A DNA stretch of 64,000 nt. Source: a virus. A program made the position numbers and the translations under genes. Positions 1-64,000 of this stretch are shown here, piece by piece. The stretch covers positions 1 through 64,000 of the IMG/VR virus record IMGVR_UViG_3300044691_000566; one strand, written 5' to 3'. The notes beneath the pieces are model-generated. The model ran no database searches and was not told the origin of the DNA. It saw only the letters and a program-made list of their open reading frames with translations. Every line of letters begins with the position of its first letter. Positions within the stretch are counted from its first letter, which is position 1.

Positions 1-35
1 GTGGGCGGCCGTCCTGATCGTGCTCGGGGGGACCC

Positions 36-3000
36 ATGCGCATCATCGAGTCGTACGCCAGTCATGGTCTCGTGATCGAGATGGACGGCCGCACGTATCC
101 GTGCCCGGCCCTCCTGGAGGACGACGAGGACGGCATCCGGTGGCTGTTCGCCCCGGGTCCCGAGGTCTATGCGCCGACGTGGGCACGGGCCTCGGCAGCG
201 GGAGCTGCGGGCATCCTCATCCTGGAGGGCGAGAAGGACCGAGCCCTTGGTCTGGATTTTAAAATTCGTGCCATGACCTCGGAGCGCTTCGCCGAGCAGC
301 GCGAGGAGCGGTCGTCGAACTATGTGGCGCCCTTGGACCGGTGGGCCCAGTTCGACCATGTTCCGAACTACGCCGAGGTCTACCAGGCCACCCCGGGCAA
401 GCTGATCATTGCGTCGTCCTCGGTGCTGACCGGTTTCGTGCACGGCCACACGCACTCGGAGTTCTCACCGATGGACGGCCTGTCCACGGTGAAGGAGATC
501 CTGGAGCAGGCCGTGGCGGACAACCAGCCCGGTCTGGCCCTGACCGACCACGGCCGGTGCTCCGGCCATCCGGCCCTCCAGGCCGAATGCGACGCGGCCG
601 GGATCAAGCCGGTCTTCGGGATCGAGGCGTACTTCCAGGACGACCGCTTCGCCCGGTCCGACCCGCAGAACACCAAGGAGCAGAACCACCAGATCCGGTA
701 CGGCTACACGCACCTGATCCTCTGGGCCATGAACGAGGAGGGGCTGCACAACCTCTGGGCCATGTCCACAGAGAGCTTCCGGGACGGCAACTACGACTCG
801 AAGCCCCGGATGGACTGGGACACCCTGCGTCGCCACAGCAAGGGCGTCATGGCCGCCTCCGGGTGCCTGCGCGGCCCCCTGAGCGTCCCGATCCTCAACG
901 ACGACGAGGAGGGCGCACGCGTCAACCTCGGCAAGCTCTTGGACATCTACGGGGACCGGTTCTACCTGGAGGTCCAGCCCAACAAGCTGGCCGAGCAGGA
1001 AAAGGTCAACAGGGCCCTGGTCGGCATGGCCAAGGACTTCGGCGTGCCGCTCATGGCCACCGTGGACTCCCACTACCCGACCAAGACCGACCACGAGGCC
1101 CACCAGGCGTGGATCGCCATCCAGACCAACAGTGACGTCAACGACGAGGGCGACCTGTTCGCGGTCAACCTGGACCTGTACATGCAGACCGAGGCCGACG
1201 TCCGGCGCGGGCTGGCGTACCTCGGGGCCGAAGCGGTCGACGAGGCAGTCCGGAACACCCTGGACCTGGTGACCCGTACGGCCGCCCGGATCGGCGGCAA
1301 GCCCGCCGCGCCGGTCTACTCCAAGAAGGGCGGCGTCGATCAGGACGCCGAGCGCCTGCTGGACCTGTGCATCGAAAACTGGGCGAAGATCGGCTTCAGG
1401 CCGAACCAGAGCGACTACATGGCCCGGTTCGAGCGGGAGTTCGCGCTGCTCAAGTCCAAGGGCTTCTGCGGCTACTACTTGATGGTGAGCGATTACTGCC
1501 GCTTCGCGAAGAACAATGGCATCCTGGTCGGCCCCGGCCGGGGGTCGGGCGCGGGATCCCTGGGGGCCTATCTCTCCGACATCACCGAGGTGGACCCGCT
1601 CGAAGCGCGGTTGCCCTTCGAGCGCTTCATTACCGAGGGCCGCACCTCCCTGCCCGACTTCGACGTGGACTTCCCCGCGTCGAAAAAGGACGTGATGCTC
1701 GGCTACCTGCGGGACAAGTACGGCGCCGACTACGTCACCCAGATCGGCACCCACCTGCGGCTGAAGTCCAAGGGCATCGTGCAGAACCTGGGCCGCGCCA
1801 TGATGTCGGTGCTCCTCCAGGACCTGTACGACGTGATCGACAACGAAGAGGGTCCGATCTTCTCGGCCGCGCGGGAAGGCGAAGAGATCGAGCTGCGCAT
1901 CAACGCCCGGGAAGCCGAGATCCGCAAGGACCTGGCCGCCGTATCGAAGATCATCGACGAGGCGGAACGGGGCACGGCCGGGCTCGGTATGCCCTGGGAC
2001 GACCTGTGGGTTCAGTTCGGTGACGAGCTGGGGATCTACCGGCAGAAGTACCCGAAGCTGTTCGACATGGCGGACAAACTCGTCGGTCGCCTGAAGTCGT
2101 ACGGCAAGCATGCTGCCGGAGTGGTGATCAGCACGGACCGGCCACTGGTCGACTGGCTGCCGCTCATGGGCGGCGAAAACGGTCAGATGGTCTCCCAGTT
2201 CGACATGGGCGCCCTGGAGGCCATGGGCCTGGTCAAGTTCGACATCTTGACCGTCCGGACCCTGGACACCATCCAGGTGGCCGTCGACCTCATCCGCGAG
2301 CAGCGTCAGGTCGACGTGGAGATCTACCAGTGGACGGACGAGTACCGGGACCCGGCCGTCTGGGACGAGATCTCTCGGGGCAACACCCTTGGCATGTTCC
2401 AGATCGAGACCCATGCGGGAACCCGACTGGCCACCCGCATGAAGCCGCAGAACATGCAGGAGCTGGCCGACATGACCACCATCGTCCGGCCCGGTCCGAT
2501 GCGTTCCGGTCTGACCGACACCTATCTCAAGCGCCGTGCCGGGGAAGAGATCGTCACGTACAACGACCCGCGCCTGGAAGCCATCACGGGCGATTCCCAG
2601 GGGTGCCCGATCTACCAGGACCACGTCCTGGAACTGCTGATGAAGCTGGCCGGGTACCGATCGGACGAGGCCGACGAGGTCCGCAAGATCCTCGGCAAGA
2701 AGAAGATCGAGAAGATCGGCCCGGCCGGTCAGGAGTTCGTCCACCGCGCCCAAGAGTGGGGTGGCATGGACCGCGATGTCGCCCAGCACCTCTGGGACCA
2801 GCTCGCCGAGTTCGCGAAGTACGGCTTCAACAAGGCCCATGCCTACACCTACAGCATGATCACGTACTGGACGGCGTGGTTGAAGATCCACTATCCGGTG
2901 GAGTTCTTCGTGGCCGCCCTGTCCACCATCGACAAGGACAAGATCCCGGCGTTCATCAAGGAGGTCCGGCGCTCGGGCTACACGGTGCTGCCGCCGGACA

Positions 3001-3962
3001 TCAACGCCTCCGGCAAGGGCTTCAAGGCCGAGCCGCTGGCGGTGCGGTACGGGCTGGACTCGATCAAGGGCATCGGCGAGGCCGCCGTGGACTACCTGAT
3101 CGCAGGCCAGTTCTACGCCGATTTCGACCAGTTCGACCAGTACGTCACCGCGAAGGGCACCAAGGCCAATGCGGGCGTCCAGATGCTCCTGGCGAGGATA
3201 GGAGCACTGGACTCCCTGGAGCCCCGCCGAGCGGGCCTGGTGGCCCTCCTGGAGGGCCGCAGCAGCGGGGAGGACTCCCGGTGCGTCTGGAAGCGCGACG
3301 ACGTCCGGTACCGCCCCGAGGGGGTGGACAAGCCGGACCGCGTACCCGGGGAATCCGACGAGGAGTGGCTGGTCCGCCAAGAGGCGTACGACGCCGAGTG
3401 GAAGGCCGCTCGGGCGTTGCTGCCGCCCGACTTCTGCACCTTCGACTGGACCACCGAGGAGCCGCCGGTCAATCCCCGCACCGGCAAGAAGCTGGCGCTG
3501 AAGGCACTCCCCAAGAAGTGCACCAAGGCGTGCCGCCAGTACACCGCGCCTCCGCCCGTCCAGGTCGGCGACCAGCCGGATTTCAGCGACGAGGCCATAC
3601 GGGCCATAGAGCACGAGCTGCTCGGCGTCTTCCTGTCCAGCACGCCGTTCGACCGGCTGGACCCCGGTGACCGCAAGCGGCTGTACGGCGACGCCGAAAG
3701 GCTGGTCGCGGGGGAGCCCGGCCTCTACACCATGGCCGCGATCCTCATGTCCGTACGCATGACCAAGACCCGGGCCTCTCAGGAGGACATGGCGTTCCTC
3801 GCCCTCGACACCGAGGTGTCGACGGTGGAGGCCGTGGCCTTCCCCAAGACGTGGATCGACATCAAGACCGGCATGCACACCGGGCAGCTCTGCCTGGTGG
3901 TCCTGGAGAAGCAGGACGGCGACCGGGGCCTCGTGATCCGCGAATACCTGCCAGTTCACTAG
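36..3962 (+). CDS. dnaE: DNA polymerase III alpha subunit (DnaE-type) with PHP domain
   Basis: C-family replicative DNA polymerase of 1308 residues. After about 130 residues of non-family N-terminal extension comes a PHP domain: HGHTHSEFS at residue 136 and ALTDHGRCSG near 168, the metal-binding His/Asp motifs. The polymerase core has GPGRGSGAGSL near residue 500 and the catalytic PDFDVDF at about 538. An HhH/OB-type C-terminus follows. The start is ATG 36, with a G-rich ribosome site just upstream. It is followed after 8 nt by the recA-like gene, so the two are probably cotranscribed. It should replicate the phage genome. The extension before the PHP domain is unassigned. Confidence 0.96.
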   Translation: MRIIESYASHGLVIEMDGRTYPCPALLEDDEDGIRWLFAPGPEVYAPTWARASAAGAAGILILEGEKDRALGLDFKIRAMTSERFAEQREERSSNYVAPLDRWAQFDHVPNYAEVYQATPGKLIIASSSVLTGFVHGHTHSEFSPMDGLSTVKEILEQAVADNQPGLALTDHGRCSGHPALQAECDAAGIKPVFGIEAYFQDDRFARSDPQNTKEQNHQIRYGYTHLILWAMNEEGLHNLWAMSTESFRDGNYDSKPRMDWDTLRRHSKGVMAASGCLRGPLSVPILNDDEEGARVNLGKLLDIYGDRFYLEVQPNKLAEQEKVNRALVGMAKDFGVPLMATVDSHYPTKTDHEAHQAWIAIQTNSDVNDEGDLFAVNLDLYMQTEADVRRGLAYLGAEAVDEAVRNTLDLVTRTAARIGGKPAAPVYSKKGGVDQDAERLLDLCIENWAKIGFRPNQSDYMARFEREFALLKSKGFCGYYLMVSDYCRFAKNNGILVGPGRGSGAGSLGAYLSDITEVDPLEARLPFERFITEGRTSLPDFDVDFPASKKDVMLGYLRDKYGADYVTQIGTHLRLKSKGIVQNLGRAMMSVLLQDLYDVIDNEEGPIFSAAREGEEIELRINAREAEIRKDLAAVSKIIDEAERGTAGLGMPWDDLWVQFGDELGIYRQKYPKLFDMADKLVGRLKSYGKHAAGVVISTDRPLVDWLPLMGGENGQMVSQFDMGALEAMGLVKFDILTVRTLDTIQVAVDLIREQRQVDVEIYQWTDEYRDPAVWDEISRGNTLGMFQIETHAGTRLATRMKPQNMQELADMTTIVRPGPMRSGLTDTYLKRRAGEEIVTYNDPRLEAITGDSQGCPIYQDHVLELLMKLAGYRSDEADEVRKILGKKKIEKIGPAGQEFVHRAQEWGGMDRDVAQHLWDQLAEFAKYGFNKAHAYTYSMITYWTAWLKIHYPVEFFVAALSTIDKDKIPAFIKEVRRSGYTVLPPDINASGKGFKAEPLAVRYGLDSIKGIGEAAVDYLIAGQFYADFDQFDQYVTAKGTKANAGVQMLLARIGALDSLEPRRAGLVALLEGRSSGEDSRCVWKRDDVRYRPEGVDKPDRVPGESDEEWLVRQEAYDAEWKAARALLPPDFCTFDWTTEEPPVNPRTGKKLALKALPKKCTKACRQYTAPPPVQVGDQPDFSDEAIRAIEHELLGVFLSSTPFDRLDPGDRKRLYGDAERLVAGEPGLYTMAAILMSVRMTKTRASQEDMAFLALDTEVSTVEAVAFPKTWIDIKTGMHTGQLCLVVLEKQDGDRGLVIREYLPVH

Positions 3963-3970
3963 GAGACCCC

Positions 3971-5059
3971 ATGCCGCCCAAGGTCAAGAAGACCTACACC
4001 CGTCCCGCCTCCCTGGCGTCCTACCGCAAGGCCCAGGAGAAGAAGTACGGCGACCGGATCATCCGCAAAGCCACCCGGCAGGCATTGGAGTTCATACCCA
4101 CCGGAGTGACCGGCCTGGATCTGGCGCTGGGCGGCGGCTGGGCCCGTGGCCGCTACCACCAGATCATCGGCCAGCCCAACACTTGCAAGACCTCGATGGT
4201 GCTCATCGCCATGAAGAACGCCCTGGACCGCTGGCCGGATCAGGGCGTGGTGTACCTGGACGTGGAGAAGACGGTCTCCGAGGAGCGGTTCCTGGCCCAC
4301 GGCATCGACCCCGACGACGACCGCTTGCTCTGGCGCTCGCCCGCCAGCGGCGAGGAGGTCGCGGACATGCTCCGGGACGACCTGCGGAGCGGCCTGTTCT
4401 CCATGGCCGCCATCGACTCGGTGGGGGCCATGGAGCGTGAGGACGCCCTGTACGAGAAGGCCGCGTCCGAGTCGGTCATGGGCAAGGCCGCCCAGCTCCT
4501 GACCCGCATGTCCAAGCAGGTCACCACCATCTCCCGGGAGACCAACACTGCGGCCTTCATCGTCAACCAGTACCGCAAGGACTTCGAGGGCGCCTTCGAC
4601 AAGGCGGCCGGTCCGATGATCATGGGCTACATGACCACGGACTCCGTGGCGATGCGGCGCCTGGGCGGCGCGGAGAACATCGTCGTGGTCAAGGAGGGCG
4701 GCGACGACATCGAGGTGGCCCACAAGGTGGTGGCCAAGGTGGAGCGCAGCAAGTTGCGCACCCAGGGCGCCAAGGCCGAGTTCTGGTACAACAAGGTCGC
4801 CTACGACGGCGCCGAGGTCGGGATCGACGTGGCCGCCGAGGCGTACGACATCGGGGTCAAGGCCGGGGCCATTGTGCCGGGCAAGGGGTACTACTGGATT
4901 TTCCCGGACGCCTCCACGGCCAACGGGAAGGCGCAGTCCATCGCGCACCTGCGGGACCACCCCGATCTTCTGGAGCAGGTTCGGGTCAAATCGTTGGAAA
5001 ACATCGCCAACGAGCTGACCCCCGAGGTCGACGTGGAGTTCGACCGTGTCGGCGAGTGA
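3971..5059 (+). CDS. recA: RecA-like recombinase
   Basis: A 362-residue RecA/RadA-family strand-exchange ATPase. The P-loop is at residues 67-75 (GQPNTCKTS); a Cys replaces the usual Gly before the Lys. YLDVEKTVS corresponds to the family's catalytic-Glu segment, and AAIDSVGAM to Walker B. ATG 3971 has AGGAG 8 nt upstream, directly after dnaE. The likely role is recombination-dependent replication and repair. The Walker A variant is unusual, but the Lys and Ser/Thr that bind phosphate and Mg are kept. Confidence 0.93.
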   Translation: MPPKVKKTYTRPASLASYRKAQEKKYGDRIIRKATRQALEFIPTGVTGLDLALGGGWARGRYHQIIGQPNTCKTSMVLIAMKNALDRWPDQGVVYLDVEKTVSEERFLAHGIDPDDDRLLWRSPASGEEVADMLRDDLRSGLFSMAAIDSVGAMEREDALYEKAASESVMGKAAQLLTRMSKQVTTISRETNTAAFIVNQYRKDFEGAFDKAAGPMIMGYMTTDSVAMRRLGGAENIVVVKEGGDDIEVAHKVVAKVERSKLRTQGAKAEFWYNKVAYDGAEVGIDVAAEAYDIGVKAGAIVPGKGYYWIFPDASTANGKAQSIAHLRDHPDLLEQVRVKSLENIANELTPEVDVEFDRVGE

Positions 5060-5094
5060 TATTCAGAGGGGAAACGGATAGCTCGGGGACTCAC

Positions 5095-5454
5095 GTGACC
5101 AACATCATCTTCTTTCTGACCTTTTTGTCCTGGTTCTTCAACGTCACCCTCGTGCTGGTGGGGATCACGGCCGGAGTACTGGTGACCCTTTCCATGGGAC
5201 CCGGCATCTACCGGACCTCCCGGCGCCGCACCCTGCGCCGGGACTGGCGGATGGACCGTCCGCAGCGCGTCATGGAGAGCCTCACCCCGCAGTGGGAGCG
5301 GTACGACCCCGAGCTGACCGGAGTCGGCAAGCGGTGCATCTGCCACCAGAGGGCGATCCACCCCGGCGAGCGCGTCCTGCTGTGGCCCGAGACGGGCCCC
5401 ATGGGGATCCTGCACGTCGCCGTCTACTGCGAGACCGTCAAGGAGCGACTATGA
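5095..5454 (+). CDS. small membrane protein with cytoplasmic Cys-containing tail
   Basis: Product of 119 residues. The first about 40 residues are strongly hydrophobic (FFLTFLSWFF, then VLVGITAGVLV), giving one or two membrane segments. A basic, Arg-rich linker and a tail with CICHQR follow. GTG 5095 has GGGGA 5 nt upstream. An alternative GTG at 5056 overlaps the recA-like stop and would add 13 residues. It lies inside the replication operon. Function unknown. Confidence 0.75.
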   Translation: MTNIIFFLTFLSWFFNVTLVLVGITAGVLVTLSMGPGIYRTSRRRTLRRDWRMDRPQRVMESLTPQWERYDPELTGVGKRCICHQRAIHPGERVLLWPETGPMGILHVAVYCETVKERL

Positions 5455-6116
5455 GCCGGACGTTGAACCAGCAGATGGCTGACGCCCACGAGGCCGACAT
5501 CGCCGAGTGGATCGGAGGTGCGCAGCACAAGGGCTCCGGGAACCAGTGGTCGCGGCAGATGGACGCCAGCAACGGGGAGAAGCTCGTCCCCTTCCCGCTG
5601 GCCGGAGACGGCAAGGCCACCCTGGGCAAGTCCATCTCGATCACCCGGGACATGTGGCTGAAGGCCGTTGCCCAGACCTTCAACAAGATCCCCACCATCT
5701 GGCTGCGGTTCTACAGGGACGAGAGCCTGCGGGAGGTCTCCACCGACCTGGTGGTCATCGAGCGCCGGGAGTTCCTGGAGATCCTGGAGAAGGCCCGTCT
5801 GTGCGAGGAGATCCTTCAGCAGCACCATCTCGTGGTGCCCCCATCCCAGACGCTGGCCGACACCATCCAGCAGAAGCAGGTCGAGCTGGAGGCGGTTCTG
5901 TCGAATGCGCCCCAGAGGTCGGAGCTGCTGCCGACACAGGTGTGCGAGGCGCAGGGCACCCACGACTACATCTCCACGGCGTGTCATCACGCCAAGCTGG
6001 GCCAGGGGGCGGAGTACCTGCACGCCCGGTGCCGGGACACCTGCAAGTTCTGCGGGGCGCCCTGCAAATGCCGGTGTCACGACGAACACCAGTCCGGCTG
6101 CGACTGCTGCCGGTGA
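5451..6116 (+). CDS. PD-(D/E)XK-type nuclease (Holliday-junction-resolvase-like) with C-terminal Cys-rich zinc domain
   Basis: Product of 221 residues. The N-terminal half (GGAQHKGSGNQW, then a Met-Asp and later GDGKAT, then SITRDMWLKAV) resembles phage resolvase-like PD-(D/E)XK nucleases in spacing. The putative acidic pair plus Lys are Asp near residue 38 and the D-x-K of GDGKAT. The C-terminus has a dense Cys/His cluster (CKFCGAPCKCRCHDEH) and probably binds zinc. The ATG overlaps the previous stop. Family placement is by motif only. Confidence 0.62.
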   Translation: MSRTLNQQMADAHEADIAEWIGGAQHKGSGNQWSRQMDASNGEKLVPFPLAGDGKATLGKSISITRDMWLKAVAQTFNKIPTIWLRFYRDESLREVSTDLVVIERREFLEILEKARLCEEILQQHHLVVPPSQTLADTIQQKQVELEAVLSNAPQRSELLPTQVCEAQGTHDYISTACHHAKLGQGAEYLHARCRDTCKFCGAPCKCRCHDEHQSGCDCCR

Positions 6117-6955
6117 CCGCCCTGGATGACCTGTTCGCCCGTGAGGGCGACATGGCCTCGCAGGGGGCCGTCCTGGCGCCCCTCGTCCGGCTGTACGTGG
6201 CCCAGGGGCGCTTCCCTCTCAACACCCGAATAACGCTCCCCGGTGGCAACCCCGACCGGCCGCCGGACGACTGGTTCCACCCCTCCACGCACCCGACCAT
6301 GGGAGCGCGGAAGTTGTACTACTACCTTGCACAGCCGGACCGCTGGGATCCGGAGCCCTGGAGCTACGAGGGCCGCATGTCGGTCACCATCGGCACCCTG
6401 GAGCACGCCCTCGTCCAGATGGCCCTGGAGGCCATGGGAGTGCTCAAGAGGCCCCAGGGGATCTGTCCGTGCTGTTCGCGTCCCCACGGGCTGGGAGACG
6501 ACGAATGCGGGGAACCGGGAGTCGCCGACCCGGTCCTCAAACGCCGGGGCCACATGGACGGCATCACGCTGACCCCGGCCCTGGGCATGACCGGCTTCGA
6601 CCTGAAGACGATCAACCACTTCAGCGCTGCCAAGATCCCCGACGGGCCGGACAGCCCGGAAGCCCTCGCCTGGTTGAGGGCGAAGCATCCGTACTACTTC
6701 GGCCAGATGCAGGAGTACATGGCCCTGTCGGGCCTCCGGCTGACGGTGATGCTCTTCGTCGGCATGGGCTTCCCCTGGGTGATGAAGGAGATCCACGTCG
6801 AGTACGACCCCGGGTACATCGTGGCCCTGGAGGCCAAGTACCGGCTCGTCCGCGAGGCCGTGGCCGCCGGGGTCCCGCCGGAGCCCTGCTGTGCGTTCGG
6901 GAGCAAAGAGTCCAAGGCGTGCCCGGCTGCCGGGTGCGTCCTCCGCACGTTCTGA
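6113..6955 (+). CDS. Cas4/RecB-like PD-(D/E)XK exonuclease with Fe-S-type cysteine cluster
   Basis: Product of 280 residues starting at GTG 6113, which overlaps the upstream stop (GTGA). The nuclease core shows GHMDGI followed by GFDLKT, giving the D...(D)xK catalytic triad, then QMQEYMAL, the QxxxY motif of RecB-family nucleases. A central CPCC and the C-terminal CCAFGSKESKACPAAGC match the cysteine arrangement of Cas4/AddB-type 4Fe-4S nucleases. It probably processes DNA ends together with the RecA-like protein. Confidence 0.82.
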   Translation: MTALDDLFAREGDMASQGAVLAPLVRLYVAQGRFPLNTRITLPGGNPDRPPDDWFHPSTHPTMGARKLYYYLAQPDRWDPEPWSYEGRMSVTIGTLEHALVQMALEAMGVLKRPQGICPCCSRPHGLGDDECGEPGVADPVLKRRGHMDGITLTPALGMTGFDLKTINHFSAAKIPDGPDSPEALAWLRAKHPYYFGQMQEYMALSGLRLTVMLFVGMGFPWVMKEIHVEYDPGYIVALEAKYRLVREAVAAGVPPEPCCAFGSKESKACPAAGCVLRTF

Positions 6956-6973
6956 TCCCGCCAGGAGACGACC

Positions 6974-7597
6974 ATGAGCCAAGAGTTGGCGGAGGAGATC
7001 CTCCGCCGAATACGAGAGAAAGTCGCCGAGGGGAAACGGCCGAGGGTCCCCAAAGCATTCCGGCCGCCCGCCTTCGAGGACTTCGTCCCGGACATGCAGA
7101 TCCTCGCCTTCGATCAGTCCTTGGCCAACTGCGGTTGGGCGCTGCTGAACACCGAGAAGAAGATCACCGTTGTCGACTCCGGAACGATCCGGCCGCCCGC
7201 GCTGGGGACGGTGTCCAAGGGGTTCGAGATGACCTTCGCCAAGGCCATTGGCATCGCCAGCGAGGTCCGCACCCTGGTGGGCTCCCTGGAGGGCGGTTTC
7301 GAGCAGGTCGTGCTGGAGCTGCCCGCCGTGGTCGGCTACCGCACGGAGTCCTCCCTCGCGGCGGCCGTGGCCATCTGTATAGAGCTGGACCGCAGGAGAT
7401 TGCCCACGCCGGACTTCGTCTCCCGGCAGGCCGCCGGGTCCGTGCTGTGCGGTGACCGGCACGCCTCGAAGAACATCTCCTCGGAGCTGGTCAACAACCT
7501 CGTCGTGGACCATCCGACCGGGACCGGCCAGTGGACCGAGCACGTCCGGGATGCGGTCTTCGTCGGTCTCAAGTACCTGTATCTGGAGGAGAAGTGA
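6974..7597 (+). CDS. RuvC-like Holliday junction resolvase / RNase H-fold nuclease
   Basis: Product of 207 residues. ILAFDQSLANCGWAL carries the first catalytic Asp of the RuvC/RNase H fold. VVLELPAVV supplies the Glu on the next core strand, and HVRDAVFVGL near the C-terminus supplies a late Asp, the standard RuvC layout. It fits the recombination operon (recA-like, Cas4-like). AGGAG lies 9 nt before ATG 6974. Confidence 0.85.
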   Translation: MSQELAEEILRRIREKVAEGKRPRVPKAFRPPAFEDFVPDMQILAFDQSLANCGWALLNTEKKITVVDSGTIRPPALGTVSKGFEMTFAKAIGIASEVRTLVGSLEGGFEQVVLELPAVVGYRTESSLAAAVAICIELDRRRLPTPDFVSRQAAGSVLCGDRHASKNISSELVNNLVVDHPTGTGQWTEHVRDAVFVGLKYLYLEEK

Positions 7598-8271
7598 GCG
7601 ACGAGGACGACCGGTCCGAGGACCGCGTCATACGTGACGAGTCCGAAGAGGCCGACCGCTCGATGGTGGTGGACCCCCATGACGACCGCACCCTGGAGTT
7701 CGAGCGCACGGGCCTGTCCCGGATGCGTACGACGTGGCGGCCGGAGGATGCCGAGGCCCTGGCGGGCATCCACCAGATCGTCGACAACGAGCTGCTCGTC
7801 CATTTCGCCGGGGCCTACCAGGTCATGAACGAGATCTGGGACATCGTCCGGGAGCCGGTGGTCCTGACCGGGGGGGAGGTCCAGACCGACGTGAACGGCT
7901 GGACGGTCTGGGCTCGGAACGAGCTGGGGGACTACATCGAGGATTACAGCAAGCTGAGCCACAAGGACGTTGAGCACTTCCTCTTCAAGATCACGACCCG
8001 GCTCTTCGAGTGGGAGCAGGCGTCGGCCCGCCTGTGGGGGGATTCGATGTCGGCCAAGGCGCTCTGGGAGATGGCGCTGGCCCGGGGATACCGGGACGCC
8101 AGGACCTCGGGGGCCCGCACGGTGGAGGACCGGATCCAGGCGGCACGTCTGGCGTCCGAGGACGACAGGTTCTTCGGGATCTTCCAGACGACCTTGTCCC
8201 GGCACGCGGATGCGATAGTGCGTAGCACTCAGCTTCTTGGCCAGCGGCTGAAGGACGTCCTGTCCGTGTGA
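7594..8271 (+). CDS. hypothetical protein, end of replication operon
   Basis: Product of 225 residues starting at GTG 7594, which overlaps the resolvase stop. The N-terminus is acidic and charge-rich (SDEDDRSEDRV); the rest is mostly helical with many Trp/Phe. I recognise no family. It is the last gene before a strong hairpin terminator at 8312, so it closes the replication/recombination transcription unit. Confidence 0.85.
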   Translation: MSDEDDRSEDRVIRDESEEADRSMVVDPHDDRTLEFERTGLSRMRTTWRPEDAEALAGIHQIVDNELLVHFAGAYQVMNEIWDIVREPVVLTGGEVQTDVNGWTVWARNELGDYIEDYSKLSHKDVEHFLFKITTRLFEWEQASARLWGDSMSAKALWEMALARGYRDARTSGARTVEDRIQAARLASEDDRFFGIFQTTLSRHADAIVRSTQLLGQRLKDVLSV

Positions 8272-8311
8272 TCAGCAGTCACACTAGGCAACAGAATATG
8301 CAGGTCAACCA

Positions 8312-8340
8312 CAAACCCTGGGGTGCTACCCCAGGGTTTG
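8312..8340 (+). terminator. intrinsic terminator-like hairpin after replication operon
   Basis: Perfect 13-bp stem with a 3-nt loop (arms 8312-8324 and 8328-8340), followed by TTGG rather than a long U run. It separates the replication genes from the next promoter. Confidence 0.8.
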
Positions 8341-8347
8341 TTGGCAG

Positions 8348-8375
8348 TTGAACGTTGATCCTCTACGCTCATATT
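8348..8375 (+). promoter_or_regulatory. probable promoter upstream of sigma-like gene
   Basis: TTGAAC at 8348 and CATATT at 8370 are spaced 16 bp apart, just after the terminator and only 6 nt before the TTG start at 8382, so the transcript would be nearly leaderless. It lacks the palindromic spacer of the accessory-region promoters. Confidence 0.45.
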
Positions 8376-8381
8376 TGATGG

Positions 8382-9107
8382 TTGTCCCATCGCCCCGACT
8401 ACAGGGGCCGGTTCAGATGGTCGGAGAAGGGTCCCCGTGCGTTCTTGACGCTGACGGTCGGCGTGCTCAGATCTCTCTTCAAAAACCTGGAAGCGTTTCG
8501 CTCGCTCTACGAGGCCGAGAACGTCGATACGGTCCGTGGCCCTGACGGGGTCGCCTACTCGTTGCACGACATCGAATACCTCTACTCGGCTCGAATAAGC
8601 CTGAGTCCACGTCAGCGGCAGTCCATAGAGCTGTTCTTGGTGCAGAACATCAAGGAGAAAGACGTCGCTCTCCGCATGGGCGTCTCCGAGTCCAACCCTG
8701 TCGCCTCATACGCCGGACACGGACTCAAACGGATCCTGGAGATGATCGCCGAGGGGAAGCTTCCGCGCTTCCGCACGGAGGGGGACGGCCATGGGACAAC
8801 TGCACTCGGGCGTACACCAGCCGCTGGACGACGCGGCGACCGAGCTGATCCGCAAGGACCTGGAGGGGGTGACCTCGATGTCGGCGAAATCGGACGTCCT
8901 GACCCCCTGGAAGGAGATGGACCGGCGCCGCCGGGAGGTCTACACGGAGAGCGGAACGCCCGACGCGGCGTCGCGACGTGGCATGTACCACCGGGCGTGG
9001 AATTCGACCCACCGACACCTGAACAGCGTCGAAGGGAAAGCTCCCCTGGCCGCCGACCCCCACATTGGAGTCAGCCCCCACTTCCATCGCAGCGCAAGCC
9101 AGGTTGA
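8382..9107 (+). CDS. sigma-70 region 4-like helix-turn-helix regulator (C-terminal extent uncertain)
   Basis: Residues 1-135 form a coherent protein. LSPRQRQSIELFLVQN, then EKDVALRMGVSESN, is a region-4-type helix-turn-helix. The protein is probably a phage transcription regulator or partial sigma factor. After about nt 8790 this frame becomes low-complexity Gly/Pro/Arg and overlaps the next gene, in another frame, for about 316 nt. The true product may therefore end near its FRTEG segment, be made by frameshifting, or simply carry a junk tail. The start is TTG 8382; no ATG is available in frame. Confidence 0.65.
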   Translation: MSHRPDYRGRFRWSEKGPRAFLTLTVGVLRSLFKNLEAFRSLYEAENVDTVRGPDGVAYSLHDIEYLYSARISLSPRQRQSIELFLVQNIKEKDVALRMGVSESNPVASYAGHGLKRILEMIAEGKLPRFRTEGDGHGTTALGRTPAAGRRGDRADPQGPGGGDLDVGEIGRPDPLEGDGPAPPGGLHGERNARRGVATWHVPPGVEFDPPTPEQRRRESSPGRRPPHWSQPPLPSQRKPG

Positions 9108-9288
9108 GGTCGGGGAGACCTACGACCTGCGCGTGTCCTGGGGATCCCAGGACCGCGTCAAGTGTCCGATCTGCGCCAAGTACCTCCGCCGATCGGACCT
9201 GGAAGTCGTCTGCCGCTGCGGATCGGTTTTCAGCAAGACGCATGATTCCGGCAACTACCAGGTCATAAGGATCCGCCATGGACGTTGA
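8791..9288 (+). CDS. zinc-ribbon hypothetical protein
   Basis: Product of 165 residues with GGAGG 8 nt before ATG 8791. The C-terminus has CPICAKYLRR...VVCRCGSVF, a four-Cys zinc ribbon. The first third overlaps the tail of the sigma-like reading frame. Codon third-position GC favours this frame in the overlap. Function unknown; the zinc ribbon and its position suggest nucleic-acid binding near the packaging genes. Confidence 0.8.
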   Translation: MGQLHSGVHQPLDDAATELIRKDLEGVTSMSAKSDVLTPWKEMDRRRREVYTESGTPDAASRRGMYHRAWNSTHRHLNSVEGKAPLAADPHIGVSPHFHRSASQVEVGETYDLRVSWGSQDRVKCPICAKYLRRSDLEVVCRCGSVFSKTHDSGNYQVIRIRHGR

Positions 9289-9961
9289 GGACACCAACCC
9301 CCCGGCCCCGCGTCCGTACAACCGACCCAGCTCCGTGGTGATGATCGACGTCGGCGGCCGTCAGTACCCCATGAAGACGGTCACCCAGTGCCGCACTTGC
9401 ATGTCTCCCCACCGCCTGGAGATCGAACAGGCCGTCCTGGAACAGCGCAGTTACCAGAAGATCGCCGACTCGATAGCCGACCGGCAGCCGGGCACGCTGC
9501 CCAACCCCGGCTCCCAGTCGATCCGTGACCACGTGAACAAGAACCACATGCCGATCGGCCCCACCGCTGAGCGGGCCCTCGTCGAGGCGCGGGCCAAGAC
9601 CATCGGCCGCGACATCGACAACCACGTGGCGGGCCTGGCCGACTACGCCACGGTCAACGAGATCGTCATCCAGCGCGGTATGGACCGCCTTGCGCGGGGC
9701 CAGCTCGAACCGTCCATGGCGGAACTGCTGACCGCGATCCGGATGCAGCACACGATCGAGTCGGTGGCCGAGGACGGCCTGGATTCTGCCGCGTGGCAGG
9801 AGGCGTTGGTGGCCTACATGGAGGTGGCCCAGCGGTTCATTCCGCAGGAACATCTCCAGGCGTACGGGCAGGCGTTGGCCAACAACCCTGTCCTTCGGGC
9901 AATGATGACGGGCGGCAAGCCGGAGCCGAAAGCCCTTGACCCTGTCAGGGGCGTGGAGTAG
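9278..9961 (+). CDS. possible terminase small subunit (HTH DNA-binding)
   Basis: Product of 227 residues. CRTCMSPHRLEIEQAVL followed by SYQKIADSIAD and SIRDHVNKNHMP looks like a Cys-containing helix-turn-helix module, as seen in small terminase-type DNA binders. The rest is helical. It lies about 2.2 kb before the large terminase, in the same operon. The assignment rests on context and a weak motif; another DNA-binding regulator is possible. Confidence 0.5.
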   Translation: MDVEDTNPPAPRPYNRPSSVVMIDVGGRQYPMKTVTQCRTCMSPHRLEIEQAVLEQRSYQKIADSIADRQPGTLPNPGSQSIRDHVNKNHMPIGPTAERALVEARAKTIGRDIDNHVAGLADYATVNEIVIQRGMDRLARGQLEPSMAELLTAIRMQHTIESVAEDGLDSAAWQEALVAYMEVAQRFIPQEHLQAYGQALANNPVLRAMMTGGKPEPKALDPVRGVE

Positions 9962-10003
9962 GATTTTAAAAAGCATCCCGCCACCCGACCCGAGGAGCAG
10001 CCC

Positions 10004-11038
10004 ATGTACATGCGCAACTTGCCCGGCACCACCCTGGAAGAGCTGGCCACCGAGTACGACCAGCGCCTGATGAGCTGGACCGGCGTCACCAGCGACATTC
10101 GCTGCACGCTGGACGTCCGGGGAGACGACATTCCCATGATCATGGTCGGCGGCATCGAGATCCCCGCCACCAAGAGCGGCCTGAACTCCCTGGCCACGTT
10201 CTTGCAGATCCCGCCGAAGTTCTTCTCCCGGATCGACCCCGACGAGCAGCAGATCCTCCTGCGGTCGCGGTCCAACCGCGTGAAGGAGCGGGACATCACC
10301 CTCTACTACATGGAGGGCGGTCTCCACGAGGTTCGCAAGGCGGGGGAGGTCCGTGTGCGTCCGCACCGGCTCGTGGAGGCCGCCATGGCGACCTTCCCCG
10401 GCAACTCGCCGATCGTCGACCACTGGCTGGACCAGGACGAACTGCGGGTGGACGTCATCTTCCCCGAGGGCTTCGAGCGCTACATCGGCGGTGACCCCGG
10501 CGTCGGCGACATCACCCGGGGCGGCGTCCGCATCGGCCAGGACCGCAAGCACAACCACGCCCCGTGGCTCCAGCCGTTCATCTGGCGCAAGGTATGTACC
10601 AACGGCATGGAGATCCCCGACCAGGGCATCAAGGTCACCGCTACCGGCCTGGAAGCCCGCGAGATCGAGGCCATGTTCGAGGCCGAGGTCGCCCGCGCGG
10701 TGGACCGGCTGGAGAACGATATCCACGCGTTCTACGACCTGCGCAACACCCCGCTCGGCAATGACCCGACGGGCGCCCTGCGCCGGGCCGCCACCGAGCA
10801 GAACCTGCCGCTGCGGACCATCGGCCGCCTGGAGGACCTCGTCCCGGCGCTGGCCGACGACACCGACGGCCGCGAGATCACCATGTTCGACGTCGTCAAC
10901 CTCATGACCAACCAGGCCAACGACCCAGACATGGGCGTCCGCAGCAGCAGCCGCCGCAATCTCCAGCGCGGTGGCGGCAACCTCGTCAACGACCACTCGG
11001 AGCGGTGCGGTACGTGCCACTCCCGTCTCGGAAGGTAG
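10004..11038 (+). CDS. DUF932-like phage/plasmid-type protein
   Basis: Product of 344 residues. The centre has WRKVCTNGMEIPDQG, which matches the VCxNG signature of the DUF932 (phage/plasmid-like, TIGR03299-type) family. The N-terminal segment on binding the oligomer (IPPKFFSRID) also fits. The C-terminus ends in a short CGTCHSR motif. Molecular role unknown; family members are common next to phage replication genes. GAGGAG precedes ATG 10004. Confidence 0.65.
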   Translation: MYMRNLPGTTLEELATEYDQRLMSWTGVTSDIRCTLDVRGDDIPMIMVGGIEIPATKSGLNSLATFLQIPPKFFSRIDPDEQQILLRSRSNRVKERDITLYYMEGGLHEVRKAGEVRVRPHRLVEAAMATFPGNSPIVDHWLDQDELRVDVIFPEGFERYIGGDPGVGDITRGGVRIGQDRKHNHAPWLQPFIWRKVCTNGMEIPDQGIKVTATGLEAREIEAMFEAEVARAVDRLENDIHAFYDLRNTPLGNDPTGALRRAATEQNLPLRTIGRLEDLVPALADDTDGREITMFDVVNLMTNQANDPDMGVRSSSRRNLQRGGGNLVNDHSERCGTCHSRLGR

Positions 11039-11041
11039 CTG

Positions 11042-11467
11042 TTGCCCAACAACTTCTACGACCGCTACGTCACCTGGGCCATGGAGGTCCCGGGGGGCGT
11101 AGTGGTTCCACGTCTGGATCGGTGGTCCCTGCCGGTGCAGTTCCCGGACCCCGACGGCTCGTTCTTCCCCCGCGACATCGTGCCGATGTACGCGGTCTTG
11201 AACACGAATGATCTCTGGCGGGTGCGCAGCGACGACGGCATATACCAGGTCCCGGCCGGATACTGGTGGATCTTCAACTATCCGGCCACGTGGTCGTACG
11301 TCTCCGACGCCTACTTCTACGGCAGCATCGCCGACACCTCGGGCGGAACCGTCTACCCCACGGCGGCCCAACGGCCTCCGCTGCCGGTGGATCCCCCTCC
11401 GTGGGTGGGAGACCCCAACCCCCCGGGCGCCGACGGCGACCCGGCCACACCTCAGGAGATCGTGTGA
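11042..11467 (+). CDS. hypothetical protein, aromatic-rich with Pro-rich tail
   Basis: Product of 141 residues starting at TTG 11042, with GGAAGG upstream. It is rich in Trp and Tyr (YWWIFNYPATWSYV) and ends in a Pro/Asp-rich disordered tail. It is packed between neighbours with 3-4 nt junctions. No family recognised. Confidence 0.75.
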   Translation: MPNNFYDRYVTWAMEVPGGVVVPRLDRWSLPVQFPDPDGSFFPRDIVPMYAVLNTNDLWRVRSDDGIYQVPAGYWWIFNYPATWSYVSDAYFYGSIADTSGGTVYPTAAQRPPLPVDPPPWVGDPNPPGADGDPATPQEIV

Positions 11468-11898
11468 CCACCGAGACCGGCGGCGTCAGCAGCATGATCC
11501 AGCTCTACGACTCGGAGATCATCAAGATCGAGGAGGTCCTGGGGAAGATCACCCTCCCGCATGGCCAGCGCATCAGCTACGAGAAGTACACCGAGAAGAT
11601 CAAGGACCTTTTCTCCCGGATCGGCCTGATCGTCTCGGTGCCCTGGTACGAGGCCGGAGTGGAGCGCGCGGACGGCACCATGGAGAAGCTCGACGGCGTC
11701 CTGATCCCGGAGATAGTGGTCCAGGCCCGTACCGATGCCCGGCAGTTCTCTTTCGACCACGAGCAGATGGCCCACGAGGTCCAGAGCGACCTCCTGGGTC
11801 TCGGCACGGGCGGGAAGCTCAAGGTGACCGCCGAGGACGCCAGGAAGGCCCTCCAGAGCGTCCGGGACCACAAGCACGGGAAAGGGTGCGGGCATTGA
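11464..11898 (+). CDS. hypothetical protein
   Basis: Product of 144 residues starting at GTG 11464, which overlaps the previous stop (GTGA). It is mixed alpha/beta and ends in a His/Gly-rich HKHGKGCGH tail that could bind metal. No family recognised. It lies in the packaging operon. Confidence 0.78.
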   Translation: MTTETGGVSSMIQLYDSEIIKIEEVLGKITLPHGQRISYEKYTEKIKDLFSRIGLIVSVPWYEAGVERADGTMEKLDGVLIPEIVVQARTDARQFSFDHEQMAHEVQSDLLGLGTGGKLKVTAEDARKALQSVRDHKHGKGCGH

Positions 11899-12185
11899 CG
11901 ATCCGCTGTTCTGTGCACGGACTCCAGGAAGAGCTGTGCTGCATCATCATCAAGTTCGCGGAACCCGAGGAGACCCCCGTAATGCCCGAAGAGAAGATCC
12001 GCGAACACGTGAAGTGCTCCGGTGACGGCTGCAAGTCGGTCTTCTGGCGTCCCCAAGAGGCCGAAGGGGACGCGGCGCAGCCGAGCAGCGCCCTGAGCAC
12101 CATCGACCTGGCCCAGCTCCACGGCTGGAAGGTCATCGACCGCGAGAAGGGCCTTGTGCACTGCGCCTGGGGCCACGAGAGCTGA
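11895..12185 (+). CDS. small Cys-containing hypothetical protein upstream of terminase
   Basis: Product of 96 residues if started at TTG 11895, which overlaps the previous stop. An ATG at 11982 has a better ribosome site (GAGGAG) and would give 67 residues. GC-rich third positions extend through the upstream part, so I prefer the longer form. It contains CSGDGCKSVFW and a C-terminal HCAWGHE, a possible zinc site. Confidence 0.65.
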   Translation: MTIRCSVHGLQEELCCIIIKFAEPEETPVMPEEKIREHVKCSGDGCKSVFWRPQEAEGDAAQPSSALSTIDLAQLHGWKVIDREKGLVHCAWGHES

Positions 12186-12188
12186 CTC

Positions 12189-14255
12189 ATGGCTGCCGCC
12201 ACTCCCATACGGTCCAAGCCGCGCACTTCCACGCTCCCGGTCGGTTTCGGCCCGGGGCAGATCTTCCAGCTCTTCACCGGCCTGCCGATTCCGGATCCGA
12301 TCACGTTCGTGCTCAGTCCGGATTACCTGGACCGTGGAACGATCATGTATCCGCGTCAGGCCACCCTGCTGAAGATCATTTTTCTGCGGTTGGACCTGCT
12401 CACCGACTATGACCACAAGGTCATCGACGAGTGGGAGGAGAGCTTCCGGGAGAGCGGCAACAATGGCATCGTGCCCGGCGTCCGCCGAAGGATGGCCAAG
12501 CTCCGCCAGAAGGGGCACAGGTGGTTCCGCGAAACCTTGCTCGTCATGGGGCGCCGGGCCGGGAAGGGCCACATATCCGGCCTGTCCATGAGCTACGTGC
12601 TCTGGAACTACATGGCCAAAGGGGATCCGCAGCGGTTCTACGGGGTGGACCGGGACAAGAAGCTCCAGGCGATGGTGTTCGCCGGGAAACGCGACCAAGC
12701 CAAGGCCACCGTGTGGCAGGACATGGTCAACTACATCACCGGTTCCGCCTGCTTCACCCCGTACATACGGGCGCCTCTCCAGGCCGAGAAGCTCAGCGTC
12801 TACGCCCCGCACGATTTCGTCCGAATGCGCCGCCGGGCCCAGCAGGGGATGAACCCCGATGACGTGAACATGGCCACCTTCGAGATCGTCCCGAAGGAAT
12901 CCACGCTGATGGCCGGACGAGGGCCGACCAGCTTCATGCAGGCGTACGACGAGATGGCCCACGTCGTGGCCTCCGGCGCCAACCGGGCCGCCGAGGAGGT
13001 CTACGGGGCCGCCAAGCCCTCCCTGGACCAGTTCGGTGCCGACGCCTTCATTATCGAGCCGTCCAGCCCCTGGCAGATGCTCGGCCAGTTCTACGTCAAC
13101 TACTGCAACGCGCTGCTCGTGGACGACGAGGGCGAGCCCGTCTACCTGGACATGCTGATGGTCCAGCTCGCGAGCTGGGACATTTACCAGGACTGGGAGA
13201 TAGCCCACGAGATAGCCGTCTTCCCCGAGGGATTCACCGGGGACCTGGGGGAGTACGAAGGCCAGCCGCCGCTGTACTTCAACCCCCTGAGGGGCGCCAT
13301 CCAGGCGTACGACGACCAGATGGCCCGCGAGGAGCAGGCCAACCCCGACACCTTCAAAGTGGAGCGCCGCAGCCACTTCGCGGTGGCCCTGGACGCCTAC
13401 CTGAACGAGGCCAAGGTCAAGGAGATCTTCGCCCCCTGGACCGGGCGCCACGAGCACTACGGGGCTCCCCAGCTCGGTATGCAGAGCCGGGGACGGCTGG
13501 ACCTCGACTACAAGGCCCACGGCGACCCGTCCAAGTCGAATGCCAACTTCGGCCTGGCCATGGCTCATGCCGAGCCGGGCCCGGACAACCGGCTGCACGT
13601 GGTGTTCGACAAGATCCACCATTTCAACCCCGGGGATTTCACCGACCACATCATCGACTACGACGAGGTCGAGGAGTGGATCTGGGGCAACATGCTCAGC
13701 CCCTTCATGCCGACGGAGATGACGTTCGACCAGTTCAACAGCGCCCAGGTGATCCAGCGGCTGGGCCGCCGGTCCCGGACCGCATCGCTGCCCAAGGTCA
13801 CCCAGGTCTATGAGAAGACCGCGACCAAGCAGCACAACTGGAAGCGCGCGGAGATCTTCAAGACCGCCGTGAACATGGGCTGGGTCCACGCTCCGTACTA
13901 CGAGCAGGCCGAACTGGAGCTGCGGTTCCTCCAGGAGAAGAACGGCGTGGTCGACCACCCGGACGCCGGGCCGGTCCAGACCAAGGACGTCGCCGACGCG
14001 ATGATGGAGTGCGTGATGGCCCTCATCGGCGACCAGATCGTCTCCATGCGCTCCGAACTGGGCTCGATGCGCCCCCGGGGCGGCATGCAGGGCGGCATCG
14101 AGCCGTTTCCGGGCATGTCCCGCAACGACGACATGAGCAACGCGCCCAAGACCCAGGAGCAGGTCTTCCAGCAGCTCGGGGGCTTCGGCAAATCTCGTGG
14201 TATGCGGGAGGACATGATGCGCAAGGGCCCCAGGACTCGCCGACCGCGTTACTGA
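12189..14255 (+). CDS. terL: terminase large subunit
   Basis: Product of 688 residues, the DNA-packaging ATPase/nuclease. The ATPase Walker A-like MGRRAGKG is at residues 120-127 and the Walker B acidic pair (AYDEMAHV) is at 254-255. The C-terminal nuclease domain has LDYKAHGDPS with an acidic active-site residue, and a later TFDQFNS. The Gly/Met-rich C-terminus ends in a basic RTRRPRY. The start at ATG 12189 has a weak ribosome site. Unlike in most phages, no portal gene follows. Confidence 0.93.
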   Translation: MAAATPIRSKPRTSTLPVGFGPGQIFQLFTGLPIPDPITFVLSPDYLDRGTIMYPRQATLLKIIFLRLDLLTDYDHKVIDEWEESFRESGNNGIVPGVRRRMAKLRQKGHRWFRETLLVMGRRAGKGHISGLSMSYVLWNYMAKGDPQRFYGVDRDKKLQAMVFAGKRDQAKATVWQDMVNYITGSACFTPYIRAPLQAEKLSVYAPHDFVRMRRRAQQGMNPDDVNMATFEIVPKESTLMAGRGPTSFMQAYDEMAHVVASGANRAAEEVYGAAKPSLDQFGADAFIIEPSSPWQMLGQFYVNYCNALLVDDEGEPVYLDMLMVQLASWDIYQDWEIAHEIAVFPEGFTGDLGEYEGQPPLYFNPLRGAIQAYDDQMAREEQANPDTFKVERRSHFAVALDAYLNEAKVKEIFAPWTGRHEHYGAPQLGMQSRGRLDLDYKAHGDPSKSNANFGLAMAHAEPGPDNRLHVVFDKIHHFNPGDFTDHIIDYDEVEEWIWGNMLSPFMPTEMTFDQFNSAQVIQRLGRRSRTASLPKVTQVYEKTATKQHNWKRAEIFKTAVNMGWVHAPYYEQAELELRFLQEKNGVVDHPDAGPVQTKDVADAMMECVMALIGDQIVSMRSELGSMRPRGGMQGGIEPFPGMSRNDDMSNAPKTQEQVFQQLGGFGKSRGMREDMMRKGPRTRRPRY

Positions 14256-14270
14256 TGGGACAACCTTGCG

Positions 14271-14298
14271 CTGACCTCGGGGTTTGTGCTTCTATAGT
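14271..14298 (+). promoter_or_regulatory. probable promoter downstream of terminase
   Basis: CTGACC (14271) and TATAGT (14293), spaced 16 bp apart, lie in the 200-nt gap after the terminase. TTGCGC at 14266 is an alternative -35. The gap also holds the terminator at 14384; no gene is seen in it. Confidence 0.45.
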
Positions 14299-14383
14299 GA
14301 TGAGACCAACGGTTATTTCGGGTCCTCCGGGAACCTCGGAAACGATCTCTGGCGGGATCGGCTAGGAGACTAGCCCCTTGGTC

Positions 14384-14411
14384 GAAGGCCCCCACTTCGG
14401 TGGGGGCCTTC
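14384..14411 (+). terminator. hairpin with UUCG tetraloop before giant gene
   Basis: Perfect 12-bp GC-rich stem closed by TTCG, 46 nt before the giant gene. If it terminates, the giant gene is expressed by read-through. It could instead be a leader attenuator for the promoter at 14271. Confidence 0.75.
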
Positions 14412-14456
14412 TGCTGTCCCCGGTGCACTCCAGACCCCGAAGGGGTGGAGGTGCGC

Positions 14457-17400
14457 GTGAAGCTCACGGAGCTGTTCGGGAAGATCGGCAACAAGACCTG
14501 CCCGTGCTGCGGCGGCGCCGGGGAGCACAAGACCGGCTTCGAGTGCTACCTGTGCGACTCCGGCGGCGACGTCCCCCGGCGCACCCCCGACGACGAGAAG
14601 TGCGACGGCTCGTACCAGGACGGCGGTCCGAGCCACCTCAACGACGACGGCAGGGCGTGGCTGAAGGGCTACCGCAAGGGCAAGACCATCACCCGGGGGC
14701 GCACGATGGCTGCTCTTGACTCCCGATGGAATCCTCCTCGCGAGGAGGGGGCTCACCGGGACGTCCACCCGCAGGTCCAGAGCATCGGGCCCGTGTATCA
14801 CGCGACTCGCGCCGAGCATTGGCCGCCGTCGGCCAAAGAGGCTCCCCACCTCCACTTCGGCACGCTCCAGGCGGCTCATGAGCGCATCGCTTCTGGAGAG
14901 CACTCCTACGGCGCGACCCCTCAGCACGAGGGGCGCTGGCGCCTGTTCGAGGCCCACCTCCAGGGTCCGGTACACCCGCACCACATCTATGACGATGAGG
15001 CCCAGGAGGTGCCGTACACCGCCGGATACGACACCTCCCGGATCTACCCGTACGAGAACGAGACCGAGGACGTCGGAAGCACTTCGTTCCTCGCGCCCCA
15101 CCACGCGGTGAAGCGGTGGAAGGAAATTCCCGTCGGCGACAGGACGGCAGCGGCCGACGATGCCGGGCTGATCCACCGTGGCGTCAGCGTTGTACTACCG
15201 GAGCACATTCACGCCTTCGTCCACGACGAGGCCCAGCCTGCTCCGGCGCGGGCCCACATGCTGCTGTCCGAGGTCCGCAAGCAACACCCGGAGATCACCT
15301 CGGAGGAGGCCCACGGGACCACGGGCGGCCTCGGGAACTTCTGGTCCCCCTCCAAGAACAAGGCCGCCGAGTACGGCGACCAGGGCGGCTGGACGGCGTA
15401 CCGCGACCACGAGCGCGAGCACCACTGCGGCGGGTACGACTCGAACATGGGCGGCTGCCCGACAACGAAGGTCGTCATGCATGCCGGGACCCCGCCGGAG
15501 AAGCACCACTGGAACGAGGTCTTCCGCTCCGGGGAGAAGTACGACCCGGAGATCTCCTGGCGCCTCCCTGTGCGCCCCGGAGCGCCCCTCATGGTGCACG
15601 GGATCTCTTGGAAGCCGGGGGAGGACAACAAGCACTACGAGGACCGCGCCGAGGAGAAGACGCCCTTCGAGCGGTACGACTTCCTGCGGCCGGTGAAGAA
15701 GCGGGCCGGAGCGAACGGCGACCTGCCGAACGACCTCCGAATGGAGTTCACGCCACACCACACGGATGAGAAATGGCTTCCCCGGCCGGACACCGGGGAG
15801 CGAGACACCTTCCATCGCGTGCAGGCATTCGCTGGCGACGATCCCGCACGCGTGGGCGAGATGTCCTGGTACCCCAAGACCGGCGAGGTGGCCCACGTAT
15901 GGGTCCGTAATGACCACCGCCGTCGGGGCATCGGGTCGGCGATGTGGAACTACGGCGTCCAGGCGGCTACCGAGCAGGGGCATAAGCTTCCCGAGCACTC
16001 TCCGAACCAGTCGGACGCCGGGAGTGCGTGGGCGCAGCGCAACGCCCGCGTGGCGATGCCGTCCAAGAAGTACCCACGCCCGGAGGGCATCCACACCGAG
16101 ATCCAGCCCATGGAGCACGGCTCCCAGGACTGGCACCAGATGGAGCGGAAGAACCCCGGCTGGGACCACCAGGTCCTGCACGGCTACCACGACGACGAGC
16201 ACGCTGGGTCGATCACCTTCTCCACCCACCCGCGCAACCCCGCACTGTCCGTGGGGATGATGGACGTGGATCCCGACCACTCCGGCAAGGGCATCGCCTC
16301 GGCCATGCAGGACGACCTGGCCGACGCCCACCCGAGCCATTTCATCGATCACGGCTCGCGCACCCGGCAGGGCAAGGACTGGTGGGACTCGTACGAGGAC
16401 CCGGCACCCCACCGGAACATTCACAACCTGCCCCAGGAGCAATGGGGCAAGGCGTTCGACGTTCCCGAGGAGAAGCCCGCGCCCAAGGGTGAGGCGTGGG
16501 GCCACCACATCATGAGGCTGTCGCCGGAGGACCACGCCTACGTGACCGGGCGGGGAATGTGGGACGGCCACGAGTCCGCCAAGCGGGTCCTCAAGACCAT
16601 CGGCGACTCCCCGGTCACCTGGCACACCGACGTGGACTCCCCGGAGTACTCCGGGCACGCCAGGATCGCGGCCGAGGAGGCGGCGGACGCCATCCACCCG
16701 GAGGGGCGCCACGAGGCCGGGCAGACCCCGCTGATGCGGGTACTGCTGCACACCAAGAACGGCAAGACGGTCGACCAGGTCTCCGTCCGGCCGCACGTGG
16801 ACTACTCGGATCTGCCCTCGGGCTACGACAACCATGGCCGGGACTTCCGTCTCTCCCGGCCGGTCAAACACCCGTCCCTGTCCCGGACGGCCAGCGCATC
16901 GGGGGAGTACACCTTCTCGCACGTCCCGGCTACAGAGGGAGACCCGCATTCCTTCGAGGCCCATGACCAGGCGGGCAAGAACGTCGGCTATGCCACGGCG
17001 GAGGAGCACCCGGACCACGTCTTCATGGATGAGGTCTACGTGCACCCCGACGCTCGGGGGAAGGGTCTCGGCCGGTCCCTGACCCAGAACGTTCTGGACC
17101 ACTTCCAGGGCCGCGAGGTGCGACTGAAGCCCGACGCGTACCAGGCCGAGCAGGACAAGGAACCGGGCCCCGACTCTGCCCGGCTGCGGCAGTTCTACCA
17201 CTCGATGGGCTTCCGGCCCGACCCCTCCGGCCGGATGGTCCGGACGGCCAGCAGCGACGACGACTACCGGATGGAGCACCGGCCACCGGATGCCGAGGGC
17301 GGCATACCGCTGCATGACCTCACGAAGAACCTGCCCTCCGACATCTACCAGACGCTGCACCATTACGATCCGACCATCGGGGACCCTGCTGACAACAGCT

Positions 17401-19277
17401 TCTCCGAGGCGCGGAGCGCGATCTACAAGGCCCGGGGAAATCCGGAGGCCAAGATCCGCATCTACCGTGCCCTGCCCGCCGAGCATGCGCACCAGGGGTT
17501 CCGGCCGGGCGACTGGGTGTCCACCAGTAAGGAGTACGCCCGAGGGCACGCGAGGCACCACGCGGACCCGAAGCACGACTGGCCGGTGATCCGGACCACG
17601 GTCCGGGCCGGAGACCTGCACACCAGCGGCGACGACTTGCGGGAGTACGGCTACAACGGCGACAAGCCCAAGATGGGCATGATCTCCTTCAAGGGCGGCT
17701 ACCACCAAGAGGTCCGGGATGCTGCCGACGGAACTATCGTGCCCGTGAAGCGGCGCCCCAAGACGGCCACCATCGCCGACGGCGGCCCGGTGCCCGAGGG
17801 CATCCAGGGCTCGGACCACGAGGGCCACGAGGTCGTGATGACCCCGCAGGACGGCTGGGCCCACGTGGACGGCTCCCACGGGCACGAGGACGGCTCCGAT
17901 ATCGGGGACCACGCGGTCTACACCATGCACCACACCTGGCTGCCGGAGGGGAAGTACTGGGGTCCCAACAGTGCCCAGAACGACCAGCGGCTGTTCGAGG
18001 GGGACCATCTGCGGCCGGAGATCCGCAAGGACGTCCTTAATCGGGTTAACACCTACATGCGGCCCCGGTACAAGGAGTGGCCGTCCTGGACGAAGGTGTA
18101 CTTCGCCGGGTCCCAGGCAGCGCAGTGGCTGGACCAGAACGGTCAGGGCAACGGGGACTTCGACATCTTGATCGGCATCGACTTCGAGCGGTTCCGGAAG
18201 GACAACCCGGAGTACGACGCCGAGGCGGACGATGCTATCGCCAAGCTGCTCACCGACGGCATGCACAAGACGATCAACGAGGACGGCGCCTGGTTCCAGT
18301 TGCAGGACGGCCGGGAGGTCGGACCCTTCGACCGGACCTACTTCGTCAATCCGCTGGCATATGACATACGCAAGATCCATCCGTATGCGGCGTACAACAT
18401 CACCGACGACACCTGGGCCGTGCACCCCCTCCAGGTCCCGGAGGACTGGGACGCCACGCATCTGCCGGAGTCCTACTGGGGCTACGCTGAGTCGCTCCTG
18501 AACGAAGTCAAGGCCATCGGCCAGCTCCCGCCGGAGGAGCGCCACCGCATGGCCGCCAACCTCTGGGAGGAGCTGCACACCCACCGCTCGGATGCGTTCG
18601 GCGACAAGGGCCACGGTCTGTTCGACCTGTCCAACATCGTCGAAAAGTACATGGATCAGCACCCCGACAAGCCCTGGGCGAAGTTGTACCAGTGGAAGAA
18701 CGAGTCCCCGTCGGGACCGCGACCCTGGGTCCCGACGACCGCCAGGAGGACCACGTTGACGACCTTGTTCGACTCCAGGACGGCTGCGGCCGGGGCAGAC
18801 TATGGCGGCATGATGATCGCCATAGTGCCGCCCAAGGGCATATGCAAGGACCTCGCCGTGGAAGACGGCGAGCCGGTGGACGCCATGCACGTGACGCTGG
18901 CATACATGGGCAGCTCCAGCGAGTACACCAAGGCGCAGCGCGAGGGCCTGCACGCCCTGGTGGAGGGCTGGGCCCGTACCCAGAAGCCCCTGACGGCCAA
19001 CGTGGGCGGTGTGGGGACCTTCGTGAACCCCGACCAGCACGTGCTGTGGGCCGCAGTGGACATTCCCGGGGGAGGGGCCTTCCGGGAGTCCCTGGTGGAG
19101 ACCCTGGAGCGCCACGGGTACAACGTGCGGAACGACCACGGGTGGACTCCTCACCTGACTCTTTCGTATGGAGAGAGCCACTTCCGCTTCATGCCCAAGG
19201 TGAAGCCCGCAAGCTGGGAGGTCGAGCAGATCCACGTCTGTGTCGGGGGGTCGTGGGAGGCCGTCGCACTCGGCTGA
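14457..19277 (+). CDS. giant multidomain effector-like protein: zinc ribbon, ART-like, GNAT x3, NTase-like, 2H phosphoesterase
   Basis: Product of 1606 residues. GTG 14457 is chosen because GGAGG lies 5 nt upstream. Domains in order: zinc ribbon CPCC...CYLC (15-34); ART-like segment with VYHAT (113-117) and FGT; second ART-like region with LIHRGV (R241) and FWSPS near 295; GNAT with RRRGIGSA near 490; GNAT with SGKGIASA near 609; GNAT with RGKGLGRS near 867; ART-like region with YRALP (R1004) and VSTS near 1021; nucleotidyltransferase-like GSQAAQW (1218) with GDFDILIG; C-terminal 2H phosphoesterase with HVTL (H1478) and HLTL (H1566), spaced about 88 residues as in that family. This mosaic resembles the polyvalent proteins of phages and conjugative elements. 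It sits directly after terminase, so it may be packaged and injected (inference). Domain calls are by motif. Confidence 0.85.
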   Translation: MKLTELFGKIGNKTCPCCGGAGEHKTGFECYLCDSGGDVPRRTPDDEKCDGSYQDGGPSHLNDDGRAWLKGYRKGKTITRGRTMAALDSRWNPPREEGAHRDVHPQVQSIGPVYHATRAEHWPPSAKEAPHLHFGTLQAAHERIASGEHSYGATPQHEGRWRLFEAHLQGPVHPHHIYDDEAQEVPYTAGYDTSRIYPYENETEDVGSTSFLAPHHAVKRWKEIPVGDRTAAADDAGLIHRGVSVVLPEHIHAFVHDEAQPAPARAHMLLSEVRKQHPEITSEEAHGTTGGLGNFWSPSKNKAAEYGDQGGWTAYRDHEREHHCGGYDSNMGGCPTTKVVMHAGTPPEKHHWNEVFRSGEKYDPEISWRLPVRPGAPLMVHGISWKPGEDNKHYEDRAEEKTPFERYDFLRPVKKRAGANGDLPNDLRMEFTPHHTDEKWLPRPDTGERDTFHRVQAFAGDDPARVGEMSWYPKTGEVAHVWVRNDHRRRGIGSAMWNYGVQAATEQGHKLPEHSPNQSDAGSAWAQRNARVAMPSKKYPRPEGIHTEIQPMEHGSQDWHQMERKNPGWDHQVLHGYHDDEHAGSITFSTHPRNPALSVGMMDVDPDHSGKGIASAMQDDLADAHPSHFIDHGSRTRQGKDWWDSYEDPAPHRNIHNLPQEQWGKAFDVPEEKPAPKGEAWGHHIMRLSPEDHAYVTGRGMWDGHESAKRVLKTIGDSPVTWHTDVDSPEYSGHARIAAEEAADAIHPEGRHEAGQTPLMRVLLHTKNGKTVDQVSVRPHVDYSDLPSGYDNHGRDFRLSRPVKHPSLSRTASASGEYTFSHVPATEGDPHSFEAHDQAGKNVGYATAEEHPDHVFMDEVYVHPDARGKGLGRSLTQNVLDHFQGREVRLKPDAYQAEQDKEPGPDSARLRQFYHSMGFRPDPSGRMVRTASSDDDYRMEHRPPDAEGGIPLHDLTKNLPSDIYQTLHHYDPTIGDPADNSFSEARSAIYKARGNPEAKIRIYRALPAEHAHQGFRPGDWVSTSKEYARGHARHHADPKHDWPVIRTTVRAGDLHTSGDDLREYGYNGDKPKMGMISFKGGYHQEVRDAADGTIVPVKRRPKTATIADGGPVPEGIQGSDHEGHEVVMTPQDGWAHVDGSHGHEDGSDIGDHAVYTMHHTWLPEGKYWGPNSAQNDQRLFEGDHLRPEIRKDVLNRVNTYMRPRYKEWPSWTKVYFAGSQAAQWLDQNGQGNGDFDILIGIDFERFRKDNPEYDAEADDAIAKLLTDGMHKTINEDGAWFQLQDGREVGPFDRTYFVNPLAYDIRKIHPYAAYNITDDTWAVHPLQVPEDWDATHLPESYWGYAESLLNEVKAIGQLPPEERHRMAANLWEELHTHRSDAFGDKGHGLFDLSNIVEKYMDQHPDKPWAKLYQWKNESPSGPRPWVPTTARRTTLTTLFDSRTAAAGADYGGMMIAIVPPKGICKDLAVEDGEPVDAMHVTLAYMGSSSEYTKAQREGLHALVEGWARTQKPLTANVGGVGTFVNPDQHVLWAAVDIPGGGAFRESLVETLERHGYNVRNDHGWTPHLTLSYGESHFRFMPKVKPASWEVEQIHVCVGGSWEAVALG

Positions 19278-19287
19278 ACGGGTGGGG

Positions 19288-19316
19288 TTGACTCCAGGAA
19301 TCCTTGGTAGTAGTTT
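19288..19316 (+). promoter_or_regulatory. accessory-type promoter with palindromic spacer (copy 1)
   Basis: TTGACT and TAGTTT are spaced 17 bp apart, with spacer core CCAGGAATCCTTGG. A 10-bp dyad at 19312-19337 (AGTTTCTCTC...GAGAGAAACT) overlaps the -10 and start site and contains the recurrent GCCAGAGA leader motif. Confidence 0.85.
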
Positions 19317-19355
19317 CTCTCTTGCCAGAGAGAAACTGACCCAAGGAGTTCGCCG

Positions 19356-20426
19356 ATGAGCAACAAGAAGTTCCCCGACGAGGTCACAACGGCCATGGAA
19401 CTGGCCGAGGTTGCGGGCTGGCCCGTCTCCAACCGGAATCGGAAGATCATCATCACCGTGCCCGGCGGGGAGCCCCTGCCGGACGGGGAGCAGTCGATGC
19501 CCGTCGCCATCACCATCGGCCACTCCCCGAACGCGGAGTCGCTGAAGGTCTTCCGGGCCAACTGCCGCACTTACGGCCTCTACGGCCAGGGCCCGGCCCG
19601 CACCCCCGCCCAGACCATGCGGCTGCACGCTGAAGTCGAGGCACGGGGGCTGAAGGAGGCCGACGACATCAACGCCAAGCGCAAGGCGTACGAGAAGGCC
19701 GAGCAGGCCAAGCGCAACGCCATAGAGCTGACCCGGGTGAAGGCCGACGCGGCCACCCAGCAGGGAATGACCAAGCCCGAGGAGACTGTCATGTCCGAGA
19801 TCACCACTCCCGGCGGCCTCTTCCCCGCCTTCGATCCGACCCTGCTCGGCACCAAGGAGAGCGCCCCCTTCCGGCTGGGTACCGGCATGTACTACTGCAT
19901 CGAGTGCTGGCAGCACGAGAAGAAGAGCACCTTCAGGGCCCCCCAGGGCCTTGCCGCCCACCGGGGCGTCCGCCACCAGATGTACCCAGGAGACGTTCAG
20001 GTGCGGCCTGAGACCAGCCGCGTGACCCTCCCCGAAGACGTCCAGGTCGCCTTCGACATGCTGCGGTCCACCGTGGCCGAGGCCATGGGCGACGGGTCGG
20101 CCGTCGACCTGGCCGCCAAGGACACCGAGCTGGTGGCCCTGAAGCAGAAGCTCGCCGACGCGGAGGGGGAGCTGGAGCGTTCGGTCGCCCAGGTCGACAA
20201 GGACCGGGCCGACTTCGACAAGCGGTTCCTGGAGGCCCAGACCTCGGCTGACAAGAAGCTGGTCGAGCTGGAGGCCGAGCTGGCCGCGAAGCACCGGGCG
20301 GAGAAGGACGCGATGCTTCAGCGGGTCCTCGTCACGCTGAAGGAGATCCTGGGAGTCATCGAAAACTCCACCCCGATCCAGGCTGTCGGCAAGGTGGACG
20401 AGATCGTGCGGAAATTCTTGTCCTGA
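19356..20426 (+). CDS. C2H2-like zinc finger and coiled-coil hypothetical protein
   Basis: Product of 356 residues. An Ala/Lys/Glu-rich helical stretch is followed by YYCIECWQHEKKS...LAAHRGVRH, a C2H2-style finger. A long heptad-like coiled coil (KLADAEGELERS through LEAELAAKH) fills the last third. AAGGAG precedes ATG 19356. It is a single-gene cassette with its own promoter and a strong terminator at 20433. Function unknown; DNA binding or dimerisation is plausible. Confidence 0.85.
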   Translation: MSNKKFPDEVTTAMELAEVAGWPVSNRNRKIIITVPGGEPLPDGEQSMPVAITIGHSPNAESLKVFRANCRTYGLYGQGPARTPAQTMRLHAEVEARGLKEADDINAKRKAYEKAEQAKRNAIELTRVKADAATQQGMTKPEETVMSEITTPGGLFPAFDPTLLGTKESAPFRLGTGMYYCIECWQHEKKSTFRAPQGLAAHRGVRHQMYPGDVQVRPETSRVTLPEDVQVAFDMLRSTVAEAMGDGSAVDLAAKDTELVALKQKLADAEGELERSVAQVDKDRADFDKRFLEAQTSADKKLVELEAELAAKHRAEKDAMLQRVLVTLKEILGVIENSTPIQAVGKVDEIVRKFLS

Positions 20427-20432
20427 CAAGGG

Positions 20433-20466
20433 GCGGCAGGCCCCGAAGCAGATCGGGGCCTGCCGC
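20433..20466 (+). terminator. intrinsic terminator-like hairpin
   Basis: Perfect 14-bp GC-rich stem (20433-20446 and 20453-20466) with a 6-nt loop, followed by GCTTG. It ends the single-gene cassette and abuts the next promoter. Confidence 0.88.
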
Positions 20467-20468
20467 GC

Positions 20469-20498
20469 TTGTAGTACCAAGGATTCTTGGGGTAGCAT
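20469..20498 (+). promoter_or_regulatory. accessory-type promoter (copy 2)
   Basis: TTGTAG, an 18-bp spacer with CCAAGGATTCTTGG, then TAGCAT. A further dyad CCAGGT-N5-ACCTGG (20503-20519) lies at the start site. It drives the gene at 20530. Confidence 0.75.
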
Positions 20499-20529
20499 TT
20501 TGCCAGGTCAAACACCTGGGAGAAGGAAA

Positions 20530-21012
20530 ATGAAGCGCAGCGATCTGATTGTGGGAGAGCGGTACGCGGGTCCTGGAGACGGGTGTTACGAGATCGTAGA
20601 CCTGTCTCCTGGATGGCGGATCGACAACCAGGGCCAGTGGGTCGAGGACGGTACCACCAGCACCCGGCACATGCCGGGCAAGGGAGACGTCCCCTACCGG
20701 TCCAACCTCGCCCTGAGGGCGCACCTCCTTGTGGACGGCACGCCCATCGGGGACCGACAGCGGACGGTGGTGGACCCCCGCAAACTGACCGGGCCCTGGT
20801 CCGAGCACGAGAGCACCCGGAATACGCACGAGACCCGGCGTGTACACGCCAATCGACTCATGACGCTGATGCGTCGGAATCTGAGGGGGTACCCCGGCTA
20901 CAAGCCCGGACCGATGACGGCCTACCAGGTGTCACAGGACGGACTCGCTGTCACCCTCCCCGTGGAGGACCTGTCCGCCCTGGTGGACATGGCCTTCCGG
21001 AGTCCCGAATAG
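20530..21012 (+). CDS. hypothetical protein
   Basis: Product of 160 residues; ATG 20530 has AGAAGG 4-5 nt upstream. It begins MKRSDLIVGERYAG, a small beta-rich domain, and has an Arg/His-rich middle. No family recognised. First gene after promoter copy 2; the next gene follows after 15 nt. Confidence 0.85.
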   Translation: MKRSDLIVGERYAGPGDGCYEIVDLSPGWRIDNQGQWVEDGTTSTRHMPGKGDVPYRSNLALRAHLLVDGTPIGDRQRTVVDPRKLTGPWSEHESTRNTHETRRVHANRLMTLMRRNLRGYPGYKPGPMTAYQVSQDGLAVTLPVEDLSALVDMAFRSPE

Positions 21013-21027
21013 ATCCTGGAGACAACC

Positions 21028-21375
21028 ATGAAACACTTCCTCCCCTTCTTCGGGGGCCTCATCGGCTGGGCCATCGGCACCAGCGCCTTCCCGGGTTCCG
21101 CACCCGACAACCAGCTCCTGTTCGGCCTCCTGGCGGGAGGGTTCCTCTTCCTGATCCTGGGCGCGTGGATCTGGGTGCTCCCGACCATCCCTCCGCCCAC
21201 CCGGGAGGAGTTGGAGTACCGGGCCTGGGAGGCGTCCTGGACGCCTCCGCCGCCTCCGGTCTACTACCCCCAGCGTGACCTGCATGCGGAGCACCAGCAG
21301 CACTTGCAGGACCAGGCCCGGTACTTGTGGCTGGGTGGTGACCGGAACATTCCGCCCGGTGACTGGTACGCCTGA
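21028..21375 (+). CDS. two-pass membrane protein
   Basis: Product of 115 residues. Two hydrophobic segments (FFGGLIGWAIGTSAF and LLFGLLAGGFLFLILGAWIW, residues about 6-50) are followed by a Pro-rich, Tyr/His-rich soluble tail. TGGAG precedes ATG 21028. Function unknown. Confidence 0.82.
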   Translation: MKHFLPFFGGLIGWAIGTSAFPGSAPDNQLLFGLLAGGFLFLILGAWIWVLPTIPPPTREELEYRAWEASWTPPPPPVYYPQRDLHAEHQQHLQDQARYLWLGGDRNIPPGDWYA

Positions 21376-21402
21376 CCGATTTTAAAACCCTGCCAGAGAG
21401 GG

Positions 21403-21432
21403 GTAGCGCTCCAAGGATTCTTGGAGTAAAGT
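21403..21432 (+). promoter_or_regulatory. accessory-type promoter (copy 3)
   Basis: Spacer CTCCAAGGATTCTTGGAG (21409-21426) is a near-perfect 18-bp palindrome, followed by TAAAGT. The -35 position reads GTAGCG, a poor match. A TTTTAAAA tract lies 15-25 bp upstream. Confidence 0.72.
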
Positions 21433-21470
21433 CACCCATGTCAGAACAACCGACTCCTCAGGAGGCCACC

Positions 21471-22376
21471 ATGGCAGCAGAGTTGCAGACCTTCACCCGG
21501 CGGATGATGGAGGGGGTCCTCGCGGACCACGCCGCCACCACCGAGCACAACCCCTACTGCTGCCAGATGGCCCGTGAATACGCCGACCGCCTGGGCATGG
21601 AGACGACCCCCGCTGCGGCCCCGCAGACGGCCCCCAAGCCCTCCGAGACGCCTGCCGCCAGGGTCCCGGCGCCCCGCACGGACAAGCCCGCCGTGGACGC
21701 CTCCAAGCCCGCGTCGGACCGGCAGCTCGACTACATCGTCTCCCTCGGCCGCCGGGTGGGTCAGAGTCTGATCTCCCCCCAGCACCGCGAGCAGCTCAAG
21801 GTCGCCCGGGAGGGCGGGAGCCTGAACCGCCAGGAGGCCGCCGACCTGATCGAGGCGCTCAAGGCCCAGACCGACGAGCGCCCGCGCCCGGCGTCCGACC
21901 GGCAGATCAAGTTCATCCACTCCCTGGTCAAGACCAAGGACTGGGCCGGGACGATCGACTTCGAGAAGCTCACCTCGGCCACGGCGTCCGACCTGATAGT
22001 GGAGCTGAAGGCGGCCCCCGCGAAGCCGAAGGCCGATGACGAGGTGGACGTCGTCCACACCCCCTCCAGCCGCTATGTCCCTGACGAGGGGTACTACTTC
22101 GTGGACGGGACCTACTACAAGGTCCAGGATCCGAAGGTCAACGGCGGTGGCCGCTACGCCAGCAATTGGCACCCCGATGCCGAGAAGTGGAACTACGCCG
22201 GTCAGAAGTACTTCCGGCTGCTGACCCAGGACAAGAAGCTCACCGCCGAGCAGGCGACGGCCTTCGGGACCCTGTACGGACGCTGCATCGTCCGTGGGTG
22301 CCCGCTGACCGACGCGGAGTCGATACGGCGCGGCTACGGCCCGATCTGCGCGGAGCGCATGGGCTGGCCCCTCTGA
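21471..22376 (+). CDS. DUF6011-like zinc protein with duplicated N-terminal helical repeat
   Basis: Product of 301 residues. ATG 21471 is preferred over ATG 21438 because CTCCTCAGGAGG, the standard leader, precedes it. Two copies of an ASDRQ-x-(D/K)(Y/F)I(V/H)SL repeat sit near residues 82 and 142. The C-terminus has GRCIVRGCPLTDAES...GYGPICAERM, the Cys arrangement of DUF6011-type zinc modules. Function unknown. Confidence 0.82.
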   Translation: MAAELQTFTRRMMEGVLADHAATTEHNPYCCQMAREYADRLGMETTPAAAPQTAPKPSETPAARVPAPRTDKPAVDASKPASDRQLDYIVSLGRRVGQSLISPQHREQLKVAREGGSLNRQEAADLIEALKAQTDERPRPASDRQIKFIHSLVKTKDWAGTIDFEKLTSATASDLIVELKAAPAKPKADDEVDVVHTPSSRYVPDEGYYFVDGTYYKVQDPKVNGGGRYASNWHPDAEKWNYAGQKYFRLLTQDKKLTAEQATAFGTLYGRCIVRGCPLTDAESIRRGYGPICAERMGWPL

Positions 22377-22383
22377 TCCACCT

Positions 22384-22405
22384 GGCGGGGCCTTCGGGCC
22401 CCGCC
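22384..22405 (+). terminator. hairpin with UUCG tetraloop
   Basis: 9-bp perfect GC stem closed by TTCG right after the stop codon. No T-run follows; such hairpins separate most cassettes here. Confidence 0.7.
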
Positions 22406-22452
22406 GCCCCTCCCGCCAGAATCACCTTCCCAACAGACCCCTGGAGGTCACG

Positions 22453-23175
22453 ATGACCACGAACACGAACATGGACAAGGCCCCGCTTCCCGTCCTGGAG
22501 GCCGACGGCCACGCCAACCCGCTGTACGACACCGACAGCCACGGCAACATCACCTCCGAGGTGGAGGACTTCAGCATGGGGCTGTCGTGGGAGGAGAAGG
22601 GCGCGGGCCAGAAGAAGAAGGCCGCCGACCGCGTGAAGCTCTTCATCGGCAAGCAGAAGGGCGACATCGCCACCAACCTGTCCGACCTGGACGCGGGCGC
22701 CCTGTTCTTCGTCGTGGGCAACAAGCCGACCAAGTACTTGGGCTTCGACAACTTCAACCCGTTCAAGGACGAGATGGAGCCCGGCGCCGCGCAGTCGGCC
22801 GTCCACTCCGGCGACAACCAGACCGGTGCGGGCGACGGCGACGACGAGACGATCACTCTGCGCCTGAAGCTGATCCCCCGCCGTTTCACCCGCATCCTGA
22901 TCGTGGTCGGGGCCTTCAAGAAGGGCTCCGATGTCGAGGCCACCACCGACATGAAGGCCACGATCTACGACAACACCGGGGGCACCTCCCAGGCCATGGC
23001 CGTGATCGAGCCGTCGCTCCTGGAGGACAAGCACATTCTGCCGGTCGCCCGGCTGGACCGTGTGCCCGGCACCGACCGCTGGACCCTCACCGTCTGCGAC
23101 GGCTCGTTCAACATCACCCAGGGCGACATGAAGAGCCTGCTGCGGGCCTCCATGAACGCCATGGCCGCCCACTGA
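22453..23175 (+). CDS. terD: TerD-family stress protein
   Basis: Product of 240 residues. The C-terminal 170 residues show the TerD fold pattern: VHSGDNQTGAGDGDDETI, the acidic Ca-binding type loop, then a beta-rich run (RILIVVGAF) and CDGSFNITQGD. Host Streptomyces carry many TerD proteins, which are tied to tellurite/phage stress and Ca2+ binding. In a phage it may alter the host stress response or be a borrowed host gene. GGAGG precedes ATG 22453. Confidence 0.88.
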   Translation: MTTNTNMDKAPLPVLEADGHANPLYDTDSHGNITSEVEDFSMGLSWEEKGAGQKKKAADRVKLFIGKQKGDIATNLSDLDAGALFFVVGNKPTKYLGFDNFNPFKDEMEPGAAQSAVHSGDNQTGAGDGDDETITLRLKLIPRRFTRILIVVGAFKKGSDVEATTDMKATIYDNTGGTSQAMAVIEPSLLEDKHILPVARLDRVPGTDRWTLTVCDGSFNITQGDMKSLLRASMNAMAAH

Positions 23176-23189
23176 TCCACCGCACCACC

Positions 23190-23213
23190 GGCCGGGGCCT
23201 CCGGGTCCCGGCC
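23190..23213 (+). terminator. intrinsic terminator-like hairpin
   Basis: 10-bp GC-rich stem with one G-T pair and a 4-nt loop, directly after terD. Confidence 0.7.
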
Positions 23214-23245
23214 GTCCTGCCAGAGACACACAGATGGGGAGCATC

Positions 23246-23911
23246 ATGAACGAGAAGAATCAGGTGGGGGTGCGCAGCAACAGCACTTCCGCCTCTGCCG
23301 TCTCCCGGCGGCTCATCGCGCTGGGCTACACGAAGTACGCCGAGAACGATCGGCACAACGGCGGCTATTGCTGCACCGGCTGGGGAGGGACCGACACCAA
23401 GGGCGGCGTCCTGGTCAAAGTCGAGTACCGGCGCCCTGGCCGGGGGATGCGGGGCAAGCCGTCCGAGGAGACCCTCAACGGGATCCGCCGCGAGAAGCTG
23501 ATCGAGATGTCGAAGGGCTTGCGGGAGGCGGCCTACTACGTCTCGTGGGGCTGGGACGAGGAGACCGGCGACCCGGACACTTCGTTCATCGTCGCCTCGG
23601 TGTCCCCGGCGCGGGACGAGACCGGCGGCGCCGCTCTGTCCCCGGAGCACCAGGTCGAGCACGTGAACACGTCTTCCGCGACCAGCTATCCGGAGGAACT
23701 GCGACGCCTGCTGATCTCCTTGCCGGAGATCGAGGAGGCCGCCGCCGAGATTTTCCGGGCCCACAACTCGGGGAAAGACGACCCGGCCCGGCGTATGGAG
23801 CACAAGCTGTACCAGCAGGTCCTGCTGGCCATCGTCGGCGGAGGAGAGGGGACTCCTCGCGAGATGGCCGCCGCCGCCCTGATCACCCAGCACCTGGGCT
23901 TCCCCCGGTGA
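23246..23911 (+). CDS. hypothetical protein
   Basis: Product of 221 residues. ATG 23246 is preferred over ATG 23234 because GGGGAG is 5-6 nt upstream. The N-terminal domain contains GGYCCTGWGG; the rest is helical. No family recognised. The next gene overlaps its stop. Confidence 0.82.
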   Translation: MNEKNQVGVRSNSTSASAVSRRLIALGYTKYAENDRHNGGYCCTGWGGTDTKGGVLVKVEYRRPGRGMRGKPSEETLNGIRREKLIEMSKGLREAAYYVSWGWDEETGDPDTSFIVASVSPARDETGGAALSPEHQVEHVNTSSATSYPEELRRLLISLPEIEEAAAEIFRAHNSGKDDPARRMEHKLYQQVLLAIVGGGEGTPREMAAAALITQHLGFPR

Positions 23912-24129
23912 AGAAGTACCTGGTGTGCCCTGGCGAAGTGCATTCGGTCAACGACGGCCAGGTCCACTTCGTCGGGGCCCGCACCTTGATGCTGCTTTAC
24001 CAGGTGAGGCCGGAGGAGTGCGTGATCCACCATCCGGACACCCCGATGCGGAGCCACCCGGCCCATCTGATCCGGCTGACCCCCCGGGAAGATGGGCAGT
24101 ACCCCCTCGTCAAGCGACCGACCCCTTAG
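23908..24129 (+). CDS. small hypothetical protein
   Basis: Product of 73 residues starting at GTG 23908, which overlaps the preceding stop (GTGA). It is short and beta-rich, with His residues (CVIHHPDTP). No family recognised. Confidence 0.75.
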   Translation: MKKYLVCPGEVHSVNDGQVHFVGARTLMLLYQVRPEECVIHHPDTPMRSHPAHLIRLTPREDGQYPLVKRPTP

Positions 24130-24145
24130 GCGTAAGGACCACTCC

Positions 24146-24697
24146 ATGGGCGACACAGGAACGACCTACCAGGGCGCGCTCATCATCGAGCCTCCGCTGA
24201 ACCCGCGTGAGGTCCGGGCCCTCGCGGCCTTCTTCGACAGCCGCCGAATACAGACGGAGGGCGGTCCGCTGGACTGCCGCACCCTGCCGGGGTTCCACCC
24301 CGACATCATCGACATGAACCGGCCCCCGAAGGGCCAGCCGGGTCTGTGGTGCGACCTGCGGGTGTCGGAGGACGGCAAGACCCTGGAGTGGGACGGCACC
24401 CGCCACACGACCCCTCCGGACCTGGACAAGTGGATCGCCTACGTGATCGACCATCTGCTGAAACCCGATGCCGAGTTCGACATTCGGGAGCGGAACTTCG
24501 ACCTGAGCCAGATGTCCGACGAGGACCTCCTGCACTACTTCACCTTCGACCACTACGTCAACGGCATCCTGGAGGCCGAGGGGGACGGGGACACCTGGAA
24601 GGTCTACGTCATCGACAACGAGGTCTCGGTGGTGCGCCCCTTCTCTCCGCTGCCCATCGCCGTGCCTGCGGAGGATGACGATGACGACGAGGGGTGA
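24146..24697 (+). CDS. DUF6205-like protein (paralogue of 26115)
   Basis: Product of 183 residues. The N-terminal Y-x-G-x-L-I-I-x-PPLN-x-REVR pattern matches the actinobacterial/phage DUF6205 style. A closely related copy lies at 26115-26615 with IDPPLNYSEIR; both end in a W-x-x-YVIDN/MVWSDN strand. The acidic tail (EDDDDDEG) overlaps the next gene. Function unknown. Confidence 0.8.
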   Translation: MGDTGTTYQGALIIEPPLNPREVRALAAFFDSRRIQTEGGPLDCRTLPGFHPDIIDMNRPPKGQPGLWCDLRVSEDGKTLEWDGTRHTTPPDLDKWIAYVIDHLLKPDAEFDIRERNFDLSQMSDEDLLHYFTFDHYVNGILEAEGDGDTWKVYVIDNEVSVVRPFSPLPIAVPAEDDDDDEG

Positions 24698-25142
24698 GCT
24701 GCCGGAGGCCGAGATCTTCGATGCCGACGGGACGCTCTGGAACGTGCAGCCCATCCGGCACCTTCTTCAGAGGTCCGGTTCCAGGAATTTCCACGCCTTC
24801 CACATGGAGTCGGTGAACTGCGAGCCCAACTGGGAGGTCCTGGAGGGCCTCAACGCCGCTCACGCGGCCGGGAAGGCCGTCCTGCTGGTCACGGCCCGGT
24901 CGACGCTCTACAGGAACGTGACGGCCTTCTGGCTGGCCATGTGGGCGGCCCCCACTGACGCGATGTTCATGCGCAGGCACGGGGACCAGCGTGCGGACGT
25001 GCTGGTGAAGAAGGACATCGCCGCGAGCATCCTGGCGCGTTGGCGGGTGACCCGGGCGTGGGACGACAACCCCAACGTGTGGGGGCTCTGGGAGTCATTG
25101 GAGATCCCGGTGAGGAAAGTGCCGGGCTGGATCGACATCTAG
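24681..25142 (+). CDS. HAD-superfamily phosphatase (polynucleotide 3'-phosphatase-like)
   Basis: Product of 153 residues. ATG 24681 is chosen for its GGAGG at 24670. HAD motif I is IFDADGTLW with nucleophile D14 and D16. Motif II is VLLVTARS, a Lys follows in KKDIA, and motif IV is RAWDDNPNVW. The arrangement is like the phosphatase domain of T4 Pnk, so 3'-phosphate removal from RNA or DNA ends is plausible. It overlaps the previous gene by 17 nt. Confidence 0.8.
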   Translation: MTTRGELPEAEIFDADGTLWNVQPIRHLLQRSGSRNFHAFHMESVNCEPNWEVLEGLNAAHAAGKAVLLVTARSTLYRNVTAFWLAMWAAPTDAMFMRRHGDQRADVLVKKDIAASILARWRVTRAWDDNPNVWGLWESLEIPVRKVPGWIDI

Positions 25143-25168
25143 CTCTCCAACAATCCTTGTGGTAACCT
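25139..25168 (+). promoter_or_regulatory. accessory-type promoter (copy 4)
   Basis: Spacer CTCCAACAATCCTTGTGG (25145-25162) followed by TAACCT. The -35 region overlaps the upstream stop and reads CTAGCT. Leader CTCCTCAGGAGG follows. Confidence 0.75.
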
Positions 25169-25207
25169 GCTGTAGCAGGAACTCACCCGACTCCTCAGGA
25201 GGCCACT

Positions 25208-25684
25208 GTGCGCATCTACCTCTTCACCATCGACGGGACGCCCGGAGCCCGCACCGAGCTTCACGGCGCGCAGGCCGCCCTGGAGGACCACTTCCGGAAG
25301 CGCCAGGACGTCTCCGACGTCTGGTGGGACGACGAGGACCCTTACAACCCTCGGCTGTATTTGTACGGCCCCACCCATGCCGACTGGGCGTCTTTGGCCG
25401 AGCCCTGGGATTCCGACATCAGCTTCGAGGAGATCGGCTCGGTCATCTTCCCCCTCGACCTGGCCGAGGTGCCCTCCGAACCGCCGCTTAGCATCCTGGA
25501 CCCGGCCGGGGCCCGGCTCTCCCTGTCGGTGACCACTAGAAAGGGCACCGAGACCGTCACCCGCGTCATTCCCGAGGTCGAGTGGCGGGAGGCGGCGCTG
25601 AGTCGCGGTTCCATACTGGGCAGATTCGCGATGGACACCGCCCTGGCCATGGGCATCCGATGGAGTACCCAGGAGGGGTCATGA
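25208..25684 (+). CDS. hypothetical protein
   Basis: Product of 158 residues starting at GTG 25208, preceded by the standard GGAGGCCACT leader. It begins MRIYLFTIDGT, is alpha/beta and acidic. No family recognised. First gene after promoter copy 4. Confidence 0.83.
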   Translation: MRIYLFTIDGTPGARTELHGAQAALEDHFRKRQDVSDVWWDDEDPYNPRLYLYGPTHADWASLAEPWDSDISFEEIGSVIFPLDLAEVPSEPPLSILDPAGARLSLSVTTRKGTETVTRVIPEVEWREAALSRGSILGRFAMDTALAMGIRWSTQEGS

Positions 25685-26043
25685 ACAGAAACTTCCGCGA
25701 AGTATTGGCGACCAAGGGCATCCTCAGCGGTGGCGACCTGGGGGAGTACCTGGAGGCCAAGGCGGTCATCTACTTCCTGATGGCGGGCGGGGACCCCCGG
25801 GCCGAGCTGCGGCACTGGGCGGACGGCCTCCACGATGTGCTCACCTTCCGGCCCGAGCACCCGCGCACGATGAGCGTGGGGGCGATGCGGCGCAAGACCG
25901 TGGAGGCGGCCCAGGAGGAGGCCCTGAAGCTCCTGGGGATCAAAGAGTGGAGCAGGTCGCCCTTCTCCAACTGCTGGTTCCCCACGGACACGCTGACGCT
26001 CGCCTACGAGGAGTTCGGCTGGGAGCCGTCGCCGAAGGGTTGA
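25681..26043 (+). CDS. hypothetical protein
   Basis: Product of 120 residues; ATG 25681 overlaps the previous stop (ATGA). It is a helical protein of unknown family. Its TGA is part of the -35 of the next promoter. Confidence 0.82.
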   Translation: MNRNFREVLATKGILSGGDLGEYLEAKAVIYFLMAGGDPRAELRHWADGLHDVLTFRPEHPRTMSVGAMRRKTVEAAQEEALKLLGIKEWSRSPFSNCWFPTDTLTLAYEEFGWEPSPKG

Positions 26044-26069
26044 CACTCCAGGAATCCTCGTAGTAGTGT
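26040..26069 (+). promoter_or_regulatory. accessory-type promoter (copy 5)
   Basis: TTGACA, spacer CTCCAGGAATCCTCGTAG, TAGTGT, then the start-site dyad TTGACCACGTCAA. Confidence 0.88.
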
Positions 26070-26114
26070 TGACCACGTCAAGACCGCAGCAGACCGACTC
26101 CTCGGGAGGCCACC

Positions 26115-26615
26115 ATGGGCACCAACTACAGCTTCGACGGCGGTGTCACGATCGACCCGCCGCTGAACTACTCGGAGATCCGCACCGCCCGCAAGACCGC
26201 GCTCGACCTGGTCCGCCAGCACGAAAAGCGGTACGCCACCGAGGAGAACGTCTTCAGCACGTACATGCCGCTGGCGCTGACGCTGGACACCTTCGACAAG
26301 ACCACCGAGGAGGGCGTTCTGACGGTCACCCGGGCCATCGCCCTGAAGGCCCCCTCGTCCGAGCACTTCCTGCCCATGGACATGGACGTGCTCGTGCGGG
26401 CCCTCATCAAGGCGCTGCCGGGCCACAACTGGACGGGCAGCGTCACCGCCGTCCACGAGGACCGCCTGACCGGCTACAAGCTGACGGTGAAGGCCGACGG
26501 CAGCGGGCAGTCGGTGGACAGTCCCGAGGTGGTCCGACACATCAAGGGGTCCTCCTACATGGTGTGGTCCGACAACGGAGAGTCCGAGTCCGTCTCGCTG
26601 GTGGACCTCATCTGA
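26115..26615 (+). CDS. DUF6205-like protein (paralogue of 24146)
   Basis: Product of 166 residues starting ATG 26115 after GGAGGCCACC. It shares the N-terminal PPLN-x-x-EIR motif and the C-terminal Ser/Trp strand with the protein at 24146, about 2 kb upstream, so the pair arose by duplication. Single-gene cassette with its own promoter. Confidence 0.82.
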   Translation: MGTNYSFDGGVTIDPPLNYSEIRTARKTALDLVRQHEKRYATEENVFSTYMPLALTLDTFDKTTEEGVLTVTRAIALKAPSSEHFLPMDMDVLVRALIKALPGHNWTGSVTAVHEDRLTGYKLTVKADGSGQSVDSPEVVRHIKGSSYMVWSDNGESESVSLVDLI

Positions 26616-26617
26616 GG

Positions 26618-26647
26618 TTGAACAACCAAGAATTCTGCGAGTAGGAT
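26618..26647 (+). promoter_or_regulatory. accessory-type promoter, divergent spacer (copy 6)
   Basis: TTGAAC, 18-bp spacer with CCAAGAATTCTGCG, TAGGAT. It is the most divergent of the clear copies. Confidence 0.7.
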
Positions 26648-26686
26648 GACGATCTCATAGTCCTACTGGCAGGCCGGAGGCCGGAG

Positions 26687-27343
26687 TTGTCAGACCTCTG
26701 GAGTCTGGGGGTCATGGAGCGCCTGGCAGCTCAGTCGCTGCTCCAGAGCGTCCCCATGACCGTCGGCAACGTCACCACCATCACCTTGCCCATGACCGCG
26801 TTCGAGTTTTCAACGATCGCGTTCGGGGCCGATCACCGGGCACCACAGCCCACCATGTCTCTCAAGGAGAACAAGCAAGTGGCGAACAACAGCAAGGCGT
26901 TCAAGCTCACCTTCCTCGACGGCTCCGAGCGCACGATCGAGGCGGAGAACGTCACCGAGACCGAGGAGGGCCGCCTGGTCTTCCTGGGGAAGGTCGACGG
27001 CGAGTCCTACAGCAGCAGCACGATCGCTTCCATCCTGGCCAGCCAGGTCATGGAGTACGGCGTCGTCCAGGCCAAGGACGAGGTGACCACGGGTGCCCAC
27101 ACCTACCGCGTCGTCCTCCACAACGGCGACTTCCTGGAGGTCGAGGCCGACAAGGTCATGTACACCCAGGGCAACGAGAAGGGCGCGGGCCAGTACACCC
27201 TCGTGACCAAGCCGCGCAGCGGCGATTACCGGACCGAGCTGGTCATCGGTGAGCCCGAGGTCCACTCGATCTCCCGCGTCACCGACGTGCCCACCGTCCC
27301 GGCGCCCACCAAGGGCAAGAAGGCCGACGCCGTCCACGCCTGA
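26687..27343 (+). CDS. hypothetical protein
   Basis: Product of 218 residues if started at TTG 26687, which has GGAGG 6 nt upstream and sits about 40 nt from the -10, as in the other cassettes. GTG 26879, with AAGGAG, would give a 154-residue protein starting at a clear beta-rich domain (FKLTFLDGSERTIEAEN). Function unknown. Confidence 0.7.
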   Translation: MSDLWSLGVMERLAAQSLLQSVPMTVGNVTTITLPMTAFEFSTIAFGADHRAPQPTMSLKENKQVANNSKAFKLTFLDGSERTIEAENVTETEEGRLVFLGKVDGESYSSSTIASILASQVMEYGVVQAKDEVTTGAHTYRVVLHNGDFLEVEADKVMYTQGNEKGAGQYTLVTKPRSGDYRTELVIGEPEVHSISRVTDVPTVPAPTKGKKADAVHA

Positions 27344-27357
27344 TCCACCGGCATCAT

Positions 27358-27387
27358 GGGGCCGGTCCCTCCACGGGGACCGGCCCC
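27358..27387 (+). terminator. intrinsic terminator-like hairpin
   Basis: Perfect 12-bp GC-rich stem with a 6-nt loop between two genes. Confidence 0.75.
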
Positions 27388-27409
27388 TGTGGCATATCTG
27401 GAGGCAGAA

Positions 27410-27631
27410 ATGGCCAAGCGCATCGAGCGTCGCACCTGTCGGGTGATCTACGCCATCCCGTCCCCGAGTCCGTTGGACGTGTTGGAGAAGGAGATCGGCT
27501 TCATCCGGAAGGAGTACCAGGAGCGGTTCGGGGAGCTGTGGGACAACGTCCCCATGATCGAGTCGCATGACGACGAGATCCACCTCTGGTACGAGGTGAA
27601 GGAGGATGCGAAGGAGGTCGCGGGGTCTTGA
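27410..27631 (+). CDS. small hypothetical protein
   Basis: Product of 73 residues, ATG 27410 after TGGAGG. Basic N-terminus, acidic helical C-terminus. It lies after a hairpin with no promoter of its own, so it may be expressed by read-through. No family recognised. Confidence 0.72.
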   Translation: MAKRIERRTCRVIYAIPSPSPLDVLEKEIGFIRKEYQERFGELWDNVPMIESHDDEIHLWYEVKEDAKEVAGS

Positions 27632-27657
27632 CTCTCCAACAATCCTTGGGGTAGTCT
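27628..27657 (+). promoter_or_regulatory. accessory-type promoter (copy 7)
   Basis: TTGACT, spacer CTCCAACAATCCTTGGGG, TAGTCT. The TTGA overlaps the upstream stop codon. Leader CTCCACTGGAGG follows. Confidence 0.9.
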
Positions 27658-27697
27658 TGTCTTTGTCAGGACGACACCGACTCCACTGGAGGCCACC

Positions 27698-28717
27698 ATG
27701 GCGAACATTCAGGACATGACCCCGGTCGAGATAGACACCGAGCTGTCGAATCTCTGGAACCAGGAAGCGGCGGCCGAGGACAAGGTCCGGCGCCTGACCG
27801 CCGAGCTGCACCAGGCGGTCGGCGACAACCCGCGCCGGGTGCGTGGTGCCCGGGGGCTGATCTTCGACCTCTCCCCGGAGGAGACCCTGAAGCTGGCCGT
27901 CATCAAGGCCCGTGCCCCGCGCACCGAGCAGGAGATGTGGGCCGCCGAGTCGATCGACAAGATCCTCACCGGGTGGGCGATGACCACGCGCCTTCTGGAG
28001 GACCTGACGGCCCGGATCAAGCCCTACGTGGACGAGTACGTTCGCCGGGGCGGCTGGAACCGCGTCTTCCTGGCCACCAGCCACGACGGCCACGCCCACA
28101 ACGGCCAGAACTGCTCCACCTGCCACCACGGCGAGTACAGCACCGGGTTCGCCTGGCTGATCCGCTACTCCGGCAAGGACGAGGACGAGATCGTCGCCGA
28201 CGCCGGGGAGCGCGCCTGCACCACCTGCTACCCGACCGCCCCGGTCAACGCCAAGGGCACCAAGATGTTCACCCCGGACGAGGAGGAGGCCGCCAAGCGC
28301 CGCCAGGAGCGCGAGGAGGTCAAGGCCAAGAAGGCGGCCGATGCCGACGCTAAGAGCATCACCACCCCTGAGGGCGGAACGCTCTCCGCGAGCAAGAACA
28401 ACGAGACCTGGTCCATCTGCAAGACCCTGCGCACCGCTGAGATCGCCGCCACCGACGCCCTGGTGGACCTGATCGACGTCCAGCGTCAGGCCCGTGACCC
28501 CGAGTTCGCGTGGCTCTTCCAGAACGGCCGCACCGTTGAGAAGCGCACGCTGGAGATTGCCCGGCACGCCTGGTGCCTGATCCGCTCGATCGCCGTCAAG
28601 AAGGGCCAGACCTTCCAGGAGGTCTTCGAGATCCACGACAAGAAGGCCCAGGCCAAGGTTCGCAAGATGGACCGCGAGTGGGCCAAGGACCCCCGGAACT
28701 CCATCCGCATCAAGTAG
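27698..28717 (+). CDS. hypothetical protein with central His/Cys zinc motif
   Basis: Product of 339 residues. Helical N-terminal part; the centre has HNGQNCSTCHHGEY and later ACTTCYP, a four-Cys/His metal site. A Lys/Glu-rich linker and a helical C-terminus follow. No function known. Single-gene cassette between promoter copy 7 and a UUCG hairpin. Confidence 0.87.
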   Translation: MANIQDMTPVEIDTELSNLWNQEAAAEDKVRRLTAELHQAVGDNPRRVRGARGLIFDLSPEETLKLAVIKARAPRTEQEMWAAESIDKILTGWAMTTRLLEDLTARIKPYVDEYVRRGGWNRVFLATSHDGHAHNGQNCSTCHHGEYSTGFAWLIRYSGKDEDEIVADAGERACTTCYPTAPVNAKGTKMFTPDEEEAAKRRQEREEVKAKKAADADAKSITTPEGGTLSASKNNETWSICKTLRTAEIAATDALVDLIDVQRQARDPEFAWLFQNGRTVEKRTLEIARHAWCLIRSIAVKKGQTFQEVFEIHDKKAQAKVRKMDREWAKDPRNSIRIK

Positions 28718-28724
28718 TCCGACC

Positions 28725-28746
28725 GGGAGGGCCTTCGGGCCCTCCC
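28725..28746 (+). terminator. hairpin with UUCG tetraloop
   Basis: 9-bp perfect stem closed by TTCG, just after the stop. Confidence 0.75.
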
Positions 28747-28777
28747 TTCCCGCCAGAGATCCCGCCAGGAGGCCGTC

Positions 28778-29065
28778 ATGATCAAGCTCGCCGACTTGCA
28801 GACCGGCTACTTCGCCCACCCGGACCAGCCGGAGGCCCCGTTCCCCTTCGTCCACGCCATGAAGCCGGTCCTCGTGGGCCGGGAGATCGAACTCCAGCCC
28901 CTGTGCGACACGGCCATCCCGGACGGACACGAGTACCAGTGGTGCTCCAAGCACATCGAGTTCACCTACGTCGACTGCCAGCCGTGCCGGAACAAGCTGG
29001 ACCTGATAGCGATGGCGGAAGGGCGCGGGCAGCTCGCGCTGTTCCGGCACCCGTCGCACGTCTGA
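28778..29065 (+). CDS. small Cys-containing hypothetical protein
   Basis: Product of 95 residues, ATG 28778 after AGGAGG in a leader with GCCAGAGA. It contains EYQWCSKHIEFTYVDCQPC, possibly a zinc site. No family recognised. Confidence 0.8.
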   Translation: MIKLADLQTGYFAHPDQPEAPFPFVHAMKPVLVGREIELQPLCDTAIPDGHEYQWCSKHIEFTYVDCQPCRNKLDLIAMAEGRGQLALFRHPSHV

Positions 29066-29069
29066 CCCA

Positions 29070-29099
29070 TTGACGCCCCAAGGATTCCTGGAGTAGTCT
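29070..29099 (+). promoter_or_regulatory. accessory-type promoter (copy 8)
   Basis: TTGACG, spacer CCCCAAGGATTCCTGGAG, TAGTCT, then TTGACTCTGTCAG. Confidence 0.9.
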
Positions 29100-29139
29100 T
29101 GACTCTGTCAGGACGACACCGACTCCTCTGGAGGCCACA

Positions 29140-29370
29140 ATGGCGATCTACATCAGCAGGAACCCGCAGACCGTCCTCCTCGCGGCGACCGTGGGAGCCC
29201 GTACCGCCGTGGGCTCCTTCGGGAGAGACCTCTTCGAGGCCGAGGGCGAGTGCCGGGACTGCGGGCACGTCGGTGACATGTACTTCTCCGAGATCGACGC
29301 CGAGACCGCTGTCGCCGAGTGCCCGAAGTGCGGCTGGGGTGTCCGGAAGTACACCGGCCCCGACGCCTGA
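29140..29370 (+). CDS. zinc-ribbon small protein
   Basis: Product of 76 residues. ECRDCGHVG and ECPKCGWGV form a four-Cys zinc ribbon. ATG 29140 follows the standard GGAGGCCACA leader. A GATTTTAAAATC palindrome follows the stop. Confidence 0.83.
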   Translation: MAIYISRNPQTVLLAATVGARTAVGSFGRDLFEAEGECRDCGHVGDMYFSEIDAETAVAECPKCGWGVRKYTGPDA

Positions 29371-29408
29371 CAGATTTTAAAATCCCTGCCTAGGCCCTGG
29401 AGGCCCCC

Positions 29409-29804
29409 GTGACCGACACTCAGTACGAGGAACTCCTCGCCACCCGCCGTGCGTTCATCAACCTGGCCGAGGCCATCCGCACATCTGCGGAGGACCCGAA
29501 GGACTTCCGCACCATCCTGCGGGCGCTGGCCAATCTGCATGTCGACGAGCCGTTGCGGCACAGCCTGGTGGAGACCTACATCTACGTCGCCGACGACGAC
29601 CGTGAGGTCGTCGCGGAGAAGCTGGCCCTCCTGCTGGACGGGCAGCAGAAGTTCGACACCGCCCGCTTCATGCACCACGCGACCTCCGACCTGGACACGG
29701 AGGAGGGCAAGGGGTCATACAACCGGCTCTTCCAGATCCAGCCGCAGAAGATCACGATCGAGGGCATCGACCCTGACGGCGGGTCCACCGAGACCGTCTA
29801 CTGA
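29409..29804 (+). CDS. hypothetical protein
   Basis: Product of 131 residues, GTG 29409 after TGGAGG. Helical, acidic. No family recognised. It is followed by a hairpin terminator. Confidence 0.8.
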   Translation: MTDTQYEELLATRRAFINLAEAIRTSAEDPKDFRTILRALANLHVDEPLRHSLVETYIYVADDDREVVAEKLALLLDGQQKFDTARFMHHATSDLDTEEGKGSYNRLFQIQPQKITIEGIDPDGGSTETVY

Positions 29805-29832
29805 TCAACTCCGGCTTCCCTGACCGCATCCC

Positions 29833-29856
29833 GGCCCGTACCTTGTGGTACGGGCC
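29833..29856 (+). terminator. intrinsic terminator-like hairpin
   Basis: Perfect 10-bp stem with a TTGT loop. Confidence 0.72.
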
Positions 29857-29892
29857 TGCTGCGTTGTGGGCCCCTGGGCGCTGGGAGACGAC

Positions 29893-30099
29893 ATGGAGAT
29901 ACCCAAGCTGGTATGGCCGCAGAGGACATGCCGGGATGCGGTGTGGGGCCAGTACCAGGCGCACAACTGTGAGCTGGCAGATCTTCACGAGGGGCCGTGC
30001 GCCTCCCAGTCGGTCTTCGCCTCCCTTCAGCGCCGTGAGGCGTGGGAGAAGGCCCGGCTGGACGCCCAGCAGGCGAAGCGAGAGGAACTGCGCGCATGA
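29893..30099 (+). CDS. small hypothetical protein
   Basis: Product of 68 residues; ATG 29893 has GGGAG upstream (an in-frame GTG at 29845 lies inside the terminator). Two Cys and an HEGPC motif recall the C/H-x-GxH pattern of small actinophage zinc proteins. It overlaps the next gene by 4 nt. Confidence 0.72.
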   Translation: MEIPKLVWPQRTCRDAVWGQYQAHNCELADLHEGPCASQSVFASLQRREAWEKARLDAQQAKREELRA

Positions 30100-30467
30100 C
30101 CACCCCTTTGGGCCACCAGGTGCCCGTACAGGCCACCAGCGGGGCCACCCACGACACCAGCACGGAATCCCCGGCGTTCGTCCCGGGGTTCATGACCCAC
30201 GGCGCCCCCATCGCCGACCCGGGAGTGGCCCTGCGGAACCCGCACGCCGCTGAGGTCAACAGGCTCAACACCTTCCTGATGACCCGTTTCCCGGCCGAGA
30301 TGAGCCGCACCCGGGCGGCGTCCCGGGAGACCCCGGTGGACGTGGCGATCCGGCTGTTGCAGGGTCTGGGGTCGACCGGTGCGGGGCCTCGGTGCGGTGA
30401 GGAGTACTGCAATCTGCCCGCCCTGCACGATGGTGACCACGGCTTCGTCACCTACCAGGCGCGGTAA
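30096..30467 (+). CDS. hypothetical protein
   Basis: Product of 123 residues, ATG 30096 overlapping the previous stop. The C-terminus has RCGEEYCNLPALHDGDHGF, a C-x5-C...H-x2-H pattern resembling short zinc motifs in nearby genes. N-terminal half is probably disordered. Confidence 0.78.
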   Translation: MTTPLGHQVPVQATSGATHDTSTESPAFVPGFMTHGAPIADPGVALRNPHAAEVNRLNTFLMTRFPAEMSRTRAASRETPVDVAIRLLQGLGSTGAGPRCGEEYCNLPALHDGDHGFVTYQAR

Positions 30468-30488
30468 GGAGATCCACACCCCGACCGC

Positions 30489-30518
30489 TTGACGCCCCAA
30501 CAATCCTTGGAGTAACCT
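30489..30518 (+). promoter_or_regulatory. accessory-type promoter (copy 9)
   Basis: TTGACG, spacer CCCCAACAATCCTTGGAG, TAACCT. Leader contains GCCAGAGA (30531). Confidence 0.87.
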
Positions 30519-30556
30519 CGGGAGGGTCCCGCCAGAGACTCTCATCGGAGGCACCC

Positions 30557-30922
30557 ATGACCGCTATGTATGGACTCCCGAACAGCCTGCTCGATCCCAT
30601 CAGGGACGGTGTGCAGCTCGCCGTGAGCAAAGTCCACCCGGACGACGGCGACCACAACGGCCGCTCGCTCTACGAGCTGTGCTGGGAGTGGGAGCGGGAG
30701 TGCCGGGTCAGCGCCCGGCACGAGGAGCGGCTCACGAGCGCCGACGCCGCCTCGTTGCTCACCGTCATGGAGCTGGCCATCGGGTACCTCGCCCACAACG
30801 ACTACGCCAAGGGCGACAACATATTCGACTTCTCGGGGGATGCCGCGTTCGCCCTGCACTCGGAGGAGATCGTGCTCACGCTCAAGGACATCGTGCACAA
30901 CGCCGTCCTGGCCACCGCGTGA
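30557..30922 (+). CDS. hypothetical protein
   Basis: Product of 121 residues, ATG 30557 after CGGAGG. Acidic, helical. No family recognised. Confidence 0.82.
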   Translation: MTAMYGLPNSLLDPIRDGVQLAVSKVHPDDGDHNGRSLYELCWEWERECRVSARHEERLTSADAASLLTVMELAIGYLAHNDYAKGDNIFDFSGDAAFALHSEEIVLTLKDIVHNAVLATA

Positions 30923-31113
30923 CGGGTTGGTACCGCGCCCGGCGCAAGAGCCGTGCGGCGCGCAAGAACCAGAAGGCCCTGGACCGCCTGCACGGCCACG
31001 GTGCGGTATCCCGGCGGAGGGGCGGAGGGGGAGGATCCTCCGGCGACTGGGGCGACGTCCTGGGTGACGTCTTCAGCGGCCTGATCGAAGCGCTTTTCAA
31101 AATCTTCGACTGA
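30919..31113 (+). CDS. small basic protein with Gly-rich linker and amphipathic tail
   Basis: Product of 64 residues, GTG 30919 overlapping the previous stop. The N-terminus is strongly basic (RARRKSRAARKNQK), followed by GGGGGSSG and a hydrophobic helix (LIEALFKIF). This could be a membrane- or nucleic-acid-binding peptide. Function unknown. Confidence 0.72.
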   Translation: MTGWYRARRKSRAARKNQKALDRLHGHGAVSRRRGGGGGSSGDWGDVLGDVFSGLIEALFKIFD

Positions 31114-31173
31114 CCCTTGACGCCTCAACGATCCGGAACATCTCCTGGCGTTCGCCGAGAAGAGGATGATCGC

Positions 31174-31899
31174 ATGATCACTGCCATACCCAAGGCCCGG
31201 TCCCGGCCCGGCCGGACCCCGGGCGCACAGAGGGTCAAGACCCTGCGGGATCTGGGCACCTGCACCAACGTGAAGATGGAGTCCCTGGTCAAGGGGAACT
31301 TGCTCTTACTGTCCGGCTTCGTCTACGTCGTCCTGAGCCCCGAGGAGGACCGGAACGGCAAGGACAGTCTGGTCCTGCGGGAGCTGGAGCACGACACCCT
31401 GCGCAGTCTGCGGTACGACCCGGCCGCGTGGGTGACTCAGCTCCAGGTCTCCCCCCAGGTCGTGGAGCACGAAGGCCAGTGGGTCATCCAGAACGGGGAC
31501 ATCGTCCTGTACCCCGGGGCCACCCCGGGACAAGGCGTCGCCGTCGTACGGCACCCGCGCGGATGGATCCGTACCGCCGCCCCCTGGATGCCGTCCTCCG
31601 ACGCCGAAGTAGTCCTCCACGTCACGGAGGGCCGGGCGAAGGTGGTCCGCAGCGCTCTGCGGCGCCCCTGGATCCCGCCGTCGCCGCCCTACGGCACCGG
31701 CTGTGTCGTCGCCTGCCGGGACATCAAGCTCCCCGAGCCCACGGTCTGGATCCGCAGCGGTGACGACTACTGGATCAGCAGCACCCGGGCCACCGCGTCC
31801 GACAGCATGATCAACTACGAGATCCAGCGGGGCACCTACCACGTGGCGTGGACCCCTGAGGAAATTCGGAAGGACAACGACGATGCCCAGACGAGTTGA
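31174..31899 (+). CDS. hypothetical protein
   Basis: Product of 241 residues. ATG 31174 has GAGAAGAGG upstream. Beta-rich, with repeated D-x-V-L/I-R-S-G-D turns suggesting two similar halves. It is preceded by a decayed copy of the accessory promoter (TTGACG at 31117) with no visible -10. No family recognised. Confidence 0.8.
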   Translation: MITAIPKARSRPGRTPGAQRVKTLRDLGTCTNVKMESLVKGNLLLLSGFVYVVLSPEEDRNGKDSLVLRELEHDTLRSLRYDPAAWVTQLQVSPQVVEHEGQWVIQNGDIVLYPGATPGQGVAVVRHPRGWIRTAAPWMPSSDAEVVLHVTEGRAKVVRSALRRPWIPPSPPYGTGCVVACRDIKLPEPTVWIRSGDDYWISSTRATASDSMINYEIQRGTYHVAWTPEEIRKDNDDAQTS

Positions 31900-32260
31900 C
31901 CCCGAGCTGTACCACGACACCCCTGTTTTCCGGGGGCTGCTCCGCGACCGCAAGGGCCGGTTCCCCGGTACCCCCGAGGGTGAGATGGATCTGCCGGAGA
32001 TACCCCTGTGGGTGACGGATATGCCGACTCTGGCGCCGGAGGACGCCCCCACGGTCATCCAGGCCGCATACCGGGTTCAGCCGCTGCCCGGTCTCCCCAA
32101 TGCCCTCTTGGGGTTGCCGGAGGACCTCTCGCCGATCCTGGACCGCGACCCGCCGGAGCGTGCGCGGCCGTATGCCAAGGAGTTCCTCGCGCAGGACCCG
32201 CAGGAGACGCAGCCCATGATGCTGCCCCCGCTGCCCGAGGACCACCCCTCGGCGTTGTAG
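31883..32260 (+). CDS. Pro-rich hypothetical protein
   Basis: Product of 125 residues, ATG 31883, overlapping the previous gene by 17 nt. Rich in Pro and acidic residues, probably extended. No family recognised. Confidence 0.78.
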   Translation: MPRRVDPELYHDTPVFRGLLRDRKGRFPGTPEGEMDLPEIPLWVTDMPTLAPEDAPTVIQAAYRVQPLPGLPNALLGLPEDLSPILDRDPPERARPYAKEFLAQDPQETQPMMLPPLPEDHPSAL

Positions 32261-32311
32261 TACACCTCTGATACGATCATCACCCCCGCCAGAGATCCCG
32301 AGGAGTCGCCC

Positions 32312-33160
32312 ATGACCTCGATCCTGTTCCACTTCGACGACGGGGAGACCTGTCAGGTCTCCGGCCCCGAAAGAGCCCACTTCGCCATCCTGGCGGAGCA
32401 GTTCTCCAAGGGGATCATCGGATTGGTGCCGACCTACTTCCCGTCGTCCAGGCTGCACGAGCACCTCGGCCCGTTCCTCAACCCGGAGAACAGGCTCGCC
32501 CAGCAGACCCCGGGGACCCCGGAATGGGACTCCGTCCTCGGCGGCACGCTGAACACCATGGGCTTCCGGAACGGTCCTCCCCCCTTCGCCTGGAAGGGGA
32601 AGGAGATCGGCACTCTATCCCTGATCTGCAACACCGTACTGGCCGCCGGGTCGGACCCCATGCGGCTCGCCGTGAAGATCCAGTTCACCTGCGAGCACCA
32701 CGGCTACGTCATGGGCTTCCACCGTAAGTGGCTGGCCGACCTCATCGACGAGGGCATGGAGGAGGGCATCTACCGCAAGACCATGGGCTGGCCGGACCTG
32801 GTCGCCAAGCTACGGTCGGGACGCTCCGGCCCCGTGGTGATGTCGTTCTCCGGTAGCGACCCTTTCCCGGACAGTGACATCGGGTCCTGGATGCCGCCAT
32901 GGCCTGAGGGCGTTCCCCGGAACCGGGACGAGTTGACCGAGGAGCAGCAGAAGGAGCGGGGGAGCCGTTCGCAGGAGTGGTACGACCAGTCCTTCGACAA
33001 ACAGTGGGCCATCTCGGTCAGGGGCCTGAAGGCCCAGACGTGGAACAAGCCGATCGACCCCACCACGTTGCGGGCGTACCGCTTCACCCACGAGATCTCC
33101 CTGCTCGACCTGTACAACCAGGACTTCGAGCGGGTGGAGAAGGGCCTGGCGCAGCAATGA
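32312..33160 (+). CDS. hypothetical protein
   Basis: Product of 282 residues, ATG 32312 after GAGGAG with GCCAGAGA in the leader (32288). It starts a long run of coupled genes reaching to 37755. Contains FTCEHHGYVMGFHRKWL, possibly metal-binding. No family recognised. Confidence 0.83.
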   Translation: MTSILFHFDDGETCQVSGPERAHFAILAEQFSKGIIGLVPTYFPSSRLHEHLGPFLNPENRLAQQTPGTPEWDSVLGGTLNTMGFRNGPPPFAWKGKEIGTLSLICNTVLAAGSDPMRLAVKIQFTCEHHGYVMGFHRKWLADLIDEGMEEGIYRKTMGWPDLVAKLRSGRSGPVVMSFSGSDPFPDSDIGSWMPPWPEGVPRNRDELTEEQQKERGSRSQEWYDQSFDKQWAISVRGLKAQTWNKPIDPTTLRAYRFTHEISLLDLYNQDFERVEKGLAQQ

Positions 33161-33540
33161 GCGAGATCGCCGAGGAGTACCAGAAGTACCAGGTGAACGT
33201 GATGGCCTATTCCTTCCCGTACATCGACACGGAGTACGAGTACCGCGATCTCAGGGTGGAGCGCCGGGGACGGCTCAGTGAAGACCGCTGGGCCATCGTG
33301 GACATGGGGTCCTGCTACCAGCCCAGGGGCCGTCGCTGGGCGTACGAACGCAGCAACTCCGGCCGGACCGACAAGTTCATGAGGGCCAGCCGGATGCCCT
33401 TGGAGCAGGCCCTGCCGCTGGCCGAGCGGCTCGCCAAGAGCAAGGCCAAGTACTGGCAGGAGCGTCTTGCCCGCATGATCCTGCGCCAGGAGGCCCAGGA
33501 GGCCGCCAGAGCCGCCGAGAAAGCCCGGGAGGGCGCATGA
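33157..33540 (+). CDS. hypothetical protein
   Basis: Product of 127 residues, ATG 33157 overlapping the previous stop. Tyr-rich beta part, then a long charged Ala/Glu/Arg helix at the C-terminus. It is directly coupled (ATGA) to the RlaP-like gene. Confidence 0.82.
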   Translation: MSEIAEEYQKYQVNVMAYSFPYIDTEYEYRDLRVERRGRLSEDRWAIVDMGSCYQPRGRRWAYERSNSGRTDKFMRASRMPLEQALPLAERLAKSKAKYWQERLARMILRQEAQEAARAAEKAREGA

Positions 33541-34235
33541 GGACCATCTTGCAGGGCATCGTCGGATCGACCGCCTACGGGCTGCACACGCCCGCCTCGG
33601 ACATCGACCGCATGGGGGTGTTCGTCGTCCCCACGCCGGAAGTGGTCGGCCTGGGCCGACCGAGGGAATCGGTCGTCACCACCAAGCCGGACATCACCCA
33701 GCACGAGATCAAGAAGTTCCTCCGGCTCGTGCTCAACGGCAACCCCTCGGTCAACGAGCTGCTGTGGTTGGAGGACTACGAAGTCGTCAGCTACGAGTGG
33801 GGCGCCGGTCTGCTCGCGCTGCGCCAGTCCTTCCTGTCGGCCAGACGCGTCAGGGACGCCTACCTCGGGTATGCCACCCAGCAGTTCAGGGACCTGGAGC
33901 GGCGCGACGGCACGTTCGGGCCGGATCTGCGGAAGCGGACGGAGAAGCACGCCCGGCATCTGCGGCGGCTGGTGGACCAGGGCTATGACCTGTACACCAC
34001 GGGTACGCTCCTGATCCGGGTGCAGGACCCCGAGGCCGTCCACGAGTTCGGCCGCCAGGTGGCCGCTGAGGTCCAGCGCGAGGACCCCGACCAGCGCTTC
34101 CGTACGGCCACCGCGTTCATGGAGGAGGCCAAGACGCGGTTCGACCTCGCCACGACGGTGCTCCCCGAGCACCCGGACACCGACCGTGTCAACCGCTGGC
34201 TCGTCCAGCTCCGCAAGGCCCACTGGGAGATCTGA
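33537..34235 (+). CDS. RlaP-like nucleotidyltransferase (RNA-repair associated)
   Basis: Product of 232 residues. GSTAYGLHTPASDIDR at residues 10-25 is the nucleotidyltransferase signature, with G10-S11 and metal-binding D22 and D24. The downstream ITQHEIKKFLRLVLNGNP and ELLWL match the RlaP branch of the DNA polymerase beta-like superfamily, known to be associated with RNA repair operons. Expected role: adding nucleotides or otherwise modifying damaged RNA ends. It probably works with the RNA ligase at 46690. Confidence 0.83.
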   Translation: MRTILQGIVGSTAYGLHTPASDIDRMGVFVVPTPEVVGLGRPRESVVTTKPDITQHEIKKFLRLVLNGNPSVNELLWLEDYEVVSYEWGAGLLALRQSFLSARRVRDAYLGYATQQFRDLERRDGTFGPDLRKRTEKHARHLRRLVDQGYDLYTTGTLLIRVQDPEAVHEFGRQVAAEVQREDPDQRFRTATAFMEEAKTRFDLATTVLPEHPDTDRVNRWLVQLRKAHWEI

Positions 34236-34490
34236 ATGGAACGCTACAGTTTCCGGCTGGTGCTCGACCGACCGATGACGCAGGCGGATGAGGACACTTT
34301 TGATCATTCGCCTCACTTCACCGACGGCAAGGTATCCCTGCTGATGTCGGAGGCTGGGCAGCCCACCGTGCTCGAATGTGACGACGTCCTTGCCGTCAGC
34401 AAGAACGCAGCCATGACCGACGTGATCCGGCGTATTGGTCTGATCAACAACCTGCGGGTGACCGAATGTCTGCCTGCGGAGGAGATTTAA
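34236..34490 (+). CDS. small hypothetical protein
   Basis: Product of 84 residues, ATG 34236 immediately after the previous stop. Alpha/beta. Cotranscribed with the RlaP-like gene. No family recognised. Confidence 0.78.
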   Translation: MERYSFRLVLDRPMTQADEDTFDHSPHFTDGKVSLLMSEAGQPTVLECDDVLAVSKNAAMTDVIRRIGLINNLRVTECLPAEEI

Positions 34491-34739
34491 GTGCCCGAGC
34501 GTCCGACGGCCAGCACCATAACCGACGACCAGTTGGACGCTCTGTGGGACTGCCTGGACCAGGTCGATGCCCTCCACCGCGAGGCGCCCCTGTACAGCGA
34601 CCTGGGACCGCCGGACCCCTCCGGTTACTGCGTCTGCGGCGAATCGGGCCCCTGCACCACCATGAAGATCATTTCCCGCCAGAGATCGATAGCCCTGGAG
34701 TCCCCATACCTACCGGAGACCGCAGACCGAGAAGACTGA
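34491..34739 (+). CDS. small hypothetical protein
   Basis: Product of 82 residues, GTG 34491 adjacent to the previous stop, with GGAGGA upstream. Contains CVCGESGPC. No family recognised. Confidence 0.74.
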   Translation: MPERPTASTITDDQLDALWDCLDQVDALHREAPLYSDLGPPDPSGYCVCGESGPCTTMKIISRQRSIALESPYLPETADRED

Positions 34740-35038
34740 CCGACCTGGAGATCAAAGTCCTGCGTGCCCTGCGCCAGTACCACGTGAACAGGTTCGGCGC
34801 CGGGGCGGTGAACGACCGCTACCTGGCCTCCCTGGCCCAGGTGGCGGTCGACACCCTGACCACCGGCTCGTTCAACGACCGCCGCCGGGTCACCGACCGG
34901 ATACAGCACTACGCCGACCCCGGCTGCACCCCGGACAGCCTCCGCAAGCTCGCCCGACACATCGAGGGCTCGTTCCATACGATGCCCAACGGCTGGGTGA
35001 GCGCCGATCCCCAGAAAGGACGGATCGCCGATGAGTGA
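34736..35038 (+). CDS. hypothetical protein with apparent CTG start
   Basis: Product of 100 residues if CTG 34736, which overlaps the previous stop as CTGA, is the start; this mirrors the ATGA/GTGA/TTGA junctions elsewhere. No ATG, GTG or TTG exists in this frame between 34640 and 34783. An ATA at 34706 with a well-placed GGAG is the other option. The sequence from TDLEIKVLRALRQYH is clearly protein-like. Function unknown. Confidence 0.62.
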   Translation: MTDLEIKVLRALRQYHVNRFGAGAVNDRYLASLAQVAVDTLTTGSFNDRRRVTDRIQHYADPGCTPDSLRKLARHIEGSFHTMPNGWVSADPQKGRIADE

Positions 35039-35585
35039 GCCGCCGACCCCGAAGAAGCCGATCACCTGGCCTGAGGTCCCCTGCGACGGGGAGTCGATGA
35101 GCCGGATGACCAGGGAGATGTTCGACAAGCGCGGCGGTCTGTACCCGGTCGTTCAGGAGAATCGCGAGGATCGCTGGCGGACCCTGGTGCTGGCCTACGA
35201 GGCCAACCCCGACTTCTACAATGCCTGGCGCTGGATCAACGAGCACCCGTTGTTCTACCGGTTCAACCGCGAGATCCACGAGCGCGGCCTCATGGAGAAC
35301 CGGGCCGTCGTGGACGGCGGCATGGGCGGCATCGAGATCATTCCCGTCATGGTCAACCCGGCCGATGACACACATTCTCAGGACCCCCGGCTGAACACCA
35401 AGCTGGCGTTCTGGGTGGAGGTCTTCCCCAGGGCCTGGGAGATCGAGCCTGCCAAATCCCTGCACGCGTACGAGCAGGACACCGGGGGCGACACGTACGA
35501 GGAGGCCATCGTCAACGTCGCGGCCGGGATCTACGAGTACTACGGCAATGACCGGGCCCGCCTGGACGAGGAGTGGAAGCAGTGA
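35031..35585 (+). CDS. hypothetical protein
   Basis: Product of 184 residues, ATG 35031, overlapping the previous gene by 8 nt. Aromatic-rich helical centre (FYNAWRWINEHPLFYRFN). It resembles small uncharacterised actinophage proteins. Function unknown. Confidence 0.82.
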   Translation: MSEPPTPKKPITWPEVPCDGESMSRMTREMFDKRGGLYPVVQENREDRWRTLVLAYEANPDFYNAWRWINEHPLFYRFNREIHERGLMENRAVVDGGMGGIEIIPVMVNPADDTHSQDPRLNTKLAFWVEVFPRAWEIEPAKSLHAYEQDTGGDTYEEAIVNVAAGIYEYYGNDRARLDEEWKQ

Positions 35586-35766
35586 ACGTGTCCCTGGACG
35601 ATTTCCAGCCCGTCGAGCCCCTGGTGGGCAAGACCCTGGTCCTGGAGACCACCAGGACCTATCCCTGCGGGAGTGGCCTGGGGACCATGCCGAAGCGGTC
35701 TATCACCCGCAGGGGCACACGGTGACCGAGACCGTGGAGTACAAGGTCGTCGAGGTGAAGCCGTGA
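35582..35766 (+). pseudogene. small gene split by a -1 frame change
   Basis: GTG 35582, overlapping the previous stop, opens a frame reading VSLDDFQPVEPLVGKTLVLE that stops at 35725. The adjacent frame carries the more convincing C-terminus (EAVYHPQGHTVTETVEYKV) to 35766. The two halves join sensibly near 35655-35665. Possible explanations: an authentic frameshift mutation, programmed -1 frameshifting or a one-base sequence error. No classical slippery heptamer is seen. Confidence 0.55.
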
Positions 35767-36059
35767 TGCACCGCAGGCCCCACGAGATCGAGCTGACCCT
35801 GCCGTACGGCGTGCTGGTGAGCGCCCTGTCCCAGTTGGAGAAGATGGAGCTTCTCGGCTTGATCGAGGACGTGGAGGATCAGATCTGCGACTGGGACCTG
35901 ATCGTGCGGCTCAAGAAATGGGTCGACCGGCGGCACAGGCAACTGGCCAAGGAGCGGGCCGAAGAGGAGTCCCGGCGGACGCGCTGCTGTGTCCAGTCGA
36001 CCGAGTATTCCGACCTCAGGGTTCACGCCAGCCCGCACGTGAATTGCATCCTGCGGTGA
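35766..36059 (+). CDS. hypothetical protein
   Basis: Product of 97 residues, ATG 35766 (or GTG 35763). Helical, with a basic centre (KKWVDRRHRQLAKERA) and three Cys near the end. Overlaps the next start. No family recognised. Confidence 0.76.
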   Translation: MHRRPHEIELTLPYGVLVSALSQLEKMELLGLIEDVEDQICDWDLIVRLKKWVDRRHRQLAKERAEEESRRTRCCVQSTEYSDLRVHASPHVNCILR

Positions 36060-36271
36060 AGATACCCATCGAGAAGCACCTCATCGCCCGGTTCACCCAG
36101 CCGATCGAGACCCTGGAGTGGCTGCGGCAGCGGGGATACCGAGGGGTGGCCACGCTCGTGCCGGGGATCTCGGGCGGAGGGCTGATATTCAGCAAGAAGA
36201 ACGAACCGGCCTACCTGGCCAATGTGGGGGACACATTGATATGGGACGGCGAGAAGGTCGTCATCCAGTAG
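36056..36271 (+). CDS. small hypothetical protein
   Basis: Product of 71 residues, GTG 36056 overlapping the previous stop. Compact alpha/beta (IETLEWLRQRGYRGVATLV). No family recognised. Confidence 0.76.
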   Translation: MKIPIEKHLIARFTQPIETLEWLRQRGYRGVATLVPGISGGGLIFSKKNEPAYLANVGDTLIWDGEKVVIQ

Positions 36272-36283
36272 TCGAGGAGCACA

Positions 36284-36823
36284 GTGTCGTCGAGCAATCT
36301 CAGTTTCCGTACCCCTGCCGAACTGATGGGCAAGTTCCGGATCCGGGACATCAAGGGCGTGAAAAACCCGGGCGCCATCGCCAAGCGGGACGTCGAGCGC
36401 TGGTACTCGATGCTGGACGCGTGCCGGAAGCAAGTGCGGCTCCAACCCGCCGAGGCCGTGGTGATGATCTATGCCGCCAACTGGTGGCTCAGCGCCATGA
36501 GCGGGGAGTCGCTCTTGGCGCTGCCCCAGCAGTTGCGCCGGGATCTGAGGATGGACCCCTTCTACCGCGACGCCCAGGACTCGCTGGGCGAGCTGGTCAC
36601 GGAGTGGCCCCTGGGGACGCGTGCGGCCATATGGGACGCCGCTGAGCGCTACGACGTCCTGGCCCACCACCACCCCGACACCACCTTCGGGGCCGCCCTG
36701 CACCAGGTGGGCCTGCACTCCTACAGGCTGGCGCCCGAGGAGCTGGCCGTGGTGGAGACCCTCTCCGCCGTAGAGGCCGACAATTTGCCTGCCGCCTATA
36801 TGCAGGCCGTAAACGAAAGGTGA
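36284..36823 (+). CDS. hypothetical protein
   Basis: Product of 179 residues, GTG 36284 after GAGGAG. Helical, Ala-rich. No family recognised. Confidence 0.82.
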   Translation: MSSSNLSFRTPAELMGKFRIRDIKGVKNPGAIAKRDVERWYSMLDACRKQVRLQPAEAVVMIYAANWWLSAMSGESLLALPQQLRRDLRMDPFYRDAQDSLGELVTEWPLGTRAAIWDAAERYDVLAHHHPDTTFGAALHQVGLHSYRLAPEELAVVETLSAVEADNLPAAYMQAVNER

Positions 36824-36829
36824 TCCACC

Positions 36830-37573
36830 ATGGCGTTTGAAACAGAGGTCTACGACCAGTTGCACGGGGAGGGCTATCCGGAGTACAAAGACCATCTTCG
36901 GTCCCTTTACCAAGGTTACGGCGGACGGGAGCAGCGCCTGAGCACCTATGTCTCATCCACCTCCTCCCCCGTCACGAAGCAGTATTACTTCCAGCTTGCC
37001 CTCATGGGCTACCCGGCGAACGCCCAGCAGATTTCTATGGATCTGGAGATCCCGGCAGACCGCGTTATGGACAACGTGCTGGTACGTATCTATCGGGAGG
37101 TGCAGGAGCAGTTCACCTTCAGACTGAGCCCGTACGGGCCGCAGACGATTGAGCACGTGGTCCACTATGAGGTGCTGGTGAGGCTTAGGCAGCGCCTGCT
37201 GGGTGCGGTGAGAGTATCTGTACCCGAGGAGTACGAGGGGGTCGCCGAGGGGAACTTCTCCATGGCGAGCTGCAACAACCTCATCTTCAAGAGGTACCTC
37301 CAGGGCGTCCTGGAGAAGAACACCATGATCGTGGTCTCGCCCGCCCGGCCGGATGAGGCATTGCTGCGCATGGGAGGGCCGTGGACGTTCGGTGCCGACC
37401 CTTCTCGTGCCGACGGCTACGTTTCGAAGCTCATCGGGCGCGCTCCGTCCGAGAAGGGTTCGCAGCTCCAGGACGTGGCCCAGCGCAGCCCGCTGAGCGC
37501 CCAGGACGTGGCGACCAGGAGGCCGACTGCCGCCCGAGAGGTCTTCGAGGGTGCCACGGAGCTGGACCTGTGA
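36830..37573 (+). CDS. hypothetical protein with less GC-biased codons
   Basis: Product of 247 residues, ATG 36830. Mixed alpha/beta with several A/T-ending codons, unlike its neighbours, which may indicate recent transfer. Contains PANAQQISMDLEIPADRVMD. No family recognised. Confidence 0.82.
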   Translation: MAFETEVYDQLHGEGYPEYKDHLRSLYQGYGGREQRLSTYVSSTSSPVTKQYYFQLALMGYPANAQQISMDLEIPADRVMDNVLVRIYREVQEQFTFRLSPYGPQTIEHVVHYEVLVRLRQRLLGAVRVSVPEEYEGVAEGNFSMASCNNLIFKRYLQGVLEKNTMIVVSPARPDEALLRMGGPWTFGADPSRADGYVSKLIGRAPSEKGSQLQDVAQRSPLSAQDVATRRPTAAREVFEGATELDL

Positions 37574-37755
37574 GCGAAGAGCTGGAGGGCTTCTTCGACC
37601 TGGAGGACGACGACGTCCCGATCCGCTGGTTCGACGCGGCGTACGAGTCGGAGTGCCCCGGCTGCGGGGCGACGATCTTCCCCGGGGATCGGGCCGGGTA
37701 CGTCGGCCACGACGACCAGGCCAGTTGTGCGGGGTGCTGTCTCCAGGCGTCGTAG
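37570..37755 (+). CDS. zinc-ribbon small protein
   Basis: Product of 61 residues, GTG 37570 overlapping the previous stop. ECPGCGATIFPGD and CAGCC form a four-Cys zinc ribbon of the kind found near phage nucleases. Last gene before a terminator. Confidence 0.78.
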   Translation: MSEELEGFFDLEDDDVPIRWFDAAYESECPGCGATIFPGDRAGYVGHDDQASCAGCCLQAS

Positions 37756-37794
37756 CTGGCGTACAGTGCTGTCGAGAGTTGGACGAGGAAGAGG

Positions 37795-37818
37795 CCCCAG
37801 GATTTTAAAATCCTGGGG
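37795..37818 (+). terminator. perfect AT-centred palindromic terminator
   Basis: 24-bp perfect palindrome with GATTTTAAAATC at its centre and CCCCAG/CTGGGG arms, just before promoter copy 10. It could act in both directions. Confidence 0.75.
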
Positions 37819-37827
37819 CTTCCCGTC

Positions 37828-37857
37828 TTACCGCTCCAAGGATCCTTGGTGTAGAGT
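37828..37857 (+). promoter_or_regulatory. accessory-type promoter (copy 10)
   Basis: TTACCG, spacer CTCCAAGGATCCTTGGTG, TAGAGT; the spacer core CCAAGGATCCTTGG is a perfect 14-bp palindrome. Confidence 0.87.
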
Positions 37858-37897
37858 CGAGATGTCCCGCCAGCGACACCGACTCCACGGAGGCACC

Positions 37898-38197
37898 ATG
37901 AAGCACCAGGTCGCCCGATACGAGGCCCACCGTCCCGCAGGGATGGAGACGAACGACTTCATACTCCTCTTGATGAGCCCCGAAGAGCGCGAGATCTACA
38001 CCGAAGCCATGGTCCGCGCCGGTACCAGCGGCCCCATCCTGGTCAACGGCAAGATCGTCCTCATCTCCGGAGTCCGCATGGACGAGATCTTCCGGGTGGC
38101 CAAGGACAAGGGCGGGCGCCCTTGCTATGAGGACGAGGAGACCGGCTACGTCCACGTGGGCCACTTCGTCTTCGTTCCGGCCCCTGAGGAGAGCTGA
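37898..38197 (+). CDS. tandem-duplicated small protein, copy A
   Basis: Product of 99 residues, ATG 37898 after GGAGG. It aligns along its length with the next gene: YE-x-HRP start, a helix ending A-x-x-(T/D)-x-GP(I/L)(L/M)V(N/D)G(K/R)V, and a closing HV(G/Y)-x-F-(V/I)(F/Y)VP strand. Function unknown. Confidence 0.83.
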   Translation: MKHQVARYEAHRPAGMETNDFILLLMSPEEREIYTEAMVRAGTSGPILVNGKIVLISGVRMDEIFRVAKDKGGRPCYEDEETGYVHVGHFVFVPAPEES

Positions 38198-38487
38198 TGC
38201 GCTTCCAGCACGTCGTCTACGAGATACACAGGCCCGTCCACCGGCAGATGCCCCAGGCCATGGACGAACTGAGCCCTTACCAGGCCAAACTCTATGTGCA
38301 GGCCAAGGACCGTGCGGTGACGGGCGGTCCGCTCATGGTGGACGGCCGAGTGGCCACGGTGATGCAGGGGGACCTGGACCGCATCATGCGCGGCGTGTTC
38401 CGGAGTCATATCCAGCCGTGCTGGAAGGACGAGGCCACGGGCCACGTCTACGCGGGGGCCTTCATCTACGTACCGCGAAGGGGTTGA
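38197..38487 (+). CDS. tandem-duplicated small protein, copy B
   Basis: Product of 96 residues, ATG 38197 sharing one base with the previous stop. Paralogue of the gene at 37898 with the same order of motifs (YEIHRP, GGPLMVDGRV, YAGAFIYVP). Its stop overlaps the next promoter. Confidence 0.82.
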   Translation: MRFQHVVYEIHRPVHRQMPQAMDELSPYQAKLYVQAKDRAVTGGPLMVDGRVATVMQGDLDRIMRGVFRSHIQPCWKDEATGHVYAGAFIYVPRRG

Positions 38488-38513
38488 CTCTCCAACAATC
38501 CTTGGAGTAATGT
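38484..38513 (+). promoter_or_regulatory. accessory-type promoter (copy 11)
   Basis: TTGACT, spacer CTCCAACAATCCTTGGAG, TAATGT, then dyad TTGACCACGTCAA. Confidence 0.92.
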
Positions 38514-38553
38514 TGACCACGTCAAGGCGACACCGACTCCCCTGGAGGGTCAC

Positions 38554-39474
38554 ATGACCGAAGCCAAGAAGATCTCCGCCCCCGTCATCTCCCGCATCCT
38601 CAACAACGCGGGCCTCAAGAGGGCCCTCACCGGGACGAACTCCTGGAGCAGAGGCTTCGCGGTCACCGACTTCGGCCGCTACGTGAAGGTCGCCTACACC
38701 GCCGTCAACACGGAGCAGGCGGTCGAGATCCTCGGCGAGATCGCTGAAATCATCAACAACCGGGCCGACAAGAAGTACTTCGCCACGCTGGTCCGCGAGA
38801 CCTACGGCTTCGAAGTCCAGGTCGTCGCCCACGACGAGACGGACCCCGAGCAGAACGAGGCCCGCAGGGCCATCGAGCTGGAGAAGCTGGCCGCCCTCCA
38901 CCCGGCCGCGCCGGAGATCAAGGACGTCCGCAAGGCGCTCCTCGGCTACGGCGGCAGCGAGTTCGTGCCGAACCAGGTCTCGGGCTTCCACATCGAGCGC
39001 AAGTCCGACGACACCCGGCTGGTGCGCGTCACCTGGCGCGAGACCTCCTTCACCTCCTACGGGAAGAACAACACCCCGGAGGAGAAGGAGAGCATCATCC
39101 ACGACACCCTGGAGAACTTCGGTCACCGGCTGGTGAAGGCGGGCTTCGACGTTCAGGTGGACTACGACGACGACTGGTGCCTGATCGTGGGCATGCCGGG
39201 GGAGTTCACCCCGGTCGAGGAGGAGACCCCGGAGGAGGTCCGCGAGGCCCTGCTGAAGCTGCGGGAGGCCGTGGAGGACGACGACTCGCTCTACAGCACC
39301 CGCCGGGCCGGGGACTACTCGGTCTTCGTCCGCAGGGGCATCCAGCGCCTGGAGGTCTTCTACGGCCAGGGCGAGTACCGCTCCAAGGGGTTTCTGGGCC
39401 GGGGGGAGACCGTCCGCTTCACCAAGCTGGACGCGAAGCTCCTGAACTTCATCCGGGACGAACTGATCGGCTGA
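38554..39474 (+). CDS. hypothetical protein with internally repeated domain
   Basis: Product of 306 residues. Two copies of one alpha/beta unit: the first spans VISRILNNAGLKRA to FEVQVVAHD, the second VRKALLGYGGSEF to QVDYDDDWCLIVG. A single copy forms the protein at 41310. After the second copy is a charged C-terminal part. Own promoter and UUCG terminator. Function unknown. Confidence 0.85.
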   Translation: MTEAKKISAPVISRILNNAGLKRALTGTNSWSRGFAVTDFGRYVKVAYTAVNTEQAVEILGEIAEIINNRADKKYFATLVRETYGFEVQVVAHDETDPEQNEARRAIELEKLAALHPAAPEIKDVRKALLGYGGSEFVPNQVSGFHIERKSDDTRLVRVTWRETSFTSYGKNNTPEEKESIIHDTLENFGHRLVKAGFDVQVDYDDDWCLIVGMPGEFTPVEEETPEEVREALLKLREAVEDDDSLYSTRRAGDYSVFVRRGIQRLEVFYGQGEYRSKGFLGRGETVRFTKLDAKLLNFIRDELIG

Positions 39475-39487
39475 CCCGAACCATTTC

Positions 39488-39511
39488 GGCCGCCCTCTTC
39501 GGAGGGCGGCC
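39488..39511 (+). terminator. hairpin with UUCG tetraloop
   Basis: Perfect 10-bp GC stem closed by TTCG. Confidence 0.8.
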
Positions 39512-39517
39512 CTGGGG

Positions 39518-39546
39518 TTGCACTCCAACAATCCTTGTAGTAATGT
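39518..39546 (+). promoter_or_regulatory. accessory-type promoter (copy 12)
   Basis: TTGCAC, 17-bp spacer ending CAATCCTTGTAG, TAATGT. Confidence 0.85.
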
Positions 39547-39585
39547 CTTCTTTGTCAGCAGGAATCGACTCCCCAGGAGGCCACT

Positions 39586-40626
39586 ATGGCGCTCTCCCCG
39601 CAGGCCCGCAGCGAAGCCGTCTCCCTGATGTCCAGCGAGAGCAACTTCGAGCGCAGCGGCATCTCCGGCCAGCGAGCCAGCAAGTCCTCGCTTCCCCCTC
39701 GTCAGGGCGAGCTGCCCGAGGACGTCTATCGCGACCTGGTGGAGACCATCAGCCGGGACGACGTGTCCTACGTGATCTTCTCCTACCAGACCCCGATCGC
39801 CTGGGTGCACCGCAACGGCGCCGTGACGATGCCGGAGATCGGGTACTCCGCGACCACGAGCCAGCACCGGAAGATGGTCCGCGAGGCGTTCCCCGACCTG
39901 GTGAACGTGCGCGACATGCTGGCGGAGAGCCGGGCCGCCGCGTCGGTCACGGCCCCCTCGGCCAGCCAGTACGCCGAGCTGGGTGAGGACGACCTGATCG
40001 AGCTGGCCTCGGGGCTGGGTTCGCGGCTGAGCGAGATTCGTAGCGAGATGATCCGCCAGGACACCACGCTGGAACTGGTAGCCGTGGTCGAGGCCCTGAA
40101 GGCCCGGCGTGACGCCACCGCCAAGGCCCGGCACCGGATCGGCGAGTACCTGCGCCACCAGGGCCTCCTGGAGGCCAAGTACCAGGCGGCCCAGGCCAGT
40201 ACCTCGGACCACGCCAAGCGCACGGACAAGCAGCCCGATGAGGTTGTGAGCGAGGTCCGGGCCGATGAGTACACGGTTGCGGCCAAGCTCCTGCTGAGCG
40301 ACCTGAACCGCGTGGTGGGCCTGACCGTCCGCGACTCCAAGGCGGAGTTCTACGCTGAGCAGGAGGCCCGGCTGGCGCACTACCTGGAGCACCAGGGCAC
40401 CAAGCTGCCGGAGAAGCAGCGGGTGCTGCTGGCGTGCATCGCCAAGGGACACATCACCGCGTACAGCACCGAAGGCTACCGCCAGGCCTACGACACGAAG
40501 TGCGACACCTGCCAGCGCCCCGACGGCCGCACCGTGGGCGCCTTGGAGCGGAAGGGCTTCCTGGGGTCTCGCAGGGGTCTGGGCTGGAACTCCGGCTCCA
40601 CGCTGTGCCTGAAGAAGCCCAGTTGA
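39586..40626 (+). CDS. hypothetical protein
   Basis: Product of 346 residues, ATG 39586 after CTCCCCAGGAGG. Ser-rich N-terminus, long helical middle, and a C-terminal CDTCQRPDGR followed by a basic GSRRGLGW patch. No family recognised. Confidence 0.84.
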   Translation: MALSPQARSEAVSLMSSESNFERSGISGQRASKSSLPPRQGELPEDVYRDLVETISRDDVSYVIFSYQTPIAWVHRNGAVTMPEIGYSATTSQHRKMVREAFPDLVNVRDMLAESRAAASVTAPSASQYAELGEDDLIELASGLGSRLSEIRSEMIRQDTTLELVAVVEALKARRDATAKARHRIGEYLRHQGLLEAKYQAAQASTSDHAKRTDKQPDEVVSEVRADEYTVAAKLLLSDLNRVVGLTVRDSKAEFYAEQEARLAHYLEHQGTKLPEKQRVLLACIAKGHITAYSTEGYRQAYDTKCDTCQRPDGRTVGALERKGFLGSRRGLGWNSGSTLCLKKPS

Positions 40627-40802
40627 TAATCCCCGACCGGCTGGCGGAGATCCAGGAGGATCTCCGCCGGTTAGCCGTCGATCCGACCAGCGAGGGCATT
40701 CAGCAGGTCCTGGAGGACTGGGACGAGCGCCAGCAGATGTACGACAACACCACAACCGGCTGGAGCCGGGCCTCAAGCCAAGGAGACACCCATGCAGGAT
40801 GA
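40623..40802 (+). CDS. small helical protein
   Basis: Product of 59 residues, TTG 40623 overlapping the previous stop (TTGA). Single long helix (RLAEIQEDLRRLAVD). No family recognised. Confidence 0.65.
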   Translation: MIIPDRLAEIQEDLRRLAVDPTSEGIQQVLEDWDERQQMYDNTTTGWSRASSQGDTHAG

Positions 40803-41175
40803 GCTGGACCAGACCCCCGAGTCGGCATTCAAGGTCGAGGTCAATGCCGAGGGGTTCGTGGAGGTGACGATGCCCCGCGATGTGTTTTTCGCCGGGGAGT
40901 CGCTTCCCGGGGACAACACGGTCCGGCTGTTCCTCAATGAGAAGCAGGCGAAGGAGCTGTCCCGCGCGCAGTCGGACTACTTCCTGACCACCGTGGTGGA
41001 GGCGGCCGAGAAGGCCGTCAGGAACCTCCCCAAGGACAGCGTGCGCCGGGATCTGGGCCGCGCCGGGATCAAGCTCCTGCGGCGCTTCCACGAGGGTTTC
41101 ACGGACCGGGCGAAGATGGCCGAGCACCTGGGGCACGCCCAGGAGGTCTTCGACAAGCACGTCCCGAAGAGCTGA
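40792..41175 (+). CDS. hypothetical protein
   Basis: Product of 127 residues, ATG 40792 after AAGGAG, overlapping the previous gene by 11 nt. Beta N-terminal part and helical C-terminus. No family recognised. Confidence 0.82.
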   Translation: MQDELDQTPESAFKVEVNAEGFVEVTMPRDVFFAGESLPGDNTVRLFLNEKQAKELSRAQSDYFLTTVVEAAEKAVRNLPKDSVRRDLGRAGIKLLRRFHEGFTDRAKMAEHLGHAQEVFDKHVPKS

Positions 41176-41190
41176 CTCCGTCATGAGCGT

Positions 41191-41230
41191 GTGAGGCTCC
41201 GCAGATCCACGGCGGGGCCTCACGACTTTT
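41191..41230 (+). terminator. intrinsic terminator with T-tract
   Basis: 12-bp stem with one G-T pair (41191-41202 and 41212-41223), followed by GACTTTTTAAAA. The best classical rho-independent terminator here. Confidence 0.85.
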
Positions 41231-41242
41231 TAAAATCCCCCC

Positions 41243-41272
41243 TTGACGCTCCAACAATCCTGGGTGTAGAGT
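41243..41272 (+). promoter_or_regulatory. accessory-type promoter (copy 13)
   Basis: TTGACG, spacer CTCCAACAATCCTGGGTG, TAGAGT, then TTGACTTTGTCAA. Confidence 0.9.
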
Positions 41273-41309
41273 TGACTTTGTCAAGACGACGACTCCTCGG
41301 GAGGCCCAC

Positions 41310-41624
41310 ATGGCCGCTACTGCCACCGCGAACGTGATCAGCCGGTTCCTCGGCAAGCAGGGCTTCAAGCGCAGCGCGTACTCCACCACCCGCGTGCGGG
41401 GTTGGGGCCGCTGGAGCGAGGGCTACGAGGTCAGGACCATCAACGACCAGGTCCGGGTGGAGTGGAACCTGTCGAGCAGCCACCGGTTCGGCAACGAGAA
41501 TCCGACCGAGGCCAAGTTGGACGCCATGGAGAAGGCCCTCAACGAGCGCTACACGGTCACCCGCGACAAGGTCGGCATCTCGGACCGCGTGGTCCTGATC
41601 GTCACCCCGAAGGAGGCGCTGTGA
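41310..41624 (+). CDS. single-domain homologue of the repeat in 38554
   Basis: Product of 104 residues. NVISRFLGKQGFKRSAY and the later KALNERYTV...DRVVLIVTP match the repeat unit of the 306-residue protein at 38554. ATG 41310 follows GGAGGCCCAC. Function unknown. Confidence 0.84.
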   Translation: MAATATANVISRFLGKQGFKRSAYSTTRVRGWGRWSEGYEVRTINDQVRVEWNLSSSHRFGNENPTEAKLDAMEKALNERYTVTRDKVGISDRVVLIVTPKEAL

Positions 41625-42079
41625 CCACTCGACTCGGCAAAGGCCAGCGCTGGGTGCTGGAGGAACTGGACAGCGGCGACGGCTGCTGGACCCGCAAGTC
41701 GCGCTGGGTGCTGCACACCTGTGGCGGCACGATCCGTACGCTGGACGCTCTCGCCGCACGCGGCCTGGTGACCTGCCTCGACCGTCGTGCGGGCACGGAG
41801 AGGTACGAGATCACCGACGCGGGCCGGGCGATAAACCAGCAGCCCACCTCGGCCCAACTGGACTCGCTCCTGGTCATGATGGCCGAGGAGGACTTCGAGT
41901 GGCGCGACGCCGAGGGCGGCTGGTGGTGGCGCAGCCGGGACTTCACCCGTACGTGCATGGAGCTGCTGGTCCGGCAGGGCCTGGTCGGCAAGCACGGCAA
42001 GATCTACGGCCTGGGCCACAAGGGCCTGGAGCGCGCCAAGGCCAAGGGCTATGACCCCAGCGTCATTTACGAGGACTGA
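41621..42079 (+). CDS. winged-helix-like protein (two modules)
   Basis: Product of 152 residues, GTG 41621 overlapping the previous stop. Two segments have winged-helix character: TLDALAARGLVTCLD with RYEITDAG, and CMELLVRQGLVGKHG with YGLGHKG. It may bind DNA and is a candidate regulator of the repeated promoters; that link is speculative. Confidence 0.68.
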   Translation: MTTRLGKGQRWVLEELDSGDGCWTRKSRWVLHTCGGTIRTLDALAARGLVTCLDRRAGTERYEITDAGRAINQQPTSAQLDSLLVMMAEEDFEWRDAEGGWWWRSRDFTRTCMELLVRQGLVGKHGKIYGLGHKGLERAKAKGYDPSVIYED

Positions 42080-42106
42080 GCTGCGACAACGCCTGAGGAG
42101 GCCGCC

Positions 42107-42427
42107 ATGACCAAGATCGATGCCGCCGAGAACACCACCGCCCAGAACGAGTTCGCTGCCGGTCTGCTCACCCAGTGGATCGCTCAGCAGGCCGAGGTGA
42201 ACGCGGGTACGCGGCCCGAGTTCGAGTTCCGTGGCCTGACGGGCATGGACTACAACGGCTGGATCGAGCACCGCCACGGCTGGCCGCTCACGCCCGAGGG
42301 GCTGTGCGGGGTCTCCCTCAGCTCGTGGTGCTGTGACGAGCACGACGACGGTGAGGAGGTGCCGTGGCAGGAGTGCCCGACGTGCTCGGTCATCGTGAAG
42401 TGGTTCGAGGAGGAGCAGGGCAAGTAG
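42107..42427 (+). CDS. hypothetical protein with Cys/His motif
   Basis: Product of 106 residues, ATG 42107 after GAGGAGG. WCCDEHDDGEEVPWQECPTC is a likely zinc site. No family recognised. Followed by a hairpin. Confidence 0.8.
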   Translation: MTKIDAAENTTAQNEFAAGLLTQWIAQQAEVNAGTRPEFEFRGLTGMDYNGWIEHRHGWPLTPEGLCGVSLSSWCCDEHDDGEEVPWQECPTCSVIVKWFEEEQGK

Positions 42428-42430
42428 GGC

Positions 42431-42461
42431 GCCAAATGGCCGGAGATTCCGGCCATTTGGC
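42431..42461 (+). terminator. long perfect hairpin
   Basis: Perfect 13-bp stem GCCAAATGGCCGG/CCGGCCATTTGGC with a 5-nt loop, abutting promoter copy 14. Confidence 0.8.
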
Positions 42462-42463
42462 AG

Positions 42464-42493
42464 TTGACGCTCCAACAATCCTTAGAGTAGTCT
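42464..42493 (+). promoter_or_regulatory. accessory-type promoter (copy 14)
   Basis: TTGACG, spacer CTCCAACAATCCTTAGAG, TAGTCT, then TTGACTCTGTCAG. Confidence 0.92.
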
Positions 42494-42534
42494 TGACTCT
42501 GTCAGGACGGAACACCGACTCCCCGGAGGCCCAC

Positions 42535-42960
42535 ATGGCGAAGCGGAACTACACGCGGGAACTGCTCCAGAAGCGCGCGAAGGGCATGACCATCGTGATC
42601 TCCCTTCAGCCCCATGAGGGCATCGAGGCCCGCTACGAGCCCCGCACCTCCCGGGACCCGATGCCCTGGACCGCCGACCTGCCCTACCGCTTCTCCGGCC
42701 GTGAGTGCCACGCCGTCCAGGACAAGCCGGTGGGCCGGTACAACCAGGACCGCGTCCTGGTGCTGATGGCGCGCAACGAGGCCCCCTACAGCTACGAGGC
42801 CGGGCAGCACGACTTCGGTTTCGACTACACCGACGCGGAACTGACCGCCATACTGCGCGCCATGGTGCGGGACGGCCTGGTGACACTGGAGGGCGCCTGC
42901 TTCACGCTCACCGTGGACGGCCTGGCCCGCCTGAAGGACACCCTCGGCGAGGCGGCCTGA
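42535..42960 (+). CDS. hypothetical protein
   Basis: Product of 141 residues, ATG 42535 after GGAGGCCCAC. The last 45 residues look winged-helix-like (LTAILRAMVRDGLVTLEG, FTLTVDGLARL). No family recognised. Confidence 0.82.
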   Translation: MAKRNYTRELLQKRAKGMTIVISLQPHEGIEARYEPRTSRDPMPWTADLPYRFSGRECHAVQDKPVGRYNQDRVLVLMARNEAPYSYEAGQHDFGFDYTDAELTAILRAMVRDGLVTLEGACFTLTVDGLARLKDTLGEAA

Positions 42961-43655
42961 TGAGCACAGCGTTCTGGATCGCAGACGGTCTGACGTTGTG
43001 GCTGAGCGGGCGCTCGATCACCGGCGCTTTCCTGAACTGGCGCGGCATCCAGAGGGAGCTGTGGCCCGTGACCCTCGTGGTCCGGGCCGCAGTCCGTGAC
43101 CCCTTCAAGGACCCCGAGCCGGTCAAGCCCGACTACGACAGGATCTTCGAGCTGGAGCGGAAGCTGGGGATCGCGCCCCTCAGCCAGGTGGCCTCCGATG
43201 AGCGCCTCCAGGACGACGAGGAGCCCGATCAGCCCTCTTATCTGATAATCACCGAGGCGGACGTCATCAACTCGCTCGTGTGGTGTTCGGCGGCCTTGGC
43301 GTACCAGTACCGCACGGTCCCCCAGATGGTGGGCTGGGGCCGCGATGTGTACATGCTTACGCCCCACTCCCCGAAGACCGCGTGGGCCGTCCTGCGGGAC
43401 ATGCAGGTGTATGCGGGCCTGCACAATCCCCGGGGCTTTGAGGACTTCCAGTCCGAGCACGAGCTGTACGAGCGCTACGACGAGCTGCGGGCGGCCGTGT
43501 GGCTGTCCCAGGAGCGCGGCGACGCCCTGATGCTCGCCAACGCCCTCAGCCGCCTTACGGATTACTGCGCACGCCACCACAACATGCCGATGGGCCGGAA
43601 CTTCCCGTACCCCGGCGCCCCCAACTACGTCCCCTGGAAACCTGGGAGCCGCTGA
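42960..43655 (+). CDS. hypothetical protein
   Basis: Product of 231 residues, ATG 42960 sharing one base with the previous stop. Hydrophobic N-terminus (STAFWIADGLTLWL), acidic middle, helical C-terminus. No family recognised. Confidence 0.82.
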   Translation: MSTAFWIADGLTLWLSGRSITGAFLNWRGIQRELWPVTLVVRAAVRDPFKDPEPVKPDYDRIFELERKLGIAPLSQVASDERLQDDEEPDQPSYLIITEADVINSLVWCSAALAYQYRTVPQMVGWGRDVYMLTPHSPKTAWAVLRDMQVYAGLHNPRGFEDFQSEHELYERYDELRAAVWLSQERGDALMLANALSRLTDYCARHHNMPMGRNFPYPGAPNYVPWKPGSR

Positions 43656-43657
43656 CT

Positions 43658-43981
43658 ATGATCCCGCCAGAGATCCCGCCAGAGCCCGACCAGCCCGATG
43701 ACCTCCACGGTGACCACGACCCCTTCGTCACCGCCGCCCGGGTGTGGGCCGACCTGGAGGAGCTGCGCAAGGAGGGCTTCCCCGAGGAGTACATAGCCCA
43801 GGTCCGCACGACGCTGGACGATTTGATGTGCCGACATCGCCGGGTGCTCGTTAAGCAGTACATGCTGTCCCCCCTCCCGGCCCATCAGGACCCTCCGGCA
43901 CTGTCCCGGCGACTGGGCCTGTCCCATTGGGAGGACGGGGAGCGGCTGGCGGCCAACGACCCTGACAGGAGAAGCACATGA
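43658..43981 (+). CDS. hypothetical protein
   Basis: Product of 107 residues, ATG 43658. Its first codons (IPPEIPPE) are the translated form of the recurrent CCGCCAGAGATC leader motif, so the leader element has become coding here. Helical, acidic. No family recognised. Confidence 0.75.
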   Translation: MIPPEIPPEPDQPDDLHGDHDPFVTAARVWADLEELRKEGFPEEYIAQVRTTLDDLMCRHRRVLVKQYMLSPLPAHQDPPALSRRLGLSHWEDGERLAANDPDRRST

Positions 43982-44307
43982 CCGATACGAAGGCGCTGAT
44001 CACTCCCGTGGAACGGGTGGATGCCGAGCTGAAGGAAGGCCTCACGGACGTGTTGAGCGATCTGGCCCAGGCCACTGTCCTCAGCGAGGAGGAGTGGGCG
44101 GAGCTGAACGGCAACCTGGTGAAGGTGGTCGAGGCGGCACAGGCCGTGATCATCGCCCGGCTCAAGACCCGGGCGTACGCGGTGAGCGAGAGCTACCGCA
44201 ACTCCGGCGCCGACGACACCCCGGACCAGGACGCCTGGGAGGACGCCGTGCAGGTGGCCGACCCCGCAGCTTACGACCCCATGTGGGTGCGGGGGTGGGG
44301 TCGGTGA
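43978..44307 (+). CDS. hypothetical protein
   Basis: Product of 109 residues, ATG 43978 overlapping the previous stop. Helical. No family recognised. Confidence 0.8.
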   Translation: MTDTKALITPVERVDAELKEGLTDVLSDLAQATVLSEEEWAELNGNLVKVVEAAQAVIIARLKTRAYAVSESYRNSGADDTPDQDAWEDAVQVADPAAYDPMWVRGWGR

Positions 44308-44729
44308 GCGAGCCGGATCCCGGGCCCCCGCTGGTGCTGCCACCGGAGCAGCAGGACCTGTACGACCATCTGGTGCGGGTGCTGGAGATGTACCAGTCGT
44401 ATCTGCGGAGGAATGTGCCGACCGGTGATCTGGTGGAGGAGGCCGGTCAGGCGTTTCTCGCACTGGACGAGCTGGTGGCGCCGCTGAGGATGCCGGAGTT
44501 CGACACGGACACGGCGCAGGGTCGGCTGATGGCTGCGGTGGCCCGGATCAACCGGGAGATGCCGGGGGTGGCGCTGCGGACCCTGTGGAGGGTGCACGAG
44601 TATCTGAGCACCAGTGACGACGACGGCGTGGTGACCCGGGAGCGGGCGCTGGGCATCATTCAGGATCTGGGGCTGAAGGGGGACGGGGTGTCGTCCACCC
44701 GGCTGCCGGTGTTCCCTCCGCTGCCGTAG
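44304..44729 (+). CDS. hypothetical protein
   Basis: Product of 141 residues, GTG 44304 overlapping the previous stop. Helical. Codons end in G far more often than C, unlike neighbours, hinting at a different origin. No family recognised. Confidence 0.8.
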   Translation: MSEPDPGPPLVLPPEQQDLYDHLVRVLEMYQSYLRRNVPTGDLVEEAGQAFLALDELVAPLRMPEFDTDTAQGRLMAAVARINREMPGVALRTLWRVHEYLSTSDDDGVVTRERALGIIQDLGLKGDGVSSTRLPVFPPLP

Positions 44730-44757
44730 GTGCCGTAGGTGTATGCCCCCTTGTGAA

Positions 44758-44787
44758 TTGACTCCCCAGGAATCCTTTGAGTAGGGT
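44758..44787 (+). promoter_or_regulatory. accessory-type promoter (copy 15)
   Basis: TTGACT, spacer CCCCAGGAATCCTTTGAG, TAGGGT, then TTGA-N5-TCAA. Confidence 0.83.
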
Positions 44788-44857
44788 CTTGATGGAGTCA
44801 ATGGCATGGGGCGTGTCCCGTGTTCCGTCCCCATTAATCCCTCCGAGAGGAGTCCGG

Positions 44858-44956
44858 ATGGCCGAGGAGAAGAAGCCCCCGCCCGTACCGCCCAAGAGCC
44901 CCACCAAGTGCTCGTGCACGCTCAAGGGCCAGTCGTGCCCTGCCTGCACCCCCTGA
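44858..44956 (+). CDS. 32-residue Cys-rich peptide
   Basis: ATG 44858 with GAGAGGAG upstream encodes a 32-residue Lys/Pro-rich N-terminus followed by CSCTLKGQSCPACTP with four Cys. Probably a tiny zinc knuckle. It is the first gene after promoter copy 15. Function unknown. Confidence 0.68.
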   Translation: MAEEKKPPPVPPKSPTKCSCTLKGQSCPACTP

Positions 44957-44996
44957 CCAGCACCACACACAACCCTGTGAGACCGAGGAGAGACCC

Positions 44997-45128
44997 GTGG
45001 CCCTGAGAGGCGACGAGCACGAGCCCGTACTGGACGACCAGAGCAGTGACGAGGACGCGTCGGCCGGTACCCAGCCCGACCATCAGGACCCTGCCCCGTC
45101 CACGGATGAGACCCCGAGGCGGCACTGA
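44997..45128 (+). CDS. 43-residue acidic peptide
   Basis: GTG 44997 after GAGGAGAG. Rich in Asp, Glu, Pro; probably disordered. Coupled to the next gene by a one-base overlap. Function unknown. Confidence 0.6.
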   Translation: MALRGDEHEPVLDDQSSDEDASAGTQPDHQDPAPSTDETPRRH

Positions 45129-45223
45129 TGACCCAGGAGCCCGAGCCGGAGCACGGTGAGACGGATGACCAGGCTCCGCCCCAGTGGGACGCTGAGCCCC
45201 ATCGGGAGGGATCTCACGGCTAG
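45128..45223 (+). CDS. 31-residue acidic peptide
   Basis: ATG 45128 shares a base with the previous TGA. Acidic, His-containing, similar in composition to the preceding peptide. Function unknown. Confidence 0.55.
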   Translation: MTQEPEPEHGETDDQAPPQWDAEPHREGSHG

Positions 45224-45260
45224 TTGAGCTGCTGCTCACACCGAGCCCTCTGTACGACGT

Positions 45261-45294
45261 GAATGCCCCGGCCCTCGGTAGGGTCGGGGCATTC
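45261..45294 (+). terminator. intrinsic terminator-like hairpin
   Basis: 15-bp stem with one mismatch and a CGGT loop, then TCC, abutting promoter copy 16. Confidence 0.8.
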
Positions 45295-45297
45295 TCC

Positions 45298-45327
45298 TTG
45301 ACACTCCAACAATCCTATGAGTAGTCT
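45298..45327 (+). promoter_or_regulatory. accessory-type promoter (copy 16)
   Basis: TTGACA, spacer CTCCAACAATCCTATGAG, TAGTCT, then TTGACTCTGTCAG. Confidence 0.92.
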
Positions 45328-45364
45328 TGACTCTGTCAGGACGAACCGACCCCTGGAGGCCCAC

Positions 45365-45730
45365 ATGGCGGAAGAGATCAGCGACAAGGACCGCATGGAG
45401 AAGGGCTACGACGAGCTGCGGGCGCAGGCGGTAGAGAGCCCGACCGAGGCGCGGAACCCGGTCGAGGAGTACCAGGCCAACCTGGAGCGCCGGGAGACCC
45501 AGGCCATGGACCTCACGTTCCGCATGAAGGCCCTGGAGGCCGCCGCGCACTTCGCCACCAACCCCACCTGGACGGGCGCCATGCACGGCAAGGTGGACCA
45601 CCTGGACGCCCTCAACGTGATCGCCATGGCCGACGTCTTCGAGGACTACCTCCGCAACGGCCGGAAGGGGCCCAACCCCCTGGAGGCCGCAGCCCGCAAG
45701 CGTCAGCCGTCGCTGTTCCAGGAACTCTGA
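45365..45730 (+). CDS. hypothetical protein
   Basis: Product of 121 residues, ATG 45365 after TGGAGGCCCAC. Helical, ends in basic RKRQPSLFQEL. No family recognised. Confidence 0.82.
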   Translation: MAEEISDKDRMEKGYDELRAQAVESPTEARNPVEEYQANLERRETQAMDLTFRMKALEAAAHFATNPTWTGAMHGKVDHLDALNVIAMADVFEDYLRNGRKGPNPLEAAARKRQPSLFQEL

Positions 45731-45740
45731 GGAGACCGAG

Positions 45741-46193
45741 ATGAACAAGACCGCACTGACCATTGCCGCCACCCTGGCGTCCACGCTGGGCGGCATAGCT
45801 CTGGCGCCCCAGGCGCACGCCATGACCACCACGCTGGAGTCCAGGGCTTTCGGCGTGGCCCTGAGCAAACAGGGCGACCCGTACGTCTACGGGGCTGCGG
45901 GACCCAACGCCTTCGACTGCTCGGGCCTGACCTCGTACTCCTACAAGCGGGCGGGCAAGGCCATCCTGCGTACGGCGCAGGCCCAGTTCAACCACGTGCG
46001 GCACATCTTCTACAACCAGATGCGGCCGGGGGACCTGGTGTTCTTCGGGGGCGTGCGCTCGATATACCACGTGGGCCTCTACGCGGGCGGTGGCAAGATC
46101 ATCAACGCCAACACCGGCCACTACCGGGGGCGCAGGGTCGTGATCGCCCCCATCTCCGAGTACACCGGCACCCGCCACTACGGCCGGGTCTGA
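45741..46193 (+). CDS. secreted NlpC/P60-family peptidoglycan hydrolase
   Basis: Product of 150 residues with a Sec signal peptide (basic MNK, hydrophobic core, APQAHA cleavage at about residue 27). The NlpC/P60 catalytic Cys is C60 in FDCSGL and the His is H110 in HVGLYAG, with a polar third residue in the INANTG strand. It would cut peptide cross-links in the cell wall from outside the cell. It lies among accessory genes rather than a lysis cassette and has an export signal, which endolysins usually lack; superinfection exclusion or wall remodelling are alternatives. Confidence 0.88.
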   Translation: MNKTALTIAATLASTLGGIALAPQAHAMTTTLESRAFGVALSKQGDPYVYGAAGPNAFDCSGLTSYSYKRAGKAILRTAQAQFNHVRHIFYNQMRPGDLVFFGGVRSIYHVGLYAGGGKIINANTGHYRGRRVVIAPISEYTGTRHYGRV

Positions 46194-46214
46194 CAAGAAG
46201 GACGGTCCTGCCAG

Positions 46215-46508
46215 ATGAATCAGAAGAAGACGAGTGCGGCGGAGCAACTCGCCAAGCTCTTCCACGACTCCTACGAGGAGCTGGCGCCCTCCCACGGTTA
46301 CGAGACCCGCGAGGCGTCCCGCAAGCCGTGGGAGGGCGTCCCCGAGAACAACAGGTCCCTGATGGTCGCGGTGGCCCAGAAGATCCTGGACTCCCAGGAG
46401 GACTCCGAGGACCTCCGCAAGCTCCGGGCCCTGGAGACCGCCGGGGTGGACAACTGGGACGGCTACGCGTACGCCATGTCGATCATGGACGGGGATGACG
46501 AGTTCTGA
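46215..46508 (+). CDS. hypothetical protein
   Basis: Product of 97 residues, ATG 46215. Contains a W-E-x-VPE-N-N-R-x-LM-x-AVA motif, as in short domains widespread in actinophages. Function unknown. Confidence 0.8.
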   Translation: MNQKKTSAAEQLAKLFHDSYEELAPSHGYETREASRKPWEGVPENNRSLMVAVAQKILDSQEDSEDLRKLRALETAGVDNWDGYAYAMSIMDGDDEF

Positions 46509-46693
46509 TGGCGACGCCCAACATGCCCGCCGAGGAGTGGCCCGACCTGTCCGGCGACGAGCTGCGGCAGGTCGGGGAGGTCCTGAGGGGCGCCGACTAC
46601 ATGCAGGCCCACGAGGACGACGGGACGCCGGTCCCCGATCCCCCCCAAGTAGCCCACAACCCGCCAGAGATCACCCGGGAGGGTGCCGTATGA
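46508..46693 (+). CDS. small hypothetical protein
   Basis: Product of 61 residues, ATG 46508 sharing a base with the previous stop; overlaps the RNA ligase start. Acidic, Pro-rich. No family recognised. Confidence 0.74.
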   Translation: MATPNMPAEEWPDLSGDELRQVGEVLRGADYMQAHEDDGTPVPDPPQVAHNPPEITREGAV

Positions 46694-47466
46694 CGATCAT
46701 GGACAAGTTCGTGGAGCTGAACTCCGCCACCAAGTACCCGAGCATCGAGACGTACCACGTGCTGGGGGAGCGGGGCGCCCTGACCGAGGACGTGGGCCCG
46801 TTCGCCGGATACGAGGGCGATGCGCTCTTCACCGAGAAGGTGAACGGCACCAACGGCCGCATAGTCCTCTTCCCCGACGGTGATTTCCTCATCGGCTCCC
46901 GCGAGGAGCTGTGGTACGCCGACGGCGACCGGATCATCAATCCCTCGTTCCGTCTCGTGGAGACGCTCAAGCCGGTGGCCGAGGGTCTGACGGGTGACGG
47001 CACTCAGCACATCTCCGTGTTCTTCTTCGAGGTCTACGGCCACCAGATCGGCTCGGCCGCCAAGCAGTACACGGGCGAGGGCAACGTGGGCTACCGCCTG
47101 TTCGACCTGGCGTACGTGCCCCTGGAGGTCCTGGAGCTGGACCGCGCGAGGATCGCCTCATGGCGGCAGCACGGCGGTCAGCAGTGGGCCACGGAGCCGG
47201 TGCTCCAGCGGGTGGTCCAGGCGGAGGGCCTGACCCTTGCGCCGCGTCTGGGGACTGTACAGGCCGATTCCCTGCCGACCTCCGTGGCGGGCATGTCCAA
47301 GTGGCTGGAGCAGGTGTCCCAGTCCCTGGTGGGCCTGGACGCCAAGGCGAAGGGTCGTTCGGAGGGCGTGGTGCTGCGGTCCCCGCAGCGCACGGTCATC
47401 GCCAAGGCCCGCTTCGAGGACTACGAGCGCACCCTGAACCCCCAGCCGCAGCGCAAGCAGCGGTAG
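46690..47466 (+). CDS. RNA ligase (Rnl2/PF09414-type)
   Basis: Product of 258 residues, ATG 46690 overlapping the previous stop. Nucleotidyltransferase motif I is TEKVNGTNGR with lysine K50 as the AMP acceptor. GSREEL is motif III-like, SVFFFEVYG motif IIIa, EGVVLRS (about 225) motif IV and IAKAR (K239) motif V. It should seal RNA nicks, for example cleaved tRNA anticodon loops. With the RlaP-like, 2H and HAD enzymes it forms an RNA-repair set. Confidence 0.9.
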   Translation: MTIMDKFVELNSATKYPSIETYHVLGERGALTEDVGPFAGYEGDALFTEKVNGTNGRIVLFPDGDFLIGSREELWYADGDRIINPSFRLVETLKPVAEGLTGDGTQHISVFFFEVYGHQIGSAAKQYTGEGNVGYRLFDLAYVPLEVLELDRARIASWRQHGGQQWATEPVLQRVVQAEGLTLAPRLGTVQADSLPTSVAGMSKWLEQVSQSLVGLDAKAKGRSEGVVLRSPQRTVIAKARFEDYERTLNPQPQRKQR

Positions 47467-47480
47467 CCGTCCCCGCCCCA

Positions 47481-47519
47481 CAGAGCCCCCAAGGGATTTT
47501 TAAATCCTTGGGGGCTCTG
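47481..47519 (+). terminator. intrinsic terminator-like hairpin with AT-rich loop
   Basis: 13-bp perfect stem around GATTTTTAAATC, the same AT motif as at 37801. It directly precedes promoter copy 17. Confidence 0.8.
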
Positions 47520-47522
47520 GTC

Positions 47523-47551
47523 TTGCGCTCCAACAATCCTGTGAGTAGTGT
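47523..47551 (+). promoter_or_regulatory. accessory-type promoter (copy 17)
   Basis: TTGCGC, 17-bp spacer ending CAATCCTGTGAG, TAGTGT, then TTGACTCTGTCAG. Confidence 0.88.
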
Positions 47552-47591
47552 TGACTCTGTCAGCACGGCAACGACTCCCCCGGAGGCCACC

Positions 47592-47849
47592 ATGGCGATT
47601 GAACTCGCGCACAAGCCCGAGAACTCCAACCCCCAGAACCCGTACATCGTGATCAAGCACGTGGGGTCGGAGCTTCCCGAGTACATCGCGAGGGCGCCGT
47701 ACGGCATCTGGATCCGCACCGGCCGGGAGACCGCTCGTCCCCTCGGCTCCGGCCGGGGCATTGCGGACCTGGAGAGCGCCATCCGTGACGCCCAGTACCG
47801 CAACGCGAACTTCAACGCCCCCTCGGAGTCCGGCCAGATGTACGCCTGA
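47592..47849 (+). CDS. small hypothetical protein
   Basis: Product of 85 residues, ATG 47592 after CGGAGGCCACC. Beta-rich. No family recognised. Ended by a hairpin. Confidence 0.82.
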   Translation: MAIELAHKPENSNPQNPYIVIKHVGSELPEYIARAPYGIWIRTGRETARPLGSGRGIADLESAIRDAQYRNANFNAPSESGQMYA

Positions 47850-47858
47850 TCCTCCCGA

Positions 47859-47881
47859 GCCCCCGGCGAACAACCGGGGGC
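47859..47881 (+). terminator. intrinsic terminator-like hairpin
   Basis: 8-bp G/C stem with a 7-nt loop. Confidence 0.65.
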
Positions 47882-47920
47882 CGCTCCTGCTCCGCCCAAC
47901 TGACTCCCCAGGAGGCCCAC

Positions 47921-48106
47921 ATGGCCGGTACCGCTCGCTCCACGGTCAAGTCCCAGCGCGGCAAGCTCGCCCGCTTCTCCGCCAACAAGGTCTTCATGTC
48001 GGCCAAGCCGTCCAGCAAGAAGATCTACATGCCGCCGCCGTCGGCCAGGGTGAGCGTCTTCCCCAGTGGCGTCGTGCGTGCCGGATCCTGCCTGGTGAAC
48101 CGATGA
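47921..48106 (+). CDS. small basic protein
   Basis: Product of 61 residues, ATG 47921 after CTCCCCAGGAGG. Strongly basic (KSQRGKLARFSANK). It carries the conserved ribosome-site leader but no upstream promoter. Possible nucleic-acid binder; family unknown. Confidence 0.74.
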   Translation: MAGTARSTVKSQRGKLARFSANKVFMSAKPSSKKIYMPPPSARVSVFPSGVVRAGSCLVNR

Positions 48107-48549
48107 CCGTCTACCGCGTCGTCCTGACGGCCATAACGGCCGCTGGCCGCCCTCTGCCGGACGAGTACCCCTTCGAGGTGGAAGTCGAGCAGTCCCCGCG
48201 ACACTGGCGCGAGGGGGACATGGTGACCGAGGCCATCACCCAGGCCGACAAGCTCTTCTACGCCCGTACCTCGTTCGTGTGCGGCGTGAAGCTGGGCGTG
48301 CGCCGGGTGGAGCGCCAGTGGGAGTCCGGCAAGGGCTGGACCGAGCTGGTCACCGCCTACCGGGCCACGCCGGGCACCTGGATCAAGCTGGAGTCCGTCT
48401 ACGACGGCCAGCCCTGGTGGGGATGGCGCTGTGTGGCCCGCTGGGAGCCCACGGGCGACGGCACGTGCCGTCTGATCACCACCCACGCCAGGAACCCGCA
48501 GGGGGGCGTCTACGGGCGTGACGACGTTTTCGAGAAGAGGAGGGTCTGA
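48103..48549 (+). CDS. hypothetical protein
   Basis: Product of 148 residues, ATG 48103 overlapping the previous stop. Beta-rich, Trp-rich C-terminal half (GQPWWGWRCVARW). No family recognised. Confidence 0.82.
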   Translation: MTVYRVVLTAITAAGRPLPDEYPFEVEVEQSPRHWREGDMVTEAITQADKLFYARTSFVCGVKLGVRRVERQWESGKGWTELVTAYRATPGTWIKLESVYDGQPWWGWRCVARWEPTGDGTCRLITTHARNPQGGVYGRDDVFEKRRV

Positions 48550-48551
48550 CC

Positions 48552-48788
48552 ATGGTGGACACGATGTGGCTGGGCAACGCCGACGGTGAATACGTCGGCG
48601 TCGGCGAAGACCTGGACACGGTGATGGACGTGCTCAAGGCGGCCTTCGCCGAGGAGAAGGAGATGACGGACGAGGAGGCCGAGAAGCGCCTGGGCCAGGA
48701 CCTGAAGCTCCAGGACTATTTCGTCACCCTGGACGGGGTCCGGCAGCGCGACTACAGCGCAATTCGGGTGAACGTGCTGGGGAGTTGA
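48552..48788 (+). CDS. small acidic protein
   Basis: Product of 78 residues, ATG 48552 after GAGGAGG. Acidic helix in the middle. No family recognised. Confidence 0.8.
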   Translation: MVDTMWLGNADGEYVGVGEDLDTVMDVLKAAFAEEKEMTDEEAEKRLGQDLKLQDYFVTLDGVRQRDYSAIRVNVLGS

Positions 48789-48811
48789 CACTTCAAGGAT
48801 TGGAGAATGCA

Positions 48812-48970
48812 GTGAAGAAGCCCAAGCATGCGGCCGACCGCTGCTACCGCATCTACGACCGCGACAATTCCGCGCCCCAGCACTGCTCCGAGCCCGAGGG
48901 CCATGACGGCCTGTGCGGGACCAACTGGGAGTGGTGCGACCGGTACAACGACGGTTCGTGTTTGCTGTAG
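48812..48970 (+). CDS. small Cys/His protein
   Basis: Product of 52 residues, GTG 48812 with GGAG upstream. CYRIYD...HCSEPEGHDGLCG resembles the C-x-EGH-x-G-xC mini zinc motifs common in actinophages. A decayed promoter (TTGACA with no -10) lies at 48785. Confidence 0.7.
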   Translation: MKKPKHAADRCYRIYDRDNSAPQHCSEPEGHDGLCGTNWEWCDRYNDGSCLL

Positions 48971-48974
48971 GGGG

Positions 48975-49004
48975 TTGACGCTCCAACAATCCTTGTAGTA
49001 GTCT
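48975..49004 (+). promoter_or_regulatory. accessory-type promoter (copy 18)
   Basis: TTGACG, spacer CTCCAACAATCCTTGTAG, TAGTCT. Confidence 0.92.
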
Positions 49005-49043
49005 TGACCCTGTCAGCACCGAACGACTCCCCTGGAGGCCCAT

Positions 49044-49361
49044 ATGGCGCTCAAGCCCCTCTCCCGCAAGCTCGCCGAGCAGGCCCTCACCGCCGTCAAG
49101 GGCCAGTACAAGAGCTACATGGCGGACGGCGAGGAGTACGGCCCGAAGCTGGTCGAGGCGTGGGACGGCACCCACTGGGCGATCTGCTGGGACGAGGGCC
49201 CGTTCGAGTGGACGCTCAGCAGCCCCGAGGGCGGCATCGACAAGGACCTGTCGGCGATGATGGACCAGCTCGTGGAGACCCCCGCCGCTGAGGGCTTCCC
49301 CGAGGAGGTCTTCGCGGAGCCCTACTGTGGCTCGGTGCTGTGCCTGTACCCCAGCTCCTGA
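49044..49361 (+). CDS. hypothetical protein
   Basis: Product of 105 residues, ATG 49044 after TGGAGGCCCAT. Aromatic (HWAICWDEGPFEW). No family recognised. Followed by the tRNA-like element in the same transcript. Confidence 0.82.
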   Translation: MALKPLSRKLAEQALTAVKGQYKSYMADGEEYGPKLVEAWDGTHWAICWDEGPFEWTLSSPEGGIDKDLSAMMDQLVETPAAEGFPEEVFAEPYCGSVLCLYPSS

Positions 49362-49399
49362 GCACCACAGCCCGCCGGAGCTGCGATCCCGGCACCCAA

Positions 49400-49480
49400 T
49401 TCCCGGTCGTCTACTTGGTGAAGACGCTCCGTCGGGCCGCACCCGGGGGAGGGACGCTGGTTCGACTCCGGCACGGGAAG
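49400..49480 (+). ncRNA. tRNA-like element with anticodon arm replaced by a 10-bp hairpin
   Basis: Acceptor TTCCCGG/ACGGGAA (6 of 7 pairs), U8, D arm GTCT-ACTTGGTGA-AGAC and T arm GCTGG-TTCGACT-CCGGC are all standard. The anticodon position instead holds a 10-bp helix (49427-49436 with 49442-49451, one G-G mismatch) capped by CCGCA, so no 7-nt anticodon loop exists. A hairpin at 49374-49393 precedes it, and GCCAGAGA and the gene at 49513 follow. Confidence 0.6.
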
Positions 49481-49512
49481 CGCCAGAGAACACCCGAGCA
49501 CAGGGAGCCCAT

Positions 49513-49830
49513 ATGCCCATGTTCAAGATCCAGCCCGCCTCGCGGATCGACAACCTCACGGCCCACGGCGATGTGGGGCTCCAGCGTCCGTACCCCGTCT
49601 ACGCCGACAACAAGGGCAACGTGGAGTTCCAGCGCTCCTTCCGGGGCCGGGTGACCCGCGTCGTGGGCTTCCAGAAGGACCTGGCCGTCCAGCAGATCGA
49701 CCTGTCGTGGAGCGAGGCCCAGAAGAACCCGGACAAGGTCGTGGGCATGTACCTGGTCACGGCCGACAGCAAGGGTGACCTCGGCGTGCACGACACCGCC
49801 GTGGAGACCTTCGAGGAGGTGGTGCTGTGA
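49513..49830 (+). CDS. hypothetical protein
   Basis: Product of 105 residues, ATG 49513 with AGGGAG upstream, downstream of the tRNA-like element. Beta-rich. No family recognised. Confidence 0.8.
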   Translation: MPMFKIQPASRIDNLTAHGDVGLQRPYPVYADNKGNVEFQRSFRGRVTRVVGFQKDLAVQQIDLSWSEAQKNPDKVVGMYLVTADSKGDLGVHDTAVETFEEVVL

Positions 49831-50342
49831 GCATCGACAGAGTCCAGGTCGGCCGGATCTTCCGGCACAAGGCGGACGGCCGCCGCTACGTGCGAATCGA
49901 CCGCCTCTTCGATTCGCTCGATCAGCCGCCGGTCCCGGGCGTCTCGTTCGCCATCTGGGATCTCCGGGAGGGGGTGAGAGCGAAGTGGGAGGAGTTCTCC
50001 GTCCTGCCGGTTGCCATGTTCAATGAGCAGTACCGGTACGCGGCGCAGTTCTTCGAGAACCAGCAGGCCGAGATGGCCGAGGCCACCGCGATGCGCGAGA
50101 AGCTCCAGGCGGACATCGAAGCCGCCCTGGAGGCCGTCGGAGCCCAGGACCCGGCCGCCGTGGCCGGGCTGTTCGTCCGCCTGGTGCAGAACGAGTGCGC
50201 CCACCGTATCTACACCCACGACGGGTTCAAGGAGGGGTGTGCCGCAGGCTGCTGCGACTCCACCACGGACGACGCGGCCGAAGTGATCGAGGTGGAGATC
50301 ACCGACGCGGAGCGCGAGGAGCTGCTCGGGGAGAGCGCTTGA
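49827..50342 (+). CDS. hypothetical protein
   Basis: Product of 171 residues, GTG 49827 overlapping the previous stop. Beta N-terminus, helical centre, C-terminal Cys run (EGCAAGCC). Its stop overlaps promoter copy 19. Confidence 0.82.
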   Translation: MSIDRVQVGRIFRHKADGRRYVRIDRLFDSLDQPPVPGVSFAIWDLREGVRAKWEEFSVLPVAMFNEQYRYAAQFFENQQAEMAEATAMREKLQADIEAALEAVGAQDPAAVAGLFVRLVQNECAHRIYTHDGFKEGCAAGCCDSTTDDAAEVIEVEITDAEREELLGESA

Positions 50343-50368
50343 CGCTCCAACAATCCTTGTAGTAGTCT
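50339..50368 (+). promoter_or_regulatory. accessory-type promoter (copy 19)
   Basis: TTGACG, spacer CTCCAACAATCCTTGTAG, TAGTCT, then TTGACTCTGTCAG. Confidence 0.92.
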
Positions 50369-50408
50369 TGACTCTGTCAGCACGACGACGACTCCTCAGG
50401 AGGCCCAC

Positions 50409-51266
50409 ATGGCCCGTACCCGCGAAGACCTCATCGCCCAGGTGCTCAAGCTCAACGAGATGGCCAACCGCTCCAGCGAGGCCGACGATGCCGACGACGA
50501 CAACGGTGTGGCCCACGCCGAGATCGTGGACAACGCGACCCGCAAGGCGGCCAAGATCATGCGGCGCCACCAGATCACCGAGGCCGAGATCGGCCAGGCG
50601 CAGGCCGCCAAGGACGAGGAGTTCGTCCACTTCACGTTCTCGGTGCGCAACACCTACGGGCTGGGCAAGGAGCGCTCCACCGCCCTCCACCACGCCGTGA
50701 TCGTCCCCTTCGGCGGCAACTCGATGCGGACCGTCTACAAGTCGGCCAAGTCCGACACGGAGATGACCGTTTTCGCCCCGGCCAGCATCGCCGAGATGCT
50801 CAAGTCGCTGCTGTACAGCATCTCCCTCCAGATGGAGGAGGGCCTGAGGTCGGCGAGCAAGGGCGAGCGCCAGCGGATCGACGAGTCGGTCTTCTCCTGG
50901 ACCCAGGCGGAGATCAACAAGCAGGTCCTGCTCTTCCGCCGGGGCTACCTGCGGGGCTTCGCCTCCACGGTGGGCTCGCGCATCAAGGCCGCCCAGGACG
51001 AGGCCATGGAGGAGATCAAGCGGGAGCTGGAGGCCGAGGGCCGCTCGGTGTCGGCGGGCACGGAGATCGCCCTGTACGACTCCAGCAGGAAGGCGGGCGA
51101 CTTCATGAACGCCTGGTACACCGGTACCAGCGGCGGCGGGAAGCTCCGCAAGACGTCCAACCGCGCCCGGTCGTCGAGCAAGGGCATCGAGGCCGGGGCG
51201 CGGGACGGCCGCCGGGCCGACATCACCCCGCCCAGGACCGACCCGAACCGCCGCTCGTTGGTCTGA
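50409..51266 (+). CDS. DUF2786-family protein
   Basis: Product of 285 residues. The N-terminus, with a helical AxxLxE and AAKIMRRHQITEAEIG, matches the DUF2786 module found in phage and bacterial proteins. Helical middle; the Ser/Arg-rich C-terminus is basic and likely disordered. Function unknown. ATG 50409 after GGAGGCCCAC. Confidence 0.76.
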   Translation: MARTREDLIAQVLKLNEMANRSSEADDADDDNGVAHAEIVDNATRKAAKIMRRHQITEAEIGQAQAAKDEEFVHFTFSVRNTYGLGKERSTALHHAVIVPFGGNSMRTVYKSAKSDTEMTVFAPASIAEMLKSLLYSISLQMEEGLRSASKGERQRIDESVFSWTQAEINKQVLLFRRGYLRGFASTVGSRIKAAQDEAMEEIKRELEAEGRSVSAGTEIALYDSSRKAGDFMNAWYTGTSGGGKLRKTSNRARSSSKGIEAGARDGRRADITPPRTDPNRRSLV

Positions 51267-51305
51267 TGGAGGACGGCCCGCCGGGAGCCGTAATCCCGGC
51301 ACCAT

Positions 51306-51384
51306 GCCCCTGTAGCTCAATAGGCAGAGCGACCGACGCCCTCGGGCAGTCGGGACGATGCGGGTTCGAGTCCCGTCGAGGGCA
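51306..51384 (+). ncRNA. tRNA-like element lacking a normal anticodon loop
   Basis: Acceptor GCCCCTG/CGAGGGC (one mismatch), D arm GCTC-AATAGGCA-GAGC and T arm GCGGG-TTCGAGT-CCCGT are normal. The anticodon arm is CCGAC-GCC-CTCG-GGC-A-GTCGG, about 8 bp with one bulge and a 4-nt loop (11 nt if only the outer 5 bp form). A near-identical upstream hairpin (51280-51300) and a downstream GCCAGAGA match the element at 49400. Confidence 0.6.
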
Positions 51385-51413
51385 CGCCAGAGAATCAACC
51401 CGAGGAGGACCGT

Positions 51414-51767
51414 ATGGGACGGATCAAGCCGAGCAGGTCCAGGCGCATTCGCCCGCAGGACGTCGAGACGGTGGAGGATCTGTACGCGGGGCTCAACCAG
51501 GTCGCGGAACAGGCCCTGGACAAGCTCTCCGGGCGCCTGCTGGCCGCCGGGGCGTCCCCGGAGGACGTGGCGGCCCACTACGACGCCGTGAGGGCGCAGG
51601 CGGCCATGTACGTGCTCCAGATGGACCTGATGTCGTTCATCGACACGCGGCCCGACGCCGGGATCCAGCAGATCATCTTCGACGAGCTGATGAAGGACAT
51701 CAATCCGGTGGAGGCGCTGGCCATCGGTCTGCCGGACGCCGAGGACAACCCGACGGAAGAGGTCTGA
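51414..51767 (+). CDS. hypothetical protein
   Basis: Product of 117 residues, ATG 51414 after GAGGAGG, downstream of the tRNA-like element. Basic N-terminus, helical. No family recognised. Confidence 0.82.
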   Translation: MGRIKPSRSRRIRPQDVETVEDLYAGLNQVAEQALDKLSGRLLAAGASPEDVAAHYDAVRAQAAMYVLQMDLMSFIDTRPDAGIQQIIFDELMKDINPVEALAIGLPDAEDNPTEEV

Positions 51768-51768
51768 C

Positions 51769-52212
51769 ATGGGTGCATGGGGTACCGCCGTCTTCGACAA
51801 CGACAACGCCGCCGACTTTGCGGGGTCCCTGGAGTACTGCTCCACGACCGAAGCCCGCACCGACCTGCTGACCGCAACGCTGCGGGCGCTCATCGAGCTG
51901 GAGGACACGGAGCGCTGGCTCATGGCCGGGGACTTCGAGTTCCCCTACGAGATCGAGCACGCGCTGGCCGCTGCGGCCTTTGTGGCCGACCGCAAGAACG
52001 GCCGGGAGGAGTTCATCAACGTCTCCTACGCGCAGGGCCACGACAGGGAGACGGACACCTGGTACACCATCCCCCTGGACGAGCCCACCCCGACCCTGAT
52101 CAACGACGCCCTGACCGCCGTGGAGAAGATCCTGCGGCAGATGGAGGCCGACAAGGTCGAGGACGAGTGGCAGGCGAGCGCCCGTAAGATCTTCGCGGCT
52201 CTCCTCGCATAA
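51769..52212 (+). CDS. DUF4259-family protein
   Basis: Product of 147 residues. MGAWGTAVFDNDNAADF is the DUF4259 signature, and ALAAAAFVADRKN fits the family's helical core. Function unknown; relatives are common in Streptomyces, so this may be a host-derived gene. Confidence 0.85.
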   Translation: MGAWGTAVFDNDNAADFAGSLEYCSTTEARTDLLTATLRALIELEDTERWLMAGDFEFPYEIEHALAAAAFVADRKNGREEFINVSYAQGHDRETDTWYTIPLDEPTPTLINDALTAVEKILRQMEADKVEDEWQASARKIFAALLA

Positions 52213-52216
52213 CCCC

Positions 52217-52246
52217 TTGACACTCCAACAATCCTTGGGGTAGTGT
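52217..52246 (+). promoter_or_regulatory. accessory-type promoter for the tRNA cluster (copy 20)
   Basis: TTGACA, spacer CTCCAACAATCCTTGGGG, TAGTGT, then TTGACCTTGTCAA. It faces the tRNA cluster. The stretch 52248-52373 holds only small hairpins and no gene. Confidence 0.9.
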
Positions 52247-52373
52247 TGACCTTGTCAAGACGACGCGGTAGCGTCACTCAGCTCGTCCGAGAGACATCCG
52301 TGAACGAGCGGGGCGGAGGACGGGAGTGGGGGGACTGATCATCCCCCGATCCCTCTTCGCGGCCCTAGTACGG

Positions 52374-52447
52374 TCCTCCATAGCTCAGTTGGCCAGAGCA
52401 GTGCACTGTTAATGCACGGGTCGCAGGTTCGAGTCCTGCTGGAGGAG
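52374..52447 (+). tRNA. tRNA-Asn (GUU)
   Basis: Full cloverleaf: acceptor TCCTCCA/TGGAGGA, D arm GCTC...GAGC, anticodon arm GTGCA-CTGTTAA-TGCAC with GTT, T arm GCAGG-TTCGAGT-CCTGC. No encoded CCA. Confidence 0.93.
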
Positions 52448-52539
52448 CGGGGTACTGCGCAGTAACCGGCTGCTGGCCGGAAGTACCTTAGCCGGGTCTG
52501 TCCGTCATCCCGGGTGCACGAAAGACGGATGCACGATGG

Positions 52540-52608
52540 TCCTCCGTAGCTCAGTGGCCAGAGCGGGCCCGAAGGGGATGCGCGCGGGTTCAACTCCCGC
52601 CGGAGGAT
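52540..52608 (+). ncRNA. tRNA-like relative of tRNA-Asn with shrunken anticodon arm
   Basis: Acceptor TCCTCCG/CGGAGGA, D arm and T arm are intact and nearly identical to the tRNA-Asn at 52374, so it is a duplicate. The anticodon region is only 19 nt (23 is normal) and can form just CCC-GAA-GGG. It cannot read codons normally. Confidence 0.6.
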
Positions 52609-52674
52609 CTTGCACGGCCCTGGGTAGGGGCTACCGAACCGGTTTGACCCACCGTACGTGCGAAACGGGTCGCT

Positions 52675-52749
52675 GCCCCTGTAGCTCAGTTTGGCAAGAG
52701 CGCTCGTCTGAAACACGAGAGGTCGCTGGTTCGATTCCAGCCGGGGGCA
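52675..52749 (+). tRNA. tRNA-Phe (GAA)
   Basis: Acceptor GCCCCTG/CGGGGGC, anticodon arm CTCGT-CTGAAAC-ACGAG with GAA, T arm GCTGG-TTCGATT-CCAGC. Complete cloverleaf. Confidence 0.92.
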
Positions 52750-52880
52750 CGCTAGGGACCCACCAGCTTGGTTATCGGATGGGCGCAGATAGAGAGTTGC
52801 CGTCAGATGAAGGTCGGCATCCACTCGCTGCCCGATGTGGGAGCAGAACGGCTAATCACCGTGGACAAGACCAAGCACAT

Positions 52881-52953
52881 GCCCCCGTAGCCCAACGGCT
52901 GAGGCCCCGGCTTCAAACACCGGAAGATGTGGGTTCGAATCCCACCGGGGGTA
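52881..52953 (+). tRNA. tRNA with ambiguous anticodon (CAA, or UCA in a 9-nt loop)
   Basis: Acceptor GCCCCCG/CGGGGGT and T arm GTGGG-TTCGAAT-CCCAC are good. By standard numbering the loop is TTCAAAC (anticodon CAA, Leu) closed by a C-A mismatch. If only the 4 bp CCGG/CCGG pair, the 9-nt loop CTTCAAACA would show UCA, which reads UGA. It lacks the long variable arm of bacterial tRNA-Leu. Confidence 0.7.
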
Positions 52954-52960
52954 CGCAAGT

Positions 52961-53112
52961 TCGAGGACTGAGTGGTGAGCGTAGGCCGGTTCAACTCCGG
53001 CCGTCCCGAGGGCTCGGGTGTGGGGTTCGATTCCCCTTGACCATGGTGGCGAACAGGGATCGCGGCGTCAGTGCCGTGCCCGCGCAGAGGGGTTCGACTC
53101 CCTTCCGGTCCA
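52961..53112 (+). ncRNA. tract of degenerate tRNA-like elements
   Basis: Three more T-arm-like hairpins with TTCRAYT loops lie at 52984-53002, 53021-53037 and 53088-53104. The first has a possible acceptor (52961-52968 with 53003-53009) and almost nothing between it and the T arm. The last has a D arm GCGA-ACAGGGA-TCGC (53049-53063) but only CGGC-GTCAGT-GCCG for an anticodon arm. No gene is seen in 52213-53268 otherwise. Confidence 0.45.
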
Positions 53113-53268
53113 CGGCGGTGCCAGTGGAGACGACAGCCGACTCCACACGGGTACGGAGAGGCCAACTGGGGTGATCCGCGTGGCGGCGCTCCCCCAGCAA
53201 GATCTCCGTGCGGACGAGGCCATACGTCCCCCGCACCTTTTTAAAATCTCGACTCCCCAGGAGGCGCC

Positions 53269-53484
53269 ATGGTTGTACCGACCCCCGAACGCGGCGAGTA
53301 CACGGAGCTGGCCGAACGGCTCATCGAGGAGATCGAGATGGCGACCGTCGCCGAGGTGGTGCTGCTCCGCAAGCGCATCGACGGAGCCCTGGCCTACCTG
53401 GACGAGGTGGTCACGCCCAACCAGATCACGCTGCGGCACATTCGTCGGCACCTGGACGGCGGCTACGACGGGATGCCGGGCTGA
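53269..53484 (+). CDS. small helical protein
   Basis: Product of 71 residues, ATG 53269 after CTCCCCAGGAGG and downstream of CTTTTTAAAATC at 53237. It is probably expressed with the tRNA cluster. Helical, acidic. No family recognised. Confidence 0.8.
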   Translation: MVVPTPERGEYTELAERLIEEIEMATVAEVVLLRKRIDGALAYLDEVVTPNQITLRHIRRHLDGGYDGMPG

Positions 53485-53576
53485 TACCCCGCCACAACCC
53501 CACCGCCTTCTGGATTCTGCTGGCGGTGGGGCTCGACATCATGCTGGCCCTGCTGATCTGGGAGATCGTGCGATGA
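53481..53576 (+). CDS. 31-residue single-pass membrane peptide with apparent CTG start
   Basis: The frame encodes a Pro/Arg N-terminus followed by one membrane helix (AFWILLAVGLDIMLALLIW). No ATG, GTG or TTG lies in frame near the beginning. CTG 53481 overlaps the upstream stop as CTGA, the same junction type as at 34736. The next gene overlaps its stop by ATGA. Function unknown. Confidence 0.55.
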   Translation: MIPRHNPTAFWILLAVGLDIMLALLIWEIVR

Positions 53577-53707
53577 CCACTGAATTACCTGAGCCCACCG
53601 ACCCCGATGAGGGCATTTCGACCACCTGGGACCACCACCCGGTCACCGGGTGGGAGCAGGTCGGCACCTTCGACCCCGACGAGGAGACCGATGGTGGGAC
53701 GCCGTAG
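53573..53707 (+). CDS. 44-residue acidic peptide
   Basis: ATG 53573 overlaps the previous stop. Acidic and Pro/Thr-rich with two Trp. It overlaps the next gene by 17 nt. Function unknown. Confidence 0.65.
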   Translation: MTTELPEPTDPDEGISTTWDHHPVTGWEQVGTFDPDEETDGGTP

Positions 53708-53864
53708 GCGCATATATCTGCGGGTGCTGCGGGTGATCCGCAAGCCCTTCTGGTACCCGCGCTGCCTCCACCTGTCCCACCGGCTGCTTCTGCCGTGCTG
53801 GCGTGCGCAGATCTGGGATTCCTACTGCCCCCACCACAACGACACCTGCTGGGGGAGATGCTGA
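53691..53864 (+). CDS. Cys/His-rich basic protein, copy A of a tandem pair
   Basis: Product of 57 residues, ATG 53691. The unit CLHLSHRLLLPCWR...CPHHNDTCWGRC is repeated in the next protein (CWHLSHRLKLPCWR...CGRHYDSCREGC). Probably zinc-binding. Function unknown. Confidence 0.74.
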   Translation: MVGRRRRIYLRVLRVIRKPFWYPRCLHLSHRLLLPCWRAQIWDSYCPHHNDTCWGRC

Positions 53865-54256
53865 TGAAGACCGCCGTCGTCAAGGACCACTGGTTCCGCG
53901 CCGAATACGCGGATGACCCGTGCGGGTACAGCGGCTGCGGACGGCCCCAGGCCGAACACGTGGAGTCGGTAGGGGAGTGGATGGAGGCGCGGCACCTGTT
54001 CCTGCCGTCCCTGCCCTCCATCCGGTGCGTGCGCTGCGCGCGGTACTGGTCGCACTCCACCCACCACGGCAGCCGGAAGAACCGTCGGCTGTACTGGCGC
54101 GACTGGTTCTTCCTGTTGCGGCAGCGGCTGCTGCACCGTAACGACTTGTGCTGGCACCTGTCGCACCGGCTCAAACTGCCGTGCTGGCGCCGCGTGGACT
54201 CCACGTGCTCCATGCTCTGCGGACGCCACTACGACTCCTGCCGGGAGGGATGCTGA
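53864..54256 (+). CDS. Cys/His-rich protein, copy B with extra N-terminal domain
   Basis: Product of 130 residues, ATG 53864 (GGGGGAG 6 nt upstream). The N-terminal part has CGYSGCGRPQAEHV and CVRCARYW, another zinc-type module. The C-terminal 45 residues duplicate the protein at 53691. Coupled by one-base overlaps on both sides. Confidence 0.78.
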   Translation: MKTAVVKDHWFRAEYADDPCGYSGCGRPQAEHVESVGEWMEARHLFLPSLPSIRCVRCARYWSHSTHHGSRKNRRLYWRDWFFLLRQRLLHRNDLCWHLSHRLKLPCWRRVDSTCSMLCGRHYDSCREGC

Positions 54257-54573
54257 TGATCGTGATCACCACCAGCAAGTTGGTCCGGGACAAGATCCAT
54301 GACCTGTATCCGGAGTACGGCTACCACACAGCGGCTCCGGAGCAGCGTCTGGATCTGCTGCAAGCCAAGCTCTTCGAGGAGAGCGCCGAGGTGTCGGTCG
54401 CCCGTGACGGCTTCGAGGCGCTCCAGGAGCTGGCCGACCTGGAGGAGATCGTCCGGGCCTACACCAGGGCCCTGGGGTACTCCCTGGAGGATCTGGAGGC
54501 CCAGCGGCTGCGGAAGTTCAGGGAGCGCGGCGGCTTCGAGGAGGGCTGGGTGCTGACCCGGCAGATGCCCTGA
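54256..54573 (+). CDS. MazG-like nucleoside triphosphate pyrophosphohydrolase
   Basis: Product of 105 residues, ATG 54256. KLVRDKIHDL at the N-terminus, KLFEESAEV with the EExxE-type metal site, ELADLEEIV as the second acidic helix, and a closing KFRERGGFEEG are the pattern of short all-alpha MazG/phosphoribosyl-ATP pyrophosphatase-like phage proteins. It may lower (p)ppGpp or clean up nucleotides. Confidence 0.84.
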   Translation: MIVITTSKLVRDKIHDLYPEYGYHTAAPEQRLDLLQAKLFEESAEVSVARDGFEALQELADLEEIVRAYTRALGYSLEDLEAQRLRKFRERGGFEEGWVLTRQMP

Positions 54574-54586
54574 GAGGAGGGGACTG

Positions 54587-54991
54587 ATGATCAAGCGGGG
54601 GGATCTGCCCAACCATCCGGTGTCGGCGCTGGACTACCTGTTCCAGCGCGGCTGGATACCCCGTCCGGTGTGTGTGGGGCAGCCCCTGAGATCCACCGGT
54701 CAGGAATACGCTCTGGTGCTCGAAGTGGAAGGCTACGGTTTCGAGGCCGTCGCCGGGGCGACCAAGAACGAGGCCAAGCGCGAAGCCGCAGAGGCGCTCC
54801 TGGGGCGCGTGCTGGCCATGATGTGCCCGCACCCCACCAAGATGCGTTACGCGACCGACGAGGTGGCGTACGGGACGGCGGAGCGCCATCAGAACATCGG
54901 GAAGACCGGGATTCGGCGTGCGTACCTGTGCCGGTGCGGCTGGTGGCATATGACCAGCCAGCCGGACAACAACGTGAGGAGCGTGTCGTGA
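54587..54991 (+). CDS. double-stranded RNA-binding-domain protein with zinc module
   Basis: Product of 134 residues. Residues about 12-75 fit a dsRBD: an N-terminal helix, QEYALVLEVEGYGFEAV strands and KNEAKREAAEALL as the basic closing helix. The C-terminal part has CPHPTKMRY and YLCRCGWWHMTS, a zinc-ribbon-like module common in actinophages. It could shield or sense structured RNA. GAGGAG precedes ATG 54587. Confidence 0.72.
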   Translation: MIKRGDLPNHPVSALDYLFQRGWIPRPVCVGQPLRSTGQEYALVLEVEGYGFEAVAGATKNEAKREAAEALLGRVLAMMCPHPTKMRYATDEVAYGTAERHQNIGKTGIRRAYLCRCGWWHMTSQPDNNVRSVS

Positions 54992-55060
54992 GCGTTCGCT
55001 GGTGGACCTCTACGGACCTACCTCGGCCCCAGGGCGGGGCGAGGTCCGAAAGGGGCCCAG

Positions 55061-55252
55061 ATGGTCAAGCAGAGCCCGCACACCCGCTGGAGGGGGTGCT
55101 GCCTCATGTGCTCCAGCGGTGGAGGGTGGGGAGCCGCCCACAACGCGGTGCACAAGCAGAAGGGCGACGGGGAGCGCACGCCGTTCTCGGCGCTCCGCAA
55201 GATCGGTGTGAAGCGCCGGTACAGCAGGAACCGGGCATACGGCGACGACTGA
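55061..55252 (+). CDS. small basic Cys-containing protein
   Basis: Product of 63 residues, ATG 55061 with AAAGGGG upstream. CCLMCSSGGGW and a basic C-terminus (KRRYSRNR). The region 54988-55060 also opens a GTG frame, but that frame degenerates. Moderate support. Confidence 0.58.
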   Translation: MVKQSPHTRWRGCCLMCSSGGGWGAAHNAVHKQKGDGERTPFSALRKIGVKRRYSRNRAYGDD

Positions 55253-55263
55253 CACCAGCTACG

Positions 55264-55298
55264 AATCGAAGGCCAGACTCCCAGTCTGGCCTTCGATT
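55264..55298. terminator. perfect bidirectional terminator between convergent genes
   Basis: 16-bp perfect stem (55264-55279 and 55283-55298) with a CCC loop, flanked by A- and T-containing sequence on both sides. It lies between + strand genes ending at 55252 and the - strand gene ending at 55344. Confidence 0.9.
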
Positions 55299-55343
55299 GT
55301 TGAAAATCTTCCAGAGCCCAGACACCCACATTCGAAGGTTGGA

Positions 55344-55709
55344 TCACCGTGGAGGGCTAGTCCTTTCCCAGATGGTCGCGGCGTGGTCGACGTTCCCGGG
55401 GCAGTCGATGTTGGTGCACTCGGCGGACTGGTCGGGGTATACGGTGTGGAGCCCGGCGCAGGAGAACATGGGGTCGTTCCCGGTCTCCTGCGCCCACCGC
55501 TCGTCGTACGCCCGCACGCTGGCCATGCAGGCGGGCCGCATGTGGAACAGGGCGCTGTCGTCCCCCAGGTCGGGCCGGAGCAGGTTGGGCCCGGGGAAGA
55601 CCACCGACGCCTGCCGCAGGGAGACGGGCCTGCGGCAGGCGTGGCACACCCCGGGGCCGATGCGGCGTCTGGTGGGCCACCAGTCCTCGTACCGGATGCG
55701 GATGAGCAT
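55344..55709 (-). CDS. zinc-binding hypothetical protein, only minus-strand gene
   Basis: Product of 121 residues on the - strand, with GAGGAGGG before its ATG. CHACRRP and later FHMRPAC and CTNIDCPG form Cys/His clusters. Its start is 14 bp from the start of the Tad2-like gene, in divergent orientation. Function unknown; shared regulation with the Tad2-like gene is possible. Confidence 0.82.
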   Translation of the reverse strand: MLIRIRYEDWWPTRRRIGPGVCHACRRPVSLRQASVVFPGPNLLRPDLGDDSALFHMRPACMASVRAYDERWAQETGNDPMFSCAGLHTVYPDQSAECTNIDCPGNVDHAATIWERTSPPR

Positions 55710-55723
55710 CTACCCTCCTCGGC

Positions 55724-56008
55724 ATGATGACTTTCAGTGAGGCCATGGAGCGGGTCAAAATACGCGGTACCCGGATCAGTCGGGACGGATGGAACGGCCC
55801 GGGACAATACGTGGTGTACCAGCGGGGGTACCCGAACGGCATCGCGATCAACGCCAACACCGCCGAGGCCACGGGCATCCCAGAGGGCACGCTCATGGCC
55901 TTCAAGCCCTATCTGATGCTCTGCACGGTCGACGGGGAGTTCGTTCCGTGGGTCATCACCCAAACGGATGCCCTCTCGGACGACTGGACTGTCGTACACA
56001 TGAGCTAA
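55724..56008 (+). CDS. tad2: Tad2-like anti-Thoeris protein (DUF2829)
   Basis: Product of 94 residues. TFSEAMERVKIRGTRISRDGWNG at the start, FKPYLMLCTVDGEFVPW in the middle and QTDALSDDW near the end are the signature order of the DUF2829 family. Tad2 members of this family sequester the cyclic ADP-ribose signal of Thoeris defence. Usual length is about 80-110, so it is intact. ATG 55724 has no clear ribosome site. No promoter of the accessory type precedes it. Confidence 0.85.
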   Translation: MMTFSEAMERVKIRGTRISRDGWNGPGQYVVYQRGYPNGIAINANTAEATGIPEGTLMAFKPYLMLCTVDGEFVPWVITQTDALSDDWTVVHMS

Positions 56009-56032
56009 GCCCTGATAGAGTCAGGACTGCGT

Positions 56033-56090
56033 GGCTCGGCATGGCATGGTAAGGCTAGGCGGGGCCTGGCAAGGCGCGGCAGGGCAGGGG
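56033..56090 (+). repeat. GGCNN pentanucleotide repeat array
   Basis: Eleven consecutive 5-bp units of the form GGCNN (one is GGTAA), ending GGG. It lies between the Tad2-like stop and a terminator. Non-coding. Confidence 0.88.
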
Positions 56091-56093
56091 AAC

Positions 56094-56121
56094 GGCCCCA
56101 ATTCCTACGGGAGTTGGGGCC
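56094..56121 (+). terminator. hairpin with UACG tetraloop
   Basis: 12-bp stem with one G-T pair, TACG loop, then TTC; follows the pentamer array. Confidence 0.82.
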
Positions 56122-56127
56122 TTCATC

Positions 56128-56157
56128 TTGCCACTCCAAGGATTCCTGGGGTAGGGT
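56128..56157 (+). promoter_or_regulatory. accessory-type promoter (copy 21)
   Basis: TTGCCA, spacer CTCCAAGGATTCCTGGGG, TAGGGT; GCCAGAGA at 56166 in the leader. Confidence 0.82.
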
Positions 56158-56195
56158 GAGGTTCCGCCAGAGATACCGAACTCCCAGGAGGCCCC

Positions 56196-56477
56196 GTGGT
56201 TTTCCATACGCTCGCGTTCGCGTTGCAGGTGGCGGCTCTCGCCCTCATGCTCACCGCGCTGGCGCTGCGCATCTCCAAGATCATGCACACCGATTGCACG
56301 ATCCTGTCGGTGGCCTTCGGCTTCGTCCTGCTGAGCTGCTCGGCCATCGTCACCCGTCAGATCACGGCCGCCGGGCTGCTCTTCACCCTCTTCGTGGGCA
56401 ACACGATGATCTTCCACGGTGTCCGCCACGACCTGCGTCCGGCGCGGGCCTACCACAGGATGCGGGGGCGCTCCTGA
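56196..56477 (+). CDS. membrane protein, three predicted segments
   Basis: Product of 93 residues, GTG 56196 after CAGGAGG. Hydrophobic runs at residues about 4-24, 33-53 and 57-72, then a basic tail. Function unknown; coupled to a second membrane protein. Confidence 0.82.
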   Translation: MVFHTLAFALQVAALALMLTALALRISKIMHTDCTILSVAFGFVLLSCSAIVTRQITAAGLLFTLFVGNTMIFHGVRHDLRPARAYHRMRGRS

Positions 56478-56776
56478 TGGCGGAACTCCTGTACTGGGGC
56501 GGCTGGGGACTGTGGATCTGCTCCTTCGGATTCTTCATCCTCCGCAAGGTCGACGGTCGGCGGCACGATCTGCTGATGGCGATCTCCTGGCTGCTGATCT
56601 GTGCCGGTGAGGCCATCCGCCACCGCCAGGGATCGGCCTCCATCGACGCCGCGTTCGCGGGGTTCTACCTCTGGCACTGGTGGACCAACGGCGGGGACGA
56701 CGACACCAAGAGGCGCCTGCGCAAGCTGGCCAAGAAGTTCCAGGGGCGCCGCCGTACGGCCCCCGCGACCGCCTAG
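56477..56776 (+). CDS. membrane protein
   Basis: Product of 99 residues, ATG 56477 sharing a base with the previous stop. Hydrophobic segments LLYWGGWGLWICSFGFFI and LLMAISWLLICAG, then a basic tail (KRRLRKLAKKFQGRRR). The pair may act at the membrane, for example in exclusion or lysis control; this is speculative. Confidence 0.82.
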   Translation: MAELLYWGGWGLWICSFGFFILRKVDGRRHDLLMAISWLLICAGEAIRHRQGSASIDAAFAGFYLWHWWTNGGDDDTKRRLRKLAKKFQGRRRTAPATA

Positions 56777-56786
56777 GAGGCGACGG

Positions 56787-57866
56787 ATGGACGAGCAGAT
56801 CGAGAATCCGCATGTGGTGCTGTACGTGGACCAGGAGGGCGACGAGCAGATCACCCCGGTCATGTCGGAGGCTGCGGCCAAACAGCGCGCCTGGTCCATG
56901 CAGGCAACCGGCATCAACGTGCTGAGCGTGGTGTCGGAGGCGTACGGCAAGGAGTACACCGGCTCGTTCTTCGTGCGCTACACGGACGGCTTCCAGCAGC
57001 AGCAGGAGACCGGGATCTTCCCCTCCCGCGAACGCGCCGTCCGGGAATGCGACGAGATCACGGAGGACACCAACAACAGCAACATCGAGATCCTCCCGGC
57101 CAAGATGCACTCCTCGCGCACCACCGAGGAGCAGGTGCAGAAGACGCCGGAAATTCCCTCCGAACCGACGCAGTGGGAGGCCGAATCGACATGGTGGGAG
57201 GTGGTGTACCGCAATCCCAACCTTCCCGACCCGGCGTTCACGGCGCAGTCCACGCTGCCCATGACGGCCGATGAGGCGTCGGCGGCGATGCATCGCCTGA
57301 TCCAGCGGGGCATGACGGAGTGCTCCCTCCGGCGGGTGCCGCGTGACGAGCTGAGCCAGGTCCTCTATCTCGTCCGTTCCGACGACTGGCGGGACAAGAG
57401 CACCGACGTGGAGCGGTACACCGCGCCGGAGCCCCCGCACCTGGCCAAGGATCGTGCCGCCGAGATGAAAGAGCAGGACTACCGGGTCATAGCCATCCTC
57501 ACCGTCAAGGCCGTCGATCAGCGCAGGACCGCCTCCCGGGACGTGGAGGCCGAGACCAACGAGATTCTCGACGTCCAGACGTGGCCGGAATACAAGGACT
57601 TCCAGGAGCCCACCGAGGAGCAGTACGCGGAGGTGGAGCAGGCCCCGCACCAGGATGAGGCCAATGCCGCTCTGCGGGATGCGGCCTCGCGGGCCAAGGG
57701 CCTGATCTCCCGGGACCCGGGGCATCGGGATCTGCGGGACCGGGACCGCGCCCTGAAGCTGGCCCTGAAGTTGGCCAAGATCGGACGACCCAGCAAGATC
57801 TCGGCTGCCACCCTTGTCGCCCACGCCGAGACGATCTTGAAGTTCCTGTACCCCGAGGAGAAGTAG
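56787..57866 (+). CDS. hypothetical protein
   Basis: Product of 359 residues, ATG 56787 after AGGAGG. Two similar alpha/beta segments with aromatic strands (FFVRYTDGFQ; WWEVVYRNPN), then a charged helical C-terminus (LRDRDRALKLALKLAKI). No family recognised. Confidence 0.85.
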   Translation: MDEQIENPHVVLYVDQEGDEQITPVMSEAAAKQRAWSMQATGINVLSVVSEAYGKEYTGSFFVRYTDGFQQQQETGIFPSRERAVRECDEITEDTNNSNIEILPAKMHSSRTTEEQVQKTPEIPSEPTQWEAESTWWEVVYRNPNLPDPAFTAQSTLPMTADEASAAMHRLIQRGMTECSLRRVPRDELSQVLYLVRSDDWRDKSTDVERYTAPEPPHLAKDRAAEMKEQDYRVIAILTVKAVDQRRTASRDVEAETNEILDVQTWPEYKDFQEPTEEQYAEVEQAPHQDEANAALRDAASRAKGLISRDPGHRDLRDRDRALKLALKLAKIGRPSKISAATLVAHAETILKFLYPEEK

Positions 57867-57876
57867 AGAGATCCCC

Positions 57877-58563
57877 ATGGACGACAAGACCCTGGAACTG
57901 CCGGTCGTGCCCGATCCCGACACGGTGGCGACGCAGGAGATCCGGGTCGTCCCCGAGCATCTGGTCGGCGACCCGATACTCACCATGGATGCTCCCCGCC
58001 TGCGCTTCTTCTCGCTGTTCGACTACTACTACGGAGACCGGCCGGTCTTCGTGCCGCCACCTCCCAGACAGGTGCATCACAGAGTGCCGAAGACTCATGA
58101 CCGGGTGTTGATAGGACTGGCCGCCACGCTGGCGGCCCTGACCGTGCTGACGTACGTGGAGGTCGCGTCGGGCTGGCATTCGGGAGCGTCCCGGATGCAG
58201 CCCCCGGTGGTCGCCAGCAGCCCGCTGGCCGTCCCGAGTGTGCTGCCGGGCACCAGCGTCCCCGTGCCTTCCCCCGAGCCCGCCAGGACCGCTCAGGTGC
58301 TGGCGGACGTCCAGACGTCGCCCTCCCGCATTCCGGCCGCCGTACGCCCCCGCCGGACCGTGGTGGTGCCCGTGACGCCTTCTGTGCCGCCGCCGGTCAC
58401 CGTGAGCCCCATGCCGTCACCGAGTCCGTCGCCCAGCCCCACCGCGCCGTCTCTCTCTCCGTCGCCCCCGCTGATCGTTGTACCGGTCGGGTCGCCGTCG
58501 GCCCCGGTGGATCCGGGCAGTAGTACATCGTCGACCCCCACCATCACGAGGAGCAGTCCATGA
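57877..58563 (+). CDS. membrane-anchored protein with Pro/Ser-rich external tail
   Basis: Product of 228 residues, ATG 57877. Cytoplasmic N-terminus of about 75 residues, one membrane helix (VLIGLAATLAALTVLTYV), then about 130 residues of Pro/Ser/Val low-complexity sequence probably spanning the cell wall. Function unknown. Confidence 0.84.
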   Translation: MDDKTLELPVVPDPDTVATQEIRVVPEHLVGDPILTMDAPRLRFFSLFDYYYGDRPVFVPPPPRQVHHRVPKTHDRVLIGLAATLAALTVLTYVEVASGWHSGASRMQPPVVASSPLAVPSVLPGTSVPVPSPEPARTAQVLADVQTSPSRIPAAVRPRRTVVVPVTPSVPPPVTVSPMPSPSPSPSPTAPSLSPSPPLIVVPVGSPSAPVDPGSSTSSTPTITRSSP

Positions 58564-58862
58564 CGCAGATGACACCCGAGCAGCGCGAAGAGCGCCTCAT
58601 CCAGACCCTGATGACCACCTGGGCCCGTGACCGGCAGCATGCCGAGGGCATCCTGGCCGGGTACGTGGCCAACGAACTGGCCAAGGCATCCAAGGAGTTC
58701 GATGACCTGGAAAACCCCTACCGCCGCAACAGCTCCCGCCTGAAGTGGAGCACGGGGGTGGTGATGGTGACCTCGATGCTGTTCCGGCGGGAGATGCGGC
58801 TGTGGGCCAAGATGTCCCGGGCGGACGCCGGGCACCCGGAGCGCACGGCCCCGCGTACCTGA
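58560..58862 (+). CDS. hypothetical protein
   Basis: Product of 100 residues, ATG 58560 overlapping the previous stop. Helical, basic C-terminus. No family recognised. Confidence 0.8.
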   Translation: MTQMTPEQREERLIQTLMTTWARDRQHAEGILAGYVANELAKASKEFDDLENPYRRNSSRLKWSTGVVMVTSMLFRREMRLWAKMSRADAGHPERTAPRT

Positions 58863-58886
58863 CAAGTCCCGGGGTATACGGGGGAC

Positions 58887-59072
58887 ATGAATCCGTTGTA
58901 TTTGGTGCTGTACGTGGTCGCGGCGCTGCTGTTCTTCGCCGCTGGTGCCCTCGGGTGGGGATGGGGTGCCCCCGGGGCTGCTCCCCGGTACGCGGGCTGG
59001 AGCAACCTGGTGGCGTTCGGACTTCTGTTCTGGGTGCTGGTGCCGCTCATCGCGCTGGCCCGCACCATGTAG
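58887..59072 (+). CDS. small two-pass membrane protein
   Basis: Product of 61 residues, ATG 58887. Hydrophobic segments LYLVLYVVAALLFFAAGAL and LVAFGLLFWVLVPLIAL joined by a short loop. Size and topology are holin-like, but no lysis gene is adjacent. Confidence 0.78.
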   Translation: MNPLYLVLYVVAALLFFAAGALGWGWGAPGAAPRYAGWSNLVAFGLLFWVLVPLIALARTM

Positions 59073-59102
59073 GGTCTTCCTGTCACGCGCTCCACGCCTG
59101 AG

Positions 59103-59131
59103 GCCCCTCCCCACCATTCCGGGGGAGGGGC
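59103..59131 (+). terminator. intrinsic terminator-like hairpin
   Basis: Perfect 10-bp GC stem with a 9-nt loop, followed by GGAATTTTAAAATCC (59135-59149). Confidence 0.78.
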
Positions 59132-59153
59132 TTCGGAATTTTAAAATCCCTCC

Positions 59154-59183
59154 TTGACACTCCAAGGATTGTTGGAGAGGATG
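59154..59183 (+). promoter_or_regulatory. accessory-type promoter with poor -10 (copy 22)
   Basis: TTGACA and spacer CTCCAAGGATTGTTGGAG are well kept, but the -10 reads AGGATG. GCCAGAGA is at 59192. Confidence 0.65.
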
Positions 59184-59215
59184 GGGTCAACGCCAGAGAC
59201 CCCGAGGAGGCCCAC

Positions 59216-59974
59216 ATGGGCACACCCGAGATTCCGTCCCTGAAGGACGGCGAGTACCTCCACTTCGAGTACGTGCAGGGCCAGCGCGACGACGAGGACG
59301 GCCCGGTCACCTACTTCTCCAACATGGTCGACCTCGCCAACACCCGCGAGAAGGCCATCCGGGACGTCACCGAGCTGATCGCCAACGAGGACGTGTGGGC
59401 GATCCACGTGCGCCGGGTCGAGCAGCCCGAGCAGGGCGTCCACCTGTACGACGAGTCGCAGCCCCTGGCCGTGGCCCAGAGCGAGGCCCACCAGTACCGG
59501 ACGGCCTACGAGGAGCTGGCCCAGGGGTTCATGAAGCTGGAGGACGCCAAGACCTCCATGCAGGCCGAGTACGAGCGGCAGGCCGACCACTGGCAGATCG
59601 GTCTCAGGGCGCAGGCCGCCGTGATCGAGATGCTCAAGGCCAAGTTGGTGCTGATTCAGGGCCGTGCCCAGCGTGCTCAGCGGGACGCCTATCTGATGGA
59701 GCCCCAGGACGTCTTCCAGGACGCCAAGGTCGACGTGCAGGCGGAGCTGGAGAGCGCCAAGCGCAAGGCCAAGGCGCACCAGGAGGACCGCAAGACACAG
59801 GAACTGGCCGAGCGTACGGGCCTGGTGCGCCTGACCGAGGACGGCACGGGCCTGTCCGAGGACCGGTGCGTCTGCGGTCACCCCCGCCACGTGCACCGCA
59901 AGGGGGACTGCGAGATGTGCCCCAGTGGCAAGGAGCGTTCCTGGCGCCACGAGTTCAACCCGGAGGTGAATTGA
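59216..59974 (+). CDS. coiled-coil protein with C-terminal CGH zinc module
   Basis: Product of 252 residues, ATG 59216 after GGAGGCCCAC. Long Ala/Glu/Lys/Gln helix in the middle; C-terminus CVCGHPRHVHRKGDCEMC...WRHEF is a zinc module shared with the next two genes. Function unknown. Confidence 0.84.
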   Translation: MGTPEIPSLKDGEYLHFEYVQGQRDDEDGPVTYFSNMVDLANTREKAIRDVTELIANEDVWAIHVRRVEQPEQGVHLYDESQPLAVAQSEAHQYRTAYEELAQGFMKLEDAKTSMQAEYERQADHWQIGLRAQAAVIEMLKAKLVLIQGRAQRAQRDAYLMEPQDVFQDAKVDVQAELESAKRKAKAHQEDRKTQELAERTGLVRLTEDGTGLSEDRCVCGHPRHVHRKGDCEMCPSGKERSWRHEFNPEVN

Positions 59975-60222
59975 TGGAGGGCTCCCGTCCGGAGTACTTC
60001 ATCCTCGACGAGGTCGGGGGTACCGCCGAGGCGATCGACAACACTGCCGACACCGTGCAGGCGGAGGACTGCTGCACGGTGCCCGGCTGCGGGCACTGGG
60101 AGTCCCAGCACGAGCGCAACCACTGCCGGGTGTGCCACACCGAGGACACCGGGCTGGGGCGCCCCGAGGACCGCAAGTGCCAGCACTACTTCTTCCCGCC
60201 GCTGGGAAAGGACAAGGACTGA
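59974..60222 (+). CDS. small protein with CGH zinc module
   Basis: Product of 82 residues, ATG 59974 sharing a base with the previous stop. CGHWESQHERNHCRVC...KCQHYFF is the same module as in 59216. Paralogue by domain duplication. Confidence 0.82.
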   Translation: MEGSRPEYFILDEVGGTAEAIDNTADTVQAEDCCTVPGCGHWESQHERNHCRVCHTEDTGLGRPEDRKCQHYFFPPLGKDKD

Positions 60223-60890
60223 TGGCCGAGAAGAAGCGCCGCTGCGGGGCCAGCCTGCCGGACCGGGACGCCGAGGAGAACCAGCACTACTGCTACCACC
60301 CGGCCGGTCACGCGGGGTGGCACGAGGACGACGTGTGCATATGGAAGGACGGGGACACGGTGAGCGTCCACACCGTGGAGGAGCTGCCCGCCGTGTCCCA
60401 CCACACCCACGACTTCGTGGGCGACGAGGACACCTGCGTGAGCGTTGTGGCCTGCCCGCTCACCTGGGGGCAGTTCACGGCGCAGCAGCGCGAGTGGGAG
60501 GCCGAGCAGGCCGACACCTGCTCGTTCTGCGGCCACGCCGAGCACTGCCACACCTTCGAGGCGCGGGACGAGGGCGGCAGGGACTACCGCACCGAGTGCG
60601 GGGGCGCCAAGGAGTTCCACTCCTTCAACGAGGAGCCCAAGGCCGTCGTCCCGAGCCGTGAGCGCCTCCTGGAGTTCGTGCGGAGCATGCTGGGGCCCGA
60701 TGCCTCCCCCGAGCACGTAGAGCGCGTTGCGCACCGCGTACAGCTCGTCGTGGGGCCCCTCGCCACGGAGTCCGCCCCTGCGGCCCAGCCCGCTCTCCGT
60801 GGCCCGCGCGGTCCCGGCAGCGGCCCGGTGATCATGGACGAGGTTGCCCAGGTGCAGGACGCGTTGAAGGAGACCAGAACTGATGGCTGA
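60222..60890 (+). CDS. protein with two Cys/His modules
   Basis: Product of 222 residues, ATG 60222 sharing a base with the previous stop. N-terminal CGASLPDRD...HYCYHPAGHAGWHEDD is a C...H-x-GWH mini zinc motif; the centre has CSFCGHAEHCHTF...KEFHSF, the third copy of the CGH module. Pro/Ala-rich linker and a helical tail follow. Confidence 0.83.
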   Translation: MAEKKRRCGASLPDRDAEENQHYCYHPAGHAGWHEDDVCIWKDGDTVSVHTVEELPAVSHHTHDFVGDEDTCVSVVACPLTWGQFTAQQREWEAEQADTCSFCGHAEHCHTFEARDEGGRDYRTECGGAKEFHSFNEEPKAVVPSRERLLEFVRSMLGPDASPEHVERVAHRVQLVVGPLATESAPAAQPALRGPRGPGSGPVIMDEVAQVQDALKETRTDG

Positions 60891-61563
60891 GCTGAGCAGC
60901 CGGGGCTTCGAGCAGTACGGCGAGATCGAGACCACGTACGGGCACACGGTGCGCGTGTACGAGTCGTCGGCCGCCAGTGGCCCGCACCTGTGGCTGAAGA
61001 CCAAGCTCGTCGCCGAGCGGTCGACGCACGCCCTTCCGCCGGAGGAGGCCACGGCACACCTGGATCTGCTCCAGGCCATAACGGTGCGTGCCCTCCTGGA
61101 CGAGTTCATTGAGGGTGTGCCCGAGCGATGGGCGAATGGCACCTCTCTGCTCCTCAAGGCCGACAAGGCGTGGCGGGAGGCCAATCCGGAGTTGGTGCTG
61201 GAGCAGACCCGCAGGAACTGCCAGTGCTGCGCGTCCGGCAACCACGACTTCCGGTGCACCTGCGACGGTGAGGGGTGCTGCCACCCGGGTCACCACGCGC
61301 CCGCCCAGGACGTCCCGGATCAGCCGGAGCCCGAGGCCCCTGAGATCCAGGCCCTGAAGCCCCCGGTGGGCTCGTACGTGGCGACGGTGTTCCGAGTGGA
61401 CGGGTACGACCCGGACTGCGGGGAGACCCCGGAGACGGCCAGCATGGCCCGCCTGAGCGCCGTGGACGTGGATGGCGAGATCATGGGGTGGACGCAGAAC
61501 TGCATCGGTCTGTACAACACGACCGACAAGGTGATCGACCATCCCGGGGACGTGCTGGGGTGA
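60883..61563 (+). CDS. hypothetical protein with Cys cluster
   Basis: Product of 226 residues, ATG 60883, 8-nt overlap with the previous gene. CQCCASGNHDFRCTCDGEGCCHPGHH is a dense metal-binding cluster. Alpha/beta on both sides. No family recognised. Confidence 0.83.
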   Translation: MAELSSRGFEQYGEIETTYGHTVRVYESSAASGPHLWLKTKLVAERSTHALPPEEATAHLDLLQAITVRALLDEFIEGVPERWANGTSLLLKADKAWREANPELVLEQTRRNCQCCASGNHDFRCTCDGEGCCHPGHHAPAQDVPDQPEPEAPEIQALKPPVGSYVATVFRVDGYDPDCGETPETASMARLSAVDVDGEIMGWTQNCIGLYNTTDKVIDHPGDVLG

Positions 61564-61607
61564 GCGGGGGTTGACCCTGACTCTGTCCTTCGGCTAGCGT
61601 GAGCAGC

Positions 61608-61681
61608 CGCGCGGTGGAGCAGCTCGGTAGCTCGTTGGGCTCATAACCCAGAGGTCGCAGGTTCAAATCCTGTCTGCGCTA
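61608..61681 (+). tRNA. initiator tRNA-fMet (CAU)
   Basis: Anticodon arm TTGGG-CTCATAA-CCCAG has the three consecutive G-C pairs of initiators. Position 1 is C opposite U72, an unpaired end like the C1-A72 of bacterial initiators. D arm GAGC...GCTC and T arm GCAGG-TTCAAAT-CCTGT are normal. Confidence 0.9.
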
Positions 61682-61688
61682 CAACACG

Positions 61689-61719
61689 GAAGGCCCGGGA
61701 CCTCGGTTCCGGGCCTTCT
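61689..61719 (+). terminator. intrinsic terminator after tRNA-fMet
   Basis: 10-bp GC stem (61689-61698 and 61709-61718), then TTCTTCG. Confidence 0.82.
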
Positions 61720-61763
61720 TCGTATGTGAGATGAGCAACAGACCGGGTTTGTAGGCCAGTTGA

Positions 61764-61793
61764 GTGGCGCTCCGGCAATGCTTGGAGTACTCT
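61764..61793 (+). promoter_or_regulatory. accessory-type promoter for HU-like gene (copy 23)
   Basis: Spacer CTCCGGCAATGCTTGGAG, then TACTCT. The -35 position reads GTGGCG, so it is weak or activator-dependent. Confidence 0.65.
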
Positions 61794-61831
61794 GGTGCTT
61801 CGCCAGAGATTCCGAGACCGTGGAGGTCCCC

Positions 61832-62182
61832 ATGAACAAGGCTCGCTTGATCGAAAAGGTGTCCGAGACCCTGGGCAGTCGTGCCCTGGCCGTGGAGGCC
61901 GTGGAACTCGTGCTCGACACGATGGTGCGGGAGATCGCCAGTGGCGGCCGGGTGGCCATCACCGGCTTCGGCACGCTGGACAGCGTGGCCGTCAGTGCCC
62001 GTCAGGCGCGCAACCCCGCGACGGGGGAGACGGTGCAGCTCGCCGCCACGCGTCGGGTGCGCTTCCGTGCGGGCCGCAACCTCGCCGACCTGGTGACCGG
62101 CGCCAAGAAGCTGCCGACGGACGTGAGCGCGATCAAGAAGGCGCCCAAGGGTTCGGTCGGCAAGGGCGCCAGCCAGGGCTGA
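61832..62182 (+). CDS. HU/IHF-family DNA-binding protein
   Basis: Product of 116 residues, ATG 61832 after TGGAGG. MNKARLIEKVSE, RVAITGFGTLD and ARNPATGETV, with the DNA-intercalating Pro in RNPATG, then RFRAGRNLADLV, define HU. The Lys/Gly-rich tail is short compared with actinobacterial HupS. It probably compacts phage DNA or modulates the phage promoters. Confidence 0.93.
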   Translation: MNKARLIEKVSETLGSRALAVEAVELVLDTMVREIASGGRVAITGFGTLDSVAVSARQARNPATGETVQLAATRRVRFRAGRNLADLVTGAKKLPTDVSAIKKAPKGSVGKGASQG

Positions 62183-62192
62183 TCCCCGTACG

Positions 62193-62226
62193 AGGCCCCC
62201 GTCGTCCCTGCGGATGGCGGGGGCCT
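62193..62226 (+). terminator. intrinsic terminator-like hairpin
   Basis: 9-bp GC stem (62193-62201 and 62218-62226) with possible further weak pairs inside, then AGTCTTG. Confidence 0.72.
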
Positions 62227-62257
62227 AGTCTTGCCTCCGTCAACCCCGTCATCCCTC

Positions 62258-62287
62258 TTGACACTCCAACAATCCTTGGGGTAGTCT
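62258..62287 (+). promoter_or_regulatory. accessory-type promoter (copy 24)
   Basis: TTGACA, spacer CTCCAACAATCCTTGGGG, TAGTCT, then TTGACATTGTCAA. Confidence 0.92.
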
Positions 62288-62312
62288 TGACATTGTCAAG
62301 GAGCGCACCACC

Positions 62313-62528
62313 GTGAACCACCCGCCCGCCCTGCGACTCCGCAGGGACCGGCAGCCCCGCCTGATCGGCAACGTCCTGGCCATCGCGATCTTCGCGACGA
62401 TAGCCGCGACCGTCCTCGCCAGGGGTGTCATGCCAGGGCCGACCGACCTACCGCAGGCGCCCGGGGTTGCCGTAGTCAACCCCGGGCCGTGCACCCCTGA
62501 CCCCGTCCTGCCTGATCCGTCCTGCTGA
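62313..62528 (+). CDS. small membrane-anchored protein
   Basis: Product of 71 residues, GTG 62313 with a poor ribosome site, only about 25 nt after the -10. Basic N-terminus, one helix (NVLAIAIFATIAATVLA), Pro-rich external tail with two Cys. Function unknown. Confidence 0.72.
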   Translation: MNHPPALRLRRDRQPRLIGNVLAIAIFATIAATVLARGVMPGPTDLPQAPGVAVVNPGPCTPDPVLPDPSC

Positions 62529-62537
62529 GGAGACCAC

Positions 62538-63152
62538 ATGGAAAGCGACGAGTTCCCCTGGCTGTCCAGCCTGCCCGAGAACGAGGCCCACAACTTCGTC
62601 CTGAAGCTGGGCAGCGCTCTGCACCAAGGCGACTACGTCTACGAGGACGAGGAGGTCGAGCGCTCCTGGGAGGACGTCCTGGCCGACGTGGACAAGGTGA
62701 TCCGCACCTACCGGAACCTCGTCCTGGAGGTCGACGACGTCACCGAGGGCGAGCCCGTGCCGGTGCTGCGGTACACCCTGGAAGAGCGCTCCCAGTGCAA
62801 GTTCGTCTACAACCTGGAACAGGCTCCGGAGTCCATCGCCAACCCCAACTTTCCCGGCCTGACCGTCCAGCCCAAGACCCTGCTGATCCTTCTCGCGCCC
62901 GGCGAGGACGGGAACTGGGAGGCCGGTCTCGTGAGCGTGAGCGGCCCGTTCTTCCTGAAGGATGACCGGCCGGGCAGGCGCGTCGAGAGCGTCCCCTTCA
63001 CGAACCCCATGGACGAGGACAGCGGGGCGCCGGAGTGGGTGCGCCTGATCGTCCAGGACCACCTGGACACCCTCAACCACGAGTACTCCCACCGCACGAC
63101 TATGCAGAGCCGGAGCCTGGTCGCCCACAGCGAGACGATCCCGGAGGGATGA
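62538..63152 (+). CDS. hypothetical protein, first of a tandem paralogue series
   Basis: Product of 204 residues, ATG 62538 after GAGGAG. The N-terminal ~70 residues (FPWLSSLPENEAHNFV... and an acidic helix) recur in the next two genes. The rest is a beta-rich domain. Function unknown. Confidence 0.84.
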   Translation: MESDEFPWLSSLPENEAHNFVLKLGSALHQGDYVYEDEEVERSWEDVLADVDKVIRTYRNLVLEVDDVTEGEPVPVLRYTLEERSQCKFVYNLEQAPESIANPNFPGLTVQPKTLLILLAPGEDGNWEAGLVSVSGPFFLKDDRPGRRVESVPFTNPMDEDSGAPEWVRLIVQDHLDTLNHEYSHRTTMQSRSLVAHSETIPEG

Positions 63153-63154
63153 CC

Positions 63155-63487
63155 ATGGAGGCCCCCGCGTTCCCCCGGGTCGGGGACCTGCCCGAGAGCG
63201 AGCAGCGCTCCTTCTGGAACGGGCTGTGCGTCGCCCTGCACAACACCAAAGCCTCCCTGTCGAAGCCCACCGCGCACGACTTCGAGGCGGAGAGTGCGCC
63301 CGTCATCGCCATGTGGAAGGAAAGGGCGCAGATGTACGCGGCCATGTCCCTGGAGGAGCGCCAGCAGGAGGCCGCGCGCACGACGGCTCGGGAGCTGTTC
63401 ACCGTGCTGATGCCGGGTAACACCGGGATCAGCACGGCCGACGAGGTGGCGGACACGATCCTCGCCGCGATCCGAAAGGTGGTCTGA
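63155..63487 (+). CDS. hypothetical protein, second tandem paralogue
   Basis: Product of 110 residues. ATG 63155 is chosen for its spacing from GGAGGG (ATG 63149 is also possible). FPRVGDLPESEQRSFWNGL matches the N-terminus of the neighbours, followed by the conserved helix ending in W-K-E-R-A-x-M-Y-A. Confidence 0.82.
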   Translation: MEAPAFPRVGDLPESEQRSFWNGLCVALHNTKASLSKPTAHDFEAESAPVIAMWKERAQMYAAMSLEERQQEAARTTARELFTVLMPGNTGISTADEVADTILAAIRKVV

Positions 63488-63489
63488 CC

Positions 63490-64000
63490 ATGGACAGCAT
63501 CGCGTTCCCCTGGCTCAAGCATCTGCCCGACGACGAACAGGTCGAGTGCCTGCGCGAGCTGAAGAAGATCCTGTCCCAGGGCAGCGGCTCCTGGGAGTTC
63601 CGCCTGAACTCCCTGGACGAAGCTCTGATCTCGTGGAAGTCCACGGCCGAGGTGTATGCCGATTCGGAGACGCTGGCGGCCCTCACCGCCAAGGTTCGTC
63701 AGGACGTGCTGACCGCCTTCGAGGTGGACGAGAACTACGCCTCCACGAGGTCGACGGCCCTCACCCCGTCCGAGGAGGCGCAGACCAAGACGGAGATCAC
63801 CGAATACCTGGAGCGCATGTACGGCGTCGGCGAGATGCCGCTCACCGTGGGTCCCGCGCCCCGGTTGCTCGACTGCGGCCTGTGCTACGAGGAGGACGGC
63901 GAGGAGGTCCACCCGCATCCGGAGTGCACCTGGGAGATCCCCTGTCCCCGCTGCGGCAAGCGCGTGGAAACGTGGTTCGACCGCTCGCTGTGCCCCGAGC
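63490..64000 (+). CDS. hypothetical protein, third tandem paralogue (runs off window)
   Basis: ATG 63490, open to the window end (170 codons). FPWLKHLPDDEQVECL and a helix with SWKSTAEVYADSE match the two preceding genes. The C-terminal part has CGLCYEEDGEEVHPHPEC and CPRCGKRV, a two-part zinc module. Confidence 0.82.
   Translation, partial: MDSIAFPWLKHLPDDEQVECLRELKKILSQGSGSWEFRLNSLDEALISWKSTAEVYADSETLAALTAKVRQDVLTAFEVDENYASTRSTALTPSEEAQTKTEITEYLERMYGVGEMPLTVGPAPRLLDCGLCYEEDGEEVHPHPECTWEIPCPRCGKRVETWFDRSLCPE

Follow-up and report, generated by a model that had tools for sequence, protein, structure and literature searches.

A probable RNA-repair gene set, dispersed over a phage genome that also encodes a conserved tRNA-like RNA

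We analysed a window of 64,000 nucleotides (positions 1 to 64,000) of the IMG/VR virus record IMGVR_UViG_3300044691_000566, a phage whose hosts are probably Streptomyces-like bacteria; the features discussed here are collected in Table 1. The HAD phosphatase and the RlaP-like nucleotidyltransferase named in an earlier sequence-only reading were both recovered above the curated Pfam cut-offs with their catalytic motifs intact. The HAD protein matches PF25109 (HAD_PNKP; E 2e-16, 60.8 bits, cut-off 27.6), carries the motifs DADGT, T, K and DD, has a polynucleotide kinase as its PHROG match and Pnkp1 (4xrp) and T4 Pnk (1ltq) as PDB relatives, and is devoid of a kinase domain. The RlaP protein matches PF10127 (E 4e-22, 79.7 bits, cut-off 23) and retains the GS...DxD motif. 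A further repair enzyme, Thg1 (E 1e-28), is encoded 4 kb past the end of the window. Together with the RNA ligase described below, these genes lie far apart, at 24.7, 33.5, 46.7 and 68.2 kb, and in separate gene runs. A search for a 5′-OH polynucleotide kinase gave zero matches to PF13671 across the whole record, even at E 10, and this kinase is likewise missing from the complete genomes of phages JustBecause and Kela.

Table 1 Features of the window and the evidence or context for each.
Feature	Position	Strand	Evidence or context
Giant polyvalent protein, 1606 aa, GTG start	14457..19277	+	Directly 3′ of terminase-like gene
2H phosphoesterase domain, C-terminus of giant protein	18882..19232	+	PF13563
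HAD phosphatase, PNKP type, stand-alone, 153 aa	24681..25142	+	PF25109, PHROG, PDB relatives
RlaP-family Pol-beta nucleotidyltransferase, 232 aa	33537..34235	+	PF10127
Repeated promoter-like motif	45298..45327	+	Upstream of gene run 45365-47466, ligase last
ATP-dependent RNA ligase, 258 aa, nucleotidyltransferase domain only	46690..47466	+	PF09414, alignment, AF2, Foldseek
tRNA-like, extended hairpin where anticodon loop should be	51306..51385	+	No usable anticodon
Repeated promoter-like motif	52217..52246	+	Exact match, head of tRNA array
tRNA-Asn(GUU)	52374..52448	+	
tRNA-like copy similar to tRNA-Asn, truncated anticodon arm	52540..52609	+	No usable anticodon
tRNA-Phe(GAA)	52675..52750	+	
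tRNA-Leu(CAA), long variable arm missing	52881..52954	+	
Conserved tRNA-like RNA, ~155 nt	52962..53115	+	Alignment, pair counts, CM search
Probable dsRNA-binding domain with Zn-ribbon-like tail	54587..54991	+	dsrm sub-threshold, PDB matches

The ligase, which had also been recognised from the letters, matches PF09414 above the curated cut-off (E 7e-10, 39.7 bits, cut-off 27), and a 26-sequence alignment shows the complete nucleotidyltransferase motif set (EKVNGTN, EVYG, EGVVLRS, AKAR). A search of the PDB with the ligase profile returned chance matches only, and the question was decided by structure search: with an AF2 model of pLDDT 92, the top Foldseek match was T4 Rnl2 (E 2e-8 to 2hvr), and ranks 1-28 were RNA ligases throughout, with DNA ligases below. 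According to the model, the catalytic domain is thus of the Rnl2 fold. T4 Rnl2, Naegleria Rnl and REL1 have this fold too, with their motifs in the same succession (EKxxGxN, ExxG, EGxVLR, KxR), but the present ligase is only 17% identical and consists of the catalytic domain alone; the Rnl2-type C-terminal domain after motif V is missing, and the aligned ligase proteins end shortly past that motif.

Four genuine tRNAs (Asn, Phe, Leu and Met) were found together with tRNA-like elements, one of which (52540-52609) scores 42 bits against the Rfam tRNA model and is not called by ARAGORN. A promoter-like motif that occurs in 11 copies in the window, compared to 0 expected, heads both the gene run ending in the ligase and the tRNA array. 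The proposal that tRNAs co-occur with tRNA mimics was borne out, and the strongest of the mimics belongs to a conserved structured RNA family. This RNA, listed in Table 1 as the ~155-nt element, has an acceptor-type stem, a T-arm and internal hairpins with T-loops. It is supported by pair counts in an eight-sequence alignment and by covariation over viral copies and one Streptomyces copy, a covariance model (CM) search gave 146 bits, and the structure is retained in two copies outside the training set. Rfam has no entry for this element, and neither a tRNA at gathering score nor a tmRNA was found there by Rfam and ARAGORN. An identity with YrlA (RF02553) was rejected: the match reaches 24.5 bits against a gathering score of 69 and straddles tRNA-Leu, and four other loci carrying the RNA gave zero matches. 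A coding region was ruled out by stops in most frames and by indels that are not multiples of three. We regard the tRNA-like RNA as previously undescribed and evolutionarily conserved.

Two further proteins had been counted as part of an RNA-repair toolkit, and we left both out of the proposed set. A 2H domain was indeed confirmed at the C-terminal end of the giant protein (PF13563, E 8e-11), with intact HVTL and HLTL motifs and LigT-like PDB matches. The protein's other segments comprise GNAT stretches, a ParB-C/polyvalent region (PHROG) and a Pol-beta-like motif, so that several effector-type domains stand in one chain near packaging genes, which is what marks a polyvalent protein; the terminase-like neighbour (g014) is itself a weak PHROG match. 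Published polyvalent proteins likewise combine GNAT, ParB-type, Pol-beta-like and 2H segments, and in their survey such 2H domains were not linked to RNA ligases (Iyer et al. 2017, PMC5512222). The gene also falls outside the interval 24681-54991 to which the toolkit had been assigned, and a sister phage, G004, keeps the C-terminal third of the protein at 61% identity. Because the 2H domain closes a polyvalent chain whose gene adjoins a terminase-like one, we did not accept it as a member, and the giant protein is probably not part of the repair set. For the putative dsRBD protein, the α-β-β-β-α order was recovered in an AF2 model, but at low confidence (pLDDT 38). Its match to dsrm (PF00035; E 0.031, 15.3 bits) is under the cut-off of 23, and dsRBDs are the majority among its 12 best PDB matches, none of them individually significant. 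No homologue was found in phages or viruses, the gene is not kept in the sister phage, and it is unlinked to the other enzymes; the protein probably has a dsRNA-binding domain, and we do not count it among the members.

We propose that the remaining enzymes, although scattered over the genome, probably form a true RNA-repair set of the phage. During infection it would restore tRNAs that host RNases have cleaved, and perhaps other cleaved RNAs as well. We infer its substrates, the order of its steps and its anti-defence purpose as follows. The PNKP-type HAD would remove a 3′-phosphate, possibly also a 2′,3′-cyclic phosphate, from the upstream fragment; RlaP would restore lost 3′ nucleotides; the Rnl2-fold ligase would seal the 3′-OH to a 5′-phosphate; Thg1 would rebuild 5′ ends; and phage tRNAs would replace those left unmended. 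The sequence-only reading had specifically invoked reversal of cuts by anticodon nucleases. Families, fold, motifs and context support the combination of RlaP, ligase and HAD, but since there is no recognisable 5′ kinase, PrrC/RloC-type ends would not be sealable by the phage enzymes without host help. The absence of this kinase suggests either substrates with ready 5′-phosphates, as in PIN/VapC-type cuts, or the use of a host kinase.

A toolkit of this kind is known. A survey of jumbo phages reaches the same RNA-repair conclusion in its section 3.4.9 (Iyer et al. 2021, PMC7824862) and names the JustBecause ligase (AYD81305.1), which is 43% identical to the present one, as a divergent actinophage ligase. 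The components by which those systems are recognised, a ligase with all motifs, an RNA-type HAD and RlaP, were each found here. RlaP, ATP-dependent ligase, HAD phosphatase, Thg1 and tRNAs are common to both, and the published systems sometimes include TROVE/Ro60; in contrast to them, the present phage has no kinase, which such systems usually but not necessarily include, and no Ro60, and its 2H domain sits inside a polyvalent protein. It also has the conserved tRNA-like RNA, which the survey's passages on repair do not mention. The T4 Pnkp-Rnl1 system, which repairs tRNA-Lys against PrrC, likewise pairs a Pnkp-family HAD phosphatase with an ATP-dependent RNA ligase, but T4 Pnkp includes a 5′ kinase domain as well, the present ligase is nearest to Rnl2 rather than Rnl1, and RlaP and Thg1 are additional here. 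Compared to the bacterial Pnkp1-Rnl-Hen1 complex (PMC4411300), the HAD is closest in the PDB to Pnkp1 by sequence, whereas family scans found no Hen1, the kinase is lacking and the enzymes are unfused.

The foremost alternative, which we consider unlikely, is that HAD, RlaP and ligase are independent accessory genes, the first two serving other nucleic-acid metabolism and the ligase acquired separately. Their dispersed positions would fit this, as would the far greater frequency of HAD (1443) and RlaP (437) than of ligase (6) among named phage records with a relative. The 29 phage records with this ligase point the same way in that only 6/29 have RlaP and 5/29 HAD, although many of these records are fragments. 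The co-occurrence counts in these records, which include Ro60 in 10/29 and Thg1 in 4/29, also stand on the side of the repair set, but the rates among metagenomic contigs have no matched control. Against independence, the sister phage retains all four enzymes despite rearrangement (HAD 49%, RlaP 57%, ligase 55% and Thg1 52% identical) and also has Ro60. JustBecause and Kela each encode ligase, RlaP, HAD and Ro60; in these two and in several viral contigs Ro60 directly adjoins the ligase, and elsewhere tRNA arrays surround it. Among INPHARED Streptomyces phages, the RlaP and Ro60 sets are the identical 13 records. Given the set conserved in the sister phage, the enzymes appear to occur together more than expected by chance, and the description of the toolkit as dispersed holds for genes that are nevertheless kept as a set. 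In the present genome no Ro60 was found by profile search or by tblastn with the sister-phage protein, whose syntenic place is here a 431-base gap.

We deem it less probable still that, instead of undoing host attack, the enzymes serve to mature or edit RNAs of phage origin, namely the tRNA-like RNA and the tRNAs of the array. The shared promoter-like motif speaks for this, as does the tRNA-like RNA lying ~45 nt upstream of the ligase gene in the sister phage, but many phages with this ligase are without the RNA, and many phages with tRNA arrays are without the ligase, which among named records only six have. PNKP-type phosphatases are also active on DNA, and this phage has replication machinery of its own, yet repair of DNA ends, with HAD as a DNA 3′-phosphatase and RlaP as a gap filler, is very improbable when set against a ligase fold closest to RNA ligases and an RNA-directed context of Ro60, Thg1 and tRNAs. 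The RNA-repair reading, by comparison, is well supported because families and motifs pass their cut-offs, the set is kept in the sister phage, and Ro60 and Thg1 co-occur.

The distribution of the tRNA-like RNA bears on its possible role. All four named Streptomyces phages that carry it (Satis, Kradal, Quantum and EhyElimayoE) have Ro60, RlaP and HAD. Ro60 is present in the carriers G004, Kradal, Satis, G027 and G029, and was not found in the present genome, in G028 (a 30 kb fragment) or in G030. The RNA was not found in JustBecause, Kela or Frankenweenie, and it is therefore no universal Ro60 partner. Bacterial Ro60-YrlA Y RNA particles likewise contain a tRNA-like RNA, and large records carrying the phage RNA mostly have Ro60; however, the phage RNA is no YrlA by CM, and Ro60 is missing here and elsewhere not adjacent to the RNA. 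A speculative reading, which we hold with considerable doubt, is that this RNA is the first known member of a family of phage RNAs, in which a tRNA mimic serves as scaffold of a repair particle or as decoy for tRNA-cutting defences. As a scaffold it might partner Ro60 where present, and here RlaP together with the single-domain ligase, and offer the ends of broken tRNAs to enzymes unable to seal them alone; the RNA would then have outlived Ro60 in the present phage.

Cleavage of tRNA is a common last-line bacterial defence, and a kinase-less actinophage repair set predicts which host nucleases are reversible, namely those leaving a 5′-phosphate, a prediction that is directly testable. With its compensatory changes and its co-occurrence with Ro60, RlaP and ligase, the tRNA-like RNA makes the purpose of phage tRNA-like genes testable as well, and this in culturable Streptomyces phages, the four named above.

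The PNKP-type phosphatase (HAD), RlaP nucleotidyltransferase and RNA ligase that the sequence-only reading had grouped as a dispersed RNA-repair set all scored above curated family cut-offs and retain their catalytic motifs, which were checked by reading the sequences and, for the ligase, additionally from alignments. The AlphaFold model of the ligase was confident (pLDDT 92), and its best 28 structural matches were RNA ligases, with T4 Rnl2 first. The protein consists of the catalytic domain alone, as do the other aligned members of its family. Because the T4 Rnl2 catalytic domain in isolation seals pre-adenylated ends and does not perform the whole reaction, the single-domain ligase may require a partner. 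The dsRBD assignment is tentative: the score fell below threshold, although the top PDB matches were mainly dsRBDs.

Features of the window, its record and the sister phage genome G004
Feature	Coordinates	Strand	Remark
Giant protein	window 14457-19277	+	1606 aa, C-terminal 2H domain
HAD phosphatase	window 24681-25142	+	
RlaP	window 33537-34235	+	
RNA ligase	window 46690-47466	+	start at 46690
tRNA-Leu	window 52881-52954		
tRNA-like RNA	window 52962-53115	+	~155 nt
Second conserved stretch	window 53116-53213		GAGGCCAACT...TGATCCGCGTGGCGGC
dsRBD protein	window 54587-54991	+	domain score below threshold
Probable Tad2-like protein	window 55724-56008	+	PF11195 found among window genes; gene assigned by sequence
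Promoter-like 30-mer (starts)	window 26040, 27628, 30489, 38484, 41243, 42464, 45298, 48975, 50339, 52217, 62258	+	
Thg1	record 68238-69194		beyond the window
Ro60 of G004	G004 83845-85527	-	

The 2H domain proposed at the end of the giant protein is present, intact and LigT-like, but it is probably not a member of the repair set. The protein that it terminates also contains GNAT stretches, a Pol-beta-like motif and a match to a ParB-C PHROG, and the gene directly before it has a weak terminase match. Arthrobacter phages carry relatives of this 2H domain, mostly at a genome position of ~14-15 kb, in genes annotated variously as RNA ligase, aldolase or capsid maturation protease. Given this polyvalent context, and a survey of polyvalent proteins in which such 2H domains were never associated with RNA ligases and other roles were put forward (PMC5512222), we left it out of the set.

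Thg1, a 3'-to-5' polymerase acting on tRNA 5' ends, had been overlooked and adds a further enzyme to the proposed set. No 5' kinase was found in the record at E-values up to 10. JustBecause and Kela, whose genomes are complete, also lack one, and the absence is therefore recurrent and not clearly an assembly gap, even if the present record may itself be incomplete. One relative, G018, encodes a kinase-HAD fusion in a single 356-aa frame.

A profile scan gathered 26 metagenomic viral loci with a ligase homologue. Ro60 and the ligase are immediate neighbours in L028 and L030, and Ro60 lies nearby in L014 and L019. Less than 10 kb separates Thg1 from the ligase in L027, L029 and L030, and in L023 37 tRNA genes surround the homologue on one 20-kb stretch. 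Across 29 whole ligase records, Ro60 occurred in 10, RlaP in six, HAD in five, Thg1 in four and a kinase above cut-off in two, all lower bounds given that many records are fragments; a comparison search found Ro60 in 236 of 50,697 named phage records. Among named Streptomyces phages, RlaP and Ro60 occur in one and the same set of 13 records; these cover about three genome sizes, and relatedness inflates the overlap.

The window makes up the first 64 kb of a linear virus record of 159,746 bases (IMG/VR; 66% GC), the remainder of which encodes a UvsX-like recombinase, DNA polymerase III alpha and the tail sheath and baseplate. Among named phages, the large Streptomyces phages JustBecause, Kela, Satis and Kradal carry the closest relatives of its accessory genes. 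The sister genome G004 (IMGVR_UViG_3300044816_000098, 154 kb) has many core genes in common with it at ~45-77% protein identity, and encodes HAD, RlaP, ligase, Thg1 and Ro60. Homologues of the genes flanking its Ro60 are just 431 bases apart in the present phage (record 71278-71709), and Ro60 is thus a clean gain in G004 or a loss here. Other genes of note include the probable Tad2-like protein, whose domain is a Thoeris anti-defence domain (53% identical in G004), one protein among the window genes at 30-63.5 kb matching PF25708 (T7 gp5.9 RecBCD inhibitor, E 7e-11), and, at record 110-160 kb, a match to rifampin ADP-ribosyltransferase (PF12120, E 6e-7).

The window contains 11 copies of a 30-base promoter-like consensus, TTGACNCTCCAACAATCCTTGNNGTAGTNT, where 0 would be expected. 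A TTGAC-TGTCA palindrome and a GACTCC..GGAGG ribosome site often come next, and together the copies would mark a dispersed regulon. One copy precedes the run of genes whose last member is the ligase and another stands at the head of the tRNA array, which suggests from motif placement that the two would be expressed coordinately despite their dispersal.

When window 31000-55500 was compared with the phage collection at the DNA level, the sole match was the stretch right after tRNA-Leu, which holds the tRNA-like RNA. This RNA is present in Quantum, Kradal, EhyElimayoE and Satis, in additional metagenomic contigs and in G004, where it ends ~45 nt upstream of the ligase start; in Kradal and Satis, the two with annotation examined, it lies just past tRNA arrays. 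The only bacterial copy found (L055:92-232, Streptomyces sp. MP131-18) adjoins a serine recombinase and is perhaps part of an integrated element. The fold derived from an eight-sequence alignment is closed by an acceptor-like stem and includes a T-arm as well as internal hairpins, several of which bear T-loops. In this 37-pair structure 97.8% of cells were paired, compared to 91.2% in shuffles, and two-sided changes occurred in 21 cells against 5.5 expected (matched by 0 of 500 shuffles); both signals were lost when partners were slid. As one alignment supplied both the structure and these counts, a stronger test is the fit of two copies outside the model: the MP131-18 copy scored 87 bits, and L065 scored 149.6 bits and shows compensatory changes that extend even to the T stem. 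The RNA had no Rfam 15 match at gathering score, and a YrlA identity was rejected on comparison of this and other copies. All four named phages with the RNA encode Ro60 and RlaP, as do G004 and G027, and G029 has Ro60 without RlaP; yet the RNA was not found in JustBecause, Kela or Frankenweenie, all Ro60 carriers, so that a Y-RNA-like role in association with Ro should be taken as a lead rather than as a finding. The second conserved stretch right behind it, possibly another RNA family, recurs in Kradal, Satis and JustBecause (there directly after tRNA-Arg) and in 13 metagenomic viral contigs, with tRNAs on 11 of the 13 retrieved stretches.

A repair toolkit of this kind is already published: for jumbo phages, Iyer et al. 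2021 report RlaP, ligases, HAD phosphatases, 2H, Thg1 and TROVE, and they place the JustBecause ligase outside Rnl1 and Rnl2 (PMC7824862). Phage tRNAs countering anticodon nucleases were likewise previously proposed (PMC10264068). New, so far as we searched, are three points: how broad the family of single-domain ligases is, the repeated absence of a kinase and, with respect to the open-access literature, the conserved tRNA-like RNA.

Follow-up and report, generated by a model that had tools for sequence, protein, structure and literature searches.

Two anticodon-less tRNA mimics, each behind a folded element and ahead of a gene, are present in the window analysed here (64,000 nt, bases 1-64000 of the 159,746-base virus record G000, a soil bacteriophage), which raises the question what such an arrangement is for. 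The first-pass annotation had placed the second mimic at 51280-51393 and described a unit of upstream hairpin, mimic and GCCAGAGA that seemed to be selected as a whole and, as a leader, perhaps controlled the gene behind it. The mimic proper (51306-51384) is real: its parts lie where they had been placed, it scores 45.5 bits against RF00005 (gathering score 29) and it folds as a cloverleaf. The start of the unit, however, moves about 7 nt upstream to 51273, because the first strand of a pseudoknot lies there.

The terminase of G000 is 77-84% identical to those of the IMG/VR contigs G001 and G004 (about 155 kb each) and 52% identical to that of G005, while the nearest named phages by this protein are Rhodococcus phage E3 and the I3-like mycobacteriophages (32-35%). 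From these identities G000 was classified as an uncultured phage of actinobacteriophage type. Relatives were located via the terminase, the flanking genes having given too little: searches of viral contigs and of phages found no relative of gene 51414, those of phages found none of gene 49513, and the search with gene 50409 returned distant matches only.

The transcription unit to which the second unit belongs is opened by a putative promoter, a repeat at 50339-50413 (+; TTGACGCTCCAACAATCCTTGTAGTAGTCT...) that shares about 80-91% identity with copies at 48975, 42464, 41242, 47522, 45297, 27627 and elsewhere. The upstream gene (ORF at 50409-51266, +, stop codon TGA at 51264-51266) encodes 285 aa and matches phrog_421, a family of unknown function (E 1e-16). 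Six nucleotides after the TGA an H-type pseudoknot begins (51273-51300, +; ACGGC CC GCCGGG A GCCGT AAT CCCGGC), composed of stem S1 (51273-51277/51287-51291), loop L1 (51278-51279), stem S2 (51280-51285/51295-51300), A51286 and loop L3 (51292-51294); the assignment follows the sequence and the covariation of both stems in other phages. After 5 nt follows the cloverleaf on the + strand, defined by RF00005 and the fold, with an acceptor stem of 51306-51312/51377-51383 (one mismatch), a D arm at 51315-51330, a replacement arm at 51333-51353 (an 8-bp hairpin with one bulge and a 4-nt loop), a T arm at 51360-51376 and the discriminator A51384. The leader motif CGCCAGAGA (51385-51393, +), which by its genome-wide copy counts and contexts is generic and not specific to the unit, a ribosome site and the start codon ATG at 51414 come next, and the downstream ORF (51414-51767, +) encodes 117 aa of no family, without any match found.

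The same order of parts was observed in the first unit and its gene start (49368-49513). Its pseudoknot (49368-49393, +), assigned from the sequence, has S1 at 49368-49371 (CAGC)/49380-49383 (GCTG) and S2 at 49374-49378/49389-49393; the letters of S1 are unlike those of the second unit and the pairing is kept in both. The first mimic (49400-49480, +; discriminator G49480) has a minimum-energy cloverleaf with 6/7 acceptor and 5/5 T-stem pairs and a 9-bp replacement arm with a 5-nt loop (49427-49451). It is followed by CGCCAGAGA at 49481-49489 (+), recognised by its sequence, copy counts and contexts, and by a gene for 105 aa (49513-49830, +) that is 52% identical to G004 64162-64452.

For both window mimics the unconstrained minimum-energy structure is a cloverleaf, and acceptor, D and T arms as well as the T-loop TTCRANT are present. 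A 7-nt anticodon loop on a 5-bp stem is absent from both, and no 7-nt loop with U33 was found in them. Folding-energy z-scores are weak (-1.1 to -1.7), so that folding energy alone is no proof of the mimics in such GC-rich DNA, and the predicted acceptor pair probability falls to 0.14 when 139 nt of context are folded with the pseudoknot left unconstrained. Rfam and ARAGORN were rejected as arbiters: ARAGORN called 51306 a tRNA-Gly from its replaced arm and missed 49400, which RF00005 did not report either. The identity Gly-GCC given to 51306 by ARAGORN is a miscall, the replaced arm having been read as an anticodon arm; annotation tools miscall such mimics as tRNA-Gly here and as tRNA-Ser or tRNA-Thr elsewhere. 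The mimic bodies are very variable (an extended D loop in G004, 134 nt in L123), and elbow and acceptor alone persist. The G004 mimic (L066:2868-2984) carries a hairpin-sized insertion in its D loop besides the replaced anticodon arm. In the second mimic GCCCTCG at 51338-51344 can supplant the 5' strand of the acceptor stem, giving a 47-nt minimal tRNA-like hairpin (51338-51384) that is predicted to be 2.2 kcal/mol less stable than the 51306 cloverleaf. This modelled fold may be either chance or a switch, and through the competing pairing of 51338-51344 with the acceptor 3' strand a cut could fall at 51338.

The hairpin said to precede both mimics is indeed common to the two units, ATCCCGGCACC having exactly two matches in the 64-kb window, one per unit, but it is not a plain hairpin. 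A GGC two positions ahead of it is complementary to a GCC in its loop, and covariation identifies it as one half of an H-type pseudoknot. A first scan of viral contigs for the hairpin, with the upstream part unspecified, gave 55 stretches, and an S1 of at least 3 pairs was found at exactly the expected spacing in 52 of 57 sites, S1 not being included in the search pattern. A second scan fixed only GGC...GGGAGCC..RATCCC and a third AGC...GGGAGCT..RATCCC, and neither prescribed the three outermost pairs of the longer stem. Among the matches listed, the outer three S2 pairs all form in 78 of 109 non-redundant sites (shuffling: 27 expected, maximum 35) and, with one site per context group, in 50 of 79 (18 expected, maximum 26), by means of 16 different helices. 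The fourth S1 pair, which is C-G, A-T, T-A or G-C, forms in 42 of the 50 groups among the matches listed (19 expected, maximum 28). As the S1 and S2 counts lie above every shuffle, both crossing stems are backed by compensatory change. No match was obtained among 4227 Rfam models; the pseudoknot, which covaries in both stems, is unmatched in Rfam and occurs in very different phages, is in itself a testable new RNA motif. Neither the pseudoknot nor the unit was found described in the open-access full-text literature, and an earlier description of the pseudoknot-mimic unit elsewhere is possible.

The position of the pseudoknot is tied to the gene before it. Among the matches listed, an ORF stop codon was located for 39 context groups, and in 31 of these S1 begins 1-11 nt past it (mode 7). 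The 6-nt spacing of the second unit would suit readthrough or frameshifting, but stimulation of either by the pseudoknot was provisionally set aside because no common slippery or readthrough context was seen after the stops and some pseudoknots lie 14-58 nt from the stop codon. An intrinsic terminator was ruled out for the two units, as no T-run follows the hairpin on the + strand at either of them; CACCATGCC and CACCCAATT follow instead. A few lone pseudoknots do carry T-runs (L120, some cyanobacteria), and a terminator-like hairpin whose loop is that of the pseudoknot is present in Rhodococcus phage Trogglehumper.

Matches to the pseudoknot pattern in bacterial genomes numbered 75, many of them chance matches without S1. 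In the picocyanobacterial genomes L146, L149, L163, L171, L187, L189, L193 and L216 the pseudoknot (S1 of 3-6 bp) keeps a nearly constant spacing of 13 nt from the stop codon before it; some genomes have the pseudoknot at more than one place, and no tRNA-like element was found beside it in these genomes. In the bacterial genomes L162, L170, L175 and L198 CRISPR-like repeats flank the pseudoknot sequence, as they would a spacer against phages carrying the pseudoknot, which agrees with the motif being of phage origin in these genomes. In the AT-rich viral contigs L220, L234, L241, L246, L254, L261, L264, L271, L277 and L288 it follows, by no more than about 40 nt, an open frame that is possibly a capsid gene and in most of them has 365-372 codons (89 in L288). 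Among cultured phages, matches were obtained in Zooman, Big4 and Brevundimonas phage Delta.

The outcome that would have spoken against the first-pass proposal, flanks shared by chance and missing from relatives, did not occur: the hairpin recurs before tRNA-like elements in G001 (units at 70.5 kb and 72.4 kb) and G004 (62.8 kb and 64.0 kb). In G000, G001 and G004, 6/6 pseudoknots directly precede a tRNA-like element. Among the matches listed, and with related contigs counted as independent, a T-arm was found at most 160 nt after 17 of 78 paired pseudoknots and before 1 of 78 (random windows: 1.5%). No T-arm stands behind 61 of these 78, again among the matches listed, so that the role of the pseudoknot is wider than its tRNA-like partner alone; this wider role is perhaps 3'-end protection after any endonucleolytic cut. 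Pseudoknot and acceptor stem are separated by 2-9 nt in 19 of 21 clear units.

The tRNA-like elements were grouped into the G000/G001/G004 clade, a Streptomyces-associated family, L123, L240, L289, Zooman/Big4 and ordinary-looking tRNAs. The mimics of the Streptomyces-associated family (L096, L097, L106, L112, L115, L118, L119 and others, two of which are contigs of sequenced Streptomyces genomes) all carry the unvarying core CCTTGGTCGGTTCC in their replacement arm, and several of them encode CCA after the discriminator; no blastn match to this unit was obtained in named phages. Zooman and Big4, phages of Microbacterium, have a pseudoknot that begins 1-2 bases past the last protein gene, with tRNA-like repeats and then a tRNA cluster behind it. 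The repeats between pseudoknot and cluster (L310:1501-1980 and L313:1501-2000) form an unannotated tRNA-like family, GGTGAGTAA...GGGTTTCGANTACTCTGCTCACCGC. Ordinary-looking tRNAs take the place of the mimic in G004, L275 (Thr) and L291 and L297 (Arg). As mimics and ordinary tRNAs alike stand behind the pseudoknot, the constant is a pseudoknot followed by a tRNA shape, and the anticodon is optional.

This substitution can be followed by synteny. In G000 the order is gene A, pseudoknot, mimic, CGCCAGAGA and gene B (49513), and in G004 it is gene A, pseudoknot, mimic, X, Y, pseudoknot, tRNA-Leu-like gene, CGCCAGACA and gene B, with 48% identity between the A genes and 52% between the B genes. In front of gene B, G004 thus carries a tRNA-Leu(CAA)-like gene instead of the mimic found in G000. 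The proposal that the unit is selected as a whole holds for the order of hairpin and mimic, which recurs in G001, G004 and unrelated phages, and fails for the membership of GCCAGAGA. Judged by these comparisons, the selected unit is stop codon, pseudoknot and tRNA or tRNA mimic. Comparison likewise establishes the pseudoknot fold, the cloverleaf, their adjacency, their conserved order and their place just after the stop codon.

A tRNA cluster lies 1 kb downstream. A third anticodon-less mimic within it (52540-52608, +) was identified by RF00005 (42.1 bits) and its fold, and no pseudoknot was found ahead of it. A large tRNA-like element at 52965-53112 (+) holds three T-arm-like hairpins within one acceptor stem, and its counterpart in G001 comes directly after a pseudoknot. 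Six diverged copies of this element (about 150 nt, up to three T-arm-like hairpins) were seen, the other five being L058:12200-12350 (-), L066:4492-4656, L085, L086 and L088. Two-sided changes occur in 11 of the 38 consensus pairs of these copies, several acceptor pairs included, and the element may be a distinct non-coding RNA. The tRNA-Leu(CAA)-like genes at 52881-52954 and L066:4058-4133 differ from a normal tRNA-Leu in their short variable region, have a C-A mismatch at the closing pair of the anticodon loop, and are possibly not chargeable by leucyl-tRNA synthetase.

The sequence behind the mimic has a different status. GCCAGAGA occurs 16 times in the window, where 3.7 copies are expected, and is part of a genome-wide leader motif. 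For CGCCAGAGA, 17 copies were counted in the 160-kb genome and 0 for the reversed control; the motif is also present in G001-G005. A ribosome site and start codon, scored by a simple pattern, follow 12 of the 15 forward copies, and several copies lie few bases past a -10-like hexamer (6 nt at 107965, 7 nt at 61801). Across this phage group CGCCAGAGA is a general motif of 5' leaders, often just after promoters. By these copy counts the 3' flank belongs to ordinary mRNA leaders, and the 5' flank and the mimic remain as first described. In both window units CGCCAGAGA begins at the base right after the discriminator. Given this placement, and that of CGCCAGACA in G004, cleavage at the 3' side of the mimic would yield an mRNA 5' end like that of promoter-made messages.

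The promoter-like block, TTGACRCTCCAACAATCCTTG..GTAGT with the leader, recurs at 27627, 29070, 41242, 42464, 45297, 47522, 48975, 50339 and elsewhere (about 75-91% identity among copies) and is also present in G001 and G004. If these repeats act as promoters, each window unit separates the first gene of a transcription unit from those behind it: repeat 48975, gene 49044, unit and genes 49513 and 49827 in the first case, and repeat 50339, gene 50409, unit and genes 51414 and 51769 in the second.

By analogy with known processing of tRNA-shaped RNAs, the unit is somewhat likely to act as mRNA punctuation, in which the mimic would be cut by RNase P, the pseudoknot would shield the upstream 3' end and the downstream mRNA would be set free. 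Transcription through the unit, cleavage by RNase P and RNase Z and protection from exonucleases are the steps that we infer. A transcript of several genes, running from the promoter at 50339 through gene 50409 and the unit to genes 51414 and 51769, would be cut at the mimic. The RNase P of the host would recognise the tRNA-like elbow and acceptor stem and cleave at the 5' end of the mimic, which would leave the message of gene 50409 ending 5 nt past the compact pseudoknot, a putative block to 3'-to-5' exonucleases. In general, the predicted RNase P cut would leave 2-9 unpaired bases after the pseudoknot, too few for good loading of a 3' exonuclease. RNase Z would cut after the discriminator and create a downstream message starting with CGCCAGAGA, the leader shared with promoter-made messages, and the anticodon would have been lost because the processing surface alone is used. 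An encoded CCA after the discriminator usually prevents RNase Z cleavage; its presence in several Streptomyces-associated mimics makes the 3' step non-uniform and uncertain.

Control of the downstream gene by a leader, as first suggested, is less likely than separation of messages. The mimic would then sense or bind a tRNA-handling factor, or be a translational operator, and set the expression of 49513 and 51414. Such a role would agree with the place of the unit directly ahead of leader, ribosome site and start codon in both window cases and in relatives; we consider it unlikely, since the downstream genes are mutually unrelated and have no common theme, the pseudoknot keeps a near-fixed short distance to the upstream stop codon, and real tRNAs substitute for the mimic. 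Phage tRNAs have been proposed to evade anticodon nucleases through changes of the anticodon loop (PMC10264068), and a released mimic could, as a stable small RNA, titrate tRNA-binding proteins of the host or defence enzymes that cleave tRNAs, with the pseudoknot as an incidental protection of the mRNA. A mimic without the loop would be fully immune to anticodon nucleases, yet for the same lack it could neither bait them nor replace a tRNA, and the great variation of the mimic bodies around elbow and acceptor argues further that a decoy is quite unlikely. That the mimics are tRNA genes whose anticodons decayed in a tRNA-rich phage group and that have no function now is improbable: the tRNA-Leu-like gene of G004 at the place of the G000 mimic and the tRNA cluster nearby would fit decay, whereas the acceptor and T arms are spared while the anticodon arm is rebuilt as a strong hairpin every time, the replacement arm is invariant in the Streptomyces-associated mimics and the pseudoknot is kept. 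Use of the repeats primarily as homology for exchange of gene cassettes, with a secondary RNA role, would explain the two genes between two units in G004 (A-unit-X-Y-unit-B as against A-unit-B in G000) and is very improbable, as the blocks differ in sequence yet keep RNA pairing that homologous exchange does not need.

Punctuation of mRNA by the unit would mean that phages turn one transcript into several stable messages by tRNA-shaped scissors and a protective knot, that bacterial mRNA 3' ends are made without terminators or RNase E/III, and that some phage 'tRNAs' serve a purpose unrelated to decoding. More tentatively, the units may belong to a general system of phage mRNA 3' ends, in which a pseudoknot few bases past the stop codon caps the upstream message and RNase P cuts at the adjacent tRNA or mimic, a counterpart of MALAT1/mascRNA; the lone pseudoknot would then be a new exonuclease-blocking RNA in many phages and picocyanobacteria.

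Compared with known systems, the mimics resemble phage tRNA genes (RF00005) in cloverleaf, T-loop TTCRANT and acceptor stem, with 51306 and 52540 over the gathering threshold, and differ from them in having no anticodon loop, in being placed after a stop codon with a pseudoknot and in being useless for decoding. Plant-virus RNA 3' ends carry one or more pseudoknots and then a tRNA-like fold, which is often aminoacylated; these structures stand at genome 3' ends, whereas the phage unit is internal, between genes of a DNA phage. The STAXI motif (RF01728) of Enterobacteriales lies near DNA-handling genes and is built from pseudoknots in tandem, two or three of them, whose loops are frequently UUCG (PMC2864571); it shares with the phage pseudoknot its shortness, its occurrence in bacterial DNA and its vicinity to genes of mobile-element type (PMC2864571). 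Compared by description, identity with STAXI was rejected, as a single pseudoknot follows the stop at both units and has no Rfam match. In mitochondria and tRNA operons, RNase P and RNase Z can cut out intergenic tRNA-shaped elements and in this way free mRNAs; the phage marks differ in being mostly anticodon-less and in having a pseudoknot after the upstream stop.

The end of the upstream RNA of MALAT1 is protected by a triple helix. RNase P cuts before an anticodon-less tRNA-like RNA and thereby makes this 3' end, and RNase P and RNase Z act on mascRNA, a tRNA-like RNA with a longer stem and a compact loop replacing the anticodon arm (PMC11693755). Against the model of mascRNA/menRNA (RF01684) the mimics reached 20.9 bits (gathering 42.5, E 0.39), which is chance level. 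The likeness to MALAT1/mascRNA is, by analogy, one of working principle, not of descent. MALAT1/mascRNA and MEN-beta/menRNA of mammals and the phage unit have in common that elbow and acceptor are kept, that a longer stem with a compact loop stands at the position of the anticodon and that a folded element lies upstream, and the 2-9 nt spacer of most units fits a mascRNA-like layout with a predicted RNase P site and a fold just upstream. The phage unit differs in that it lies in phage mRNA, has a pseudoknot instead of a triple helix and has a predicted cleavage; its sequence suggests a new tRNA-like unit for mRNA processing that comes together with a pseudoknot.
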